A DNA stretch of 64,000 bases. Source: Sphingomonas sp. AP4-R1. Its GTDB lineage: Bacteria; Pseudomonadota; Alphaproteobacteria; Sphingomonadales; Sphingomonadaceae. A program made the position numbers and the translations under genes. Location: positions 1,254,001 to 1,318,000 of the forward strand of contig NZ_CP053346.1 of the NCBI RefSeq assembly GCF_013113735.1, written 5' to 3'. The notes under the pieces were generated by a model, which was not told where the DNA came from, searched no databases, and saw nothing but the letters and a program-made list of their open reading frames with translations. Position 1 is the stretch's first letter; every line of letters begins with the position of its first letter. This document shows, piece by piece, positions 1-64,000 of this stretch.

Positions 1-234
1 CGCGCCGATATCTCGCTCGGCGATTGCCTGACGACGTTGGTCATGCCGCTGGCATTGCCGGGCTGCGCGTTGACGGACGTTTCGGTCCGCGCGCTGGTGC
101 CCGATCTGGATCGCCTGCTGATGGCCGCGACCGAGGCCTTCCGCCTCTCCGAGGAGGCGAGTCTTCCGGCGTGCGCGGATATGCCGATCGATCGCGCATC
201 CGCCATCGCCCCGGTGTCGCGCCATATCATGTGA
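1..234 (+). CDS. 3' end of an unidentified protein
   Basis: An open frame runs in from the left edge and ends with TGA at 232-234, leaving about 77 C-terminal residues. The tail is rich in Leu, Ala and Asp and ends in SRHIM. It has no cysteine pair, nucleotide-binding loop or clear membrane segment that I can assign to a family. Codon use matches the neighbouring genes, which supports it being coding. Its position next to a response regulator and flagellar genes hints at motility or signalling, but that is only context. The start and most of the protein lie outside the window. Confidence 0.55.
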   Translation, partial: RADISLGDCLTTLVMPLALPGCALTDVSVRALVPDLDRLLMAATEAFRLSEEASLPACADMPIDRASAIAPVSRHIM

Positions 235-333
235 TAAATCGGCCGCGTTGTAACGTTATGGTTACGAAATCGCGGGAAGATCGGCCCGTTCCGGACCGTG
301 TGGACTGTCCTGTCCGGGACGAGTGGGCCCCGT

Positions 334-1011
334 ATGATATCGAACCAGCTCGACCGTGACACCATCGCGTCCGGCATGATCTATCTCGTCGACGACGAGG
401 CCGCGATGATGCGCGGGCTGGAGATCAGCCTGTCGCGGGTGACGGCCGCCGGCATCCGCACCTTCCCTTCGGGCGATGCCTTTCTGGATGCGCTGCCGGA
501 TCTGGCGGGGGGCTGCGTGCTGCTGGATCTCGATATGCCGGGCGCATCGGGGCTGGATGTGCTGCGCGCGAGCCAGGATCGCCTGCAGGATCTGGCCTTC
601 GTCATTCTCAGCGGACAGGGGCTGATCGCGTCCGCGGTGGAGGCATTGAAGCTCGGCGCGATCGACTATCTCGAAAAGCCGTGCCCGCTCGATCGGCTCG
701 ACACGGTCGTGACGCGCGCGCTGGCGCATATCGAGGTGGAGGCCGGCCGTGGCCGCGCGCGGGAGGAAGCGCGCGCGCTGGTGGCCAGCCTGTCCCCGCG
801 CGAGCATGATGTGTTGCAGGGCCTGATCGAGGGCAAGCCGCACAAGGTCATCGCGCACGATCTGCAGCTCAGCTTCCGCACGATCGAAATCTATCGGCAC
901 AAATTGATGAAGAAGCTCGGCGTCCGCAGCCTGTCCGACGCGCTCGGCATCGCCTTCAAGGCCGGCCTGCGCGATCAGGGTAACTGGGGTGGCGAACTGG
1001 CGCGGTCCTGA
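334..1011 (+). CDS. FixJ/NarL-type response regulator
   Basis: Two-domain transcription factor of about 225 aa. The receiver domain (about residues 15-130) has the acidic pair DD at 20-21, phosphoacceptor Asp65 in LLDLDMPG and the conserved Lys in LEKP. A LuxR-type helix-turn-helix follows (about 160-220), with SPREHDVL and RTIEIYRHKLMKKLGV. In this family, phosphorylation of the Asp promotes dimerisation and promoter binding. The ATG at 334 is preceded by GGGACGAG at suitable distance; GTG 298 and ATG 376 are in-frame alternatives, and 376 has no Shine-Dalgarno. It converges on flgB with a 20-base gap. No partner kinase is adjacent. It could regulate the flagellar genes, but that is inference from position. 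Confidence 0.88.
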   Translation: MISNQLDRDTIASGMIYLVDDEAAMMRGLEISLSRVTAAGIRTFPSGDAFLDALPDLAGGCVLLDLDMPGASGLDVLRASQDRLQDLAFVILSGQGLIASAVEALKLGAIDYLEKPCPLDRLDTVVTRALAHIEVEAGRGRAREEARALVASLSPREHDVLQGLIEGKPHKVIAHDLQLSFRTIEIYRHKLMKKLGVRSLSDALGIAFKAGLRDQGNWGGELARS

Positions 1012-1031
1012 TGGCGGGCCGCTGAAGCGCG

Positions 1032-1466
1032 TCAGCCGCTTCGCCCCAGCGCGCTTTCGATCAGGCCCATCTGCTTGCGATAGAGATTGGTGAGCGCCGA
1101 GAAATCGGTCTGGATCTGGCCCATCTTCAACAGCTGATCCTCCAGCCCGACATTGTTGCCGTCGGGCTTGGTCTCGCTCGTGTCCTTGTCGTCGATCACG
1201 CGCGGATCGCGCGGGCGGGAGGCGCCCAGCGCCACCATCGCATCGCTGATCGCGACGAGCGGCCGATGGACATGCGCGGCCCGGCCGCGCGCCTGCTGCT
1301 GGCTGGCGAGCAGGGCCGAGAAATCCGCCGGCGCCACGTCGCGCGCCTTGTAATGCGGCGTCTCGCTGTTCGCGATATTCTCGGCGACCACGCGCTGGCG
1401 CTGGTCGAGCTGGTGCATCGATCGCGCGATCGCGTCCAGCAGCGGCGGGGTGGGGGAGAGGGCCAT
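1032..1466 (-). CDS. flgB: Flagellar basal-body rod protein FlgB
   Basis: Proximal rod protein of the flagellar basal body, about 144 aa, the usual length for FlgB. The N-terminal flagellar rod signature is clear: a helix followed by VVAENIANSETPHYKARDV, the ANN/ANIAN-type motif shared by axial proteins. The C-terminal helix carries the QMGLIESAL segment. The start codon lies 8 bases after the stop of the upstream propeller-repeat gene, so the two are probably co-transcribed. Unusually, flgC and fliE do not follow: the next gene is convergent and encodes a response regulator. Confidence 0.93.
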   Translation of the reverse strand: MALSPTPPLLDAIARSMHQLDQRQRVVAENIANSETPHYKARDVAPADFSALLASQQQARGRAAHVHRPLVAISDAMVALGASRPRDPRVIDDKDTSETKPDGNNVGLEDQLLKMGQIQTDFSALTNLYRKQMGLIESALGRSG

Positions 1467-1474
1467 GGCGCGGC

Positions 1475-4228
1475 TCAGGCCGTGAGCCGCAGCAGGGCGG
1501 CCTGATAATTGGCGATCTGCGCCTGCATGTAGGCGTTGGGCGTGGCCGAGGAGAAACCCGTCGAGCCGTTGACCAGATTTTCCTTGGTCGTATCCCAATA
1601 CAGCGATCGATAGGCGGTCTGCACGATCGACACCGCATTCTTGATCGCGGTGAGCGCGAGGCCCGCACCCGCCTTCGTCCCCAGCGTCAGCGTGTCCGAA
1701 AGCCCGAGGCCGAAGCTGCCGCCGGGGCTCACGATTGGCGCGTTGGTCGCGCGGATCGGTGCGGCATAGAGGCGCATCGGATCGAGCCCGAGCTTGGACA
1801 GCGCATCCTTGCCGTCCGGGCCGGCCAGCATGTTCAGCGAATGGCCGCTCTGCAGGCTGATCTTCAGCGTGGTCTTGCCGTCCACGGTCGGCGTGGTGAC
1901 GGTGGCCGTCTTGCCGAGCAATTTCTGGATGCGCGAGGAGAGCGTCGCCATCGTGTCGGTCGCGCCGATCGTGACGGTCACGGGCTTGGCCCCGTCCAGC
2001 TCGATCTGGAAGCTGTCGCCCACGTTGAGACCCGTCTGCGAGACGAGCAACGTGGAGTCGACGGCGGCCAGGCTCCCGCGATGGAGGCCCAGCGCGCCCA
2101 GCACGTCGCCGCCGCCGCTCGCCGCCGCGATCTGCACCGCTTCGGCGCGTTGGGAGGCGCGGCCGAATTGCGAGACGCTTTCCACCGTGCCGGTGCCCGC
2201 GCCGATCCGCGCGACGAACCCGTCGACACTGCCGCGCAGCGGCGCGCCCAGAGCGCCGGCCGTGCGCCCGCCCACGTAAAGCGCGCCATTCAGATAGGCG
2301 ACGCTGTCCGCCTGATCCTCCGCGCCCGTGCCGAGATAGGTGGTGGTGGCGGAGCTGAGCCCGCTGTCGATCTGGGTGACGAAGCCGTCGCGGCCGCCGC
2401 TGATCGCATTGGCCTGCGTGCCGCTGACGGCGCTGGTGGTGGCGCCGACGACGGCGATCGCGCCCGTATCGGACACGGCGATCGCGCGCGCCTCGACCGT
2501 GCCGAGCGAGAGGCTGCCGAGATCGGTGGAGAGCGCGCCGCCATCGAGGCGGCGCAGCGTGGAGACGCCGCTCTCCTGCGTCAGCGCCAGCAATGCGCCG
2601 CTGCCGTCGATCGCGAGTGCCGTCACCGTGCCGCTGCCCGGCGCCGCGATCGAGCGCCGCTCCTGCAGCCTGCCGCTCGCATCCAGCCGCGCGACGAAGG
2701 CGTCGCCGCCATTGGTGGCGGATTGGCCGCCGACATAGATCGCGCCGGCCGCATCGATCGTGACCGCCGTGGCCTTGTCGTCGCCCAGCGCCGGAATGGC
2801 GGTGAGGAAGTTCTGGTCGCCGGCGGCGGTGAAGCGCGCGACGAGCATGTCGCTGTCCACGCCCGGCGAATTGTCATGCGGGCCCTTGATCGTGCCCGCG
2901 ACGACGACATTGCCGGACTCATCGATGCTGATCGCGGCGCCCTGCGCCTCGCCCGCCACGCCCAGCGTGCGCTGCCAGACGATATTGCCCGCGCTGTCGA
3001 ACTTGGAGAGGAACAGATCGTCCCCGCCATCGGACAGGTTCGATCCCAGATCGCCGGCGGTGGTGCCGACCACGTAGGTATAGCCCTGCGTGTCGGTGGC
3101 GATGGCGCGCACGTCCATCGCCGCATTCACGGTCGGGTCGATCGTGGGGAGTGTGACGCCGGCGGGGACGGGCGGCTTGGGGGCGGCCGCCGCTGCGGCC
3201 TGGGCCTGCGCGGTCGCGGTGCGATCGATCGCGCCGACCGTGTTGAGCGACGTGGGCTGGGAAAGGCCCGTCGCCGGATCCACGATGCGCCCGACCCCCA
3301 TCAGCGTGGAGGCGTTGAGCGTGGTCTGCCCGCCCACCACCATCAGCGCGTCGGGCGCGGCGACCTGATCGATCACGACCTGCTCGGATCCGGAAACCTC
3401 GTAAGACAGGCCCCATTGGTCGCCGGTCTTGGTCACCGTGAACTTGGTCTGCCAGCGCGGGATCACATTGCCATTGGAATCCAGGATCGGATCGCCGTTC
3501 GCGTCGACCGACGGGATCGAGGTCAACGCGGCGTTGAACGCGGCCGCCATGCCATCCAGCGTGGGCGGCTGGGGAATGGTCGAGAGATCGACCGTGAGCG
3601 TATCGGACAGGTTGAACTTGTTGAGCTTGAGCGTGAATACCTCGCTGCCCGTCAGCCCCGGAATCGTGGCGTCGCGCGCGGAGACGACGGGCTTGGCGGC
3701 GACCGGCCCGGTGGTGGTCGTGGGTTTCACGCCGATCGTCTGCGCGCTGCGCGTCGCTTCGCCAAAGGCGAGGTTCAGCGCATCGACCTGCGCCGTCGAG
3801 AGATAGGATTGGATGTCGGCCAGACCCTTCTGGAAGCTCTTTTCCAGCGTGGCCCGCTCGGTGGCGGTTATGGTGCTCTTGCCGGCGGCGTCCGCCAGCA
3901 CCTGCAGGCGATCCAGCGCCTTGTAGATCACGAACGCGTTCTGCACGTCGACAGCCTTGCCGGTGTCGGTGATGCCCTTCGGATCGATGATCGAGGCCAT
4001 CTTCTTGATCGCCGCGAGCTGCGAGGAGTCCGCCGCGACCGCGCCTTTCTCCTGCCAGGGCGCGGTGATGACGGGCGTGTCGAAGGCGGCTTTCGCCGCG
4101 CGCACGGCCGCGGTCTCGATCGTCGTCCCGTCCGCGCCCACCGATCCGCCCGCATAAAGCTGGCTGAGATAATCGGTGGTGCCGGTCAGGATGCTGAGCC
4201 CGATCATCTGGCCGTACAAATTTGTCAT
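1475..4228 (-). CDS. Large SBBP beta-propeller-repeat flagellar protein, FlaEY-like
   Basis: About 917 aa. The N-terminal third is helical and Ala/Lys rich. The middle (roughly residues 370-690) holds repeated units of the type GxVVVAGT / IYVGGQS / FDSAGNIVWQRTLG, typical of the SBBP beta-propeller family. Two segments (LNKFNLSDTLTVDL and VTIGATDTMATLSSRIQ) resemble the flagellin-hook IN motif of axial proteins. The C-terminus ends in a helix, IANYQAALLRLTA. Size and architecture recall Caulobacter FlaEY, a protein affecting flagellin expression; this is recollection of the family, not an alignment. GGAG lies 9 bases before the ATG at 4228; an ATG six bases upstream is too close to it. Divergent from fliG and 8 bases upstream of flgB. 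Confidence 0.8.
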   Translation of the reverse strand: MTNLYGQMIGLSILTGTTDYLSQLYAGGSVGADGTTIETAAVRAAKAAFDTPVITAPWQEKGAVAADSSQLAAIKKMASIIDPKGITDTGKAVDVQNAFVIYKALDRLQVLADAAGKSTITATERATLEKSFQKGLADIQSYLSTAQVDALNLAFGEATRSAQTIGVKPTTTTGPVAAKPVVSARDATIPGLTGSEVFTLKLNKFNLSDTLTVDLSTIPQPPTLDGMAAAFNAALTSIPSVDANGDPILDSNGNVIPRWQTKFTVTKTGDQWGLSYEVSGSEQVVIDQVAAPDALMVVGGQTTLNASTLMGVGRIVDPATGLSQPTSLNTVGAIDRTATAQAQAAAAAAPKPPVPAGVTLPTIDPTVNAAMDVRAIATDTQGYTYVVGTTAGDLGSNLSDGGDDLFLSKFDSAGNIVWQRTLGVAGEAQGAAISIDESGNVVVAGTIKGPHDNSPGVDSDMLVARFTAAGDQNFLTAIPALGDDKATAVTIDAAGAIYVGGQSATNGGDAFVARLDASGRLQERRSIAAPGSGTVTALAIDGSGALLALTQESGVSTLRRLDGGALSTDLGSLSLGTVEARAIAVSDTGAIAVVGATTSAVSGTQANAISGGRDGFVTQIDSGLSSATTTYLGTGAEDQADSVAYLNGALYVGGRTAGALGAPLRGSVDGFVARIGAGTGTVESVSQFGRASQRAEAVQIAAASGGGDVLGALGLHRGSLAAVDSTLLVSQTGLNVGDSFQIELDGAKPVTVTIGATDTMATLSSRIQKLLGKTATVTTPTVDGKTTLKISLQSGHSLNMLAGPDGKDALSKLGLDPMRLYAAPIRATNAPIVSPGGSFGLGLSDTLTLGTKAGAGLALTAIKNAVSIVQTAYRSLYWDTTKENLVNGSTGFSSATPNAYMQAQIANYQAALLRLTA

Positions 4229-4263
4229 CGCCATGGTCTCCGACAGCCGCCGCGCAGCTTCTT

Positions 4264-4280
4264 TTCCTATAAGATAGAAG
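4264..4280. promoter_or_regulatory. Weak copy of the motility palindrome between flaEY-like gene and fliG
   Basis: TTCCTATAAGATAGAAG lies in the 102-base gap between the divergent flaEY-like and fliG starts. It keeps the left half CCTAT and an ATAG right half, but the centre is two bases longer than in the strong copies. It is a tentative member of the set at 6090, 10889, 16610, 20177 and 27836. Confidence 0.4.
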
Positions 4281-4330
4281 GAAGCGCCCGCGTGCAGGCG
4301 GGCCTGATCCGAATAATTTGGGGAATGTGC

Positions 4331-5365
4331 ATGGGCATGATGGCACCGATCGCAGAGCCTGCTGAATTGAAACGATATTCCGGCCTGCAGCGCGCCGCCA
4401 CCCTGATGCTCGCTCTGGGCCAGGAGCATGGCGCGCCGATCTGGGAATTGCTGTCCATGGAGGAAATAAAGGAATTATCCTCCTGTATTTCTTACCTCGG
4501 CCGTGTGCCCGCCGCCGTGGTCGAGCATCTTCTCCTGCTCTTCTCGTCCGAAGTCTCCAGCATGGCGACGCTGCATGGCTCGTTCGACAGCGCGGAACGG
4601 CTGCTGGTCGGCGTGCTGCCGCCCGATCGCGTGCGCGAGATCATGGAGGATATTCGCGGCCCGTCCGGCCGGACGATGTGGGACAAGCTCTCCAACGTCA
4701 GCGAGACCGTCCTCGCCGGCTATCTGAAGAACGAATATCCGCAGACGATCGCCGTGATCCTGCAGAAGCTGCGCGCCGATCATGCCGCGCGCGTGCTTTC
4801 GGAGCTGCCCGGCGATCTCGGCACCGACGTGATCATGCGCATGCTGCGGATGGATACCGTGCAGAAGGACGTGATCCAGGAGGTGGAGCAGACGCTGAAG
4901 AGCGAGTTCATGGGCAATCTCGCCCGCTCGCAGCGGCGCGATCCGCACGAGGCGATCGCGGAAGTGTTCAACGCGCTGGACCGCACCACCGAGGAGCAGA
5001 TGCTGGCCGCGCTCGACGATCGCGCGCCGGAATCGGCCGATCGCATCCGCGCCCTGATGTTCACCTTCGAGGATCTCGGCAAGCTGCTGCCCGCCGCCGT
5101 CCAGGTCGTGGTGCGCAATTCGAACAAGCGCGAGCTGGCCTTGGCGCTCAAGGGCGCGCCGGACGACATCAAGCAATTGTTCCTGGGCGCGATGAGCCAG
5201 CGCGCGGGCAAGCTGATGCAGGACGATATGGCCGCGATGGGCCCGGTGCGCGCGCGCGATTGCGAGGAAGCGCAGGCCAATCTGGTGCGCCTCACCAAGA
5301 ATCTCGGCGATCGCGGCGAGATCCTGCTCGTCGATTCCAAGAGCGACGATGCGATGATCTATTGA
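4331..5365 (+). CDS. fliG: Flagellar motor switch protein FliG
   Basis: About 344 aa, the normal length. FliG is the C-ring protein that couples the MS ring (FliF) to stator torque. The N-terminal domain is divergent. The middle domain has NEYPQTIAVILQKLRADHAARVLSELP, the EHPQ-type motif, and the C-terminal torque domain has TFEDLGKLLP...ALKGAPDDIKQLFLGAMSQRAGKLMQDD with its charged residues. Four in-frame ATGs cluster at 4325-4340; GGGGA at 4320-4324 sits about 6 bases before 4331, which I chose. It starts the operon fliG-fliH-fliF and is divergent from the flaEY-like gene. Having fliG before fliF rather than after it is unusual. Confidence 0.95.
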   Translation: MGMMAPIAEPAELKRYSGLQRAATLMLALGQEHGAPIWELLSMEEIKELSSCISYLGRVPAAVVEHLLLLFSSEVSSMATLHGSFDSAERLLVGVLPPDRVREIMEDIRGPSGRTMWDKLSNVSETVLAGYLKNEYPQTIAVILQKLRADHAARVLSELPGDLGTDVIMRMLRMDTVQKDVIQEVEQTLKSEFMGNLARSQRRDPHEAIAEVFNALDRTTEEQMLAALDDRAPESADRIRALMFTFEDLGKLLPAAVQVVVRNSNKRELALALKGAPDDIKQLFLGAMSQRAGKLMQDDMAAMGPVRARDCEEAQANLVRLTKNLGDRGEILLVDSKSDDAMIY

Positions 5366-5396
5366 TCAGTCGCCATCGCAGAACAGGAAAAGACAG

Positions 5397-6098
5397 ATGG
5401 AAATCAAGCCTTTCGGGTTCAGTCGTTCGTTCGAGATCCCGGGTTCGCAGGTCGCGGCCGAGCTGGGCGAAGATCTGCTGGCGGAGATGACGACGCTGCG
5501 TGCCACGATCGTGCAGATGCGCGCGCGCCACGGCGAGGCGCTGCTGGAGGCGCGGCGCGAAGGCTTCGAAGTCGGCCGCACCCATGCCAGCGGCGAACAG
5601 TCGGGAGCGTTGCTCGCCGCGACCGACGCGCTGCACGCCGCGCTGGACAATGTGGACCTGCGCCTGTCCGATCAGATCCGCGCCATCCATCGCGACGCTG
5701 TGGATCTCGCGCTGGCGGCCGCCGCGACCCTCGCCGGCCATGCGATCGATTTCGCGCCCGGCCGCGCGGTGGACGAGGCGCTGGATCGCGCGCTGGAGCA
5801 GGTGGAGCGGGGCACCGGCCTCGTCATCCGGGTCCATCCGAAGCTGACGGAGGTGATGGAGGAAAGGCTCGCCACGCGCATCGCGCGCGAACGGCGCAAG
5901 CTCAACCTCACCCTGATGGCGGATGAGACGATCCAGCCGGGCGACGGGCAGATCAGCTGGAAGGAAGGCGCGCTCGGCGTGGACGCGGCGGCGCGGCGCG
6001 CGGCGCTGGTGGCCGAGCTGGCACCGCTGCTGGATCCCGCCGCACCCGGCACAAAAGAATCGGACACGGCAAATATTGCCGATCAAATCATCCTATAA
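5397..6098 (+). CDS. fliH: Flagellar assembly protein FliH
   Basis: About 233 aa, consistent with FliH, the stator-like regulator of the export ATPase FliI on the cytoplasmic face of the export apparatus. The sequence is largely helical with Ala/Glu/Arg-rich coiled segments. It has the C-terminal FliH/HrpE/YscL pattern around VIRVHPKLTEVMEERL and ends with a segment containing GDGQISWKEGALGVD. AGGAAAAG sits 6 bases before the ATG. It follows fliG by 31 bases. The usual partner gene fliI is not in the window. The last codons of fliH overlap the promoter-like palindrome that precedes fliF. Confidence 0.85.
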   Translation: MEIKPFGFSRSFEIPGSQVAAELGEDLLAEMTTLRATIVQMRARHGEALLEARREGFEVGRTHASGEQSGALLAATDALHAALDNVDLRLSDQIRAIHRDAVDLALAAAATLAGHAIDFAPGRAVDEALDRALEQVERGTGLVIRVHPKLTEVMEERLATRIARERRKLNLTLMADETIQPGDGQISWKEGALGVDAAARRAALVAELAPLLDPAAPGTKESDTANIADQIIL

Positions 6099-6104
6099 TG
6101 GGAT
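6090..6104 (+). promoter_or_regulatory. Motility palindrome / putative promoter of fliF
   Basis: ATCCTATAATGGGAT. The TATAAT core ends 26 bases before the fliF ATG. No TTGACA-like -35 lies 16-18 bases upstream, and no -24/-12 (sigma-54) pair is present. It is one of five strong copies found only beside motility operons in this window. It overlaps the end of fliH, so it would be an internal promoter. Confidence 0.65.
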
Positions 6105-6125
6105 GAATGAAGGCAGCGGCCTTCG

Positions 6126-7748
6126 ATGCAATCCAAGGGGCCGGCCTTGAAGGAATTACGCACTCTCGCGGCGCAGCTCGGGCCTCGCCGGCTGATGATC
6201 ATGGGCGGCGTCGTGCTGGCCCTGCTCATCGGCATCGCGGCGCTGGCGATGCGCGGATCCTCCTCCGAAATGGGGTATCTCTATACGGATCTCGATCCGT
6301 CGGCCGCCCAGGCGATCACGGAGAAGCTGAAGACGCAGGGCGTCCCCTTCCAGCTGTCGGCGGACGGCACGGCGGTGATGGCGCCGGTCGATCGGATGCC
6401 GGAACTCCGCATGAGTCTGGCGTCCGAACGGCTGGGCGGCAAGATCGGCTATGAGGTGCTGGATAGCGAGGAGGCGTTCGGCGTCTCCTCGTCCCGCGCC
6501 AAGATCAACGAGACGCGCGCGATCGAGGGCGAACTCTCCAAATCGATCGAGAGCCTCGACCGGATCAGCAAGGCCCGCGTCCATATCGTGATGCCGGAGC
6601 GGGAAATCTTTGCCGCCGAGCCCCGCAAGGCCAGCGCCGCCGTTACGGTGAAGACCAACGGTCGCCTGCCCAAGGAGGCGGTGCAGTCGATCCGCTACCT
6701 CGTCGCCTCCTCCGTGCCCGAGCTGTCGCCCGCCGCCGTCTCGGTGGTCGATCAGACGGGCGCGCTGCTGGCGCGGGCCGGCGAGGAGGGAAGCGGGGCG
6801 AGCGGCGATCTCGACGATCAGCAGACCGCGATCGAGGGGCGCCTGCGCAGCCAGCTGGAATCGATGATCGAGCCGATCGTGGGCGCGGGCAAGGTGCGCG
6901 CCGAAATCGCCGTCTCGCTGGATCGGGATCAGACACGCGAGGAAGCCGATGTGTTCGATCCCGATACGCAGGTGATCGCGCATCAGGTGACGGTCGACTC
7001 CAACGATCAGAACCAGGCCAACAATGCCGGCTCCGAAGGCGTCACCGTCGGCGCGCAGCTGCCCGATGCGAACGGCCCGATCACCGGCACCGGCGGCGAA
7101 AGCCAGCGCTCGGCGCGCAACGAATCCTCGGAGGAAACCAGCTTCCAGAACAGCCACAAGCAGACGGTCAGCGTCCGTGCGCCGGGCAAGATCAATCGCC
7201 TGTCGGTGGCGGTGATGGTCGATGGCGGGCCGCAGGGCCTGCCCCCGGCACAGGTGCAGCGCCTGACCCGGCTAGTGGAAAATGCGGTCGGCTTCGATGC
7301 GGAGCGTGGCGACAGCGTGGTGGTCGAGAGCATGGCCTTCTCCGCGCCGCCGGCGGACGGCTTCGGTGGCAATCTGCCCTTCGGCCTGACGGGCGGCCAA
7401 CTGCTCGATTTCCTGAAGTGGGTGGTGCTGGCCGGTGGCCTGATCGGTGGCGCGGTGGTGTTGCGCCGCCGCCTGAAGCCCGACGCTGCCGCCGCGCCGG
7501 TCGCGCTCACGGCCGACGCGGAGGCGCTGCTCGCGCTGCCCGACGGCAGCGCGCCGGCGGACGCCGCCGCCGCCCAACTGGAGGATCAGACCGATCACGC
7601 GACCACGATGGAACTGCTCGATCAGGAGATCGCGCTGGCCCAGGTCGATGGCCGCATCCGTCTCTCCGCGCTGCGTCGCATCGGTGACGCGATTTCGAAG
7701 AGCCCGGCCGAATCGGCCTCGGTCATTCGCCAATGGATGAACGCTTGA
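6126..7748 (+). CDS. fliF: Flagellar MS-ring protein FliF
   Basis: 540 aa, typical of FliF. It forms the inner-membrane MS ring on which the rod, export gate and C-ring assemble. A transmembrane segment lies at about residues 23-42 and a second at about 432-450. Between them are the YscJ/FliF ring-building motifs, including AFGVSSSRAKINETRAIEGELSKSI and ARVHIVMPE. The cytoplasmic tail ends in the FliG-binding helix (LRRIGDAISKSPAESASVIRQWMNA, residues about 515-540). It follows fliH by 27 bases and overlaps the annotated region of fliN only if the upstream fliN start is used. Confidence 0.97.
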   Translation: MQSKGPALKELRTLAAQLGPRRLMIMGGVVLALLIGIAALAMRGSSSEMGYLYTDLDPSAAQAITEKLKTQGVPFQLSADGTAVMAPVDRMPELRMSLASERLGGKIGYEVLDSEEAFGVSSSRAKINETRAIEGELSKSIESLDRISKARVHIVMPEREIFAAEPRKASAAVTVKTNGRLPKEAVQSIRYLVASSVPELSPAAVSVVDQTGALLARAGEEGSGASGDLDDQQTAIEGRLRSQLESMIEPIVGAGKVRAEIAVSLDRDQTREEADVFDPDTQVIAHQVTVDSNDQNQANNAGSEGVTVGAQLPDANGPITGTGGESQRSARNESSEETSFQNSHKQTVSVRAPGKINRLSVAVMVDGGPQGLPPAQVQRLTRLVENAVGFDAERGDSVVVESMAFSAPPADGFGGNLPFGLTGGQLLDFLKWVVLAGGLIGGAVVLRRRLKPDAAAAPVALTADAEALLALPDGSAPADAAAAQLEDQTDHATTMELLDQEIALAQVDGRIRLSALRRIGDAISKSPAESASVIRQWMNA

Positions 7749-7762
7749 AGGACGCCCTGATC

Positions 7763-8110
7763 ATGGACACGCATTCCACGCCTCATCCCCTTCCGCTTCC
7801 TTCGGCCGAACTGCGCGACGATGCCGGCATGGCCGCCGCGCCGGAGCCTGCGGCCTCCACCACGGCACCGGGCGATCTGCAGCCGGTGATGGACATTCCC
7901 GTCCGGATGCGGGCCATCCTCGGCCGCGCGCGGATGGATCTGAACCAGCTGCTCCGCCTGAAGGCGGGCGAGGTGGTGGAGCTGGATCGCCGCGCGGGCG
8001 AGCCGGTCGATATCTTCGTCAACAATCGCTTCATCGCGCGCGGCGAAGTGGTGCTGATCGACAATGATCTGGGCGTCACGCTGACGGAAATCGTCCGGCA
8101 GGATCGTTGA
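7763..8110 (+). CDS. fliN: Flagellar motor switch protein FliN
   Basis: About 115 aa. C-ring component. The C-terminal two thirds form a SpoA (surface presentation of antigens) domain: IPVRMRAILGRARMDLNQLLRLKAGEVVELDR, then VNNRFIARGEVVLIDNDLGVTLTEIV. The first 40 residues are a Pro/Ala-rich linker. GAAGGA is 10 bases before the ATG at 7763; an in-frame ATG at 7733, inside fliF, would add 10 residues but has no Shine-Dalgarno. Its stop overlaps the next start in TGATG. Confidence 0.94.
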   Translation: MDTHSTPHPLPLPSAELRDDAGMAAAPEPAASTTAPGDLQPVMDIPVRMRAILGRARMDLNQLLRLKAGEVVELDRRAGEPVDIFVNNRFIARGEVVLIDNDLGVTLTEIVRQDR

Positions 8111-8601
8111 TGCGCGAGCCGCCTTATCCTTTCGCCGTGTCGGAGGACGACGCGGCCGAGCGCCTGCTGCTGATCGGCTATCGCCATCATGTGCTGGAGG
8201 TCGCCTTCGATGTGGCGCGCAAGAATGCCGCCACCCTTTCGGTGCGCGCTTTCAGTCGCGAGATGCTCGCTGCTCTGGCGGAGGGTGAAGGCGATCTGCT
8301 GGGGATCGAAATGCATTTCGGCCGCGTCGCCGAAAGCCTGCCGCAGGCCGCGCCTCCGCCCACGGACGGCCTGATGCCCGCCGTCGACACGCTCGTCGGC
8401 CGCAACCTCGCCGATGTGGAGCAGGCGTTGATCCTCACCACGCTCACGCATTGCAACGGCAACCGCACGTCGGCCGCCGCCATGCTCGGCATCTCGGTGC
8501 GGACGATGCGCAACAAGCTGCGCGCCTTCCTGGATGACGGCGTTGCCGTCACCCCCGCCGGGCCATGTGCCGGCGGCCCCTTCTTTTCCGGACCGCACTG
8601 A
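8110..8601 (+). CDS. Stand-alone FlbD-like Fis-type DNA-binding protein (no AAA+ domain)
   Basis: About 163 aa. Residues about 95-145 (LVGRNLADVEQALILTTL, then NRTSAAAMLGISVRTMRNKL) form a Fis-type helix-turn-helix almost identical in pattern to the C-terminus of FlbD, the alphaproteobacterial flagellar sigma-54 activator. The AAA+ domain with its GAFTGA loop and the receiver domain are absent. The first 90 residues match nothing I recognise and are not catalytic-looking. Start and stop are translationally coupled: TGATG overlap with fliN and again with flhA. It probably binds DNA and helps control flagellar genes, acting without sigma-54 activation. The target is unknown. Confidence 0.82.
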   Translation: MREPPYPFAVSEDDAAERLLLIGYRHHVLEVAFDVARKNAATLSVRAFSREMLAALAEGEGDLLGIEMHFGRVAESLPQAAPPPTDGLMPAVDTLVGRNLADVEQALILTTLTHCNGNRTSAAAMLGISVRTMRNKLRAFLDDGVAVTPAGPCAGGPFFSGPH

Positions 8602-10718
8602 TGCCCCCGATCCTCGACATGCTGGTGCGGCGCGTGGGATCGGGCCGCGATCTCGCGCTCGCCACGGGCATCATCGCCATCATCGCGATGCTCATCCTGC
8701 CGATGCCCGGTTGGCTGCTGGATTTCGGTCTGGCCTTGTCGATCACGGTCTCGGTGCTGATCCTGATGACGGCGCTCTTCATCGAAAAGCCGCTCCAGCT
8801 TTCCAGTTTCCCCACGATCCTGCTGATCGTCACGATGCTGCGGCTGGGCCTGAACCTCGCCTCCACGCGCCTGATCCTGGGGCATGGGCATGAGGGGCAT
8901 CAGTCGGCGGGCGGGGTGATCGGCGCGTTCGGCGAATTCCTGATGGGCGGCGAGACGATCATCGGCCTCACGATGTTCCTGATTCTCGTGGTCATCAATT
9001 TCGTCGTGATCACGAAGGGCGCGAGCCGCATCGCGGAGGTGGGCGCGCGCTTCAGCCTGGATTCGATGCCCGGCAAGCAGATGGCGATCGATGCCGATCT
9101 GTCGTCGGGCATGATCTCGGAAGCGGACGCGCGCCTGCGCCGGGATGAGCTGGAGGCGGAGAGCGGCTTCTACGGCGCGATGGATGGTGCCTCCAAATTC
9201 GTGAAGGGCGATGCGATCGCCAGCCTCGTCATCACGGGCATCAACATCCTCGTCGGCCTCACGATCGGCGTGCTGATCCACGGCCTGCCCTTCGGCGATG
9301 CCTTCCGCAGCTATACCGTGCTCACGGCGGGCGAAGGGCTCGTCAGCCAGATCCCGGCGCTGATCGTCTCGATCGCGGCGGGCCTGCTCGTCTCCAAGGG
9401 CAGCGTGAAGGGCAAGACCGGCGCGGCCCTGGTCGATCAGCTCGGCCGCTATCCCAAGGCGTTCGGCATGGTCGCGGCGCTGATGGCCGGCCTCGCGCTC
9501 ATGCCGGGCTTGCCGCTTTTGCCCTTCGCCTGCTTCGCCGGCCTCGCCGGCTGGGCCGCCTGGCACATGATGCGCAAGGAGGAGGGGCGCGTCGCCGAGG
9601 AGTGCGTGCAGGCGATGCTGCAGGAGCGCGAGGCGAACAATGTGGAGGAGCCGATCGCGCGCACGCTCGCGATCGACGCGGTCCGCATCGAGCTGGGCTA
9701 TGCGCTGCTGCCGCTCATCAACGACAGCAATGCCGAGCCCCGTCTGGACGATCAGGTGCGCGCGCTGCGCCGCCAGATGGCGACCGATTACGGCTTCGTG
9801 CTGCCCTCGGTCCGTATCCTCGACAATATGGCGCTGGGACCGAACGACTATATCATCTTCATCAAGGAGACGGAGGCGGCGCGCGGCCAGATCCGCATCG
9901 ACAAATTGCTCGTCATCAATCCCGACGGCGCGGACATCGGCCTGCCGGGCGAACCGACGCACGAGCCCGTCTTCAACCTGCCCGCCATCTGGATCGATCG
10001 CGGCATGCGCGACGAGGCGGGGCTGCGCGGCCTCACCACTGTCAACAGCGGCACCGTCATCACCACGCACCTGACCGAGATCGTGAAGAGCAACCTGCCG
10101 GATCTGCTCTCCTATGCGGAGACGCAGAAACTGCTGATGGACGTCCACAAGGACTCCGAGCGGCTGGTGGCGGATATCGTGCCCGCCAAGATCTCGATTT
10201 CGGGCGTGCAGCGTCTGCTGCAGAACCTCCTGTCGGAAGAGGTCTCGATCCGCGACATTCCCTCGATCCTCGAAGGGATTGCGGAGGCGGTGGCCTTCAC
10301 CAACAATATCGGGCTGATGACGGAGCATGTGCGCGGCCGCCTCGCACGCCAGATTTCCGCGCAGCATATGCGCGACGGCGCGATCCCGATCCTCACGCTC
10401 GGGCCTTTGTGGGACGAGCGTTTCCATGCCGACATCATCGGCGAGGGTGATGATCGCCACCTCGCCATGGCGCCCACCTATCTCCAGGAATTCATCACGG
10501 CGCTGCGCGACAGCCACGATCGGCTGGCCGCGCAGGGCGAGATGCCCTGTTTGCTGACGAGCCCCGCCATCCGCCCCTTCGTCCGCTCGGTGGTGGAGCG
10601 CGTGCGGCCCAGCACGGTCGTCCTCTCGCAGAACGAGATCCACGCGCGTGCCCGCATCCGCACGCTGGGCACCCTGGGCGGCGTGCTGGCCCCGGAAATG
10701 GACGCGATCGCCGCGTAA
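8601..10718 (+). CDS. flhA: Flagellar export gate protein FlhA
   Basis: About 705 aa, normal for FlhA, the large inner-membrane component of the type III export gate. The N-terminal half has about eight transmembrane helices with the family signatures ILPMPGWLLDFGLALSITVS, TMLRLGLNLASTRLIL and the FHIPEP-like cytoplasmic loop with SRIAEVGARFSLDSMPGKQMAIDADLSSG. The soluble C-terminal domain (about 330-705) contains IELGYALLPLI and VQRLLQNLLSEEVSIRDIPSILE, which bind chaperone-substrate complexes. ATG overlaps the stop of the preceding Fis-type gene. The partner gene flhB is not in the window. Confidence 0.97.
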   Translation: MPPILDMLVRRVGSGRDLALATGIIAIIAMLILPMPGWLLDFGLALSITVSVLILMTALFIEKPLQLSSFPTILLIVTMLRLGLNLASTRLILGHGHEGHQSAGGVIGAFGEFLMGGETIIGLTMFLILVVINFVVITKGASRIAEVGARFSLDSMPGKQMAIDADLSSGMISEADARLRRDELEAESGFYGAMDGASKFVKGDAIASLVITGINILVGLTIGVLIHGLPFGDAFRSYTVLTAGEGLVSQIPALIVSIAAGLLVSKGSVKGKTGAALVDQLGRYPKAFGMVAALMAGLALMPGLPLLPFACFAGLAGWAAWHMMRKEEGRVAEECVQAMLQEREANNVEEPIARTLAIDAVRIELGYALLPLINDSNAEPRLDDQVRALRRQMATDYGFVLPSVRILDNMALGPNDYIIFIKETEAARGQIRIDKLLVINPDGADIGLPGEPTHEPVFNLPAIWIDRGMRDEAGLRGLTTVNSGTVITTHLTEIVKSNLPDLLSYAETQKLLMDVHKDSERLVADIVPAKISISGVQRLLQNLLSEEVSIRDIPSILEGIAEAVAFTNNIGLMTEHVRGRLARQISAQHMRDGAIPILTLGPLWDERFHADIIGEGDDRHLAMAPTYLQEFITALRDSHDRLAAQGEMPCLLTSPAIRPFVRSVVERVRPSTVVLSQNEIHARARIRTLGTLGGVLAPEMDAIAA

Positions 10719-10758
10719 GGGCGATCGACAGGGTGCGATCCGCCTCGACCAGTACATT

Positions 10759-10836
10759 CGTCATTGCGAGCGCAGCGAAGCAATCCAGTCCCGAACGCGA
10801 CGGGCCGGATTGCTTCGCTGCGCTCGCAACGACGAT
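10759..10836. repeat. Inverted repeat, family 2 (attgcgagcg type)
   Basis: Arms of about 27 bases, TCATTGCGAGCGCAGCGAAG... and its reverse complement, flank a short unique centre between flhA and fliK. The same family recurs at 58669-58758. It could form a large hairpin in mRNA and may act as a terminator or RNA-stability element. Confidence 0.85.
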
Positions 10837-10888
10837 GCCGGAAGATCGCGGCGGGCAGGGGGCATCAAAACACGCCGCGCGGATTTTC

Positions 10889-10903
10889 ATCCTATAATGG
10901 AAT
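10889..10903 (+). promoter_or_regulatory. Motility palindrome / putative promoter of fliK-flgD
   Basis: ATCCTATAATGGAAT. The TATAAT core ends 34 bases before the fliK TTG start. It contains an ATG (10897) in frame with fliK, but as a promoter core that ATG is unlikely to be translated. It matches the copies at 6090, 16610, 20177 and 27836. Confidence 0.65.
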
Positions 10904-10932
10904 GTAAGTTCTCAGCAGAAGGGGTCGGGCTT

Positions 10933-12327
10933 TTGCCGCTTGCCACGATCAGCGCACCGTCTTCCTCGCGCGCCGCCGCCGCGCTCGCGGCCGGGGGCCA
11001 TGCTCCCGCGGGCACTGCCCAGCCCGGAGCCTCCGCCCCGGCACAGGGCTTTGCCGATCTGGTCGATGTCGTCGTGGCCGAGCCGGTGGTGACGGCCGGC
11101 GGGCCGGCCGGCGGGGCGGTCGTGCCCGATCTGGCGACCGCACCGATTCCCGCACCCGCCAGCAATGAGCCGCGCGCCAGCCTGCCCGTCCCTTTGCCTG
11201 TCACCCCGCAGGCCCTGCCCTCCGGCGCCGTGCTGGCCGATGCCATGACATCGGAGGCGGCGATCGCGCCGCCCGAACTGCCGCCACAGCCGGCCGCCGC
11301 GTCCAAGCCGACCCCGGAGACGCCCGCGCCCGCAGAACCCGTCCGACCCATCGAGGTCCGCACGGTCGCGGATGCGCAGAGTCCGGCCATCCCGGTCTTG
11401 GTGGTCGACGCCGCGGCGACGCCGCTCACTCCCAAGCTCAAGGCCTCCGCCGATCCCATCGCCAAGGACGGCGACGAAGCGGGCGGCAAGGATACGGGCT
11501 CGGCGCTCGCGCTCGCCACGCCGCTTGCGGATCCGGCCCCGCTCGTGCCACCCGCTGCTGCCGCCACGCCCCAGCCGCAGGTCGCGCCCGTAGCGGTGCA
11601 GGTCGCGGCGGCCATCCCGTCGCAGCCGGCCGAGGAATTCGCAGCCTCCGCGCCGCAGGTCGATCCGTCCCAGCCGCTCGCCGGCGATACCGCGCCGGCC
11701 GCGTCCCACGCGGGGCTCCGCACCACCGCGCTGGCGGAGATTCCGACCCCGGTTTCCGCCGACGCCGACGGCCTCACCGCGCCATTGTTCAGCCAGGCGC
11801 TCGGCCAGCAGGTGCAGCCCGGCCCGATTCTCGCGGGCATGGCCTACGCGCCCGGCAAGGCCGCTCCCGCCTCCGCCATGGTCCGCGCGCGCGCCGGCCA
11901 GATGGGGCGCGACATGGGCGCGGTCATCTCGCGTCACGTGGTCGAGGGGCGCGATCAGGTGACGGTGCGCCTCACGCCGCCCGAAATGGGCCGCGTCGAT
12001 GTCCGCCTGTCGTTCGATCATGCGAAGGGCCTGCGCGCGATCGTCGCCACCGAAAGCCCGGCGGCGATGGACCTGCTCCGCCGCGACATGGGCGATCTGA
12101 ACCGCGCGCTGGCCGATGCCGGCATCCGCACCGATGCGGATTCGTTCCGCTTTGACAGCCGTTCGTCGGGCGGCGGTTTCGCCCAGCCCGATCATTCGCG
12201 CCAGAACCCGCAGGGCCAGTCCTCCGCGCCGTTCCGCACCGCGCGCGGAGACCTTTCCGCCGATCCCTCCGCCGAGCGCGCCTGGCGCCCGCTCCGCGCG
12301 AGCGGCGGCATCGACATGATCGCTTGA
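10933..12327 (+). CDS. fliK: Flagellar hook-length control protein FliK
   Basis: About 464 aa. The N-terminal two thirds are low-complexity Ala/Pro-rich sequence, as expected for the secreted molecular ruler. The conserved C-terminal Flg_hook domain (about residues 345-420) contains QVTVRLTPPEMGRVDVRLSF and the following MDLLRRDMGDLNRALADAGI. I chose TTG at 10933 because AAGGGG lies 8 bases upstream; the ATG at 10897 falls inside the promoter-like palindrome. The tail after the domain is Gln/Ser/Gly rich. flgD follows after 10 bases, as in many flagellar clusters. Confidence 0.92.
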   Translation: MPLATISAPSSSRAAAALAAGGHAPAGTAQPGASAPAQGFADLVDVVVAEPVVTAGGPAGGAVVPDLATAPIPAPASNEPRASLPVPLPVTPQALPSGAVLADAMTSEAAIAPPELPPQPAAASKPTPETPAPAEPVRPIEVRTVADAQSPAIPVLVVDAAATPLTPKLKASADPIAKDGDEAGGKDTGSALALATPLADPAPLVPPAAAATPQPQVAPVAVQVAAAIPSQPAEEFAASAPQVDPSQPLAGDTAPAASHAGLRTTALAEIPTPVSADADGLTAPLFSQALGQQVQPGPILAGMAYAPGKAAPASAMVRARAGQMGRDMGAVISRHVVEGRDQVTVRLTPPEMGRVDVRLSFDHAKGLRAIVATESPAAMDLLRRDMGDLNRALADAGIRTDADSFRFDSRSSGGGFAQPDHSRQNPQGQSSAPFRTARGDLSADPSAERAWRPLRASGGIDMIA

Positions 12328-12337
12328 GGAGCCTTCC

Positions 12338-13015
12338 ATGACCGACGTCAGCAGCACCAGCGGCACGCAGAATAACGCCGCCACCCAGTCGACTACGAAC
12401 CAGAGCCTGATCAATCCGGATTTCAACATGTTCCTGTCGCTGCTCACCACGCAGCTGCAGAATCAGGATCCGCTCGATCCGATGGATACGGCGCAATATA
12501 CGCAGCAGCTCGTCCAGTTCTCGCAGGTCGAGCAGTCGATCCAGCAGTCGGGCACGCTGAAGGACATCCTCGCCAAGCTCTCGACGCAGGATATGACGCA
12601 GGCGGCCTCGTTCATCGGCCGCGAGGTGCGCTTCGACACGCCCGTCGCGGGGCTCGGGGAGGGGCCGGCCACCTGGTCCTACACGCTGGAATCCAAGCCC
12701 GCCTCGCTCACCGCCACGGTGAAGGATGCGTCCGGCAAGATCGTGCACACCGAAACGCTGACGCCCACCGAAGCCGCGCGCTTCAGCTGGGACGGCAAGC
12801 TTGCGGACGGGAGCAAGGCGGCCGAGGGCGTCTATACGCTGTCGCTCGATGCGAAGGACGCGTCGGGCACGGCCGTCGCCTCGGTGATCAACTCGATCGG
12901 CACGGTGAAGGATGTGGTGTCGACCGACGGCACGAACGTGATGCTCGGCGTCAACGGCGCCCGCTTCCCGCTGGCCAGCCTGGTGGCGATCTCGTCCGTC
13001 GACAGCGCGGAATGA
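12338..13015 (+). CDS. flgD: Hook assembly scaffold protein FlgD
   Basis: 225 aa. FlgD is the hook cap that allows FlgE polymerisation on the rod. The N-terminal motif is clear: FNMFLSLLTTQLQNQDPLDPMDTAQYTQQLVQFSQVEQSI (residues about 29-70). It is followed by a FlgD Ig-like/Tudor region with FSWDGKLADGSKAAEGVYTLSL and a C-terminal strand NGARFPLASLVAI. GAGGAG precedes the ATG. It is last in the plus-strand block that begins at fliG. A perfect 14-bp hairpin follows 66 bases downstream. Confidence 0.96.
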   Translation: MTDVSSTSGTQNNAATQSTTNQSLINPDFNMFLSLLTTQLQNQDPLDPMDTAQYTQQLVQFSQVEQSIQQSGTLKDILAKLSTQDMTQAASFIGREVRFDTPVAGLGEGPATWSYTLESKPASLTATVKDASGKIVHTETLTPTEAARFSWDGKLADGSKAAEGVYTLSLDAKDASGTAVASVINSIGTVKDVVSTDGTNVMLGVNGARFPLASLVAISSVDSAE

Positions 13016-13080
13016 TCGGCGGCCCGTATCGCTGATCGGCGAAGGCCGGGGCGGGGAAGGCCCCGGCCTCCGCCGTGCCT

Positions 13081-13112
13081 TAGCCCTCTCCCGCTTTCGC
13101 GGGAGAGGGCTA
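13081..13112. terminator. Perfect 14-bp hairpin downstream of flgD
   Basis: TAGCCCTCTCCCGC, loop TTTC, then its exact reverse complement. No T-run follows on the plus strand, so it may be a factor-assisted terminator or simply an intergenic palindrome. A second GC-rich hairpin (GGCCGGGGC / GCCCCGGCC) lies just before it at about 13042-13070. Confidence 0.5.
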
Positions 13113-13116
13113 AGAA

Positions 13117-13145
13117 AACGTCCGCTATGGGTGGAAAGCGGTCAT
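13117..13145. repeat. Intergenic repeat, copy 1 (cgtccgct..gaaagc type)
   Basis: ACGTCCGCTATGGGTGGAAA followed by GCGG. It shares its core with a second copy at 13505-13537 (ACGTCCGCTTATGGGGCGAAAGC). The arms TCCGCT and AAGCGG make it partly palindromic. No coding role is visible. Confidence 0.6.
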
Positions 13146-13216
13146 GAGGCCATCGAAGAAGCGCGGTGAGTAGCAGAGGCCGGAGTTGCTGAAGCTCTAC
13201 TAGTGCCATTTCCTGA

Positions 13217-13423
13217 TCAGCCGCGAATCAGGCCGAGCAAAAGTAAGATGGCCCCGATCACTGCGGCGGCGGTCCATCCGCGAATATAAAGGCGAAACGC
13301 CTTCGGATGCTCTTCCCGGCTCTTCGGCTCAAACGGCCAATTCGCGGGTATGGCGTCTGTCGCTATTCCTGTGATGAGGGAGAAAGCAGCAGCGGCAAGA
13401 ACCAGACCTCCTAGCAACATCAT
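13217..13423 (-). CDS. Small two-helix membrane protein of unknown function
   Basis: 68 aa with hydrophobic segments at about residues 3-20 and 50-66 and a polar, charged middle (PFEPKSREEHPKAFRLYIRGW). I do not recognise the family. GGGAAAG sits 5 bases before the ATG pair, a good Shine-Dalgarno that supports real translation. It is isolated among intergenic repeats between flgD and flgH and shows no link to the flagellum. Confidence 0.6.
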   Translation of the reverse strand: MMLLGGLVLAAAAFSLITGIATDAIPANWPFEPKSREEHPKAFRLYIRGWTAAAVIGAILLLLGLIRG

Positions 13424-13867
13424 CGCAACTTTCCCGTCCCGACCTCATCTGGCCTTACAACGAGACGCGAGGGGCAGCCATCAAGATCGGATTGGCGCAA
13501 CCAGAACGTCCGCTTATGGGGCGAAAGCCGCTGTTGGTTATCCCGTCATCCCGGACTTGATCCGGGATCCCGCTCTTCTTCTATCCGGCGCTCAAGGAAG
13601 CGGGACCCCGGACCAAGTCCGGGGTGACGAGGTTTGGAGCGAAAGCCGACGTTGGTGGGCTACCCCCGTCCGCTGCTCTTGTAGAACCGTCTTCCCTCTG
13701 CACCATACCTCGCCGATCAGGCCGTGCCTCGCGCGCTGGCGCGTAGAGGTGCGACTTTCGTGTGACTTTCGGGCGGACCCGGCCCTGCCGCCCACGCCCG
13801 CCCCATGAAAAAGCCGGCCACCTCTCCCGAGGCGACCGGCCCTTTCCTCACCCCATGCCCCAACCGA
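13424..13867. other. Gene-free, repeat-filled stretch between the two flagellar blocks
   Basis: It holds the second copy of the cgtccgct repeat (13505-13537) and the large inverted repeat at 13543-13631. The rest has no frame with convincing codon use. Together with 13016-13216 it makes the least gene-dense part of the flagellar half. Confidence 0.6.
13543..13631. repeat. Inverted repeat, family 3 (cgtcatcccggacttgatcc type)
   Basis: The left arm CGTCATCCCGGACTTGATCC and the right arm ...GGACCAAGTCCGGGGTGACG are imperfect inverted copies about 30 bases long. A second member lies at 33735-33824. Both are intergenic. Confidence 0.8.
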
Positions 13868-14641
13868 TCAGAACGGCATCACCGCCTCGTAGACCTGCTG
13901 GCCCCAGCGCGGCTGCTGCATGTCGGTGATCTGGCCGCGGCCGCCATAGCTGATGCGCGCGTCGGCGATCTGGCTGTTGCGGATGCTGTTGTCGCGGGCG
14001 ATGTCCTGCGGGCGGACGATGCCGGAGATCAGCATCTCGCGCAGTTCGTAATTCACGCGCACCTCCTGCCGCCCCCGGATCACGAGATTGCCGTTGGGCA
14101 GCACGTCGACGACGATCGCGGCGACGGTGGTGTTGATCTGTTCGCTGCGCGACGTGTTGCCCGCGCCCGTCGAATTGGAGTTGGAATTGGCGTCCACCAG
14201 CTTGGCCGGATCGGGCGTGCCGGGCAGGATCTTGGGGATCTTGCTCTCCAGGCCGAACAGGCCGGGTATGCCCATCTTCTCCGCCCCGCTGCGCGAACGG
14301 GTCGAGCTGTTGTCGAGCACGGCATTGTCGGCGATGTTGATCCGCACGGTCAGGATATCGCCCACGCTGGCGGCGCGCTGATCGTGGAGGAAGGCGCCGG
14401 CGCCGATCCGGAACAGCGAGGTGCCGCCGGGCGTGACGGGCGGGGCCGCACCCATCGCATAGCGCCCGGCCGAGGATTTCTCGCCCAGCGACGGCTGCAC
14501 CATCGGCGAGGTTGCGGGCTCGCTCGCCGTCATCTTCGGCGCCTTGCCCACGGCGGACAGGCGCCCCACCGCGCCGCAGCCGCCGAGCGTGGCGGACAGA
14601 GCGGTGATCGCGAGCAAGGCAGGCAGGGTCCTGGCGGTCAT
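13868..14641 (-). CDS. flgH: Flagellar L-ring lipoprotein FlgH
   Basis: 257 aa. FlgH forms the outer-membrane L ring around the distal rod. It starts with a signal peptide ending in the lipobox LGGC (Cys about residue 22), then a linker, then the FlgH core with GAFLHDQRAASVGDILTVRINIADNA, GDILTV-type motif, and DVLPNGNLVIRGRQEVRVNYE. The C-terminus NSIRNSQIADARISYGGRG is the family signature. GGAG is 7 bases before the ATG. Last gene of the minus operon flgF-flgG-flgA-flgH; the P-ring gene flgI is not in the window. Confidence 0.97.
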   Translation of the reverse strand: MTARTLPALLAITALSATLGGCGAVGRLSAVGKAPKMTASEPATSPMVQPSLGEKSSAGRYAMGAAPPVTPGGTSLFRIGAGAFLHDQRAASVGDILTVRINIADNAVLDNSSTRSRSGAEKMGIPGLFGLESKIPKILPGTPDPAKLVDANSNSNSTGAGNTSRSEQINTTVAAIVVDVLPNGNLVIRGRQEVRVNYELREMLISGIVRPQDIARDNSIRNSQIADARISYGGRGQITDMQQPRWGQQVYEAVMPF

Positions 14642-14650
14642 GCGAAGCTC

Positions 14651-14965
14651 CTATTCGGTCAGGATTTTGACGCGGGCCGGGCCCTCGACCACGGCCTGCA
14701 GCGTGCGGCGGGTGGCGTCGTTGGTGACGCGCACCCGATCGCCCATGGCTCCGTCCGACAGCGCCTTGCCGTGCGCGGTGATCAGCAGCGCGCCGGAGCG
14801 CACCGCGATCACGATCGCGTCGCCGCGCTTCACCAGCGGCGTCGGCCGCTCGGTGGCGCGGGTGGCCGCCGAGATGACGGGCGGCGGTGCGGTCGGCGCG
14901 GGGACGATGCCTCCCGCCGGGGCCGCCTGCAGCAGGCCGGTGAGGAGGATCGAGAGGCGGTTCAT
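14651..14965 (-). CDS. flgA: Flagellar P-ring assembly chaperone FlgA (short form)
   Basis: About 104 aa, much shorter than the usual 200-plus aa FlgA. It has an N-terminal signal peptide (MNRLSILLTGLLQAAPAGG), then the SAF-like C-terminal domain: PLVKRGDAIVIAVRSGALLITAHGKALSDGAMGDRVRVTN. FlgA escorts FlgI during P-ring assembly in the periplasm. The start overlaps the flgG stop (ATGA). The missing N-terminal domain is seen in some alphaproteobacterial FlgA proteins, so truncation by mutation is not required. Confidence 0.87.
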   Translation of the reverse strand: MNRLSILLTGLLQAAPAGGIVPAPTAPPPVISAATRATERPTPLVKRGDAIVIAVRSGALLITAHGKALSDGAMGDRVRVTNDATRRTLQAVVEGPARVKILTE

Positions 14966-15747
14966 TTCAGCTGCGTGCTGGTGGCCAGCATCTCGTCCGA
15001 CGCCTTCACGACGCGGCTGTTCATCTCATAGGCGCGCTGGGCGCTGATGAGCGAGGTGATCTCGGACACCGGATTGACGTTCGAGGCCTCGAGGAAATTC
15101 TGGTTGAGCGATCCGAAGCCGGGCTGGCCGGGCGCCGCCACGGTGGGCGTGCCGGAGGCGGGCGTTTCCATCAGCAGGTTCGATCCGATCGCCTCCAGCC
15201 CCGCTTCGTTGACGAAGGTGGCCAGCTCGATCTGGCCGACATCCTGCAGATCGGTCTGGTCGGCCATCTTCACCTGCACCTGGCCGGTCTTGGATACGAT
15301 CACATCCACGGCGCCCTGCGGGATCGTGATGTTCGGCTGCACCAGATAGCCGTCGTTGGTCACCAGCTCTCCCTGGTCGGAGAGCTGGAAGGATCCGGCG
15401 CGCGTATAAGCGGTGTCGCCGTTCGGCAGCGTGATCTGGAAATAGCCCTCGCCGTTGATCGCCATGTCATAGCGATTGCCGGTGTTGGTGAGCGCGCCCT
15501 GTTCGGCGATGCGATAGATGCCGGCGGTCTTCACGCCGGCACCCAGCTGGATGCCCGAGGGCACGCGCGTGCCGTCCAGGCTGGTGGAGGCGCCGGGGCG
15601 CGACACCTGCTGGTAGAGCAGGTCCTGGAATTCCGCACGCTGCCGCTTGAAGGCGGTCGTGTTCATGTTGGCGATGTTGTTCGAGATGACGTCGACATTG
15701 GTCTGCTGGGCCAGCATGCCCGTGGCCGCGATGGAGAGAGAGCGCAT
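14962..15747 (-). CDS. flgG: Distal rod protein FlgG
   Basis: About 261 aa, the standard length. N-terminal axial motif LSIAATGMLAQQTNVDVISNNIANMNTTAFKR. The FlgG-specific stretch YQQVSRPGASTSLDGTRVPS lies near residues 45-65. The C-terminal axial helix has NVNPVSEITSLISAQRAYEMNSRVVKASDEML. FlgG polymerises as the distal rod. It sits between flgF and flgA; 53 bases separate it from the flgF stop. Confidence 0.97.
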   Translation of the reverse strand: MRSLSIAATGMLAQQTNVDVISNNIANMNTTAFKRQRAEFQDLLYQQVSRPGASTSLDGTRVPSGIQLGAGVKTAGIYRIAEQGALTNTGNRYDMAINGEGYFQITLPNGDTAYTRAGSFQLSDQGELVTNDGYLVQPNITIPQGAVDVIVSKTGQVQVKMADQTDLQDVGQIELATFVNEAGLEAIGSNLLMETPASGTPTVAAPGQPGFGSLNQNFLEASNVNPVSEITSLISAQRAYEMNSRVVKASDEMLATSTQLK

Positions 15748-15800
15748 GATCGTGCCTTTCACCGAGAAGAAGAGGAGGGCTTGGAAGGTCGCGCCGCCGA

Positions 15801-16550
15801 TCAGTTGTTGATCTTGCTGAGGCGGCTGATGGCGGAGGAGCGCATCGCATTGATGCTGGAGGACATTTCCATGCTGCTCTGGTAGGAGCGCAGGATCTCC
15901 ACCATCGATGTCGTCTCCACGATCGGCTCGACGTTGGAGGCTTCGACGCCCCCCGTCTTCAGCCGCGTCGCGGTGGCCGGGAGCAGGGTGCCGCCAGCGC
16001 CCGTCATCACGCCGTCGCCGCGCGCCGAGACGCGCAGCTCGTCGAACTGGAACACGCCGATGCGGCCGATCGGGCCGGTGCGGGTGGAGACGGTGCCGTC
16101 CGATGCGATGGCGAGGCTCGCCAACTCCTCGCGCGGCACGTTGATCTTGCGACCGTCCTCGCCCAGCAGCAATTGCCCGCCGGAGACGGCGAGATCGCCC
16201 GTATCCAGCACCTTCACGAACCCTGCGCGCGTATAGCCGGTCGTGCCGTCCGCGCCCTGGATCGAGAGATAGCCGGGCCCGTCGATCATGATGTCGAGCG
16301 GATTGCCGGTCGGCTGGAAGCTGCCGGGGCGGCTGTCGTGCACGGCGCCATAATCCAGCACGAAGCTGGTGCGCTTCGCATCGTCGATCGGGGCCGCATT
16401 CGTCTTCTCCACATATTCGTGGAACAGCGCCTGCTCGCGCTTGAAGCCCACCGTGTTGGTGTTCGCCATATTGTTGGCGGCCACGTCGAGCTGGCGCCGC
16501 AGCGCCTGCTCGTGGCTGAGCAGCACAAAGGATGACACATCCATTCCCAT
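15801..16550 (-). CDS. flgF: Proximal rod protein FlgF
   Basis: About 249 aa. N-terminal rod motif RRQLDVAANNMANTNTVGFKR (ANNMANTNT) and C-terminal helix VEPIVETTSMVEILRSYQSSMEMSSSI place it in the FlgF group of rod proteins. GGGAGG lies 5 bases before the ATG at 16550; a second in-frame ATG is at 16544. First gene of the minus operon flgF-flgG-flgA-flgH. The palindrome at 16610-16624 lies 59 bases upstream. Confidence 0.93.
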   Translation of the reverse strand: MGMDVSSFVLLSHEQALRRQLDVAANNMANTNTVGFKREQALFHEYVEKTNAAPIDDAKRTSFVLDYGAVHDSRPGSFQPTGNPLDIMIDGPGYLSIQGADGTTGYTRAGFVKVLDTGDLAVSGGQLLLGEDGRKINVPREELASLAIASDGTVSTRTGPIGRIGVFQFDELRVSARGDGVMTGAGGTLLPATATRLKTGGVEASNVEPIVETTSMVEILRSYQSSMEMSSSINAMRSSAISRLSKINN

Positions 16551-16609
16551 CCGCGCCTCCCGGGCTCCTGCAGCAATTAAGTGGGCGTCGTGCCGCACGC
16601 GGCCGTTCC

Positions 16610-16624
16610 ATCCTATAATAGGAT
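16610..16624. promoter_or_regulatory. Motility palindrome between divergent flgF and fliL operons
   Basis: ATCCTATAATAGGAT, the most symmetrical copy: every base pairs about the centre except the middle one. It lies 59 bases from the flgF start (minus) and 123 bases from the fliL start (plus), so it could drive or control both operons. Confidence 0.65.
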
Positions 16625-16747
16625 AGAATTCAGGGTGGCGGCTGCGGGCACCGGCTTTTCGAGCGGCCTCGTCATCCGGCGATTTCATCCCGCGATCGAA
16701 CGGCCCGGTGGCCGGCGATCGCGCCACATCAGCAAGGGGGCAGACAG

Positions 16748-17254
16748 GTGCCGGAGATTGCGCTCGACGGTTCGATGGACGAGGATCCGATGGCGATGCC
16801 GGCGCCTGAAAGGGCGGGGCGTGCGCCGCCCAGGGCCGTGCTGATCGCGATCGTGGCGGTGCTGCTGCTGGCGGTGGCGGGGGGGGCCTTCTTCTGGCTG
16901 CGCGGCGGCGCGGCAGGCGAGGACGCCCCGGCCGCGACCGTCACGGATTCGACCGCTTATGTCGATGCGCCCGCGATGGTGGTGAACATGCGCAGCGCCG
17001 ATGGCCGCACGCATTTCCTGAAGCTGCGCTTCGTGATCGTGGCGACCAGCGCCTCGCAGACGGATCGCATCACGCAGCGCATGCCCGCGATCGTCGATGG
17101 GCTGCAATCCTTCCTGCGCGAGCTTCGTCCCGAGGATCTCAGCGGCTCCGCCGCCGTCTTCCGCGTGAAGGAGGAGATGATGATCCGCACCCGCGCCGTG
17201 CTGGGCGCGGGCAGCGTCAGCGACATCCTCATCCAGGATCTGGTGGAACAATGA
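16748..17254 (+). CDS. fliL: Flagellar basal body-associated protein FliL
   Basis: 168 aa. A short cytoplasmic N-terminus, one transmembrane helix (about residues 30-50) and a periplasmic FliL domain: YVDAPAMVVNMRS, FLKLRFVIVATSASQTDRITQRMPAIVDGLQSFLRELRPEDL. FliL surrounds or stabilises the stator around the motor. GTG start with AAGGGGG 7 bases upstream. First gene of fliL-fliM-18264-motE; its stop overlaps the fliM ATG. Confidence 0.95.
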   Translation: MPEIALDGSMDEDPMAMPAPERAGRAPPRAVLIAIVAVLLLAVAGGAFFWLRGGAAGEDAPAATVTDSTAYVDAPAMVVNMRSADGRTHFLKLRFVIVATSASQTDRITQRMPAIVDGLQSFLRELRPEDLSGSAAVFRVKEEMMIRTRAVLGAGSVSDILIQDLVEQ

Positions 17255-18267
17255 TCGACGATATGGACGCCTCCGGCCCCGATCTGCCGGGCTTCTCGCT
17301 CGGCTCCGGCGATACGTTCGATCAGGCGGGCATCGATGCGATCTTCGGTTTCTCCAGCCAGGAGAGCCCGCAGGTGCGCAAGGGGCTGCGCGCGCTGCTC
17401 GATGCGAACGTGATCAGCCATGAGCGGCTGCCGATGCTGGAAGTGGTGTGCGAACGGATGGTGCGCACCTTCGCCACCAGCATGCGCAACCTCACCTCGG
17501 ACGCGATCGACGTGCATATGGAGGAGGTCACCTCCACCCGCTTCGGCGATTTCATGAACCGTCTGCCGCTGCCGGCGATGATCGGGGTGTTCCACGTCAA
17601 GGAGTGGGACAATTATGGCGTCGTCACGGTCAATTCCAGCCTGATCTACGCCGTCGTCGATGCGCTGCTCGGCGGGCGGAAAGGCAATGGCGCCGTCCGC
17701 ATCGACGGGCGCGCCTTCACCGCGATCGAGACGATGCTGGTGAGCAAGATGATCCAGCTCGCGCTCGACGATTTCTCGGCATCGTTCGAGGCGATCGAGC
17801 CCGTGACGATGAAGCTGGAGCGCGTAGAGGCCAGCCCGCGCTTCGCCGCCATCGCCGGCCCCAGCAACCTGACGGCCGTCGCCACCTTCCGCGTCGACAT
17901 GGAAGGGCGCGGCGGCAAGTTCAACGTGCTGCTGCCCTATGCCACGATCGAGCCGGTGCGCGACAAATTGCTGCAGCGCTTCGTGGGCGAGAAGCTCGGC
18001 CGCGACAGGATGTGGGAAATGCACATGGAGTCCGAGATCCGGCAGACCGAAATCTGTCTGGATGTCGTGCTCGGCGAGACGGCGGTGCGCGTGCAGGATT
18101 ATGTCGCGCTGAAGGTGGGGCAGACGATCAGCCTGCACACCAGCCCTGACGATCCGCTGGAGGTCACGTGCGGCGGCGTCACGCTGGGCACGGCGCAGAT
18201 CGGCCGCCGGTCCGGGCGGGTCGCGATCCAGATGTTGAACGACATCGGCAAGGGAGCATCGCAATGA
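17251..18267 (+). CDS. fliM: Flagellar motor switch protein FliM
   Basis: 338 aa. C-ring protein that binds phospho-CheY. The N-terminal CheY-binding peptide is present as FDQAGIDAIFG (residues 23-33), a variant of the usual SQAEIDALL. The middle CheC-like domain follows (about 60-240), with LPAMIGVFHVKEWDNYG. The C-terminal SpoA domain (about 255-335) has GETAVRVQDYVALKVGQTISL. The start overlaps the fliL stop in ATGA, and the stop overlaps the next start. Confidence 0.97.
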   Translation: MIDDMDASGPDLPGFSLGSGDTFDQAGIDAIFGFSSQESPQVRKGLRALLDANVISHERLPMLEVVCERMVRTFATSMRNLTSDAIDVHMEEVTSTRFGDFMNRLPLPAMIGVFHVKEWDNYGVVTVNSSLIYAVVDALLGGRKGNGAVRIDGRAFTAIETMLVSKMIQLALDDFSASFEAIEPVTMKLERVEASPRFAAIAGPSNLTAVATFRVDMEGRGGKFNVLLPYATIEPVRDKLLQRFVGEKLGRDRMWEMHMESEIRQTEICLDVVLGETAVRVQDYVALKVGQTISLHTSPDDPLEVTCGGVTLGTAQIGRRSGRVAIQMLNDIGKGASQ

Positions 18268-18716
18268 GCCTTACGATCATCTCCAATATCGTCGTCAGCA
18301 TCCTGTGCGTCGGCGTGCTGATCCAGGTGACGCGGATGAGCCTCGCGCTCCGCACGCTCCAGCGCAGCGACATCGGCGAGACGGTGGCCGCGCTGGACCA
18401 TGCCACCGCGCGCGCCACGGCGACGCTCGCCGAATTCCAGCGCGCGCTGGCGGCGGAATCGGCGGCGAACCATCGCAGCCTCTCGTCGGGCGAGGCGCTG
18501 CGCGACGAGCTTTCGGTGATGGTGGGCGTCGGCAACAATATCGCCGATCGCATCATGGAGGCCGCCGCCACCGTCGCCACGCCCCACTGGGCCGCCGTGC
18601 CCGAAGGTGCGGGGGACGAAGGCGTGGTGGAGGACAGCGCGCCTGATGAGGGCGCCGAGCCCGCCGACATCGACGAGCCGGAGCGCGAACCGGCCATGGC
18701 CGGGGGCGGACGATGA
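18264..18716 (+). CDS. Small flagellar-operon membrane protein (DUF6468-like)
   Basis: 150 aa. One N-terminal transmembrane helix (LTIISNIVVSILCVGVLIQV) followed by a helical, Ala-rich region with RLALRTLQRSD-type charges and an acidic Glu/Pro/Asp tail. The position, translationally coupled between fliM and motE, matches the DUF6468 proteins of alphaproteobacterial flagellar operons; that name is from memory of gene order and topology. Function unknown; a stator- or C-ring-associated role is a guess. ATG overlaps the fliM stop, and TGA overlaps the next ATG. Confidence 0.75.
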   Translation: MSLTIISNIVVSILCVGVLIQVTRMSLALRTLQRSDIGETVAALDHATARATATLAEFQRALAAESAANHRSLSSGEALRDELSVMVGVGNNIADRIMEAAATVATPHWAAVPEGAGDEGVVEDSAPDEGAEPADIDEPEREPAMAGGGR

Positions 18717-19489
18717 CGGGCGCACCCGCTTCGAACGCTCCGGCGCCGACGCGCGCGCGCGGGCGCCTGCTGCGGCCGTCCCTGCTCTCGCTCACGATCG
18801 CGGCGGTCGGCGTGTCGGCCGTCGCGCATGCGATGACGGTGGCGGGGGCGGCGCAGGCCGGAGCCTCCGCGCCGCCGCCGACGCGCCTCGGCGTCTCGAT
18901 CCAGCAAAGCATGTCCGAGCGCGATCAGGAGATCGCCAGGCGGATGCGCGCCGCGACCCTGCGCGAGCAGAGCGCGCGGGCGGTCGAGCAGAGGCTGAAG
19001 GCGGATGCGGAATCCCGTCGCGCGCAAACCGACGCGCAGGCCAAGGCCGGCGCCGACGATGCCGAGGCGCCCAAGCCGATCGAGGATCTGGCGCGCATCT
19101 ATCAGACGATGAAGCCCGCGCGGGCGGCGCCGATCTTCGCGGCGCTGGATCTCGATATCCAGACGCAGATCGCCCGGCGGATGCGCGAGCGCGCCGTCGC
19201 TTTGCTGATGGCCAATATGGATCCGCTGTCGGCGGTGCGGCTCAGCATGTCGCTCGCCGGGCGCAGGCCGATCGCGCTCGCCGTTCCGGTGACGCCGGCA
19301 GCGCAGATGCAGGTGACCGAGACACGCGCGCAACCGCCAGCGCCCGCCCCGCGCGAGAAGGCGTCCACTCCCGCGCCCGCCGGCGAGCGGATCGCGAGCG
19401 CGGCCGATGCCCGCCAGACCACCCGCCCGCGCGTCCCCACCATCGCCGCGCCGCGCGTGGCGCCGGAGGCCGCGCCCGTCAGCCGGTGA
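18713..19489 (+). CDS. motE: MotE-like periplasmic motility chaperone (MgtE_N-like domain)
   Basis: 258 aa. N-terminal membrane anchor or signal (about residues 20-45), a coiled coil (about 65-110, SERDQEIARRMRAATLREQSARAVEQRL), then an MgtE-N-like domain with PIEDLARIYQTMKPARAAPIFAALDLDIQTQIARRMRERAVALLMANMDP. It ends in an Ala/Pro-rich tail. In rhizobia MotE is a periplasmic chaperone for MotC. No motC is seen here, so the partner is unclear. It overlaps the preceding gene by ATGA and is last in the fliL operon. Confidence 0.78.
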   Translation: MTGAPASNAPAPTRARGRLLRPSLLSLTIAAVGVSAVAHAMTVAGAAQAGASAPPPTRLGVSIQQSMSERDQEIARRMRAATLREQSARAVEQRLKADAESRRAQTDAQAKAGADDAEAPKPIEDLARIYQTMKPARAAPIFAALDLDIQTQIARRMRERAVALLMANMDPLSAVRLSMSLAGRRPIALAVPVTPAAQMQVTETRAQPPAPAPREKASTPAPAGERIASAADARQTTRPRVPTIAAPRVAPEAAPVSR

Positions 19490-19548
19490 GGGGGCGGCCT
19501 CGGCGCCGCCGGTCCTGAAAGGCGGAGGTTCAGTCCCGACGCCAAAAA

Positions 19549-19635
19549 CCCGTTCGTGCTGAGCGCAGTCGAAGCATGGGCTGCAAGCGATGACCCATGA
19601 AGCCCGTGCTTCGACTTCGCTCAGCACGAACGGGG
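19549..19635. repeat. Inverted repeat, family 1 (ccgttcgtgctgagc type)
   Basis: CCCGTTCGTGCTGAGCGCAG and, 40 bases on, its inverted copy ...CTCAGCACGAACGGG. It lies between the convergent ends of motE and the 19695 gene. Further members lie at 27181, 34398, 43503, 51790, 60637, 61326 and 62032. Confidence 0.88.
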
Positions 19636-19694
19636 AGGGGGTGGTGGCTCGTGGCGGCGGGCGCACACCCCGCCGACCCGGTGAGCGCACCCCC

Positions 19695-20117
19695 TCACAC
19701 GGGTGACGCGCTGAGCGCCACGATCAGCACGCGCCGCACCGTCTTGTCCCGCGCCTTCACGCGCGCGTTGAGCGTCTTGCTCAGCGCCTCCGCATCCACC
19801 GGGGCGAAGCCGGAGACGTGCAGGCTGCCATAGTCCAGCATCGTCTCCACGATCCGCATGCGCACATCGGGCATGCGGCGGGCGATCAGCCCGGCCGTCA
19901 TCGGGCTCGACATCTGCAGCACCAGGCGCGCGTTGATGCGCCCCTCGATCCGGCTGTTGCCGAAGATCGGCACGTCCAGATCCGCGATCGGCACGAAGGC
20001 GCCGGCTTCGGTTTCGGCGCCGCCGCCCCCGAATGGAGAATTGGCGGAAAGCTGCGCGTCTCCGGAGATGGCGGCGATGATCGGCAGGACGCCGGCGGGC
20101 AGGAAACGCGGCAACAT
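19695..20117 (-). CDS. Exported FliL-like motility protein, unnamed
   Basis: 140 aa. Weak N-terminal hydrophobic segment (MLPRFLPAGVLPIIAAISG), likely a signal or anchor, then FVPIADLDVPIFG, INARLVLQMSSPMTAGLIARRMPDVRMRIVETM, and a C-terminal strand TVRRVLIVALSASPV. This strand-helix-helix-strand order resembles FliL and also the 33264 protein, which ends the same way (VSKIVITQASPM). AGGAGG is 4 bases before the ATG, an excellent Shine-Dalgarno. It is divergent from the 20211 operon and shares the palindrome at 20177-20191. Assignment to FliL is inference from topology, not a motif match. Confidence 0.7.
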   Translation of the reverse strand: MLPRFLPAGVLPIIAAISGDAQLSANSPFGGGGAETEAGAFVPIADLDVPIFGNSRIEGRINARLVLQMSSPMTAGLIARRMPDVRMRIVETMLDYGSLHVSGFAPVDAEALSKTLNARVKARDKTVRRVLIVALSASPV

Positions 20118-20176
20118 GGGTCCTCCTAAAAAATTGTCAGCCAATTGCGCGCATCCGAACCGTCGGCCCGCGCCTA

Positions 20177-20191
20177 ACCCTATAATAGGAG
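20177..20191. promoter_or_regulatory. Motility palindrome between 19695 gene and 20211 operon
   Basis: ACCCTATAATAGGAG. The core ends 24 bases before the 20211 ATG. Its left edge lies 59 bases from the start of the divergent 19695 gene, the same distance as between the 16610 copy and flgF. Confidence 0.62.
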
Positions 20192-20210
20192 TAATTTTCG
20201 GAGCATTGTC

Positions 20211-20480
20211 ATGAGCCGCAGCCAACAGCCCGATCGGGTCAGGATATTGTCGTCGCGCAGGCCTGCGGTCGATTTCGGTCGTCGCCGCGCGGATCCGTCG
20301 CCCGATGGCGCCGAGGAGGATGTGGCCGCCGACATCGTCGAGCTGGTCGCGGCGGCGCCTGCCGCGCCGGCCGCAGTCACGCGGTTGCCGTTGCGCCTCG
20401 TCGGCCTGTTCCTGTGCAGCAGCGCGCTCGGCGGCGCCTGCGCGGTCGCCTCCGGGCTCTTCGGGATCGCCGGGCGATGA
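20211..20480 (+). CDS. Small membrane protein heading the chemotaxis operon
   Basis: 89 aa. The first half is basic then acidic (SRRPAVDFGRRRADPSPDGAEEDVAADIVELV). The C-terminal half has one hydrophobic helix (LPLRLVGLFLCSSALGGACAV, about residues 59-85). CGGAG lies 7 bases before the ATG. I do not recognise the family. It directly follows the palindrome at 20177, and its stop overlaps the next start (ATGA), so it is co-translated with the 599-aa repeat protein. Confidence 0.7.
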   Translation: MSRSQQPDRVRILSSRRPAVDFGRRRADPSPDGAEEDVAADIVELVAAAPAAPAAVTRLPLRLVGLFLCSSALGGACAVASGLFGIAGR

Positions 20481-22276
20481 AGGCGCTGGGGCTCGTCCTG
20501 ACGGGAACCGCGACGCTGGCGAGCGGCCTCGCCGCGCTGTCGGCGCAGGCCGGCCTGCCGCCGTCCCCCGGCCCGTCGCTTCCGGCCGCGCGCCGCGAAT
20601 TTGCGGCGCGGCTCGCGCAGCGTCCGCCGCTTGTCGGGCCCGATGCGTGGACCGTCATCGGCGAGGCCTCGGCCTGGACGGCGCTCTCCGCCGATCGCGA
20701 TCGGCAGGCGAAGCGCTGGGATTATGCGCGCAGCCTGATCGGGCGCGGTCGCGGCTCCGAGGCGATCGGCGTGCTGGACGTGATGCAGCAGGACGATCCC
20801 GATCTGCGGATGGTGGAGGCGTTCCGGCTCGCGCGCGGCGCCGCACTCACGCTCATTCGCCGGTATCCGGATGCGGTCGCCGAATTCGATGGCCGGGACG
20901 ATGGCGCGCCGCTGGCGACGCCGGAGGCCTGCGCCTGGCGGATGCGTCTGTTCTCGGAATCGGGCGATGCGGCCGATGCGCTCGCGCACGCCGGCTGTGC
21001 GTGGCCCGCCGTCCGGGCGCGCGCCGCCGCCGATCGCAAGCCCTTCCTGATCGCCGCCGCGCGATCGGCGGTGGAGAGCGGCCAGCCGGCTTATGCGTTG
21101 CGCTGGCTGGAGGGACTGCCCGATCGCGATCCGGCCGCCAATCTCTATCGCGGGCGCGCCTTGGTCGCGCTGGGACACCCCGATCGGGCACGCCTGCGGA
21201 TCGCGCGCGTGCTGGAAAGCGGCACCGGCCCCGAGCGGGCCGAGGCGCGGCTGGCCATGATCGAGGGGGGCGTGGCCGATGGCACGCTCGGCCCCCGCGC
21301 CGCTTTGCTGCGGCTGGAGCAGTTCCATTATGACTGGCGCGGCGATCCCGTCGAGGAACGTGCGCTGCGCCTCACCTATCGGCTGGCCGATAGGTCGCAG
21401 GATGCGGCGGGCGCGCTGACGGCGGGCGCCACTTTGCTGCGCTATTTCGGCCCGCAGCATCAGCCGCCGGGCTTTGCCACCGGCGTGCAGGCGAAGCTCG
21501 CCACGTTGGTCGCGCCGGGCACGCGCGTCCCGCTGGATCGCGCGGCGGGGCTGTTCTGGGATTATCGCGATCTGCTGCCGAGCGGTGTCGCCGGTGACGA
21601 GATGGTCTCGGGCCTCAGCGAGAGGCTGCAGCGTGCGGGCCTGTATCAGCGCGCGGCCGCTTTGCTGGAATATCAGCTTTTCTCGCGCGCGCAGGATCTG
21701 GCGCAGGGGCCGCTCTCGGCCCGCACCGCCAGCCTGTTCATCCTCGCCGGGCGCCCGGATCACGCGCTTACGGTGCTGAACCGCACGAACAACATCGCCT
21801 TCACGGACGACATGCTGGGCGATCGCCGGCGCGTGGAGGCGGTGGCGCTCTATCATACCGGCCGTGTGCAGAAAGCGCTGTCGCTGCTGAACGACGTGCC
21901 GGCGAGCGGTGCGCTGCGGGCGGAGCTGCTGTGGAAGCAGCGCAACTGGCAGGCGCTGGCCGCCACGCTGGGCCCGCTGCTGCCGGAGCCCGTCACTCGC
22001 GCCACCGCGCCGATCAGCGATGTCGATCAGGCGATCGTGCTGCGCCAGGCGATCGCGCTGGCGATGCTGGGGCGTGGCGCCGATCTGCAGGCGCTGCACG
22101 GCCGCTACGCGGCGACGTTCGCGGCTCTGCCTTCGGCCAGCCTGTTCAACATGCTCACCGGCCCTGTCGAGGCCCTCGATCCCGCTTTGATCAGCCGCGC
22201 CATGGCAGCGATGCCGGCGGCCAGCCCGGCGGGATCCATGGCCGATCTGATCGACGCGCCGATGGGCCGCGTCTGA
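20477..22276 (+). CDS. Exported TPR-like helical repeat protein in motility cluster
   Basis: 599 aa. N-terminal signal peptide (MKALGLVLTGTATLASGLAALSAQAG), then wholly helical sequence with recurrent A/L/Y pairs of the tetratricopeptide type, for example RGRGSEAIGVLDVMQQDDPDLRMVEAFRLARG, ESGQPAYALRWLEGLP and LYQRAAALLEYQLFSRAQD. No enzymatic motif is visible. TPR proteins scaffold complexes; an exported one beside stator and chemotaxis genes could act at the motor periphery, which is inference. It overlaps the 20211 gene by four bases and is followed 42 bases later by the mcp gene. Confidence 0.8.
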   Translation: MKALGLVLTGTATLASGLAALSAQAGLPPSPGPSLPAARREFAARLAQRPPLVGPDAWTVIGEASAWTALSADRDRQAKRWDYARSLIGRGRGSEAIGVLDVMQQDDPDLRMVEAFRLARGAALTLIRRYPDAVAEFDGRDDGAPLATPEACAWRMRLFSESGDAADALAHAGCAWPAVRARAAADRKPFLIAAARSAVESGQPAYALRWLEGLPDRDPAANLYRGRALVALGHPDRARLRIARVLESGTGPERAEARLAMIEGGVADGTLGPRAALLRLEQFHYDWRGDPVEERALRLTYRLADRSQDAAGALTAGATLLRYFGPQHQPPGFATGVQAKLATLVAPGTRVPLDRAAGLFWDYRDLLPSGVAGDEMVSGLSERLQRAGLYQRAAALLEYQLFSRAQDLAQGPLSARTASLFILAGRPDHALTVLNRTNNIAFTDDMLGDRRRVEAVALYHTGRVQKALSLLNDVPASGALRAELLWKQRNWQALAATLGPLLPEPVTRATAPISDVDQAIVLRQAIALAMLGRGADLQALHGRYAATFAALPSASLFNMLTGPVEALDPALISRAMAAMPAASPAGSMADLIDAPMGRV

Positions 22277-22318
22277 CCCAATTCATTGTCCGAAACCGTC
22301 CGAGCAAGGGGAAAGCAA

Positions 22319-23749
22319 ATGATCACATGGTTCGTCCAGACTGCGCCGATCCGGCAAAAGCTGTTTGTTGCGTTCACGCTTTGCGTTCTGGTGCAGTTGG
22401 CGGGCGGCGTGGCCGGTCTGCTGATCCCGTCGAAGGACCTGATCCTCATCGTCGCGGGCTTCATCGCATCGGGCGTGCTTTCGCTCACGCTCTGCAAGAT
22501 GATCGCCGATCCGTACGTCGCCACCGTCATCGAGATGGAGACGCTGGCGGGTGGCAATCTCGATGTCGAGATGACGCGCCGCAACTATAAGGACTGTGTC
22601 GGCCGGCTCTCGCGCGCCATGGCGGTGTTCCGGGATTCGACCGCGCAGGGCATCGCGCTCGCCAAGAAGGAGGAAACCCACGCCCAGCAGCAGGCGGTGA
22701 TCGTCAACGCGCTGGCGAGCGGGCTGAAGGCGCTGGCGGCGGGCGATCTGCAGCATCGCATCAACGCCTCGTTCCCGAGCGAATATGAGCAGCTGCGCGC
22801 CGACTTCAACGCCGCGATGGACAACCTCGCCGATATCATGGTGCAGGTCTCCAGCTCGGCCGACAGCATCAAGACGGGCTCGGCCGAGATCAGCTCGGCG
22901 TCCGACGATCTGTCGCGCCGCACCGAGCATCAGGCGGCGTCGCTCGCGGAGAGCGCCGCCTCGATGGATCAGGTGACGGCGATGGTGCGCGAGACGGCGG
23001 CGGGGGCCGGCGCGGTCCGCTCGTCGGTCGCCGAGGCGCATGGCGATGCCACCAAGGGCGGCAAGGTCGTGCAGGATGCGATCGTCGCGATGGACGGCAT
23101 CGAGCGCAGCTCGCAGGAGATCGCGCAGATCATCAGCGTGATCGACGGCATCGCCTTCCAGACCAACCTGCTCGCGCTGAACGCGGGCGTGGAGGCGGCG
23201 CGCGCCGGCGATGCCGGCAAGGGCTTTGCGGTGGTCGCCAACGAGGTGCGCGCGCTCGCCCAGCGCTCGGCCGATGCCGCCAAGGACATCAAGGCGCTGA
23301 TCACCGCCAGCAGCAAGCAGGTGGAAAGCGGCGTGCAGCTGGTGGGCGAAACCGGCCGGATGCTCGCCAACATCGTCGCCAAGGTGGGCGAGATCAGCGG
23401 CGCGATCAGCGTGATCTCGGCCTCCACGGAGACGCAGGCCGCCAATCTGCAGCAGGTCAATGGCGCGGTCGGCGACATGGACAAGATGACGCAGCAGAAT
23501 GCCGCGATGGTGGAGGAGTCGACCGCCGCCGCGCGCAGCCTGGCGGCCGAGGCTGATCATCTGGCCGAACTGGTGACGCAGTTCGATCTCGGCCACGGTG
23601 GCGGCTCCGCGCCGGCCCGCAACAATCGCAACGTGCGCACGATCAAGTCCGCACCGCGCGCCAAGCGGGCGTCCGCGCCGCTCGTCCACGGCAATCTGGC
23701 GCTCGCCCAGACCCAGCCCGCCGACGACAGCGACTGGACCGAATTCTGA
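22319..23749 (+). CDS. Methyl-accepting chemotaxis protein without a large periplasmic domain
   Basis: About 476 aa. Two adjacent transmembrane helices (about 17-36 and 41-60) with only a few residues between them, so there is almost no periplasmic sensor. A HAMP region follows (about 60-115), with a second HAMP-like stretch (DLQHRINASFPSEYEQLRADFNAAMDNLADIM). The signalling hairpin is classical: IISVIDGIAFQTNLLALNAGVEAARAGDAGKGFAVVANEVRALAQRSA. It ends in DWTEF, a CheR/CheB-tethering pentapeptide like NWETF. AAGGGGAAAG precedes the ATG. cheR and cheB follow, so adaptation enzymes are made beside it. Confidence 0.96.
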   Translation: MITWFVQTAPIRQKLFVAFTLCVLVQLAGGVAGLLIPSKDLILIVAGFIASGVLSLTLCKMIADPYVATVIEMETLAGGNLDVEMTRRNYKDCVGRLSRAMAVFRDSTAQGIALAKKEETHAQQQAVIVNALASGLKALAAGDLQHRINASFPSEYEQLRADFNAAMDNLADIMVQVSSSADSIKTGSAEISSASDDLSRRTEHQAASLAESAASMDQVTAMVRETAAGAGAVRSSVAEAHGDATKGGKVVQDAIVAMDGIERSSQEIAQIISVIDGIAFQTNLLALNAGVEAARAGDAGKGFAVVANEVRALAQRSADAAKDIKALITASSKQVESGVQLVGETGRMLANIVAKVGEISGAISVISASTETQAANLQQVNGAVGDMDKMTQQNAAMVEESTAAARSLAAEADHLAELVTQFDLGHGGGSAPARNNRNVRTIKSAPRAKRASAPLVHGNLALAQTQPADDSDWTEF

Positions 23750-23792
23750 TCCTCCTGCCGCGCCCGTGCCGCAAGAACAGAAAGTACAAGCC

Positions 23793-24683
23793 ATGAAGAA
23801 TATGCGGCTGATCCAGGCCGGTGAGCCGGCAGAAGCCGGCGGCACCGGCGCGGCGACCGAATATGCGTATCGCAAGCAGGATTTCGAGGCGATCTCCGCT
23901 TTGGTCTATGACCATGCGGGGATCACCCTCGCCGATGGCAAATCGACGATGGTCTATTCGCGCCTGGCCAAAAAGCTGCGCGCCAAGGGCCTCGACAGTT
24001 TCGCGGACTATGTCGCGCTGGTCCGGCGCGATCCGGCGGAGCTGGCCGCCTGCATTGAGGCGCTCACCACCAATCACACGCGGCTCTTTCGCGAGGGCCA
24101 TCATTTCGATCATTTCCATGCCCATGTCCGCAGCGGGCTGCTGGCCAAGGCGATGCGCCGCAGCAAGGTGCGCCTCTGGTCGGCGGGATGCTCCAGCGGC
24201 GAGGAAGTCTATTCGCTGACGATGACGCTGCTGGGCCGCGATCGCGAGGCGGCCTCGATGATCGGCGGCGCCGATCTGCTGCTGCTGGCGAGCGACATCA
24301 ACGAGCGCGTCCTCGCGCTCGGCCGTGCCGCCCAGTATCGAGGCGGCGACGTCACCGACATTCCCGAGCCGTATCGCAGCCTCTGGACCCAGCGGACGGC
24401 CGACGGCTTCGAGATACGCGAGGAGGCGCGCCGGCTGGTGCGCTTCCGGCAGCTCAATCTGCTCCATGCCTGGCCGATTTCGGGCCAGTTCGACGTGATC
24501 TTCTGCCGCAACACGATGATCTATTTCGATGAGGAGACGAAGGCGCGCCTCCTCTCGGGCTTCGCCGATCGGCTGCTGAGTGGCGGCTATCTCTATATCG
24601 GCCATTCGGAGCGGCTGGTCGGTCCCGCCACCGCCAGGTTCAAGAGCGTCGGCCAGACCATCTATCAGAAGGTGGCGGCATGA
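23793..24683 (+). CDS. cheR: Chemotaxis protein methyltransferase CheR
   Basis: About 296 aa. Transfers methyl groups from S-adenosylmethionine to receptor glutamates. N-terminal helical domain (about 20-90, DFEAISALVYDHAGITLADGK...MVYSRLAKKLRA), then the Rossmann methyltransferase with VRLWSAGCSSGEEVYSLTM (SAM-binding GCSSGEE), LASDINERVLALGRAAQY and FDVIFCRNTMIYFDE. The start at 23793 has only a weak Shine-Dalgarno; ATG 23802 is an alternative. It sits between mcp and cheB and overlaps the cheB start. Confidence 0.95.
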   Translation: MKNMRLIQAGEPAEAGGTGAATEYAYRKQDFEAISALVYDHAGITLADGKSTMVYSRLAKKLRAKGLDSFADYVALVRRDPAELAACIEALTTNHTRLFREGHHFDHFHAHVRSGLLAKAMRRSKVRLWSAGCSSGEEVYSLTMTLLGRDREAASMIGGADLLLLASDINERVLALGRAAQYRGGDVTDIPEPYRSLWTQRTADGFEIREEARRLVRFRQLNLLHAWPISGQFDVIFCRNTMIYFDEETKARLLSGFADRLLSGGYLYIGHSERLVGPATARFKSVGQTIYQKVAA

Positions 24684-25708
24684 TCGTCCGCACCGTGATC
24701 GTCGACGATTCTCCCACGATGCGTCGCCTGATCGCGACGATGCTGCGCCGCGATCCCGACATCCTCGTGATCGGCGAGGCGGACGGGGTCGAGAGCGCGC
24801 GCCAGCTGATCCGCGATCTGAACCCGGACGTGGTGACGCTCGACGTGGAGATGCCGGGCATGAACGGGCTCGATTTTCTCGAGCGGATCATGCGCCTGCG
24901 GCCAATGCCCGTCGTGATGGTATCGACGCTCACCGCGCACGGCGCGGACGTGACGTTGCGCGCGCTGGAGCTGGGCGCGGTCGATTATTTCCCGAAGCCC
25001 ACCGGCCCGATCGAGGATTTGTTGCGCACCGACGATGGCAGCCTCGCCAGTAAGGTGCGCGATGCGGCGCGGACCTGCGTGCAGGCGCGCGCGCGTCGCC
25101 GCGCGTCCACGATGCCGCCACAGCTCAATTTCAACGGCAACGGCTTCCTGATCGGCATCGGAGCGTCCACCGGCGGGGTCGAGGCCCTGCTGGAGGTGCT
25201 GAGCGGCTTTCCCGCCAATTGCCCGCCGACCGTGGTGGTGCAGCATATGCCGGGCACCTTCACGCAGCAATTCGCGAACCGGCTGGACCAGCAATGCCTG
25301 CCCACCGTGGAGATCGCGCGCCAGGATGCGTTCCTGCAGCCCGGCCACGTTTATATCGCGCCCGGCGGCGAGCGGCACCTGACGCTGCGGAGCCCCGAAC
25401 GTCCCTTCTGCAGCCTGCGCGAAGGCGAAACGGTGAGCGGTCATCGCCCCTCGGTCGACATGCTGTTTCGCTCGATCGCGAAGATCGCCGGCGGCCGCGC
25501 CGTGGGCGTGCTGCTGACGGGCATGGGTGCGGACGGCGCCGCCGGCCTGCTGGAGATGCGGACCAGCGGCTGCGTCACGATCGCGCAGGACAAATCCACC
25601 AGCGTCGTCTTCGGCATGCCGCGCATCGCGATCGAGATGGAGGCGGCCAATCACGTCGTGCCGCTCGGCCGCATCGCCGCCAAGGCGATCGAACTGTGCA
25701 GCGCGTGA
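24680..25708 (+). CDS. cheB: Chemotaxis methylesterase/deamidase CheB
   Basis: 342 aa. Receiver domain (1-120) with DD at 9-10, phosphoacceptor Asp55 (TLDVEMPG) and Lys in FPKP. The C-terminal esterase domain has the catalytic triad Ser163 (GIGASTGG), His189 (VVQHMPG) and Asp285 (TGMGADG). It removes receptor methyl groups when phosphorylated by CheA. ATG overlaps the cheR stop. Confidence 0.97.
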   Translation: MIVRTVIVDDSPTMRRLIATMLRRDPDILVIGEADGVESARQLIRDLNPDVVTLDVEMPGMNGLDFLERIMRLRPMPVVMVSTLTAHGADVTLRALELGAVDYFPKPTGPIEDLLRTDDGSLASKVRDAARTCVQARARRRASTMPPQLNFNGNGFLIGIGASTGGVEALLEVLSGFPANCPPTVVVQHMPGTFTQQFANRLDQQCLPTVEIARQDAFLQPGHVYIAPGGERHLTLRSPERPFCSLREGETVSGHRPSVDMLFRSIAKIAGGRAVGVLLTGMGADGAAGLLEMRTSGCVTIAQDKSTSVVFGMPRIAIEMEAANHVVPLGRIAAKAIELCSA

Positions 25709-25755
25709 TGATGCAGCATCCATCCCCCTCTCTTCTCAGCCCTGCCGGAGTTCGC

Positions 25756-26331
25756 ATGACGGGATCCTCGACGGCCACCGCCCCGCGTCCCGCGCCGGAA
25801 CAGCGCCGGATGATCACGATCGTCGAGGGCACGCAGCATGTGACGCGCGACCCCGCCGAGATACTGACGACGGTGCTGGGCAGCTGCGTCGCCGCCTGTC
25901 TGTTCGATCCCATGCTGGGGATTGGCGGGATGAACCATTTCCTGCTGGCGGAGCCTGACGGGTCCGCCGCCAGCGCCGCGCAGGAGGAGCGTTACGGCGC
26001 CTATGCGATGGAGCTTCTCGTCAACGAGATGCTGAAGCGCGGCGCGCTGCGCTCCCGTCTGCGCGCGCACCTTTATGGTGGCGGAAGTCTCCGCGCCGGC
26101 ATGGCCGATATCGGCGCGCGCAACGGCGCTTTCGCCCGCGACTTCCTGGAGAAGGACGGGATCGAGATCCGGCACATGAATCTGGGCGGGCAGGTGGCGC
26201 GCCGGATCGAGTTTCGCGCCGCGCGCGGACAGGCGCGCTGCCGCGTGATGCCGATCGAATCCTGTCTCGATCAGGTGCCGGCCCGCCGGCAGGCGCCGCC
26301 GCCGAGCAGCGGCGATGTCGAGCTGTTCTAG
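25756..26331 (+). CDS. cheD: Chemoreceptor glutamine deamidase CheD
   Basis: About 191 aa. CheD deamidates receptor glutamines. The catalytic Cys44 is in TTVLGSCVAACLFDP and His61 in GGMNHFLL, in the family order and spacing. LYGGGSLRAGMADIGARN and the DLGG-like MNLGGQVARRIEF follow. GGAG is 5 bases before ATG 25756. A GTG at 25707, overlapping the cheB stop, would add 16 residues but lacks a good ribosome-binding site. Downstream is cheW. Confidence 0.94.
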   Translation: MTGSSTATAPRPAPEQRRMITIVEGTQHVTRDPAEILTTVLGSCVAACLFDPMLGIGGMNHFLLAEPDGSAASAAQEERYGAYAMELLVNEMLKRGALRSRLRAHLYGGGSLRAGMADIGARNGAFARDFLEKDGIEIRHMNLGGQVARRIEFRAARGQARCRVMPIESCLDQVPARRQAPPPSSGDVELF

Positions 26332-26386
26332 GTGCTTATCCCAGCATGAATTCGTCCCACCAGGCTTCGCAGGAAGGAAGGCCATC

Positions 26387-26827
26387 ATGATACGCCAGAT
26401 CATCACCTTTCAGATCGGGGAACAGTTCCTCGGCGTCGACATCCTCGCCATTCGCGAGATCCGGGCCTGGTCGCCCACCACGCTGCTGCCGCAGGTGCCG
26501 GAGCATGTGCGCGGCGTCGTCAATCTGCGCGGCACGGTGCTGCCCGTGATCGATCTGTCGGCGCGGCTGGGCTGGGGCCTGATCGAGCCGACCGCGCGCC
26601 ACGTGATCATCGTCGTCCAGATCGGCGATCAGCTGCACGGCCTGATCGTGGATGCGGTGAACGACATCGTCTCGCTGCCGGAAGAAGGCCTGCAGCCCGC
26701 GCCGAACGTGAACGAGGAGCGCGCGGCCGATTTCCTCGAAGGCCTCGCGCCCGTGGACGACAAGATGGTGATGGTCCTGTCGCTGGGCCAGCTCGCCACC
26801 GAGGTCGATCTGCTTCAGGCCGCGTGA
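26387..26827 (+). CDS. cheW: Chemotaxis coupling protein CheW
   Basis: 146 aa. One CheW-like SH3 domain covers the whole protein: IITFQIGEQFLGVDILAIREIRAW, VRGVVNLRGTVLPVIDLSARLG (the NLRG signature) and LIVDAVNDIVSLPEEGLQPAP. It links receptors to CheA. AGGAAGGAAG precedes the ATG. It lies 55 bases after cheD in the mcp-cheR-cheB-cheD-cheW order. Confidence 0.96.
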   Translation: MIRQIITFQIGEQFLGVDILAIREIRAWSPTTLLPQVPEHVRGVVNLRGTVLPVIDLSARLGWGLIEPTARHVIIVVQIGDQLHGLIVDAVNDIVSLPEEGLQPAPNVNEERAADFLEGLAPVDDKMVMVLSLGQLATEVDLLQAA

Positions 26828-26907
26828 GCCCCGGGATCGTCCGGGCGGTGCGGGTCCTGCCGCGCCGCCCGGATGCCGGGTCGGGATCAGGATGGAGATT
26901 GTGAACC

Positions 26908-27120
26908 ATGACGCACGACGACATCGAGATCCTGGCGGCCGGCCATCTCAAATTCTATGGGCCGCGCGCGCAGCTGATGATCGACGAGATCATCAAGACG
27001 CATTCGCTGAACGAGGATTGGGACGAGGTCCGCAAGTGGAATCGCGTGAAGATCCGCATCGCGCGGCGTGAGCTGCGCGCGAAGGGCGAGACGCATATCT
27101 TCCCGCTGAGCGAGCTGTGA
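26908..27120 (+). CDS. Small soluble basic/acidic protein, unknown
   Basis: 70 aa with no hydrophobic helix. The sequence is strongly charged and predicted helical: HDDIEILAAGHLKFYGPRA, then MIDEIIKTHSLNEDWDEVRKWNRV and KIRIARRELRAKGE. I do not recognise a family. It follows cheW by 80 bases on the same strand; GGATGGAGA lies 9-12 bases upstream. Codon use matches its neighbours. It may be the last gene of the chemotaxis operon. Confidence 0.6.
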   Translation: MTHDDIEILAAGHLKFYGPRAQLMIDEIIKTHSLNEDWDEVRKWNRVKIRIARRELRAKGETHIFPLSEL

Positions 27121-27168
27121 TGGGCCGCCGAGAGCGCTGTCGCGCTGTTTGGAATGGTTTGCGGCGGC

Positions 27169-27181
27169 GCCTATAATTGCC
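27169..27181 (+). promoter_or_regulatory. Orphan CCTATAAT core
   Basis: GCCTATAATTGCC keeps the CCTATAAT core of the motility palindrome but not its flanks. It lies just before an inverted repeat, with no gene start within 500 bases on the plus strand. It is possibly a chance or decayed copy. Confidence 0.2.
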
Positions 27182-27266
27182 CGTTCGCACTGAGCTTGTC
27201 GAAGTGCCGTTCTTTCTGCCGCAGCGAGAAGAAGGACGGTGCTTCGACAAGCTCAGCACAAACGGT
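27181..27266. repeat. Inverted repeat, family 1
   Basis: CCGTTCGCACTGAGCTTGTC and the inverted arm GACAAGCTCAGCACAAACGG surround about 45 bases. It lies between the convergent 26908 gene and flaF and is a likely shared transcription-end element. Confidence 0.85.
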
Positions 27267-27329
27267 TCTCTGGAATCGCGCAGCACAGCGACCCGTCGGG
27301 ATCGCTGTGCCACCTATTGCTCATGCGCC

Positions 27330-27704
27330 TCAGTTGATGCGCGCCACCGGCGCGGCCGGCGGCATGGCCAGCCCCTCCATCACGGTGCGGTTGATCGCAA
27401 TCAGTTCGTCCACCGTCTCGGCGCCCTTGATCACCTCGCTCGTGTGCCGTTCGACGAACAAGGCGAGCGAGACGATGCCCGAGCGCGTCTCCACCGGCAG
27501 CTCGTTCGCGTCGTGGAGACACAAAGTGGAGAAGGTGGACCACAATTCGCGATTGCGGTGGAGCGCCGGCATCAGGGCGACGCCGGCCAGGCCCGCGTCG
27601 CGCGCCCGGACCATGACGCTCGTGATCTCGCTGATCAGCCGATATTCCGTCGTGCGCGGCGTTTCGGAAAAGGTGCGGGCCTGCTGATAGGCATGCAGTG
27701 ACAT
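27330..27704 (-). CDS. flaF: Flagellin synthesis regulator FlaF
   Basis: 124 aa. FlaF works with FlbT to control flagellin mRNA translation and secretion in alphaproteobacteria. Family features are SLHAYQQARTFSETPRTTEYRLISEITSVM at the N-terminus, then ALHRNRELWSTFSTLCLHDANELP and SIVSLALFVERHTSEVIKG. AGGGG sits 5 bases before ATG 27704; an in-frame ATG at 27719 is less well placed. Its usual partners flbT and the flagellin genes are not in the window. A variant of the motility palindrome lies 23 bases upstream. Confidence 0.92.
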   Translation of the reverse strand: MSLHAYQQARTFSETPRTTEYRLISEITSVMVRARDAGLAGVALMPALHRNRELWSTFSTLCLHDANELPVETRSGIVSLALFVERHTSEVIKGAETVDELIAINRTVMEGLAMPPAAPVARIN

Positions 27705-27727
27705 GGCAACCCCTGACATGATTCAGG

Positions 27728-27740
27728 CTCATTCTAGGAT
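27728..27740 (-). promoter_or_regulatory. Variant motility motif upstream of flaF
   Basis: On the minus strand, ATCCTAGAATGAG. It differs from the consensus ATCCTATAATRGG by one base in the core. The core ends 26 bases before the flaF ATG, the same distance as for fliF. Confidence 0.5.
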
Positions 27741-27835
27741 GCCGCATTCCGGAAGCGGTGACGCCGCCTTCTTTTTTCCGCTCCACGCTGATCGATAAGG
27801 AAAATCCGTCCCGCGCCGCGTCGGCCCCGGCATTC

Positions 27836-27850
27836 ATCCTATAATCCACT
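27836..27850 (+). promoter_or_regulatory. Motility motif / putative promoter of motA operon
   Basis: ATCCTATAATCCACT. The left half and TATAAT core are perfect, but the right half is not palindromic. The core ends 38 bases before the motA ATG. Confidence 0.6.
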
Positions 27851-27883
27851 TAACAGCCGGCCAACACGGAAGCGGATCAGCAC

Positions 27884-28774
27884 ATGTTCAACGGAATCGG
27901 CGTCGCCGTCATCCTCGTCTGCGTCTTCGGCAGCTTCCTGATGTCGGGCGGCAATATCGCCGTCATCCTCCATGCGCTCCCGCATGAGATGATGGCGATC
28001 GTGGGCGCCGGCATCGGCGCCTTCATGCTCAGCAATTCCAGCGCGATCATCAGGAAGGCGTGGGGCGGCACGCTGCGCGCGTTCCGCGGCCCGCGCTGGA
28101 CGGAGGGCGACTATCGCGATCTGCTCGCCCTGATGTTCTCGCTGCTGCTGCTGTTCCGCAAGGGCGGCTCCGCCAAGATCGAGAACCATATCGATCAGCC
28201 GGAAAGCAGCGACATCTTCTCGCGCTATCCGCGCCTGCTGGCGGACGGCCAGCTGATCGATTTCCTCTGCGATTATCTGCGGATGATGACGGTCAGCTTC
28301 GATGATCCGCATCAGCTGTCGGAGGCGATGGAAGGCGATATCGAGCGTCACCATGCCGAGGAGCTGGCGCCACAGCATGCGATCCAGGTGATGGCCGACG
28401 GCCTGCCCGCGCTGGGCATCGTCGCCGCCGTGCTGGGCGTGATCAAGACGATGAGCTCGATCGATCAGCCGACCGACATATTGGGCGCGATGATCGGCGG
28501 CGCGCTGGTCGGCACCTTCCTCGGCGTGCTGCTCTCTTACTGCTTCGTCGGGCCGATCGCCTCGAAGTTGCACCAGATCGTGGATGCGGACGCCAAGCCC
28601 TATTCGATCATCAAGACGGCGATCACCGCGCACGCGCAAGGCTTGCCGCCGCAGGTCGCGATCGAGCTGGCACGCCGCATGACGCCGTCCGCCTACGCGC
28701 CGTCCTTCTCGCAGCTCGAAAGCTCGCTCGATCGCGCCCAGGAGCAGTTCCGCGAACCGCTCCGCGCGATCTGA
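27884..28774 (+). CDS. motA: Flagellar stator protein MotA
   Basis: 296 aa. Proton-channel stator subunit with four transmembrane helices: two at the N-terminus (about 3-20 and 32-52) and two after the large cytoplasmic loop. The conserved prolines are in DGLPALGIVAAVLGVIKTM and the GTFLGVLLSYCFVGPIA helix. The loop (FRGPRWTEGDYRDLLALMF...) carries the charges that face FliG. First gene of the run motA-STAS-cheY-cheA-cheY2-32084-motB-33264, which separates motA and motB by five genes. Confidence 0.97.
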   Translation: MFNGIGVAVILVCVFGSFLMSGGNIAVILHALPHEMMAIVGAGIGAFMLSNSSAIIRKAWGGTLRAFRGPRWTEGDYRDLLALMFSLLLLFRKGGSAKIENHIDQPESSDIFSRYPRLLADGQLIDFLCDYLRMMTVSFDDPHQLSEAMEGDIERHHAEELAPQHAIQVMADGLPALGIVAAVLGVIKTMSSIDQPTDILGAMIGGALVGTFLGVLLSYCFVGPIASKLHQIVDADAKPYSIIKTAITAHAQGLPPQVAIELARRMTPSAYAPSFSQLESSLDRAQEQFREPLRAI

Positions 28775-28814
28775 GGCGCCCGTCAAAATACCATTCAACA
28801 GGGGGATCAGAGGC

Positions 28815-29114
28815 ATGATCACGCTGCCCGCCCATTGCTCGACCAAAGTCGCGCCGGGGCTTCTCGCATCCTTTCTCGACCATGCCGATCGCGGTGCGGA
28901 TCTGATCGTCGACGGATCGGCCGTCGATGTCGTCGGCCAGGCGGTGCTGCAGTTGCTGGTCTGCGCGAAGGCGGATGCCGATGCGGCCGGGCGCTCCTTC
29001 GCGATCGCGCCCGCCAGCGACGCGCTGGTCGCGCGCGCGATCGGCTGCAAACTCGGCCGCCAGCTCGGCCTGGACTCCATCGAGACGGACAAAGAGGGCC
29101 CCGCACATGGGTAA
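28815..29114 (+). CDS. STAS-domain protein of the chemotaxis operon
   Basis: 99 aa, a single STAS domain: CSTKVAPGLLASFLDHADRGADLIVDGSAVDVVGQAVLQLLVCAKADADAAGRSFAIAPAS. The Ser of the usual anti-anti-sigma DxSG site is seen only as DGSAVD, so phosphorylation is uncertain. STAS proteins often precede cheY in alphaproteobacterial che clusters. Its 3' end overlaps the cheY start by eight bases. The role in chemotaxis is not established. Confidence 0.85.
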   Translation: MITLPAHCSTKVAPGLLASFLDHADRGADLIVDGSAVDVVGQAVLQLLVCAKADADAAGRSFAIAPASDALVARAIGCKLGRQLGLDSIETDKEGPAHG

Positions 29115-29472
29115 GGTCATTCTCACGGTCGACGATTCGGCCAGCATGCGGATGCTGCTGGCATCGTCCCTGACGCAGCAGGGCTATCACATCGAAGCCG
29201 CCGAGGATGGCGAGGTCGGCCTCGCCCGGATGCACGAGGTGAAGCCCGATCTGCTCATAACCGATATCAATATGCCCAAGATGGACGGGTTCGAGCTGAT
29301 CGAGGCGGTGCGCGCGCTGGACGAGTTCCGCCGCGTGCCGATCCTCGTCCTCTCCACCGAATTTTCGGACGAGAAGAAGTCGCGTGCCCACAAGGCCGGC
29401 GCCACGGGCTGGATCACCAAGCCGTTCGATTCCGAAAAGCTGGGAACGGCGATCCGCCGTGTGTGCCCGTGA
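29107..29472 (+). CDS. cheY: Chemotaxis response regulator CheY (copy 1)
   Basis: 121 aa, one receiver domain. Acidic pocket DD at 9-10, phosphoacceptor Asp53 (LLITDINMPKMDG), Ser/Thr at LVLSTE and Lys in ITKPFD. Without an output domain, it is expected to bind FliM when phosphorylated by CheA. It overlaps the STAS gene and the cheA start. Confidence 0.94.
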   Translation: MGKVILTVDDSASMRMLLASSLTQQGYHIEAAEDGEVGLARMHEVKPDLLITDINMPKMDGFELIEAVRALDEFRRVPILVLSTEFSDEKKSRAHKAGATGWITKPFDSEKLGTAIRRVCP

Positions 29473-31622
29473 GCGGCGCCGACGACGAGCTGGACGCGAT
29501 CCGGGCGATCTTCTTCGAGGAATGCACCGAGGGTCTGCAGGCGGCCGAGGAAGGGCTCACCGCGATCAACGAGGGTGAGCATTCGCCCGATATCGTCGCC
29601 AGCGTGTTCCGCGCGGTTCATTCGATCAAGGGCGGATCGGGCGCGTTCGGTTTCAGCGCGCTGCTGGGCTTCTCGCATCGTTTCGAAAATGTGCTGGACG
29701 AGATGCGGAGCAATCGCATCCTGCCGCGCCCGGACGTGATGCAGGTGATGCTCACCGCGTTCGACGTGCTGTTCGATCATGTCGCCGCCGCGCGCGATGG
29801 TTCGACGCCGCCGAATGACGAGGCCGCTTCGCACGCGCTGGACGCGCTTCTGGTCGCCGATGCCCCGGCGGCCGCGCCTGTCGCCGCTCCGCCGCCCGTC
29901 GCGGCCCAGGCGGCGCCCGAGCCGGAGGCCGATGAAATGGGCTTCGTGCCCGTGGTGATCGATCTCGATTTCTTCGGCGACGGCCCGGTCGCGGATGCGC
30001 CCGCCGTCGAGCAGGTGGCGCCCTGGCTGGTCCATTTCGCGCCCTCCGCCACCGCCCTCGCCCATGGCGGGGAGCCTTTGCTGCTGATCCGCGAACTGGA
30101 GGAGAAGGGCGCCACGATCGAGGAGGTCGATCTGTCGACGCTCCCGGCGCTGCGCGACTTCGATCCCGAGGAATGCTATTTCGGCTGGACGCTGCGCGTG
30201 CCGGGCACGGTGCCCGAGGCGGACATTCTCGACTGCTTCGATTTCGTCACCGCCCATTCGAAGGTGGATGTGCATCGCGATCCTGCGGGGATGACCGCTC
30301 CGGCCGCCGCGCCGCCCGCGTCCGCCCCGGCAGCCGTGGCGGAACAGCCCGTGCCCGCTGCGCCGGTCGCGGCTGTCGCGGCGGCCCTGCCGCCGCTGCC
30401 GGCGGCGGCTCCGGCGCCTGCCGCCGCCCAGTCGGGCCAGACGGTCCGTGTCGAGCTGAGCAAGCTGGACGAGCTGCTGAACTTCATCGGCGAACTCGTG
30501 ATCCACGGATCGATCCTGTCCGATCGGCTGCAGCCGGCCGATCAGGAGCGGATCGAGCTGCCCGAACTCTCGCGCCTCACGCGCCAGATCCAGGACAGTG
30601 TGATGTCGTTGCGCGCGCAGCCGATCCGCCACGTCTTCTCGCGCATCCCGCGCATGCTGCGCGATCTGATGAGCGAGACGGGCAAGCAGGTCGTGCTGGA
30701 AACCAGCGGCGAGATGACCGAGGTCGACAAGGGCGTGCTGGAGAAGATCGGCGATCCGCTCACGCACATGATCCGCAACGCCGTCGATCACGGCATCGAA
30801 TCGCCCGAGGAGCGGATCGCGGCGGGCAAGCCGCCGGTCGGCCGTATCCTCGTCGAGGCCGAGCAGAAGGGCACGCGCATCCTCGTCAAGGTGATCGACG
30901 ACGGGCGCGGCATCGATCGCGCGCGCGTCCGTGCCAAGGCGATCGAGCGCGGCATCATCGGGCCGGACGCCGTCCTCTCCGAAGAGGAGATCGATGGCCT
31001 GATCTGCACGCCCGGCTTCTCCACCGCCAACAGCATCTCGTCCATTTCCGGGCGGGGCGTGGGCATGGATGTGGTGCGCAGCAACGTCACGGCGCTCGGT
31101 GGCCGGCTCGAAATCCATTCGGTGCCGGGCAAGGGGACGGAGATGTGCGTCGCCTTGCCGGTGACGCTCGCCATCCTCGATGGGATGATCGTGAAGCTGC
31201 GCGGCCAGCGCTTCGTGCTGCCGCTCACCAACGTGGTGGAAACGATCAAGCCCGAGCCCGGTCAGGTGACGGCGCTCACCGGCGGATCGGAGGTGATCTT
31301 CCTGCGCGGCAGCTACATTCCGGTTAAGCGGATCAGCGACATTCTCGGGCTGAAAGGCGGCGAGCCAGACGAGGCCGATCGCTCGCTGGTGATCATCGTC
31401 GAGAGCGACGATTTCGGCCATGTCGGCCTGATGATCGACTCGATCGAGAACCGCCGCGAGGTGGTGATCAAGAGCCTCGAGGAAAATCTGCATCCCATCC
31501 GGGGATTGGGTGGCGCCACGGTGCTGGGCGACGGATCGATCGCGCTCATCCTGGATATCGATGCGCTGATCGGCCAGCCGAAGGGGCAGGCCAAATCGGC
31601 CTATCGCGGGCTTGCGGCATGA
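29469..31622 (+). CDS. cheA: Chemotaxis histidine kinase CheA
   Basis: About 717 aa with all five CheA domains. P1/HPt with phosphoacceptor His51 (VFRAVHSIKGGSGAFGF). A P2-type region (about 180-270, PLLLIRELEEKGATIEEVDLSTLP). A Pro/Ala linker. P3 dimerisation (VRVELSKLDELLNFIGELVIHGS). P4 ATPase with N-box HMIRNAVDHGIESPEER, DDGRGID and GRGVGMDVVRSNV. P5 CheW-like domain (about 590-715). GTG at 29469 overlaps the cheY stop (GTGA); GTG 29463 would add two residues. Confidence 0.97.
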   Translation: MSGADDELDAIRAIFFEECTEGLQAAEEGLTAINEGEHSPDIVASVFRAVHSIKGGSGAFGFSALLGFSHRFENVLDEMRSNRILPRPDVMQVMLTAFDVLFDHVAAARDGSTPPNDEAASHALDALLVADAPAAAPVAAPPPVAAQAAPEPEADEMGFVPVVIDLDFFGDGPVADAPAVEQVAPWLVHFAPSATALAHGGEPLLLIRELEEKGATIEEVDLSTLPALRDFDPEECYFGWTLRVPGTVPEADILDCFDFVTAHSKVDVHRDPAGMTAPAAAPPASAPAAVAEQPVPAAPVAAVAAALPPLPAAAPAPAAAQSGQTVRVELSKLDELLNFIGELVIHGSILSDRLQPADQERIELPELSRLTRQIQDSVMSLRAQPIRHVFSRIPRMLRDLMSETGKQVVLETSGEMTEVDKGVLEKIGDPLTHMIRNAVDHGIESPEERIAAGKPPVGRILVEAEQKGTRILVKVIDDGRGIDRARVRAKAIERGIIGPDAVLSEEEIDGLICTPGFSTANSISSISGRGVGMDVVRSNVTALGGRLEIHSVPGKGTEMCVALPVTLAILDGMIVKLRGQRFVLPLTNVVETIKPEPGQVTALTGGSEVIFLRGSYIPVKRISDILGLKGGEPDEADRSLVIIVESDDFGHVGLMIDSIENRREVVIKSLEENLHPIRGLGGATVLGDGSIALILDIDALIGQPKGQAKSAYRGLAA

Positions 31623-31697
31623 TGTGCGCGTCCCCGTCCGCGCCGGTCCGGCGCATCAGCCGCCCCAGGCGGTGCCCCGCTTCCCAAGGAGTGCAGA

Positions 31698-32087
31698 ATG
31701 CCTGCCGCCTCGACAATTAAGGTGATGGTGGTCGACGATCAGACCAGCATGCGCGCGATGATCCGTCGCTCGCTGCAGGATCTCGGCTTCAAGGACGTGC
31801 GCGATACGTCCGGCGCCGCCGAGGCGTTGACGGCGATCAAGGCCGATCGGGTCCATCTCGTCATCTCCGATTACAACATGCCGGAGATGGACGGGCTGCA
31901 ATTCCTGGAGGCCGTGCGCGGCGATCCCGCGATCAACCGGACCGCCTTCATCATGCTCACCGGCTCGGCCGATCGCAGCGTGGTGGAGAAAGCGGCGGCG
32001 CTGGGCGTGAACAATTATGTGGTGAAGCCGTTCGTGCCCGCCGCGCTGAAGCAGAAGATCGAACGGGTGTTCGGGGAGCTCACATGA
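31698..32087 (+). CDS. cheY: Chemotaxis response regulator CheY (copy 2)
   Basis: 129 aa. Receiver domain with DD at 13-14, phosphoacceptor Asp58 (LVISDYNMPEMDGLQFLEAVR), LTGSAD and VVKPF. It is the more typical CheY of the two. Copy 1 may act as a phosphate sink, a common arrangement where two CheY proteins exist, but which one binds FliM cannot be told here. It follows cheA by 75 bases and overlaps the next gene (ATGA). Confidence 0.94.
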   Translation: MPAASTIKVMVVDDQTSMRAMIRRSLQDLGFKDVRDTSGAAEALTAIKADRVHLVISDYNMPEMDGLQFLEAVRGDPAINRTAFIMLTGSADRSVVEKAAALGVNNYVVKPFVPAALKQKIERVFGELT

Positions 32088-32359
32088 TCCACGCCGATCC
32101 CCTGCGCGCGATCGCGGCCGAATTGCGCGCCGCGCGTGACGGTGTCGAGGCGCTCGCCCTCGTCGTCGTGTCCGATCCCCGCTTCGTGCAGGATTATGCG
32201 GCGCACTTGCAGTCGTTCGATTTCCTCGCCCAGCATGTCGAGGAATGCGGCCGCCTGCTCGATCGGATCGCGGGGGGCGAGGATCCGGTCGCGGCGCTGG
32301 GCGGTGTCCGTCTCGCCGAAATGCAGCAGCGGCTGCACGGCCGTTTCGAGGGAGCGTGA
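32084..32359 (+). CDS. Small helical chemotaxis protein, CheZ/CheT-like candidate
   Basis: 91 aa, wholly helical. Residues 46-50 are DFLAQ inside LQSFDFLAQHVEECGRLLDRIAGG. A D-x3-Q helix is the catalytic signature of CheZ-type CheY-P phosphatases and of rhizobial CheT. The ATG overlaps the cheY copy 2 stop, which fits a CheY phosphatase. This is a motif and context argument only: D-x3-Q can occur by chance and the protein is far shorter than CheZ. Confidence 0.72.
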   Translation: MIHADPLRAIAAELRAARDGVEALALVVVSDPRFVQDYAAHLQSFDFLAQHVEECGRLLDRIAGGEDPVAALGGVRLAEMQQRLHGRFEGA

Positions 32360-32365
32360 GCGATC

Positions 32366-33247
32366 ATGGCCAGCTTCGACTCTGATCGCGCCGAACCGAG
32401 GATCGTCGTCCGCCGTCGCCGGGGGGGGCACGTCAAGCCGCCGCATCATGGTGGCGCGTGGAAGATCGCCTATGCCGATTTCGTCACGGCGATGATGGCC
32501 TTCTTCATGCTGCTGTGGCTGATCTCCAATCCGGACAAGGGCCGCCTGAAGGGGCTGGCCGAATATTTCTCCACCGCCTCGGTCAATTCCGATCCGGCCG
32601 CCACGCTCACGTCGCAGCCCGGCTCGGATCCTGGCATCGGCGGCCGCCGCCGGCGCGCGCAATCCGATTCCAGCGATGCGCGGGGCGAGGCGAGCGCCGA
32701 GGCGGGATCGAAGGGCGCCGCGCGGGGCGGCACGGCCGATATTCCCGAAGCCTCGCAGCGCATCTTCGCGGACGAGATGATGATCGCGCTGGAGCCGCCG
32801 CCCGAAGCGTCCGCCGGGGCCAAGGCGAAGATCCGCGTCGATCCCGTGCGCGACGGCATCCGCATCAGCCTGATGGATACGGCGCGGCAGAGCATCTTCT
32901 CGGGCCCCACCGCCACGCTGAATGCCTATGGCCGCGAATTGCTGGCGCGCGTCGCGAAGAAGCTCGCCAATTCGGGCGGCCAGATCGCGATCGAGGGGCA
33001 TACGGATTCGGTGGGCGGCGCGCAGAGCGATACCAACTGGCAATTGTCGTCCGCGCGCGCCATGTCGTCGCGCGCGGCGATGGTCGCCGCCGGGCTGCCC
33101 GCCGATCGCTTCTCCGAGGTCGTCGCCAAGGCCGGCACCCAGCCGATCGATGCCGAGCGTCCCGACCGGCCGGAAAACCGGCGCATCACCATCGTCGTGC
33201 TGGCCGAGCCTTCGGTCCTGCCGCGCGACGCCAGCTTTCAATTCTAG
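32366..33247 (+). CDS. motB: Flagellar stator protein MotB
   Basis: 293 aa. One transmembrane helix near the N-terminus with the proton-binding Asp38 in WKIAYADFVTAMMAFFMLLWL, a plug/linker rich in Ser/Gly/Ala/Arg, and a C-terminal OmpA-like peptidoglycan-binding domain (about 170-290) with IAIEGHTDSVGG and NWQLSSARAMSSRAAMVAAG. The last residues, PENRRITIVVL, fit the family. It lies 6 bases after the 91-aa gene. Confidence 0.97.
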   Translation: MASFDSDRAEPRIVVRRRRGGHVKPPHHGGAWKIAYADFVTAMMAFFMLLWLISNPDKGRLKGLAEYFSTASVNSDPAATLTSQPGSDPGIGGRRRRAQSDSSDARGEASAEAGSKGAARGGTADIPEASQRIFADEMMIALEPPPEASAGAKAKIRVDPVRDGIRISLMDTARQSIFSGPTATLNAYGRELLARVAKKLANSGGQIAIEGHTDSVGGAQSDTNWQLSSARAMSSRAAMVAAGLPADRFSEVVAKAGTQPIDAERPDRPENRRITIVVLAEPSVLPRDASFQF

Positions 33248-33263
33248 GGCCGGGGCGGGGGAC

Positions 33264-33692
33264 ATGAAGACATTGTTCGTGGTGCCTGCGGTCGCGGTGC
33301 TCGGTCTCGCGGTCGGCGGCAGCGCGGCCTATGGCACGGCGCGGCTGCTCGGCGGCAAGCCGCTGATCGCGCGGGCCAGCACGCGCATCTTCCTGCCCAC
33401 CGGCCCGATCGTCTCGCCGCTGGTGTCGGCCGACGGGCATCTCGCCGGCTATGTCCAGTTCGAGGCGCAGTTGGAAGTGTCGGGCGAGAGCGCCGCCGGG
33501 ATCAAGGATCGCCTGCCTTTGCTGCTGGACGCGACCACGCTCCGCACCTTCAAGGCGCCGATGGCGAGCGGGCCGGACGGCATGCTGCCCAATGTCGACA
33601 TGTTCCGCCGCGTGCTGGGGGAGGCCGCCCGGCAGGTCTATGGGCCGGATCAGGTCTCGAAGATCGTGATCACCCAGGCTTCACCGATGTAG
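33264..33692 (+). CDS. FliL-like motility protein downstream of motB
   Basis: 142 aa. N-terminal membrane anchor (TLFVVPAVAVLGLAVGGSAAYG) then a periplasmic domain with FLPTGPIVSPLVSADGHLAGYVQFEAQLEVS, GIKDRLPLLLDATTLRTFKA and NVDMFRRVLGEAARQVYGPDQVSKIVITQASPM. The order of strands and helices is that of FliL and resembles the 19695 protein. GGGGG lies just before the ATG. Last gene of the motA run. The assignment is by topology and context. Confidence 0.75.
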   Translation: MKTLFVVPAVAVLGLAVGGSAAYGTARLLGGKPLIARASTRIFLPTGPIVSPLVSADGHLAGYVQFEAQLEVSGESAAGIKDRLPLLLDATTLRTFKAPMASGPDGMLPNVDMFRRVLGEAARQVYGPDQVSKIVITQASPM

Positions 33693-33734
33693 CTGTGCTG
33701 GCGAGGGTCGCTTTCCGTGCGGGCATTTCTCACC

Positions 33735-33824
33735 CGTCACCCCGGACTTGATCCGGGGTCCCGCTGCCTTTCTCTCGGGGGGACGAAGAAGAAGCGGGAT
33801 CCCGGATCAAGTCCGGGATGACGG
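33735..33824. repeat. Inverted repeat, family 3
   Basis: GTCACCCCGGACTTGATCCG and an inverted copy ending ...CAAGTCCGGGATGAC. It is the same family as 13543-13631 and lies between the motA run and tadA. Confidence 0.82.
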
Positions 33825-33894
33825 AGGGAGAGTTCCAAAGTGCGCCTCGCTTATCCTGCATTTCCGTTTCCCGCCGCCCCCCCTAAAGCAAGGT

Positions 33895-34350
33895 GTGGCC
33901 TTCCCGCTTCCCGCCCCCATGCGCCTCGCGCTCGATCTGTCCGCTGCCGCCGCCTCGGCGGGCGAGGTGCCGGTCGGCGCGGTGGTGACGCGTGCGGGGG
34001 AGGTGGTCGCTACCTCGGCCAATGCGATGCGGACCGATCATGATCCCACCGCCCATGCCGAGATCGTCGCGATCCGCCGCGCGGGGCTCGCGCTCGGCAC
34101 GTCCCGGCTAGACGAGTGCGATCTGTGGGTGACGCTGGAGCCCTGCGCGATGTGCGCGGGCGCGATCGCGCTCGCCCGCTTCGCGCGGCTTTATTATGCG
34201 GCGGAGGATCCCAAGGGTGGGGCGGTCGCGCACGGCCCACGCCTGTTCGCGCAGCCGACCTGCCATCATCGGCCCGAAGTCTATGCGGGCATCGGCGCGG
34301 GCGAGGCGGCCGAACAACTTCGCGCCTTCTTCGCCACGCGGAGAGACTGA
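33895..34350 (+). CDS. tadA: tRNA adenosine(34) deaminase TadA
   Basis: About 151 aa. Converts A34 to inosine in tRNA-Arg(ACG). The zinc-dependent deaminase motifs are present: HAE in PTAHAEIVAIRRAG and PCAMCAG in WVTLEPCAMCAGAIAL, with GAVVTRAGEVV before. GTG 33895 gives the common N-terminus FPLPAPMRLAL; ATG 33919 is the other candidate. Neither has a strong Shine-Dalgarno. It stands alone between two inverted repeats. Confidence 0.94.
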   Translation: MAFPLPAPMRLALDLSAAAASAGEVPVGAVVTRAGEVVATSANAMRTDHDPTAHAEIVAIRRAGLALGTSRLDECDLWVTLEPCAMCAGAIALARFARLYYAAEDPKGGAVAHGPRLFAQPTCHHRPEVYAGIGAGEAAEQLRAFFATRRD

Positions 34351-34397
34351 GCGGGTAAGGCGGACCAACGGAAAGTTCGGCCGACAATCACTTTTTT

Positions 34398-34522
34398 CCG
34401 TTCGCACTGAGCCTGTCGAAGTGCCGTTCTTCTCTCTTCCGATCGTAGAAAAAGAACGGTGCCCTTCGACTGCCTGCCAAGGCAGGCGCTCAGGACAGGC
34501 CCCGACAGGCTCAGCACGAACG
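34398..34522. repeat. Inverted repeat, family 1, with an interrupted right arm
   Basis: Left arm CCGTTCGCACTGAGCCTGTC. The right arm is split: CGACTGCCTGCCAAGGCAGG and GCTCAGGACAGGCCCCGACA lie before the expected end CTCAGCACGAACG. A small palindrome (TGCCTGCC AAGGCAGGC) is nested inside. It looks like a member in which extra repeat material has been inserted. Confidence 0.75.
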
Positions 34523-34553
34523 ATTTTAGGGCGTGGCCCGCGTCGATCGGTCG

Positions 34554-34943
34554 TCAGGCCAGCACGATCGACTGGTTGCCGCGCGCGATCAGGCGGCCGA
34601 TCGCGTCGAACAATTTGCTCATCGCGACAGGCTTCAGGATCACCTCGTCGGCGCCCTGGTCCACGCAATTCTGGCAGATGTCGACGGCGGTGTCGGCGGT
34701 GACGACGATCACCGGCACGCTCGCCTTCGCATCCGGGCGGGCGCGCAGATGGCGGATCGCGGTCAGCCCGTCCATGCCCGGCATGCGCAGGTCCATCAGC
34801 ACGATGTCGTAATCGCGCTCGTCGATCATCCGCAGGCCGGTCTCGGCGTCGGGCGCCTCGTCCATGTTGGCGCCCGCGACGGTGAGCATGTCGCGCACCA
34901 CGCGGCGGTTCATGGCGTCGTCTTCAACGAAAAGAATGTTCAT
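34554..34943 (-). CDS. Single-domain response regulator
   Basis: 129 aa, receiver only. EDD at 7-9, phosphoacceptor Asp51 (IVLMDLRMPGMDG), VVTADT and Lys in ILKPVA. It lies 19 bases after the hybrid kinase on the same strand and is its likely phosphorylation target. With no output domain it probably works through protein contacts. The N-terminal acidic motif is FVEDDAMN, a form common in receivers paired with hybrid kinases. Confidence 0.9.
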   Translation of the reverse strand: MNILFVEDDAMNRRVVRDMLTVAGANMDEAPDAETGLRMIDERDYDIVLMDLRMPGMDGLTAIRHLRARPDAKASVPVIVVTADTAVDICQNCVDQGADEVILKPVAMSKLFDAIGRLIARGNQSIVLA

Positions 34944-34962
34944 GGTCGCCTGTCCGGGCCGT

Positions 34963-37452
34963 TCACGCCGCGATGCCGGCGGGCGATGCGTCACCGATCA
35001 TCGCGGCGGCAAGACGCGCCAGAAGATCAGCGGCATTGATGGGTTTGGCAATCAACAGGTCGACTCCGTGGGCGGCGGCGGCCTCCTCAATCGTCCTTTC
35101 GGGCGAGGGCCACAAGAGCGCAACGCGCGTCCCATGGGGATTTCCCGCCGAAACGAGTCGCCCGGCCGCCGCCATATCGGTGGCGATCGTTGCGGCATCG
35201 ACCAGAATCAGATCGGCCTCGCCCGCCTCGATCGCGGGCAGCGCCTCGTCCACGCCCGCGACGGCGGTGAGCGAGGCGACATGCGGGGTCAGCACCGCGC
35301 GCATCACGCTCTGGCTGAGCGGGTTGGCCTCGATCAGCAACAGCCGGGTCGCGCCCAGGCGCTTGGGCTCGCCTTCATGAGCGGTGATGGCCGGCCGCTT
35401 GGCGACGGGCTGGAGCGGGAGATCGAGCGTGAAGGTCGCGCCCGCGCCCAGAATGCTGGTCGCGGTCACGTCGCCGCCCATCGCGCGCGCCAGATTGCGG
35501 CAGATGGCCAGGCCCAGGCCCGTGCCGCCGTGGCGCCGGGTGGTGCCCCCGTCGATCTGCCGGAAGGATTCGAACACGTCGTCCAGCCGATCGGCGGGAA
35601 TGCCGATGCCGGTATCGCTGATGCTGATCCGCAGCCGCTGTTCGCCCGATTCGGCGCCGTCCGCGTCGATGGATTCGGCCACCAGGCGCACTTCGCCCCG
35701 ATCGGTGAATTTCACGGCGTTCGACATCAGATTGAAGACGATCTGGCGCAGCCGAACCTCATCCTCCACGATCTCCTTCGGCGCATTGTCCGCCAGCGCG
35801 ATCGTGATCCCCTTGGTCGCGGCCTGCCCTTCCCACACGCGGACGGCGTCGCGCAGCAGGGTGGCGAGGTCCATCGGCGCCTTGGCGATCTTGATCTCGC
35901 CGCTCGTCATCTTGGCCACGTCGAGAATGTCGTCGACCAGCGCCTTCATCGTCTGGCCGGCACCGTGGACGAGCTGGATCTTCTCGCGCACCGGCGGATC
36001 GATGCCGCGATCGGCCAGCAGCACCTGCGTCATGCCGAGAATGCCGTTCAGGGGCGTGCGGATTTCGTGGCTGGTCGTCGCGAGGAATTCGGTGCGCGCG
36101 GCCAGCGCCTTTTCCAGCTCCACATTCGTATGGCTCAGTTCCTCGTTCGCGGCGCGCTCGCGGTCGCGGCTGCGCCGGATCGACATGAAGCCCGCCAGCA
36201 GCAGCGAGGAAACGATGCCGAACAGAGCGAGCAGGCCGCCGAGGATGATCGCGCGGGTGCGCGCGCGGCCCTGCTCGATCGTCGCCTGCTGGCGCACTTC
36301 GTTGGCGCGCAGCTGGGCGATGCGCGATTGCTGCGTGGCGAAATCGAATCGCGCCGCCATCAGCGCGGCATTGGCGGACGCCGCGATCGAGCGCGCATGA
36401 TCGTCGACGACCTTATAGGCCTCCAGATATTCCAGCGCGCGCGCGTCGTCGCCTCTGGCCTTGTAGAGGCGGTAGCCGGTGTCGAGGAACGGCCGCAGCT
36501 CGACGCTGGTGGCCTTCAGATCCTTGCCGGCGAAGATGCGCTCGACCAGCCCGATGCCCCGTTCCACCTGCCCGCGCTTCTCCGCCAGCTGGGCGGCGGC
36601 GCCGAGCAGGGTGGGCGTCCAGTCGCCTTCCGGCTGCGAGTTCAGGATTTCGAGGCCGCGACTCACGGATTGATCGGCCGCCGAGATATTGCCCGCCGCG
36701 ATCTGGGACTTCGCAAGATCGCCCAGAAGGCGCGCCTCCAATATGGGGCTGCGTTCCTTGCGGGCGATGGCGATGCCCATGTTGAATTCGCGCTCCGACG
36801 CCGGATATCGGCCCAGTTCCATCAGCGCGACGCCGCGATTGCCATGCGCGGAAACGAGCAGGAACGGATCGGCCTGATAGGTTTCCGCCGCCTGCTGATA
36901 ATAACGGAGCGCGTTCGGATAATCGCGGGCGATCAGATAGACCGAGCCGATGCTGGAAAGCGCGATCGCCTCGCTGCGATGCTGCCCCGTCCGCTGGAAG
37001 ATCTCGAAGGCCCGGAGCGAATCCTTCAGGGATCGCTCGACGTCGCCATTGCTCGCCGCGACGGATGCTCGGACCGTCAGCAGATCGCCGGCAACGGGCG
37101 GATCGGGCGTGATTTTGGAAATGGCGCCACGCAGCGCGGTATCGACCACGCGGCCGGCTTCTGCCGGGCGATAGAGGCTGATCAGAGCCGCGCCACGCAG
37201 CCCGGACGCTGCGGCGTTGCCAAGGATGCGCTCCCTGGGGTCTGACAGCTGCGACGACAGCGCGTCGATCTTGTCGGCCTGCGCCAACGCCTGTTGGGGC
37301 GCGGACATCACAAGCGCCCGTCCGCGAACGACTTCCTTGTCGATCTGGGCAGGCGTGATTCCTGGAGCGGCCGCAACGGGTGCCGCTGCGACAAATGCGC
37401 AGAGCAACATCGCGACAAACCGCTCGAAGGCGAGATTCGGGAGGATCTTCAT
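34963..37452 (-). CDS. TPR-type sensor histidine kinase with degenerate receiver domain
   Basis: About 829 aa. Signal peptide, then an exported TPR-like region (about 40-395), one transmembrane helix (about 400-422) and a cytoplasmic kinase core: H-box with His462 (ATTSHEIRTPLNGILGM), N-box VFNLMSNAVKFTD and G-boxes DTGIGIPADRL and GGTGLGLAI. The C-terminal domain (about 705-825) has the receiver fold signs LILVDA and LIAKPIN, but its acidic pocket reads IEAN where DD is expected. The helical periplasmic sensor suggests binding of a protein or peptide signal. ATG 37452 is preferred over TTG 37461. Confidence 0.92.
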   Translation of the reverse strand: MKILPNLAFERFVAMLLCAFVAAAPVAAAPGITPAQIDKEVVRGRALVMSAPQQALAQADKIDALSSQLSDPRERILGNAAASGLRGAALISLYRPAEAGRVVDTALRGAISKITPDPPVAGDLLTVRASVAASNGDVERSLKDSLRAFEIFQRTGQHRSEAIALSSIGSVYLIARDYPNALRYYQQAAETYQADPFLLVSAHGNRGVALMELGRYPASEREFNMGIAIARKERSPILEARLLGDLAKSQIAAGNISAADQSVSRGLEILNSQPEGDWTPTLLGAAAQLAEKRGQVERGIGLVERIFAGKDLKATSVELRPFLDTGYRLYKARGDDARALEYLEAYKVVDDHARSIAASANAALMAARFDFATQQSRIAQLRANEVRQQATIEQGRARTRAIILGGLLALFGIVSSLLLAGFMSIRRSRDRERAANEELSHTNVELEKALAARTEFLATTSHEIRTPLNGILGMTQVLLADRGIDPPVREKIQLVHGAGQTMKALVDDILDVAKMTSGEIKIAKAPMDLATLLRDAVRVWEGQAATKGITIALADNAPKEIVEDEVRLRQIVFNLMSNAVKFTDRGEVRLVAESIDADGAESGEQRLRISISDTGIGIPADRLDDVFESFRQIDGGTTRRHGGTGLGLAICRNLARAMGGDVTATSILGAGATFTLDLPLQPVAKRPAITAHEGEPKRLGATRLLLIEANPLSQSVMRAVLTPHVASLTAVAGVDEALPAIEAGEADLILVDAATIATDMAAAGRLVSAGNPHGTRVALLWPSPERTIEEAAAAHGVDLLIAKPINAADLLARLAAAMIGDASPAGIAA

Positions 37453-37800
37453 GTCCGCCAATCCATAACCAAGGATTGGTTAACGGAAGAAGATGGTGCG
37501 TGGGAGCCGGCCGAGGGAATTTCGGCGGCGATGTGACGACGTCCCGTTTCGAAAACGCTGCGTCGTCTCACGCAGACCAAGTCACGGATTCGGCGGTCTT
37601 GCTGCGCCGATCGAGACTTATCGAGGCTAGAGAAAAGAGGGTCTGCGAAGAGGAACATTCTATCCCTCCCGCTCGTGGCGCGTGTTCGCGGGATTAGTAC
37701 GGACGGTACATCGTGGCCTCCTGCGAGGACACGACGATGCCCTCGCCACCGCACATAACGGAGGCGTGATCAATGGTAAAGCGAAAAAGTTAAATAGATC
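37453..37800. other. Gene-free gap upstream of the hybrid kinase
   Basis: 348 bases, somewhat more A/T rich towards 37750-37800. No frame has neighbour-like codon use; the longest possible frame on the minus strand is Arg/Ser rich with no Shine-Dalgarno. It probably holds the promoter of the kinase operon and the end of the EAL gene, but I see no clear -35/-10 pair. Confidence 0.4.
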
Positions 37801-38823
37801 TTAAGCCTGTTTTTTAGCCGCTCCCTCCTCGGCGATCGTCTCCTGTCCCGCCGCCGCCAGGGGCTTGGCCCATGGGAAGGCGACGGGGATTGCGGGCTCT
37901 CCCGCTGCGTCACGTGTGTCGAGAAATGCCCTTAGCTCGCCCAGCGGCATCGGCTTGGCGATGAGGTAACCTTGCATGAGATCGCAGCCCATGACGCGCA
38001 GTAGCGCCATCGTGGCCGCCGAATCGACGCCCTCGGCCGTCACTTCCATCTCCAGCGCGTGCGCCAGATCGATCGTCGAGCGGACGAGCAGCGGATCGCG
38101 GTGGCTGGTGGACAGGCCGGAAATGAACATCCGGTCGATCTTCAGTTCGTGCGCCGGAAGCTGCTTCAGATAAGCGAGGCTCGAAAGGCCGGCGCCATAA
38201 TCGTCGATCGCGATGCGGATGCCGGCGTCGGCGAACAGGTGGAGATTGCGGAGCGCGCCCGCCGGATCGGCGATCATCGCCGTCTCGGTGATCTCGATGC
38301 CGATCGGCGCGCTGGCGCTGCGGATCGTCTCCAGCACCCACTGCGCGAAATCGCGATCGGCCAGAAGATAGGCCGAAACGTTGACGTTGAAGGCGAGGCT
38401 GTGGCCGCAGGCGGACAGGCTGCGCTGTTCGTTGATCGTCTGGCGCAGCACCCATTCGGTGATGCGGCGGATCTCGCCGCGCTGCTCGGCCACGCCGATG
38501 AAATCGCTGGGCGACACCAGCCCCTGCTCGGGATGGCGCCAGCGCACCAGCGTCTCGATCGCCTCGATCTTGCCGTCGCGCCCGCGCATCTTCGGCTGGT
38601 GGACCAGAAAGAGCTGGCCGCGCACGATCGCCGCATCCAGATCGTCGGCCAGTTGCGGAGGACGGGGCGGGCTGTCCGCGCTCTCGATCGCCGGGGCGGT
38701 GGGGGGCGCTGCCCCGGCGGGGATCCGTCGCGCCAGTCGCATGCCGAGCGCGCAAGCCGCCATCATCGCCGCAAGAATGACAGCCAGCAGTGCCGTGGCG
38801 GCGGGCAGGTTAAGCGAAATCAC
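37801..38823 (-). CDS. EAL-domain cyclic di-GMP phosphodiesterase
   Basis: About 340 aa. One N-terminal transmembrane helix (about 8-28), then an EAL domain with ETLVRWRHP in place of the usual EALxR signature, FNVNVSAYLL, IEITETAMI, IAIDDYGAGLSSLAYLKQLP, LKIDRMFI and TAEGVDSAATMALLRVMGCDLMQGYLIAKPMP. The catalytic acidic residues are kept, so hydrolysis of c-di-GMP to pGpG is likely. There is no GGDEF domain. The start is GTG 38823 or TTG 38826; both have weak ribosome-binding sites. c-di-GMP turnover usually controls motility versus biofilm, which fits a motile organism. Confidence 0.88.
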   Translation of the reverse strand: MISLNLPAATALLAVILAAMMAACALGMRLARRIPAGAAPPTAPAIESADSPPRPPQLADDLDAAIVRGQLFLVHQPKMRGRDGKIEAIETLVRWRHPEQGLVSPSDFIGVAEQRGEIRRITEWVLRQTINEQRSLSACGHSLAFNVNVSAYLLADRDFAQWVLETIRSASAPIGIEITETAMIADPAGALRNLHLFADAGIRIAIDDYGAGLSSLAYLKQLPAHELKIDRMFISGLSTSHRDPLLVRSTIDLAHALEMEVTAEGVDSAATMALLRVMGCDLMQGYLIAKPMPLGELRAFLDTRDAAGEPAIPVAFPWAKPLAAAGQETIAEEGAAKKQA

Positions 38824-38989
38824 CAAGCGACTTTGTCCACAGCTTATGAAGAAAGCCTTAATCCGGCGGAAACCATGCTCCTACCGGCAAGATTAACAAT
38901 GGTTAATGCCTTTTGGACTGCAAATCAATCGGTTCTGAAGTCGCGATTGGAGTGGTGCGAGGGAGTGGTGCAAAAAGGTGACGCGTCGC

Positions 38990-39205
38990 TCAGCGACGCG
39001 CCACGAAGAAGGCCAGGGCGGCGATCAGATAGACGCCGATCGTCATCTCGAACGACAGGCCCAGGATCGCGAACACGAAGGCGATGCGGAAGACGAGCGG
39101 ATCGATCCGGCTGATCTCGCCCAGCGTCGCGCAGACGCCGAGCAGATTGTCGCGATGGGGGCGATCGGCCCGGCTGTCCGCACTCTGGTTCGGCAAGGTT
39201 GCCAT
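38990..39205 (-). CDS. PspC-domain membrane protein
   Basis: 71 aa. PspC family: NLLGVCATLGEISRIDPLVFRIAFVFAILGL and a second helix IGVYLIAALAFFVA. In the phage-shock system PspC is an inner-membrane sensor; short stand-alone members are common in alphaproteobacteria. GGGAGAC lies just upstream of the ATG. The 37-aa microprotein at 39230-39343 is immediately upstream on the same strand. No pspA or pspF is nearby. Confidence 0.85.
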   Translation of the reverse strand: MATLPNQSADSRADRPHRDNLLGVCATLGEISRIDPLVFRIAFVFAILGLSFEMTIGVYLIAALAFFVARR

Positions 39206-39229
39206 GATGGGTCTCCCTCTCCGGAAGGG

Positions 39230-39343
39230 TCAGGCGGCGAGGTGCGCGAAGGGCGCGGCGGCGGCGAGCAGGTAGGTCGCGCTGGCGGCGAAGCCGAGGA
39301 CGGCGACGACGAGGTCGGACGCGAAGCTCTTGGTCGAAAACAT
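39230..39343 (-). CDS. 37-aa membrane microprotein upstream of pspC
   Basis: A short frame with start ATG 39343 and TGA stop encodes FSTKSFASDLVVAVLGFAAS followed by an Ala/Leu-rich tail, mostly one hydrophobic helix. GAAGGA lies 7 bases upstream. It sits 24 bases before the pspC-like start on the same strand. I do not know the family. The good Shine-Dalgarno, G/C-biased third positions and position support translation. Confidence 0.55.
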   Translation of the reverse strand: MFSTKSFASDLVVAVLGFAASATYLLAAAAPFAHLAA

Positions 39344-39574
39344 GGGACATTCCTTCATCTGTGATCCGGTCGGACCGTTCCGATCGGGGATGCCTTCCCA
39401 TCAGCAGGGATCGTGCCAATTGCTTCCAAGGGGCGAAAAGCGGCCCGCGTGCGATGCTGCATCGCAACCGGCGCCAGTTTTCGGCGGCCGATGCCAATCA
39501 CGGGTGAAACTTTCAGGCGCCCAAGAAAAAGCGCCTGCTAGGCTCCGTTCGCGCGCGTGCTAGAGACGGTGATC

Positions 39575-40843
39575 ATGACTGACGCGCTTCCCATCGATGC
39601 AGCCGCCCTCGTCCAGGACATGGCGGCGTGCGCCCGCGCCGCCTCCGTGGTGCTGGCGCGCAGCCCATCGGCGAAGAAAGCGGAGGCGCTGGTCCACGCG
39701 GCCCGCATCCTGCGCGCGCGGGCGCCCGCCATCCTCGCCGCCAATGCGGACGATGTGGCGCGCGCCCGCGCCGCCGGCCTGTCCTCGGCGATGCTCGATC
39801 GGCTGCTGCTCGATGAGACGCGCCTTGCCGGCGTTGCCGGGGCGCTGGAGGATGTGGCGGCGCTGCCCGATCCGGTCGGCGCGGTGATCGATCGGGTCGA
39901 TCGGCCGAACGGCCTTCGTCTCAGCCGCGTGCGCGTGCCCTTGGGGGTGGTCGGCATCATCTATGAAAGCCGCCCGAACGTCACCGCCGATGCCGGCGCG
40001 CTCGCTTTGATGGCGGGCAATGCCGTGATCCTGCGCGGCGGATCGGAAGCGCGCGCCAGCAATCGCGCGATCCACGAATGTCTGGTCGCGGGGCTGGAGG
40101 CGGCGGGGCTGCCTGCGGATGCGATCCAGCTCGTCCCCGTCACCGATCGCGCGGCGGTCGGCGCGATGCTGACGGCGCAGGGGCTGATCGACGTGATCAT
40201 TCCGCGTGGCGGCAAGGGCCTCGTCGCGCGCGTGCAGGAGGAGGCGCGCGTGCCGGTGCTCGCGCATCTCGACGGGATCAACCATCTCTATATCGATCGC
40301 GCGGCCGATCCGGCCAAGGCGCTCGCGCTCGCGGTCAACGCCAAGCTGCGCCGCACCGGCGTCTGCGGCGCGACCGAGACGCTTCTGATCGATCGCGCTT
40401 ATCCCGATCCCGCGCCGATCCTCGCCGCGCTCGCCGATGCCGGCTGCGAACTGCGCGGCACGGACGAGATCCGCGCGATCGAGCCGCGCGCCATTCCCGC
40501 CACCGACGCGGATTGGGACACCGAATATCTGGAGGCCATTCTCGCCGTCACCTTCGTCACCGGCGTCACCGGCGCCACCGCGCACATCGCCGCGCACGGA
40601 TCGCACCATACCGACGCGATCGTCACCGAGGACGAAGCGACTGCCGAGTCCTTTCTGGCCGAGGTCGATTCGGCGATCGTGATGTGGAACGCGTCCACCC
40701 AGTTCGCCGACGGCGGCGAATTCGGGCTGGGCGCGGAGATCGGCATCTCCACCGGCCGGCTGCATGCGCGCGGCCCGGTCGCGCTGGAAGGGCTGACGAC
40801 CTACAAATGGCTCGTGCGCGGGGAAGGACAGATCCGGCCTTGA
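39575..40843 (+). CDS. proA: Gamma-glutamyl phosphate reductase ProA
   Basis: About 422 aa. Second step of proline synthesis: NADPH-dependent reduction of glutamyl 5-phosphate to the semialdehyde. Aldehyde-dehydrogenase-like, with [63 protein letters not shown] and the catalytic Cys in [15 protein letters not shown]. First gene of proA-nadD-rsfS-rlmH. The kinase gene proB is unlinked, at 49735. Confidence 0.97.
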
Positions 40844-41484
40844 GCGGGTCCCGTCGGCCGACTGGCCTCTTCGGCGGATCGTTCAATCCTGCGCATGGCG
40901 GGCATCGCGCGATCAGCCTCGCGGCGCTGGAGGCGCTGGGGCTGGACGAAGTGTGGTGGATGGTCTCGCCCGGCAATCCGCTGAAGGATGGCGCCAGCGA
41001 CATGGCGCCGATGGCGGCGCGCTTCGCCTCGGCCGAGCGGATGGCGCGCGGCGCGCGAATCATCCCCACCGCGATCGAGGCGCGGCTCGGCACGCGCTAC
41101 ACGGTCGATACGCTCGTCCGGCTCGTCCGCCTCTATCCGCGCCGGCGCTTCATCTGGATCATGGGCGCGGACAATCTGGCGCAGTTTCACCGCTGGAAAG
41201 ACTGGCGCCGGATCGCGCGCACCATGCCGATTGCGGTGATCGCCCGTCCGGGTTATGATCACGTCGCCCTCACCGCACCTGCGATGGGGTGGCTGCGGCG
41301 CTTCGTCCGGCCCGCAGGCCAGGAGTTTTACTGGACGAAGTGGAGTACGCCGGCGCTTGTGCTGCTGCGATTCCGTCCTGACCCACGATCCGCGACGCAG
41401 GCGCGCGCCATGAGGCCCGCCTGGTTCGCATCTTCCCCACACCCGACGCCGCGCGACAGGTTGACGCGCCGCGTGCTTCCCTAG
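40840..41484 (+). CDS. nadD: Nicotinate-nucleotide adenylyltransferase NadD
   Basis: About 214 aa. Makes deamido-NAD from nicotinate mononucleotide and ATP. The nucleotidyltransferase HxGH motif is present as [25 protein letters not shown], followed by [34 protein letters not shown] and a RYTVDTL segment near the usual SxTxxR site. TTG start overlaps the proA stop. The C-terminus, [13 protein letters not shown], is a short basic tail. rsfS follows after 8 bases. Confidence 0.93.
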
Positions 41485-41492
41485 GAGGTTCC

Positions 41493-41897
41493 TTGCCTGC
41501 TGCCGCCCAACCGCTGACTCCGTCCGAACCGGACGACAGTAGCGACACTCTCCACGACATGGTCCTCGCCTCCTTGGACGACGACCAGGCTGTCGAGACG
41601 GTCTCGATCCCGCTGTCGGGCAAGTCGAGCATCGCCGATTATATGGTGGTCGCGTCCGGCCGTTCGAGCCGCCAGGTCGGGTCCATGGCCGCCAAGCTCG
41701 TCGACAAGATCAAGGCGTCGACCGGCCGCAGCCCCCGCGTGGAGGGTATGCCGACGGCAGACTGGGTGCTGATCGATGCGGGCGACGTGATCGTCCACCT
41801 GTTCCGCCCCGAAGTCCGCAGCTTCTACAATCTGGAGCGGATGTGGGCGTTCGGCGATGCGCCCGGCCGCGCCGAGCCGGGCCTGGGCACCGCCTGA
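41493..41897 (+). CDS. rsfS: Ribosomal silencing factor RsfS
   Basis: 134 aa. Binds uL14 and blocks subunit joining when growth slows. Conserved features: LDDDQAVETVSIPLSGKSSIADYMVVASGRSSRQVGSMA, RVEGMPTADWVLIDAGDVIVHLFRPEVRSFYNLERMW. TTG start with AGGAGG at about 4 bases, which decides the start. The nadD-rsfS-rlmH order is the usual one. Confidence 0.96.
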   Translation: MPAAAQPLTPSEPDDSSDTLHDMVLASLDDDQAVETVSIPLSGKSSIADYMVVASGRSSRQVGSMAAKLVDKIKASTGRSPRVEGMPTADWVLIDAGDVIVHLFRPEVRSFYNLERMWAFGDAPGRAEPGLGTA

Positions 41898-41917
41898 TTT
41901 TGACGATCTAGACCCGC

Positions 41918-42340
41918 GTGCTGCTTCATATCGTCGCCCGCGGGCGCATCGGCCGTGGGCCCGAGGCGGAGCTGGTCGCGCGCTATCTCGATCGCGTGTC
42001 CTGGCCCACGAAAATCACCGAACTGCCCGATCGCGGCGGCCGCGTGCCGCCGCTGGCCACGTCTTCCGTCACCATCATGCTGGATGAGAAGGGGCCGCCG
42101 CTCGGCTCGCTCGCTTTCGCCACGCGTCTCGGCCGCTGGCGGGACGATGGCGTGCGCGAGGCGCGCTTCCTGATCGGCGCCGCCGACGGCTTCGACGATG
42201 CCGAGCGCGCGGGGGCGGACCTGCTCATCAGCTTCGGCGCGATGACCTGGCCGCACATGATGGCGCGCGCGATGCTGGCCGAGCAGCTCTGGCGCGCGAC
42301 GAGCATCCTCGCCGGCCATCCCTATCATCGCGAGGGATGA
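41918..42340 (+). CDS. rlmH: 23S rRNA pseudouridine1915 N3-methyltransferase RlmH
   Basis: 140 aa, a SPOUT methyltransferase with a C-terminal trefoil knot: ARFLIGAADGFDDAERAGADLLISFGAMTWPHMMARAMLAEQLWRATSILAGHPYHRE. The SAM-binding IGGADG loop is seen as IGAADGF. GTG start. Its TGA overlaps the next ATG (ATGA). Confidence 0.97.
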   Translation: MLLHIVARGRIGRGPEAELVARYLDRVSWPTKITELPDRGGRVPPLATSSVTIMLDEKGPPLGSLAFATRLGRWRDDGVREARFLIGAADGFDDAERAGADLLISFGAMTWPHMMARAMLAEQLWRATSILAGHPYHREG

Positions 42341-43485
42341 GGGCGCTCCTGCCCGTCTGGCTGCTGGCGACGGCGGCGATCGCCGCGCCCGCCGTGGAGA
42401 GCGATACCGCGCGCGCCCTGCAGCGGGCGCGGGAGGCGGAAGCCATTTCGGCCGAGCGCGCCGCCTCGCTTTCGTCGCAGGCCGATCGCAGCGCCGCCGC
42501 CGTCGCGCACGCGGACGAGCAGGCGGCCGATCTCGCGCGCGAACTGGCGGAGGCGGAGGCCGGCATGCGCGAAGCCCGCACCCGCGCGCAGGAGGCGATT
42601 GCTGCCGAGAAAGCGCAGGCGGTCCGCGTCGCGGACACGCGTGCGCCGCTGGTGGGGATGACGGCGGCGCTCGCCCGGATCGCGCGCCGTCCGCCGGCCG
42701 TGGCGCTGGCGAGCGGGGCGAGCGTCTCCGATGCCGCGCATCTGACGATCCTGATCCGCCACATGCGCGCGCGCATCGCCGCGCAGAATGCGGCGCTGGC
42801 CGAGGAACTCATCCGGCGGAAGGCGTTGCGCGAGGACAGCATCCGGGCCGTCGCGGCCCTGGAGGCATCGCGCCGCCTGCTCGATCAGCGGCGCCTGCTG
42901 CTGGCCCGCTCCCGCCTCGATCTGGTCGAGCGCAACGCGATCCTCGCCGATGCGGCCGAGCAGGAGCGGGAGCGGCTGCGCGGGCTGGCCGAGGAACGTG
43001 CGTCCCTGGGCGAAGCTCTCGGCGAATCGCAGCGCAGTCAGGAGGTGTCGGCCCGGCTGGCCGCGTTGCCCGGCCCGATGCTTCCGCCCGGTGCGCCGTC
43101 CGCTCCAGCGAGCCGTGGGGCGGGCGCCTATGCGCTGCCCCGCTTCGGCCGCGTCGTCGCGGGGACGGACGAGCGCGATCATGACGGCGTCCGCTCGCGC
43201 GGCCTCGCGCTCGCCACCTCGCCGGGCCTGTCGGTCGTGGCGCCGGCGGCGGGGCACGTTCTCTATGCCGGGCCATTCCGCAATTATGGCGATATCGTCA
43301 TCCTCGATCACGGCCATGGCTGGACCAGCCTGATCGCAGGCCTGTCGCGCGCGTCCACGGATCTGGGCACGGATCTGCTGCAGGGCGCCGCGATCGGCCG
43401 GTCCGGGCGGCGGCTGCTGATCGAACTGCGCCACGATGGCCGGCCGGTCGATATCGTCGCGATGGCGGATCGGTTGCAGCGGTAA
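42337..43485 (+). CDS. EnvC-like murein hydrolase activator with non-catalytic LytM domain
   Basis: 382 aa. Signal peptide (about 1-18), a long Ala/Glu/Arg coiled coil (about 20-250) and a C-terminal LytM/M23 domain (about 265-375): GLSVVAPAAGHVLYAGPFRNYGDIVILDHGHGWTSLIAGLS. The zinc ligands are lost: the HxxxD position reads RSRGLAL and the HxH position reads RRLLIELR. So it should activate amidases rather than cut peptidoglycan, like E. coli EnvC. It is coupled to rlmH by ATGA and followed by the ctpA protease gene. Confidence 0.88.
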   Translation: MRALLPVWLLATAAIAAPAVESDTARALQRAREAEAISAERAASLSSQADRSAAAVAHADEQAADLARELAEAEAGMREARTRAQEAIAAEKAQAVRVADTRAPLVGMTAALARIARRPPAVALASGASVSDAAHLTILIRHMRARIAAQNAALAEELIRRKALREDSIRAVAALEASRRLLDQRRLLLARSRLDLVERNAILADAAEQERERLRGLAEERASLGEALGESQRSQEVSARLAALPGPMLPPGAPSAPASRGAGAYALPRFGRVVAGTDERDHDGVRSRGLALATSPGLSVVAPAAGHVLYAGPFRNYGDIVILDHGHGWTSLIAGLSRASTDLGTDLLQGAAIGRSGRRLLIELRHDGRPVDIVAMADRLQR

Positions 43486-43502
43486 GGGCTCTCCTCTTTC
43501 CA

Positions 43503-43589
43503 CCGTTTGCCCTGAGCCCGTCGAAGGGCTGTCCTTCTCTTCTGTCGGGAGAAGAAGGTCGGTGCTTCGACAAGCTCAGCACGAACGGG
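43503..43589. repeat. Inverted repeat, family 1
   Basis: CCGTTTGCCCTGAGCCCGTC with inverted arm GACAAGCTCAGCACGAACGG. It lies in the 215-base gap between the EnvC-like gene and ctpA. Confidence 0.82.
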
Positions 43590-43700
43590 ACTGAGGGGAG
43601 GGCGGTGCGCTCCGCCGCGGATCTGAAGGCCCAATCCACCCCCATGTTTCTTGTGATCCATAAAGCCGCTAGAAAGGTTGGATGTTCGAGAAGGATGGCG

Positions 43701-45065
43701 ATGCGTAGATCCCTGTTGCTGAAGAGCGCCGGCCTTGTCGCGGCGATGGCGCTGATCCCGGCTTTCACGGCCGGCACGGCTGCGAACGAAGTCGAGACTT
43801 ACAAGGAGCTCGACCAGTTCATGTCGATCTTCGAGCGGGTGAAGGCCGAATATGTCGACAAGGTCGATGACAAGACGCTGATCAAGGGCGCGATCGACGG
43901 CATGCTCGCCAGCCTCGATCCCCACAGCTCCTACCTCGACGCGCGCGACTTCAAGAATATGAAGACGACGACCGAGGGCAATTATGGCGGCGTCGGCCTG
44001 ACGGTGCAGGGCGAGGATGGCGTGATCAAGGTGGTCACCCCCACCGAGGATACGCCCGCCTATCGCGCCGGCATCAAGAGCGGCGACTATATCACGCATG
44101 TCGACGGCAAGCTGATCTATGGCGAGCAGCTGGACGAAGCGGTCGACAAGATGAAGGGCCCGGCGGGCACGGATGTCCGCCTCACCATCGTCCGCCCCGG
44201 CCGCGACAAGCCGTTCGACGTCACGCTGAAGCGCGAGATCATCGAAATCAAGGCGGTGAAGTGGGAGGTGAAGGGTGATGTCGGCATCATCAACATCAAC
44301 AGCTTCTCCAAGGTGACCGGCCCCGGCGTGCGCGCCGCCTTCGTCTCGATCGACAAGGCGCTCGGCCATCGCCCGCTCGGCTATGTCGTCGATCTGCGCG
44401 CCGATCCGGGCGGCCTGCTGGATCAGGCGATCGAGGTGTCGGACAGCTTCCTCGATCATGGCGAGATCGTCTCGCAGCGCGGCCGCGAAAAGACGGATAT
44501 CCAGCGTTATTATGCGCGGCCGGGCGACGATGCGCACGGCCTGCCCGTGGTGGTGCTGGTGGATGCGGGCACGGCGTCGGCGGCCGAGATCGTCGCCGGT
44601 GCGCTGCAGGATCACAAGCGCGCGCTGATCCTGGGCGAGCGCAGCTTCGGCAAGGGTTCGGTGCAGACGGTGATGCCGCTCACCGACGATACCGCGCTGC
44701 GCCTCACGATCGCGCGATATTACACGCCGTCGGGTCGGTCGGTGCAGGAAGGCGGGATCGATCCCGACATCGTCGTGCCGCAGATCACCGATCCGGATCG
44801 GCGCGGTCGCCCGCGGATGCGCGAATCGGATCTGCGCCATCACCTGATCAACGAGGTGAAGGCCGACGACAAATTGCTGGAGGCGGACGACAAGACCGAT
44901 CCCCGCTTCGAGCAGACGGCCGAGCAGCTGAAGAAGGCGAACATCACCGATTTCCAGCTGGATTATGCGGTGAAGACGATCGCCCGTCTGGCGACGCCGA
45001 CCGTGCAGACGGCGCTGGCGGACGCGGTGCCGGCGCCCGGCGCGGCGAAGACGCGCAAGCGCTGA
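43701..45065 (+). CDS. ctpA: Carboxyl-terminal processing protease CtpA (S41)
   Basis: About 454 aa. Signal peptide, an N-terminal helical region, a PDZ domain (GGVGLTVQGEDGVIKVVTPTEDTPAYRAGIKSGDYITHVDG) and the S41 protease core. The catalytic Ser lies in VDAGTASAAEIVAGALQDHKRA and Lys in SFGKGSVQTVMPL. It cleaves periplasmic proteins near their C-terminus. GAGAAGG lies 6 bases before ATG 43701; ATG 43695 is too close to it. It touches dsbB (ATG inside its stop). Confidence 0.95.
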   Translation: MRRSLLLKSAGLVAAMALIPAFTAGTAANEVETYKELDQFMSIFERVKAEYVDKVDDKTLIKGAIDGMLASLDPHSSYLDARDFKNMKTTTEGNYGGVGLTVQGEDGVIKVVTPTEDTPAYRAGIKSGDYITHVDGKLIYGEQLDEAVDKMKGPAGTDVRLTIVRPGRDKPFDVTLKREIIEIKAVKWEVKGDVGIININSFSKVTGPGVRAAFVSIDKALGHRPLGYVVDLRADPGGLLDQAIEVSDSFLDHGEIVSQRGREKTDIQRYYARPGDDAHGLPVVVLVDAGTASAAEIVAGALQDHKRALILGERSFGKGSVQTVMPLTDDTALRLTIARYYTPSGRSVQEGGIDPDIVVPQITDPDRRGRPRMRESDLRHHLINEVKADDKLLEADDKTDPRFEQTAEQLKKANITDFQLDYAVKTIARLATPTVQTALADAVPAPGAAKTRKR

Positions 45066-45580
45066 TGGCGGCGATGGTGGGCGTGGGGAATTCCGGCGGC
45101 CGCGCGGGCATGCTGGCGCCGGCCCGCGCGCTGGCCTTGCTCGTGCCTGCGGCCCTGCTGGCGGGTGCCTGGGGCTTCCAGCTGATCGGCGGCTATCCGC
45201 CGTGCGAGATGTGCCACTGGCAGCGCTGGGCGCATTATACCGCGCTGCCGCTCGCCATCCTCGCGATCCTGCTGCGCGGCACGCCCGGCATTTCGCGCGC
45301 GCTCACCCTGCTGGCGGGGCTCGCCATCCTCGCCTCGGGCGCGATCGGCGTGTTTCACGCGGGCGTCGAATATCATTGGTGGTCGGGCTTCACCCGCTGC
45401 ACCAGCGTCAGCCTCGGCAGCGGCGATCCGCTGAAGGCGTTGCTCGCCGCCCCCCTGATCCGCTGCGACACCGCAGCCTGGACTTTGGGCGGAATCAGCA
45501 TGGCGGGCTTCAATGCCCTCTTCTCGCTGGCCGGCGGGATCGCCATATGGGCGCTATGTCTGACGCGCCCGGCCCGCTAA
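45065..45580 (+). CDS. dsbB: Disulfide bond formation protein DsbB
   Basis: 171 aa. Four transmembrane helices with CEMC in the first periplasmic loop (GGYPPCEMCHWQRWAHY) and a second cysteine pair (FTRCTS ... LIRCDTA). It reoxidises DsbA and passes electrons to quinone. The start codon overlaps the ctpA stop and the COQ7 gene overlaps its 3' end. Confidence 0.93.
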   Translation: MAAMVGVGNSGGRAGMLAPARALALLVPAALLAGAWGFQLIGGYPPCEMCHWQRWAHYTALPLAILAILLRGTPGISRALTLLAGLAILASGAIGVFHAGVEYHWWSGFTRCTSVSLGSGDPLKALLAAPLIRCDTAAWTLGGISMAGFNALFSLAGGIAIWALCLTRPAR

Positions 45581-46101
45581 TCCCTCCCTCCAAGCGGGAG
45601 CGCGACGCGATGATCCGCGTCGATCAGGCGGGCGAATTCGGCGCGACGCGCATCTATGCGGGCCAGCTCGCCATATTGGGCGATCGCCATCCGGCATCGC
45701 GCGCCATCGCGCGCATGGCGGCGCAGGAGCAGAATCACCTCGCCCGCTTCAACGCCCTGATGACGGAGCGGCGCGTGCGGCCGACCTTGCTCGCGCCGGT
45801 CTGGCATGTGGCGGGTCATGCGCTGGGTGCCGTGACGGCCCTGATCTCGCCCGAGGCGGCGATGGCCTGCACCGCCGCGATCGAAACCGAGATCGACCTT
45901 CATTACGAGGATCAGCGCCGCACGCTCGGCCCGCATGATCCGAAGCTGGGCACGATGATCGCCGAGTTCCAGGCCGAGGAGGTCGAACATCGCGAGACCG
46001 CCATCGCCGCCGGGGCCGAGCGCGCGCCGGCTTATCCCGTTCTCTCGGCCGCGATCCGCATGGGTTGCCGCGCCGCCATCGCGATTTCGAAGCGGATATG
46101 A
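45556..46101 (+). CDS. coq7: 5-Demethoxyubiquinone hydroxylase, COQ7 family
   Basis: About 181 aa. Di-iron monooxygenase for the penultimate hydroxylation in ubiquinone synthesis. Iron-binding motifs in order: VDQAGEFGATRIYAGQ (Glu), AAQEQNHLARFN (ExxH), AAIETEIDLHYEDQ (Glu) and EEVEHRETAIAAGAE (ExxH). This enzyme replaces UbiF in alphaproteobacteria. It overlaps dsbB by 25 bases; ATG 45547 is an in-frame alternative. Confidence 0.95.
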   Translation: MSDAPGPLIPPSKRERDAMIRVDQAGEFGATRIYAGQLAILGDRHPASRAIARMAAQEQNHLARFNALMTERRVRPTLLAPVWHVAGHALGAVTALISPEAAMACTAAIETEIDLHYEDQRRTLGPHDPKLGTMIAEFQAEEVEHRETAIAAGAERAPAYPVLSAAIRMGCRAAIAISKRI

Positions 46102-46149
46102 GCCGCCTGTCGCGCGTTTCGTCTTTCTCCAGCAGGAAAGCCTGAGCTT

Positions 46150-46602
46150 ATGTCGAAGCCGCTTCTGATCGCCGCCGCAGCGGCCGCCGCCGCTTTCGGT
46201 GGCCTGGGGTTCGCCACGCCCGCCGCCGCGCAGGCCAACGAGCGCGTGCTGATCGTCTATGGCAAGGATCCCTGCCCGACGACCAAGGCGGGCGAGGAGA
46301 TCGTGGTCTGCGCGCGCAAGCCCGAGGGCGAGCGCTATCGCATCCCCGAGGAATTGCGGACGACCAATCCCGGCCCGAACGATCGCTGGGCCGATCGCGC
46401 CAAGAGCCTGGAATATGTCGGCGCCAGCGGCACCTCCAGCTGCTCGTCCACGGGCGGCGGCGGCTGGACCGGCTGCTGGTCCAAGCTGATGAACCAGGCG
46501 CGTGACGAGCGGAAGGCGCAGGCCGATTCGACCCGTTCGCCCACCGATACCGAGCCGACCGGCGATACCGGCATCCGCGCCGTGGTGAAGGGTAACCAGT
46601 AA
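46150..46602 (+). CDS. Small exported cysteine protein, tandem copy 1
   Basis: 150 aa. Signal peptide MSKPLLIAAAAAAAAFGGLGFATPAAAQA. The mature part has VLIVYGKDPCPTTKAGEEIVVCARKPEGERYRIPEELR, a Gly/Ser stretch with two further Cys (SSCSS, WTGCWS), and a polar tail. It shares its core with the next gene; four cysteines align. Family unknown to me. Likely periplasmic with two disulfides, which fits the neighbouring dsbB. One base separates its stop from the next start. Confidence 0.8.
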   Translation: MSKPLLIAAAAAAAAFGGLGFATPAAAQANERVLIVYGKDPCPTTKAGEEIVVCARKPEGERYRIPEELRTTNPGPNDRWADRAKSLEYVGASGTSSCSSTGGGGWTGCWSKLMNQARDERKAQADSTRSPTDTEPTGDTGIRAVVKGNQ

Positions 46603-46603
46603 G

Positions 46604-46999
46604 ATGCTCCGTCTGGCGGCGGCTTTCCTGATGGCGGCGCTGGCCACGGCGCCCGTCGCCCCGCTGTCCGCCGAGGTGGTCGAGGGCGCGCCGCCCACGC
46701 GGGTCTCCACGCTCGTCGTCTATGGCAATGATCCGTGCCCGCGCAGTTCGGGCGACGAGATCGTGGTCTGCGCGCGCCAGCCGGAGAGCGAGCGCTACCG
46801 GATCCCGGAGAATCTCCGGAAGCAGGAATATAATGCCGCGCGCGACGGCAGCTGGGCCGGCACCGCCAAGGTGCTGGAATATGTGAACCGTCAGGGGATT
46901 CCGAACAGCTGCAATCCGATCGGCAGCTTCGGCCAGTCCGGCTGCTTCCAGAAGTTCATCGAGGAGAATGGCCGCGTCCGGAGCGCCACCGCGCCCTGA
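46604..46999 (+). CDS. Small exported cysteine protein, tandem copy 2
   Basis: 131 aa, paralogue of the gene just upstream. Signal peptide MLRLAAAFLMAALATAPVAPLSA, then LVVYGNDPCPRSSGDEIVVCARQPESERYRIPENLR, VLEYVNRQGIPNSCNPIGSFGQSGCFQKF. The block DPCPxxxxEIVVCARxPExERYRIPExLR is common to both. The short linker and tail differ. No function can be assigned. Confidence 0.8.
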   Translation: MLRLAAAFLMAALATAPVAPLSAEVVEGAPPTRVSTLVVYGNDPCPRSSGDEIVVCARQPESERYRIPENLRKQEYNAARDGSWAGTAKVLEYVNRQGIPNSCNPIGSFGQSGCFQKFIEENGRVRSATAP

Positions 47000-47068
47000 T
47001 CGGCCTCTGATCGTTTCGTCACCCGCCGGTCCGGAACGGCATCTTCATGACGATCATGCGGACTCGGG

Positions 47069-47097
47069 TTGACAGAATCGGGACGATAACCTAGCTG
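47069..47097 (+). promoter_or_regulatory. Putative promoter of rplU-rpmA
   Basis: TTGACA at 47069-47074, 17 bases, then TAGCTG at 47092-47097. The -35 is perfect and the -10 is poor. It lies about 75 bases before the rplU ATG in a gene-free 172-base gap. Confidence 0.45.
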
Positions 47098-47171
47098 CGC
47101 CGCTTCTCGCGCGGGGTGCGCCCTCGGTGGCCATTTGGCGCGCGATCCAGATTTGAAAGAAGATGAGGCCC

Positions 47172-47531
47172 ATGTTCGCAATCGTGCGCACGGGCGGCAA
47201 GCAATATCGCGTCGCCGCCGGAGACAAGATCGTCGTTGAGAAGCTCGAGGGCGAGGCCGGCGCAGCCGTGTCCCTTTCCGACGTTCTGCTTGCGGGCGAC
47301 GGGACCGAGCTGAAGTCGGTCGAGGGCCTCGTGGTCTCGGCCGAGATCGTGGCGCAGGGCCGCGGCGAGAAGATCATCGTCTTCAAGAAGCGCCGCCGTC
47401 ACAATTATCGCCGCCGCAACGGCCACCGCCAGTATCACACGATCCTGAAGATCACCGCGATCGGCGACCACAAGGCGCCGGCCAAGACCAAGGCTGCCAA
47501 GGCGGAAACGCCGGCCGCCGCCGAAGCGTAA
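47172..47531 (+). CDS. rplU: 50S ribosomal protein L21
   Basis: About 119 aa. [29 protein letters not shown] at the N-terminus and [26 protein letters not shown] near the end are the L21 signatures. A Lys/Ala extension ([19 protein letters not shown]) follows. ATG 47172 is preceded by GAGG at 3 bases; ATG 47163 is less likely. rpmA follows after 14 bases. Confidence 0.97.
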
Positions 47532-47545
47532 GGAGCTAGCGACTC

Positions 47546-47812
47546 ATGGCACATAAGAAGGCAGGCGGTTCATCCCGCAACGGTCGCGACTCGGCCGGTC
47601 GTCGTCTCGGCGTGAAGAAGTTCGGCGGTCAGGAAGTGATCGGCGGCAACATCATCATCCGCCAGCGTGGCACGAAGGTCTATCCCGGCGTGAACGTCGG
47701 CATGGGCAAGGATCACACGTTGTTTGCGCTGTCCGAGGGCCGCGTGTCGTTTCACGACGGCAAGCTCGGCCGCAAGTACGTCAGCGTGATTACGGCGCTC
47801 GCCGCCGAATAA
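47546..47812 (+). CDS. rpmA: 50S ribosomal protein L27
   Basis: 88 aa. [30 protein letters not shown] then [29 protein letters not shown], diagnostic of L27. The N-terminus lies near the peptidyl-transferase centre. rplU-rpmA with obg downstream is a conserved arrangement; here an acetyltransferase gene lies between. An intrinsic terminator follows at 47876. Confidence 0.98.
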
Positions 47813-47875
47813 TCGGACGAACGTGAAAACGGGTCGTCCCAAGGGCGACCCGAACGTCCGCTGCGGCGGACAATC

Positions 47876-47905
47876 AGGGAGACGGGTCGCACCGGCTCCC
47901 TTTTT
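47876..47905 (+). terminator. Intrinsic terminator after rpmA
   Basis: AGGGAG...CTCCCT hairpin with an inner GGGT/ACC pairing, followed by TTTTT. A larger 10-bp arm pair, TCAGGGAGAC at 47874-47883 and GTCTCCCTGA at 47909-47918, surrounds it, giving two alternative hairpins. Confidence 0.75.
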
Positions 47906-47979
47906 CGTGTCTCCCTGAAACGTCGTTGTCGCTCGAGCGTAATGCTCTGGCGGTACGAGAGCGCGGGGAGAGTAAACCC

Positions 47980-48546
47980 ATGTTTGCAATAACAGAACGG
48001 CTGCTGCTGCGGCCGGGTTGGATCGAGGATGCGCCCGCTTTGAGCAGGGCGATCGGGGACCACGCGGTGGTCCGTAATTTGGCGCGTGCGCCCTGGCCTT
48101 ATGCGCTGGGCGATGCGGAGCAGTTTCTGTCGCTGCCTCAGCAGCATGATCGCCCGCGCCTGCTGATCTTCCGCCGCGAGGGCTCCACGCCCGAGCTGAT
48201 CGGCGGAATCGGCATTCACGATGGCGTGAACGGTACGCCGGAACTCGGCTACTGGCTGGCGCGGGCCCATTGGGGCAAGGGCTATGCCACCGAGGCCGGC
48301 CGCGCCCTGATCGCCACCTGCGACGAGACGCTGCGTCTGCCGCACCTGATCGCCAGCCATGCGCTGGACAATCCGGCGTCGGGCCGCGTGCTGCGTCGTC
48401 TGGGCTTCCGCCCGACCGGCGAGACCGGCCGGCTGCACAGCCTTGGCCGTGGCGTCGAGATGGATGTGAAGGGCTTCATCCGCCCGCGTTTCGCGCGCGG
48501 CGAGGATATGGCCGAGGAAGCGGAGAATGCGCCGCTTGCGGCGTGA
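47980..48546 (+). CDS. GNAT N-acetyltransferase, RimJ/RimL type
   Basis: About 188 aa. N-terminal ITERLLLRPGWIEDAPALSRAIGD is the RimJ/RimL opening. Motif A follows: ELGYWLARAHWGKGYATEAGRALIATCDETL (acetyl-CoA pyrophosphate loop). Then SHALDNPASGRVLRRLGFRPTGE, the typical C-terminal N-S-xx-R-x-LxKxGF block. It acetylates an N-terminal or small-molecule amine; the substrate cannot be told. GGGGAG is 9 bases before the ATG. It lies between rpmA and obg. Confidence 0.88.
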   Translation: MFAITERLLLRPGWIEDAPALSRAIGDHAVVRNLARAPWPYALGDAEQFLSLPQQHDRPRLLIFRREGSTPELIGGIGIHDGVNGTPELGYWLARAHWGKGYATEAGRALIATCDETLRLPHLIASHALDNPASGRVLRRLGFRPTGETGRLHSLGRGVEMDVKGFIRPRFARGEDMAEEAENAPLAA

Positions 48547-48566
48547 TCCGCTTGCCGGGTGTTGGC

Positions 48567-48646
48567 CGTACTCCGGCGAAAGCCGGAGTCCAGGGCTCAC
48601 GTGACTTCGCCTGCAGCTCTGGGCTCCTGCGTTCGCAGGAGCACGG
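48567..48646. repeat. Two-hairpin intergenic element, family 5
   Basis: ACTCCGGCGAAAGCCGGAGT and CTCCTGCGTTCGCAGGAG, two perfect short hairpins within 80 bases between the acetyltransferase and obg genes. No T-run follows, so it is more repeat-like than terminator-like. Confidence 0.7.
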
Positions 48647-48685
48647 TTGGGCACATCGGCCTGATCGGGTGACGCCGCGCCCCTA

Positions 48686-50867
<2,182 letters not shown>

Positions 50868-50871
<4 letters not shown>

Positions 50872-51773
50872 GCCGCATCGCGATCACGGGCGGCACCGGT
50901 TTCGTCGGCGCACACCTGATCGATCTGGCCGTGGCGCGCGGGCATAAGGTGCGCGCGCTCACCCGCCGCCCGCAGCCGCCGCGCTCGGGCGTGACATGGG
51001 TGGAAGGCGCGCTGGATCGGCCGCCGGGCCTGGCCGCGCTGGTCGAGGGCTGCGAGGCCGTCATCCACGTCGCGGGCGTCATCAACGGCAGCGAGGCGGA
51101 ATTCCATCGCGGCAATGTGCTGGGCACGGAGGCGATGGTGTCCGCCGCGCTCGCCGCCGGGATCGAGCGCTTCGTCCACGTCTCCTCGCTCGCCGCGCGC
51201 GAGCCGCATCTGTCGGCTTATGGCCGCTCCAAGGCCGAGTCGGAGGAAAGCGTGATCGCATCCGGCGGCGATTGGACGATCGTCCGCCCGCCCGCCGTCT
51301 ATGGCCCCGGCGATCGCGAGATCCTGGAGCTGTTCCGCGTCGCCAAGTCGGGCGTGGTGCCGCTGCCACCTGCCGGTGCGCTGTCGGTAATCGCGGTGGC
51401 GGATCTGTGCCGCCTGCTGCTCGATTGTCTCGATCACCCGGCCAGCATCACGCGCCTGTTCGAGCCGGATGACGGGCGCGAAGGCGGCTGGAGTCATGTC
51501 GAATTCGCGCGGCTGGTCGGCAAGGCGATCGGTCGCCGCGTGCTACCGTTGCCCATGCCGCAGGGCGTGCTGAAGGCCGGATCCTGGCTCGGCCGCCATG
51601 TGCCCGGCCCGCTCGCCAAGCTGACGGCGGATCGGCTGGCTTATTATTGCCACCCCGACTGGACGGTCCTCCCCGCCCGCCGCCCGCCCGAAGAGGTCTG
51701 GCAGCCGCAGGTGGAGACGGCGCAGGGACTGGCGGACACGGCGGCGTGGTACAAGGCCGAGGGCTGGCTTTAG
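50868..51773 (+). CDS. NAD(P)-dependent epimerase/dehydratase-like protein
   Basis: 301 aa. Extended short-chain reductase: Rossmann GGTGFVG at the N-terminus (IAITGGTGFVGAHLIDLAV), NAD-binding VIHVAGVIN, and AYGRSKAESEESV, the YxxxK catalytic pair. Members near obg or proB in alphaproteobacteria often relate to NDUFA9/complex I-associated proteins; here the C-terminal third is divergent, so the substrate is unknown. GTG overlaps the proB stop (GTGA). Confidence 0.85.
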
Positions 51774-51789
51774 CGTTTCACTCCAAAAG

Positions 51790-51874
51790 CCGTTCGTGCT
51801 GAGCTTGTCGAAGCACCGTCCTTCCTATGCGGCGACAGAAAGAACGGCACTTCGACAAGCTCAGTGCAAACGGC
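51790..51874. repeat. Inverted repeat, family 1
   Basis: GCCGTTCGTGCTGAGCTTGT with inverted arm ACAAGCTCAGTGCAAACGGC. It lies between the convergent epimerase and ArsC-like genes. Confidence 0.85.
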
Positions 51875-51886
51875 GAGAAGGGGGGC

Positions 51887-52234
51887 TCAGCCGAACACCG
51901 CCTCGTAAATGTCGGGCTTGAACCCCACGATCCGGCTGTCGCCCAGATCGAGGATCGGGCGTTTGATCATCGAAGGCTGGGCCAGCATCAGCGTGATCGC
52001 CTTGCCCGCATCCAGATCGGCGCGATCCGCCTCGGGCAGCTTGCGGAAGGTGGTGCCGGCGCGGTTCAGCACCGTCTCCCAGCCATGCTCGGCCACCCAG
52101 CCTTCCAGCTGCGCGCGATCGACACCGGCCTTCTTGTAATCGTGAAAGGCGAAGGCGACGTCGTGCCCCTCCAGCCAGGTGCGCGCCTTCTTCACGGTGT
52201 CGCAATTGGGGATGCCGTACATCGTGATCGCCAC
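51887..52234 (-). CDS. ArsC/Spx-family thioredoxin-fold reductase (YffB-like)
   Basis: 115 aa. ArsC family: MYGIPNCDTVKKARTWLEGHDVAFAFHDYKKAGV with one N-terminal active-site Cys (PNCDTVKKA), then TFRKLPEADRADLDAGKAITLMLAQPSMIKRPILDLG. The NC-DTVKKA form is that of the YffB group, of uncertain function, rather than arsenate reductase proper. GGAGAC lies 5-8 bases before GTG 52234; ATG 52222 is the alternative. Confidence 0.88.
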   Translation of the reverse strand: MAITMYGIPNCDTVKKARTWLEGHDVAFAFHDYKKAGVDRAQLEGWVAEHGWETVLNRAGTTFRKLPEADRADLDAGKAITLMLAQPSMIKRPILDLGDSRIVGFKPDIYEAVFG

Positions 52235-52300
52235 GCTCTGTCTCCGCTGGATGAGCGAGCCTCCTAGCGCGCGGGCGGGCAAAGGAAAGCGAACCCTTCC

Positions 52301-52449
52301 TTCTCCCCTCCCTGAAAGGGAGGGGCCGGGGGTGGGTCGCTCACTCCGGGCCGTTTGCCGGATAGGGGAAGAGTGGATCGGGAGGAGCCGGAAGCGAGGC
52401 GCGCCGCTTCTTTCCACCCACCCCCAACCCCTCCCTTTCAGGGAGGGGA
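52301..52449. repeat. Inverted repeat, family 4 (ctccctgaaagggagggg type)
   Basis: CTCCCCTCCCTGAAAGGGAG ... GTGGGTCGCTC and an inverted counterpart CCACCCACCCCCAACCCCTC..., about 150 bases overall. A short relative lies at 61243-61279. Confidence 0.78.
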
Positions 52450-52450
52450 G

Positions 52451-52636
52451 TTATCGGTCGTCACCCTCCAGCTTGGCGCCATCCACCACGCGGGCCAGCC
52501 GCTCGGCCTCGATCCGATCGCGGGTCTTCTCCGCGGTCGTCCGTCCATGCAGCGCGCGATTGGCGCTCGCCTTCACGTCGGCATCCTTGCGCGCCTTGGC
52601 CTTGCGCGCGGTGCGGAGGTTGATGATCTCGCCCAT
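52451..52636 (-). CDS. Small DUF4169-like protein
   Basis: 61 aa, highly charged and helical: GEIINLRTARKAKARKDADVKASANRALHG and RTTAEKTRDRIEAERLARVVDGAKLEGDDR. The NLRxARKxxxR opening matches small DUF4169 proteins of alphaproteobacteria (recollected family). ATG overlaps the lipid kinase stop in ATGA, so it is co-translated. Function unknown. Confidence 0.75.
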   Translation of the reverse strand: MGEIINLRTARKAKARKDADVKASANRALHGRTTAEKTRDRIEAERLARVVDGAKLEGDDR

Positions 52637-53520
52637 CAGGCGGGCACTACCATCCGGATCGCCCGTTCGGAAATGCTGGCCTGAACGGGCGTGCGCGCCA
52701 GCACTTCGCCGTCGATCGAGATGGGCAAAGGCGGGATGGTCTCCACCCGGAAGCTCTTGCCCCGAAATTCGCGCAACGTGCCGCGCGCGGTCTGCGGGCC
52801 GATCAGGCTGAGGCCCCAGCTCCACAGCAATTTGGTGCGCGCCGATCCCACCACCGCCTGCACCACGATCTCGCCATTCTCGACGTCGGTTTCCACGAGT
52901 TCGGTGCCGCCATGATAGGCGCCATTGGCGATGCGCACCTCCAGCGCGCTCAGGCTCTCGCTGCCGCCGTCCCAGCTCACCTTCAGCGTGAAGGGCTGGA
53001 AGCGCGCCATCTGCAGCGCGGCCCAGGCGAGATAGCCGGGTCGGCCGAGCCATTTCTTCAGGCCGTGGGGCACGGTTTTCGCGATCAGGGGAGAGATGCC
53101 GATCGCCGCGCAATTGGCGAAATAATCCGCGTCGATCATGCCGAGATCGATCCGGCGCACCTGCCCCTCCACGATCACCTTCACCGCGCCCGCGATATCG
53201 AGGGGGATGCCGAGCGTGCGCGCGAAGCTGTTGGCGGTGCCGAGGGGCAGGAGCGCGAAGACGGTCTTTTCCGCTACGACATGATCGACGGAGCCGGAAA
53301 TGGAGCCGTCCCCGCCGCCCACGATCACCATCGGCACGCCGGAGGCGACCGCCGCGCGAACCTCTCCGTCCAGCCTGCGGGGATCGCGCACGGCCTTGGC
53401 GGAAACCAGCTCGACGCCGGCGTCCTTCAGCAGGCGGCAGGCGTCGCGAAACGCCTCACGTCCCTTGCGGGATTTTCCGTTGACGATGAGGGCGGCCTGG
53501 CGTGGCGGTTTTGTCACCAT
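52636..53520 (-). CDS. Diacylglycerol kinase-family lipid kinase
   Basis: 294 aa. DAGK catalytic domain: ALIVNGKSRKGREAFRDA, the nucleotide-binding MVIVGGGDGSISGSVDHV (GGGDG) and LPLGTANSFARTLGIPLDI (GTxNDFA-type). The C-terminal beta-sandwich ends in LPISIDGEVLARTPVQ. Phosphorylates a lipid alcohol such as diacylglycerol or a sphingoid-type substrate; sphingomonads make glycosphingolipids, but substrate is not shown by sequence. Confidence 0.9.
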   Translation of the reverse strand: MVTKPPRQAALIVNGKSRKGREAFRDACRLLKDAGVELVSAKAVRDPRRLDGEVRAAVASGVPMVIVGGGDGSISGSVDHVVAEKTVFALLPLGTANSFARTLGIPLDIAGAVKVIVEGQVRRIDLGMIDADYFANCAAIGISPLIAKTVPHGLKKWLGRPGYLAWAALQMARFQPFTLKVSWDGGSESLSALEVRIANGAYHGGTELVETDVENGEIVVQAVVGSARTKLLWSWGLSLIGPQTARGTLREFRGKSFRVETIPPLPISIDGEVLARTPVQASISERAIRMVVPA

Positions 53521-53618
53521 GCGGGCCCAACGCGGCGCAACCGTTTAGGATGCGTAATGGCGTGGAGAAGGGGTGGTGCGGCGCTGCCAATGCGCGCTTC
53601 CGCGCATCTGCAAAAATA

Positions 53619-53819
53619 TCAGCCGGCCGTGCCGTTCACGATCAGCCACGCGGCATAGACGATCAGCATCGCGCCCATCGCCGCCGAGAAGGACAGCATG
53701 GCCCAGCCGAACGCCGTGACGATCGGCGGATTACCGCGCGATTCGCGCTTGTTGCGCGAAACGCTGGCCATCAGAAAACTGGCGATCACGCCGTAGAAGA
53801 GCGCGGCAACCTCAAGCAT
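53619..53819 (-). CDS. Small two-helix membrane protein
   Basis: 66 aa with hydrophobic helices at about 4-18 and 37-58 and a basic middle (SVSRNKRESRGNPP). GGGGGG is 6 bases before the ATG, a strong Shine-Dalgarno. It lies between the GGDEF and lipid kinase genes. I do not recognise the family. Confidence 0.62.
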   Translation of the reverse strand: MLEVAALFYGVIASFLMASVSRNKRESRGNPPIVTAFGWAMLSFSAAMGAMLIVYAAWLIVNGTAG

Positions 53820-53973
53820 GTTGATCCCCCCGGATCATGGGAAACGAAGGCATGTGGTTAATGCCTATCCTCTCAAGGATGCGTTAATGCTGCAGCGCAC
53901 GCAATCCGGGGTCGAGCGGAAAAGCGCCGGATGGAGGCCGGGGAGCGGGGGCTGGGTGGTCCGAAACCGGGGA

Positions 53974-55824
53974 TCAGGCGGCGAGCTTGACGCGGTTGCG
54001 GCCGCCGCTCTTGGCCGCATAGAGGGCGCGGTCGGCGCCAGCCAGCAATTCGGCCGGATCCTGTCCGCGGCTGTGCGCGGCGATGCCGACGCTGACGGTG
54101 ACGGTGGGCAGGATTTCGGCGCCGGCGTCCCCCGGCCGCTCGATCATTCCGCGCAGCCGTTCCGCCACCACCGTGGCGTCTTCCGGATTGGCGCCGGGCA
54201 TCAGGATCGCGAATTCCTCGCCGCCGAGCCGGCCGACCAGATCGCCGCTCCGCACCACGCTGATCGCCCGGTTGGCGACCAGCTGCAGCACGCGATCGCC
54301 GATCGCATGGCCGTAGGAATCGTTGACCAGCTTGAAATGGTCGACGTCGAAGATCGCGACCGCCAGGGCCCAGCCGAATTCGTTGGCCGCCTCCACCTGT
54401 CGTTCGAGGTGGCGGAGGAAGGCGCGGCGGTTGGCAAGGCCGGTCAATTCGTCGGTGGAGGCGAGCAACGTGGCCTCGCGCGCCTGCTCCTCGGCGCGGC
54501 GCTTGGCGGACATCACATGCTCTTCCAGCTTCTTGCGATCGTCGATGTCGCGCAAGGTGCCGGTGGTGCCGGCCATCATGCCGTTGCTGTCGCGCAGCGC
54601 CTGGATCGAAAGCTCCATCCAGCGCACTTCGCCCAGCAAGGTGCGGAAGCGCAGCAGCCGGCGCGTGTTCCGCACGTCGCCGTCCAGCACGGGCTGCGCC
54701 CATTCGCTGAACTCGGCCCGCTCGCTCTCCTCCACCCAGTCGAGCCAGCTGCGGCCCTCGCTGCGCGCCACCGTATAGCCGGTCAGCGCCTCCCAGGCGG
54801 GGTTGAGATAGGTCCAGCGGCCCTTGCGATCGGTGCGGAAGATCACCTCGCCGATATTCTCGACCACGGTCTTGAAATGGTCGGCCAGCAGATAGGCTTC
54901 CTCGCCGCGCCGGTCGCTCTGGGTGAGCGCTGCGGCCACGGGCAGGGATGACAGGAAGGTCACCGCCAGAAAGAATTGGAGCATCAGCAGATGTCCGGCT
55001 CCGTCGACGCCGCCATGCACCGCGATCGGGCCGTGGCCTTCGGCCGTGGCGCGCGCGGCGATCGTCGCGACGATCACGATCGAGACGACCGCACCCAGCT
55101 GTCGCATCCGGAAGGTGGCGAACAGCACCACGGGCAGCATCAGGAACAGGATCGGCAGACGCGTGCCGAAGAAGATCAGGAACGCCGTTCCGGCCACCAG
55201 CCCGAGCAGCAGCACCGATTCGACGAGCCGCCTGACCGAAATGTCCCGCGCCGTGCCCGTTTCGATCAGGCGGCTGATCACGATCACGGCCGGCGCCACG
55301 ATGGCGAGGCTGAGGCAGGTCGCGCTGTACCAGTTGACGATCGTCTGCGGGAAAGGCGCGCCCAGCGCCCAGTGCAGGCCGGCCGCGCCGAGAACGGACG
55401 AGAAAACGGGCGCGATCGTGCAGGCCACCGCGAAGACCAGAACGTCGCGGATGCGCTCGAACGCGCCGCTGATGCCGCCGAACAGCGCCACCAGCAACGC
55501 CGCCCCACCCGCTTCCACCACGTTCGCGATGGGGAAGAGCAGGATCAGCAGGCGGGGTTCGTGCAGCAGGAAGGCGGAGGCGAAATTGCCGAGCACGGCA
55601 CCCGCGATGATCCAGAAGCGATCCCAGCCGTCCCGGCCACGCGCGATCAGCAGGCCCAGCAGGATGCCGTTCGCCGGCCACAGGCCCGCGCGATTCGAAG
55701 CCTGCGTGGCAACGAACTCGCTCGCCAGCGCGGCGAGAAAGAACAGGCATGCGCTGATGCACGCCAGGCGCCAACGCCGCCCAGCGATCTCCCCCCCGAC
55801 CATGGCCCCCCATGTATGTCGCAT
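53974..55824 (-). CDS. MASE1-PAS-GGDEF diguanylate cyclase
   Basis: About 616 aa. N-terminal MASE1-type sensor with about eight transmembrane helices (residues about 10-290; WPANGILLGLLIARG is characteristic). A PAS domain with PAC (about 320-430: FKTVVENIGEVIFRTDRKGRWTYLNPAWEALTGYT). A GGDEF domain with the active-site GGEEF, preceded by FDVDHFKLVNDSYGHAIGD. It should make c-di-GMP. No inhibitory RxxD site is obvious before GGEEF. GAGG is 6 bases before ATG 55824; GTG 55836 is an alternative. Confidence 0.94.
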   Translation of the reverse strand: MRHTWGAMVGGEIAGRRWRLACISACLFFLAALASEFVATQASNRAGLWPANGILLGLLIARGRDGWDRFWIIAGAVLGNFASAFLLHEPRLLILLFPIANVVEAGGAALLVALFGGISGAFERIRDVLVFAVACTIAPVFSSVLGAAGLHWALGAPFPQTIVNWYSATCLSLAIVAPAVIVISRLIETGTARDISVRRLVESVLLLGLVAGTAFLIFFGTRLPILFLMLPVVLFATFRMRQLGAVVSIVIVATIAARATAEGHGPIAVHGGVDGAGHLLMLQFFLAVTFLSSLPVAAALTQSDRRGEEAYLLADHFKTVVENIGEVIFRTDRKGRWTYLNPAWEALTGYTVARSEGRSWLDWVEESERAEFSEWAQPVLDGDVRNTRRLLRFRTLLGEVRWMELSIQALRDSNGMMAGTTGTLRDIDDRKKLEEHVMSAKRRAEEQAREATLLASTDELTGLANRRAFLRHLERQVEAANEFGWALAVAIFDVDHFKLVNDSYGHAIGDRVLQLVANRAISVVRSGDLVGRLGGEEFAILMPGANPEDATVVAERLRGMIERPGDAGAEILPTVTVSVGIAAHSRGQDPAELLAGADRALYAAKSGGRNRVKLAA

Positions 55825-55891
55825 CACAAACCTCACAGGCCATGATGGGCCCGAGGCTGTTAACAGTGCCTTACGCCTGCCCCGCGCGACG

Positions 55892-58561
<2,670 letters not shown>

Positions 58562-58668
58562 GTCCCATGCTGCGCCGCAACGCGGAGTCGGGTCAATGCG
58601 GGCCGACGGATTAGCCGCAGATTATGGCCGATGCGGTGCGCTTATACCTCAATCACAACCCATCGCTT

Positions 58669-58758
58669 CGTCATGGCGAGCGTAGCGAAGCAATCCAGCT
58701 CCGACAGCGCGGGACTGGATTGCTTCCCCCGGCTCAAGGCCGGGGTCGCAAGGACGAG
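58669..58758. repeat. Inverted repeat, family 2
   Basis: TCATGGCGAGCGTAGCGAAG and, after a short centre, GGATTGCTTCCCCCGGCTCA..., whose ends match the copy at 10759-10836 with some drift. Confidence 0.75.
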
Positions 58759-58774
58759 TCGGGGACGCCCGGCA

Positions 58775-58809
58775 AAGAAAAAGGGCCGGAGGATTGCTCC
58801 CCCGGCCCC
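58775..58809 (-). terminator. Intrinsic terminator of groEL
   Basis: On the minus strand GGGCCGGGGGAGCAATCCTC continues into CGGCCC and then TTTTTC. A strong hairpin with a T-run, about 125 bases past the groEL stop. Confidence 0.8.
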
Positions 58810-58932
58810 TTCTTCGGGTCTGTTCGGAACGGGGCACGAGGCAAAGCCTCGCGCCGTGGGTCGGGCAGCGGAGCCGCCCGCCGGCCGTTCTGATTCCGTC
58901 TCCGGCGCAGCATTCGCTGCGCCGGTGCGAAA

Positions 58933-60627
<1,695 letters not shown>

Positions 60628-60636
60628 TTAATTCAA

Positions 60637-60740
60637 ACCGTTCGTGCTGAGCCCCGTTCGTGCTGAGCGAAGTCGAAGCACATGCTTCAAGCGGTGGTCC
60701 CCCATGTCACGTCCTTCGACTGCGCTCAGGACGAACGGGG
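60637..60740. repeat. Inverted repeat, family 1, inside groES-groEL gap
   Basis: ACCGTTCGTGCTGAGCCCCG begins a partly duplicated left arm, and the inverted arm CTCAGGACGAACGGGG ends it. It lies between groES and groEL. Confidence 0.8.
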
Positions 60741-60788
60741 TACTTGAAGCAGGCTGGGCCTCAGCCGACGATCCCGAGCCCGTTGGCC

Positions 60789-61076
60789 TTAGCCGACGAT
60801 CCCGAGAATATCGCTTTCCTTCATGATCAGCAGGTCCTTGCCGTCCACCTTGACCTCGGTGCCGGACCACTTGCCGAACAGGATGCGATCGCCTTCCTTG
60901 ACGTCGAGCGGCGTGACCTTGCCGTCCTCGGCCTTCGCGCCGGTGCCGACGGCGATGACCTTGCCCTCCTGGGGCTTTTCCTTGGCGGTGTCGGGGATGA
61001 TGATGCCGCCGGCCGTCTTTTCCTCGGCCTCAACGCGTTCGACGAGCACGCGATCGTGCAGCGGTCGGAAACCCAT
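60789..61076 (-). CDS. groES: Co-chaperonin GroES
   Basis: 95 aa. [44 protein letters not shown], including the mobile loop that contacts GroEL, and [33 protein letters not shown]. Heat-shock lid of the chaperonin. GAAAGGGAC precedes the ATG. The upstream CIRCE operator implies HrcA repression. Confidence 0.99.
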
Positions 61077-61153
61077 GTCTGTCCCTTTCCTGCAATAAGG
61101 GCAGGGTAAAAGGCTCCAAGCCCCCGATCCCCCACCCGTTGCGTCAAAATCTG

Positions 61154-61180
61154 TTGGCACTCGCGCAAAGAGAGTGCCAG
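61154..61180. promoter_or_regulatory. CIRCE operator (HrcA site) of groESL
   Basis: TTGGCACTC, 9 bases, GAGTGCCAG. This fits the CIRCE consensus TTAGCACTC-N9-GAGTGCTAA with two compensating changes. It lies about 80 bases before groES. HrcA bound here would repress the operon and release it on heat shock. Confidence 0.92.
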
Positions 61181-61184
61181 CCCG

Positions 61185-61213
61185 CATATGTGTGGGGGGT
61201 CCGGGAGTGTCAA
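61185..61213 (-). promoter_or_regulatory. Putative groES promoter overlapping CIRCE
   Basis: On the minus strand TTGACA (61213-61208), 17 bases, then CATATG (61190-61185). The CIRCE element starts 4 bases after the -10, a typical operator position. Confidence 0.6.
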
Positions 61214-61242
61214 GGAGCGCCCCGGCAGGCTTTTTTGATACC

Positions 61243-61279
61243 GCCTTCCCCTCCCCGGAAGGGAGGGGATCGAGGGGTA
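61243..61279. repeat. Short family-4 repeat
   Basis: CCTTCCCCTCCCCGGAAGGG AGGGGATCGAGGGG; it resembles one arm pair of the 52301-52449 element. Confidence 0.55.
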
Positions 61280-61325
61280 GGCAGCGGGCGGCAGCACCTC
61301 CGCTTCTAGCTCGGAACCACCTTAA

Positions 61326-61362
61326 CCCGTTCGTGCTGAGCCTGTCGAAGCACCGTTCTTGC
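61326..61362. repeat. Half copy of family-1 repeat
   Basis: CCCGTTCGTGCTGAGCCTGT CGAAGCACCGTTCTTGC. Only the left arm is present, so it cannot form the hairpin. Confidence 0.7.
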
Positions 61363-61378
61363 TTCCTTCGGGGACCAG

Positions 61379-61975
61379 CTAGCTTACAGGCCGCCGCGCG
61401 CGCAGCGCCTGCGCCAGCGTGCCCTCGTCCAGATAATCCAGCTCGCCGCCCACGGGCAGGCCATGCGCCAGCTGGGTCACGCGCACGGGAAAGCGCTCGA
61501 TCCGTTCGGCCACATAATGGGCGGTGGTCTGGCCCTCCAGCGTGGCGTTCATCGCCAGCACCACCTCGTCGATCCCGCCCGCCTCGATCCGGCCGAGCAG
61601 GCGATCGATCCCCAGATCCTCGGGCCGCACGCCCTCCAGCGCCGAAAGCCGCCCGCCCAGCACATGGAAGCGCCCCGGAAAGAGCCGCGTGCGATCCAGC
61701 GCCCACAGGTCCGCCACTTCCTCCACCACGCACAGCATGCGCGCATCGCGGCGCGGATCGGCGCAGATCGCGCACGGATCGGTCGTATCGACATTGCCGC
61801 AGGTGGAGCAGGTGGCGAGCTTCTCGTTCACCGCCTCCAGCGCCCGCAGCAACGGGTTGAGCGCCGCCTCGCGCTTCTTCAGCAGATGCAGCACCGCCCG
61901 CCGCGCCGAACGCGGCCCGAGGCCGGGCAGGCGGGACAGAGCTTGCGTGAGCGCATCGATCTCGGGGGAGGCCAT
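61379..61975 (-). CDS. recR: Recombination mediator RecR
   Basis: 198 aa. Helix-hairpin-helix ([25 protein letters not shown]), a C4 zinc finger ([16 protein letters not shown]), and a TOPRIM domain with [14 protein letters not shown] and [23 protein letters not shown]. With RecF/RecO it loads RecA on gapped DNA. dnaX and ybaB, often adjacent, are not in this window. Confidence 0.97.
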
Positions 61976-62031
61976 TGCGTCGAGAGATAGGGGGTCGGCA
62001 CGCGGCCGTCACCCTCCCTTCCTTCGCCTCT

Positions 62032-62099
62032 TCCGTTTGGTTCGAGCCTGTCGAGAACCTCTTCCGGAGAACGGTTCTCGACAGGCTCGAACCAAATGG
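62032..62099. repeat. Inverted repeat, family 1 variant
   Basis: CCGTTTGGTTCGAGCCTGTC and its inverted arm GACAGGCTCGAACCAAATGG surround a short centre between recR and fmt. The arms are nearly perfect over 27 bases. Confidence 0.88.
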
Positions 62100-62158
62100 G
62101 TGGGTATGGCCACCAACTTCAGCATGACGCTCGCGCCCGAACCCTCTAAGCGCCCCCC

Positions 62159-63064
62159 ATGCGCCTTGCCTTCATGGGAACGCCCGATTTCGCCGTGCCG
62201 ACGCTCGATGCGCTGGTCGCCGCCGGGCATGAGATCGTCGCCGTCTACAGCCAGCCGCCCCGGCCCGCCGGGCGCGGCAAGGCGCCGCGTCCGGGCGCGG
62301 TCCACCAGCGCGCCGAAGCGCTGGGGCTGCCCGTCCGCACCCCGCTCACCCTGCGCGACCCGCAGGCGCAGGCGGAGTTCGCCGCGCTCGATCTGGATGC
62401 GGCGATCGTCGCGGCTTACGGCCTGATCCTGCCCCAGCCCGTGCTGGACGCGCCCCGGCTCGGCTGCCTCAACGTCCACGGCTCGCTCCTGCCGCGCTGG
62501 CGCGGTGCCGCGCCCGTGCAGCGCGCGATCCTCGCCGGAGACGCGGATACGGGCGTCACGATCATGCAGATGGAGAAGGGCCTCGATACCGGCCCGATGC
62601 GCCTGATCCGGCCCACCCCCGTCGCGGGCAAGAGCGCCGGCGCGCTCACGGACGAACTGGCGCGCATGGGCGCCGCGATGATGGTGGAGGTGCTGGCCGA
62701 TTTCGCCGCCTTCCCGCCGATCGCGCAACCCGAAGAGGGCGTCACCTACGCCACCAAGATCGAGAAGGCCGAGGCGCGGATCGATTTCACGCAGACCGCC
62801 GAGCAGGTCGCGCGCCAGATCCTCGCCTTCAATCCAGCCCCCGGCGCCTTCTTCGAGGTGCAGGGCGAACGCATCCGCGTGCTGGAGGCCGCGCCCGTTG
62901 AAGGGGCAGGCGAACCCGGTACCGTCCTCGACGATCGTCTGACCGTCGCGTGCGGGGAGGGCGCGATCGCTCCCTCTCGCGTCCAGCGGGCCGGGCGCGG
63001 CGCCATGTCCGTGGCCGAATTGCTGCGCGGTTTCGCGATCCCGGCCGGCACCCGCCTCGCATGA
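62159..63064 (+). CDS. fmt: Methionyl-tRNA formyltransferase Fmt
   Basis: 301 aa. Formylates initiator Met-t[41 protein letters not shown], the catalytic block [38 protein letters not shown] (Asn, His, Asp) and a C-terminal OB-like domain. The usual neighbour def is absent. truA overlaps its stop by four bases. Confidence 0.98.
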
Positions 63065-63801
63065 CGCGCTTCCGCCTCACGGTGGAGTTTGACGGCGGCC
63101 CTTTCATGGGCTGGCAGCGGCAGGCGCACGGGCCCAGCGTCCAGCAGGCGATCGAGGAGGCCGTCTTCGCGGTGACCGGCGAGGGAAGCGCCGTCTATGC
63201 CGCCGGACGCACCGATGCGGGCGTCCACGCCACCGCCATGGCCGCGCATGTCGATGTCGCAAAGGACATCGCGCCCTTCCGCCTGATGGAGGCGCTGAAC
63301 GCGAAGCTGAAGCCCCATCCCATCGCGATCCTGGCGTGCGAGGCGGTGCCGGCGGACTGGCACGCCCGCTTCTCCTGTCTCGGCCGCGCTTATCTCTATC
63401 GCATCGTCAATCGCCGTGCGCCGCTCGCGCTGGAGGCCGGCCGCGCCTGGCGCATCGCCCGCCCGCTCGACGAGGCCGCAATGCACGACGCGGCGCAGAT
63501 CCTGGTCGGCCTCCACGATTTCACCACCTTCCGCTCGGCCCATTGCCAGTCGGACAGTCCGGTCAAGACGCTCGACCGCCTCTCCGTGCGGCGCGAGGGC
63601 GAGGCGGTGCTGGTGGAGGCCGCCGCGCGATCCTTCCTCCATCATCAGGTTCGCTCGATGGTGGGATGCCTCGCTTTGGTGGGGCAGGGGCAGTGGAGCC
63701 CGGCCGATCTGAAGGCCGCGCTGGACGCGCGCGATCGCGCCGCGCTCGGCCTCAACGCCCCGCCGGACGGCCTCTATTTTGTGAACGCGGTCTATCCGTA
63801 G
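63061..63801 (+). CDS. truA: tRNA pseudouridine38-40 synthase TruA
   Basis: 246 aa. [32 protein letters not shown], catalytic Asp in [19 protein letters not shown], and [19 protein letters not shown] near the C-terminus. ATG overlaps the fmt stop (ATGA). Confidence 0.97.
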
Positions 63802-63957
63802 ACCGACGTCCCGTAGTGGGAGAATGTCGCTTTCCCGGTGATAGTGCGTCGCATTGTTGCATCGCGGCCACGCTTCCTTACGAACCGGAAAGCGCAGCGA
63901 AACTGTCATAATCGCGTGCAATAGGCGCCCCCCACGAAGGCTGGTGCAGAAGACAAG

Positions 63958-64000
63958 ATGTCGTCGCGGGCCTCGTCGATGGGGGCCTATCTTGAAGACA
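63958..64000 (+). CDS. Possible 5' end of a gene running off the window
   Basis: ATG at 63958 opens a frame reading MSSRASSMGAYLED to the edge. GAAGG and AGAAGA lie upstream at uncertain spacing; ATG 63985 is in the same frame. Only 14 residues are visible, so it may not be a gene. 63802-63957 shows no other feature. Confidence 0.25.
   Translation, partial: MSSRASSMGAYLED

Follow-up and report, generated by a model that had tools for sequence, protein, structure and literature searches.

How flagellar genes are controlled in sphingomonads has been described as unclear, with a Caulobacter-like FlbD/sigma54 scheme being assumed (PMC8921679, in the part that bears on this point). The locus analyzed here poses this question in a concrete form. 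In the window, i.e., the whole 64,000-nucleotide stretch from Sphingomonas sp. AP4-R1, a near-palindrome with a TATAAT core stands before motility operons, and the original prediction left it between a dedicated promoter class and an operator lying over a -10 box.

When the palindromic 15-mer was searched for in the window with up to three mismatches, eight strand matches were found at four places, against a shuffle mean of 0.32. The word is exact in two of the five strong sites (6090 and 16610), with one mismatch at 10889 and two at 20177. The claim that it occurs at five sites was an overstatement for the 15-mer, which 27836 fits by its left half only (ATCCTATAATCCACT, 11/15), while the core CCTATAAT is indeed found at all five. 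Weaker forms are present where they had been suspected, at 4265 (TTTTCCTATAAG, plus strand) and near 27731 (GCATCCTAGAATGAG, minus strand, before flaF). The distances from core to start codon, put at 24-38 bases, were measured as 26 (fliF), 34 (fliK), 24 (the 20211 ORF), 38 (motA) and 26 nt (flaF), gene starts and strands being calls of a simple codon-based gene finder, with the exception of the 20211 start among these distances. The absence of a strong copy from the housekeeping half also holds, since the best matrix score listed in the right half was 11.3 (at 41638) and lies inside a gene. For the matrix, 28 training sites were taken from four other genomes only (G027, G012, G107 and G418; G027 is L205 among the 80 loci), and the strain's own 18 matrix sites count some symmetric places on both strands. 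An unbiased ranking of 8-mers against reversed words held only GATC-type words at its top. The sites and the genes that they concern are as follows:

4265..4273, plus strand: weaker core TCCTATAAG upstream of fliG (score 16.3)
Overlapping 4265..4273, minus strand: form directed toward gene 1475-4228(-) (score 17.8)
6067..6081, plus strand: ftr-like palindrome CGGCAAATATTGCCG upstream of the fliF core, read from the sequence, likely an FlbD-type site
6091..6099, plus strand: TCCTATAAT promoter core of fliF (score 27.8; 26 nt to ATG)
6126..7748, plus strand: fliF, next gene after the 6090 promoter
8107..8601, plus strand: FlbD remnant, Fis-type HTH retained at the C-terminus, AAA+ domain absent (Pfam, NF050807)
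10890..10898, plus strand: TCCTATAAT promoter core of fliK/flgD (score 26.7; 34 nt to the called start)
16611..16619, plus strand: TCCTATAAT promoter core of fliL-fliM (score 27.5)
16615..16623, minus strand: overlapping core TCCTATTAT for a flgF-type gene, candidate bidirectional site (score 19.7)
20178..20186, plus strand: CCCTATAAT promoter core of the 20211/TPR operon (score 23.8)
20182..20190, minus strand: overlapping core for gene 19695-20117 (score 17.2)
27731..27739, minus strand: weaker core TCCTAGAAT upstream of flaF (score 14.1; 26 nt)
27837..27845, plus strand: TCCTATAAT promoter core of motA, 15-mer left half only (score 24.2; 38 nt)
27884..28774, plus strand: motA, next gene after the 27836 promoter

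Some 17 kb to the left of fliF, in the same gene cluster and 11-12 kb left of the window, lies a sigma70-like gene encoding 351 aa (G000:C1:1241718-1242773, minus strand), for which we coined the label sigX. The short core TCCTATAAT travels with this gene: 79 of its 133 copies in 23 sigX genomes (without G338) are located within 50 kb of sigX, against 3.6 expected. In the strain's own genome, 8 of the 11 copies are intergenic and point at flagellar, stator or c-di-GMP genes. Promoters of this kind are found again across Sphingomonadaceae at orthologous flagellar operons, and in the 80-genome set 105 of the 116 intergenic copies near sigX are co-directed with the next gene; many of the 117 copies near sigX are the same orthologous promoters and are, therefore, not independent. 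In four of the 23 genomes (G294, G192, G282 and G135), exact copies are lacking near sigX, and drifted forms stand at the expected operons in G192, G135 and G294. Among laboratory sphingomonads with sigX, Sphingobium boeckii DSM 25079 carries many copies; Sphingomonas sp. S2M10 (L178) has sigX too, with a single strong matrix site in the 10 kb around it.

The architecture of these sites is directional. TCC precedes TATAAT, YCA occupies -18 to -16, an A stands near +1, 7 nt 3' of TATAAT, an A/T-rich element lies further upstream, and no -35 box was seen in the class. The logo was built from 37 promoters (45 sites less 8 that were opposite, in-gene or cut at the edge), and its positions -14 to -7 reflect the selection of sites, which was made by the pattern [TC]CTATAAT. 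The RGGAT half is not kept in relatives: the base 3' of TATAAT is G in 50% of the 116 intergenic copies, later positions drift, and a pattern with RG after TATAAT proved less telling than TCCTATAAT alone. The motif is thus real, and its conserved part is the directional TCCTATAAT rather than the 15-base palindrome. We conclude that a dedicated promoter class, serving alpha-type flagellum, stator and associated signalling genes, has this motif (ATCCTATAAT, core YCTATAAT) as its extended -10 element. This class is firm: genome-wide specificity, conservation between genomes, co-direction and the A-rich start bear out the proposal that it unites flagellar and stator genes, and the putative start, read from base composition, falls within the 6-8 bases after TATAAT that had been foreseen.

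What, then, is the symmetry for? In eight genomes, 21 of 25 two-strand sites lie between divergent genes, as compared with 30 of 66 one-strand sites. In the window, a symmetric -10 stands between divergent genes at 16610, 20177 and the fliG junction, and other genomes also have a two-strand site at the junction corresponding to fliL/flgF. The alternative, a -10 box overlain by the operator of a dimeric regulator (repressor or activator), is favored by the exact or near-exact symmetry at 6090, 10889, 16610 and 20177 and by 6090 and 10889 having no divergent gene beside them. However, the conserved unit lacks symmetry, which rules out the palindrome as the shared element, two-strand sites concentrate where two genes diverge, and the motA site, whose core is found in several relatives' motA copies as well, is a left half only. 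We therefore do not favor the operator reading and regard it as very improbable. In the promoter reading, a near-palindromic copy may allow one site to fire both ways between divergent operons. In E. coli, pseudo-symmetrical bidirectional promoters are described in which one symmetrical promoter does so (PMC12825309, in its relevant portion), and the single symmetric sites found here are predicted to behave alike; unlike those of E. coli, they belong to a proposed dedicated flagellar class and are kept at corresponding junctions across genera.

The product of sigX contains the sigma70-family region 2, responsible for core binding and -10 recognition. As for region 4.2, a profile aligns TKERVRQITKRA to that of RpoS; PF04545, precomputed for many relatives, was not found in the strain's own protein. 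The RpoH (sigma32) annotation given by some sources is not borne out by the curated RpoH model PRK07500 (15.4 bits vs a cut-off of 315). The predicted structure has a mean pLDDT of 67 and a pTM of 0.35, with low confidence outside region 2 (18 sequences), and Foldseek returned no PDB match at E <= 0.001, the best one (6.4e-3) being a sigma factor; VIA-align re-examined the Foldseek matches themselves and was judged by titles rather than chain by chain. The gene was absent on check from six comparison genomes. Membership in the sigX family alone does not imply flagellar specificity, since all 13 distant loci inspected lie away from flagellar genes and lack TCCTATAAT (two of them gave hits to the CheB and CheY queries only, which reflect the likeness of response regulators), which rules out that all sigX relatives are flagellar; among the 80 sigX loci, 10-12 have no flagellar gene within 10 kb. 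Literature searches, judged by titles and the beginnings of abstracts, returned no published account of a sigX-type factor or of this promoter class.

Like FliA (sigma28), SigX is a predicted alternative sigma70-family factor for motility genes, encoded together with them. Unlike FliA, it scores only 21.8 bits on the FliA_WhiG model TIGR02479 (curated cut-off 189.6), and its candidate promoters precede early (fliF, fliL, fliG), stator and chemoreceptor genes and consist of a TCCTATAAT -10 with no -35. Besides this genome, 10 of the 22 other sigX genomes searched have a FliA above the cut-off. FliA itself could be thought to drive the class, as it is present here, with a match above the cut-off at 602857, about 30 kb from the inspected part of a second flagellar cluster. 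Yet five of 23 sigX genomes (G143, G216, G166, G044 and G135) have no FliA-like match above 112 bits, and the first three of these still carry 5, 4 and 3 copies near sigX. The sigma28 -10, GCCGATAA, is also unlike the motif. We rejected FliA as the driver and find this reading hardly credible.

The second line of evidence comes from FlbD. The locus resembles the Caulobacter CtrA-FlbD/FliX-sigma54 hierarchy in having a flbD-position gene beside fliF, fliN and flhA, as well as flbT, flaF and ftr-like sites. In Caulobacter, FlbD binds ftr, activating middle genes and repressing fliF (PMC3930126, in the section concerned). The FlbD found here, encoded between fliN and flhA, has a C-terminal Fis-type HTH and, unlike its Caulobacter counterpart, no working AAA+ domain: Pfam matches the HTH only, the FlbD model NF050807 aligned at 390-449 of 454 only, and GAFTGA and the Walker B DE are absent. 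The ATPase domain or its key motifs are lost in 19/19 sigX genomes scored, the domain being missing in 11 (this genome and ten others) and present without GAFTGA and DE in the remaining eight; the scoring covered 19 of the 24 strong sigX genomes (the search did not include G338, and FlhA went unmatched at the threshold in G345, G388, G282 and G044). In all six genomes without sigX the motifs are intact, although three of these are of other families, G028 is 67% complete, and G013 is 86% complete with its FlbD in pieces. This association of sigX, motif and FlbD decay is confounded by shared ancestry and by the single type of flagellar cluster. RpoN is still present in 31/33 genomes, which rules out its loss. 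A -24/-12 scan gave one weak candidate in eight sigX clusters, where the -10 class covers the operons, and none in three sigX-less clusters or in G043; being negative in sigX-less clusters too, it does not discriminate.

Could the housekeeping factor RpoD read these boxes with an activator, and sigX serve something else? TATAAT is the sigma70 -10 consensus, and dependence on an activator (the FlbD remnant at ftr sites, or CtrA) would follow from the missing -35. Ftr-like sites stand upstream of 31 of the 117 copies near sigX and of fliF, where similar palindromes occur in G027 and G012. Moreover, activity at sigma70 promoters is reported for NtrC of Caulobacter/Rhodobacter and for VspR, enhancer-binding proteins in which GAFTGA has been lost (PMC10274813, as far as its pertinent passages go); FlbD likewise shows a decayed sigma54 contact and a retained DNA-binding part, but in 11/19 genomes its AAA+ domain is missing altogether and an alternative sigma gene goes with the change. 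On the other hand, most copies have no ftr-like site, and a sigma-like gene is located in the same cluster. TCC before TATAAT and YCA at -18 to -16 also differ from TGn, the usual extended -10. Taken together, we consider the RpoD reading unlikely.

We favor instead the scenario in which these promoters are read by a sigma factor dedicated to them, which has supplanted FlbD/sigma54 control; judging from the sequence evidence, this scenario is probably correct. The most likely reader is SigX, whose region 2 would contact the -10 within the RNA polymerase holoenzyme. The A/T-rich, sometimes ftr-like site near -50 would help recruitment, with the FlbD remnant, devoid of its ATPase domain, or else the alpha subunit as its possible binder, and sigX would have taken the place of the FlbD/sigma54 tier of the Caulobacter-type scheme.

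Naming a concrete set of genes and promoters makes the question of flagellar control in sphingomonads testable. We give an even chance to the full picture, in which Sphingomonadaceae rewired a sigma54/enhancer tier to a sigma70-type switch consisting of a private sigma70-family factor, a -10-only promoter and an FlbD cut down to a helping DNA-binding domain, with AAA+-dead intermediates visible and self-complementary -10s serving divergent operons. The findings point to an evolutionary swap of sigma-factor control whose intermediates are still present, and could allow the motility regulons of Sphingomonas, Novosphingobium and Sphingobium to be predicted from sequence.

The 5.27-Mb genome of Sphingomonas sp. 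AP4-R1 (G000) carries an alpha-type flagellar cluster inside the window (G000:C1:1254001-1318000), which continues leftward beyond it with flhB, flgI, flgE, flgK and flagellin genes.

Flagellar and further genes in the window
fliG, fliH, fliF, fliN, an HTH_8 protein at the flbD position, flhA, fliK, flgD
an flgF-type gene, fliL, fliM, a TPR operon, chemotaxis genes, flaF, motA, cheA

A third, weak FliF-like match (G000:C1:4629201-4629779), distant from both flagellar clusters of this genome, may encode a type III secretion ring component.

The original prediction was that a near-palindromic 15-mer precedes the motility operons. Its enrichment in the window stands (eight strand matches vs. 0.32 in shuffles), but it is exact at two places only, and at 27836 the left half alone is present. 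The conserved element is instead a directional extended -10 core, TCCTATAAT, with 11 copies genome-wide, seven of them in the main cluster.

Copies of TCCTATAAT in the main cluster (L022, the stretch with sigX, and the window)
L022:878/923, two divergent copies upstream of genes judged by eye to be fliN-like and flgC-like
one copy before flgE
four copies in the window, before fliF, fliK, fliL and motA

The eighth copy, a core of this class reading TCCTATAATAGGC at L023:4610 (G000:C1:568609), lies 86 bp upstream of a gene for a GGDEF diguanylate cyclase situated between fliH and fliI of the second, different flagellar cluster, which suggests that the main flagellar regulon feeds into c-di-GMP by cross-talk. 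Two of the remaining three copies are intragenic and one is about 490 bp from a gene. A scan of 104 kb of this genome with a weight matrix built from four other genomes yielded 18 sites of at least 15 bits vs. 1.2 in mononucleotide shuffles; some of them read the opposite strand of a symmetric site, and two, one of them intragenic, fall in L021, further left. The right half of the window, in which no strong copy had been noticed, had a best listed matrix score of 11.3.

Support for this promoter class and for its specificity is good. Two relatives that also have this cluster, G027 and G012, carry CTATAAT elements before orthologous operons. Within 10 kb of sigX, our label for an unstudied sigma70-like gene (351 aa; G000:C1:1241718-1242773, minus strand), 80 named sphingomonad loci hold 117 copies of TCCTATAAT vs. 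two of the reversed pattern. All but one (116) are intergenic; 105 of these point toward the next gene, 83 of them from at most 150 bp. A logo of 37 promoters displays YCA at -18 to -16, A or G favoured immediately 3' of TATAAT, A at +1 to +3, an A/T-rich stretch at -52 to -46 and no -35 element; its +1 A, 7 nt past TATAAT, falls where transcript starts had been predicted. Of 70 flagellar-linked sigX loci, 66 have matrix hits of at least 15 bits (235 in total), as do six of the remaining 10 (six hits in total); one shuffle of all 80 loci gave 15.

As for the symmetry, 21 of 25 two-strand sites in the scanned stretches of eight genomes lie between divergently transcribed genes vs. 30 of the 66 one-strand sites (p 0.0009 by Fisher test, the sites being partly orthologous and not independent). 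One such site recurs at the fliL/flgF-type junction, identified by position and neighbours, in G000, G027, G012, G192, G135, G166 and G418. The nearly symmetric sites at 6090 and 10889 have no divergent gene upstream and are not accounted for by this link; antisense transcription or a local preference for an RGGAT half could explain them.

The proposal that sigX reads this promoter class draws on its linkage and co-occurrence with the class, on its fold and on what became of FlbD, a pattern that shared ancestry could also produce; the main rival is that RpoD plus an activator reads the promoters. Of the 80 sigX loci, 16 have TCCTATAAT in the sigX direction within 450 bp upstream of the gene and 10 have it there pointing the other way, and in G000 a weaker form is present 143 nt upstream; these motif copies suggest that sigX may be autoregulated. 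A near-perfect palindrome, ATCCCATAATGGGAT (L022:8867-8881), 94 bp before sigX, fits either promoter direction poorly, and the equivalent place in 10 of 80 other loci (six Novosphingobium) has TCCTATAAT pointing away from sigX. Downstream lies the gene of a 400-aa protein (L022:6186-7385, minus strand) whose XRE-type HTH match is weak and does not reach the Pfam cut-off; this protein, related to proteins in 34 of the 80 sigX loci, is a candidate co-regulator or anti-sigma factor; some relatives carry another small gene after sigX with its own TCCTATAAT promoter. Even by a looser gene list, ten of the 80 sigX loci lack any flagellar gene within 10 kb.

Loci with sigX and no flagellar gene within 10 kb
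L156, L158, L163, L165, L172, L174, L183, L212, L216, L217

Several of these are additional copies within a single genome, for instance in Sphingomonas kyeonggiensis and S. xinjiangensis, and sigX therefore has paralogs. Shorter, distant relatives in sphingomonads (L226-L238), apart from flagellar genes and without TCCTATAAT, are a wider unstudied sigma-like family. No published description of sigX or the promoter class was found in the literature searched, most subscription journals being outside its reach. A study on Sphingomonas sp. WG (PMC8921679) reports fliA as not found in its clusters, assumes an FlbD/sigma54 scheme and calls the cascade unclear.

According to PMC3930126, Caulobacter FlbD binds ftr sites and activates transcription in an RpoN-dependent manner. 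In 11 of 19 genomes with sigX, a remnant upstream of flhA keeps the HTH and has lost the AAA+ domain (that of G418 also retains part of the receiver). The other eight have a full-length FlbD frame in which GAFTGA reads GAFPGA, GDFPGA or GAFAAA or is lost, and all eight have other residues in place of the Walker B DE. Both motifs are intact in all six scored genomes without sigX: G028, G013 (gene in pieces) and G045 of the same family, and G060, G061 and G072 of other families. Since RpoN itself remains (31 of 33 genomes), the change in FlbD looks specific to flagellar control. Palindromes resembling ftr persist upstream of fliF and of 31 of the 117 TCCTATAAT copies near sigX, many before flbT-like genes, and because they persist there, the FlbD remnant may still act at some sigX promoters.
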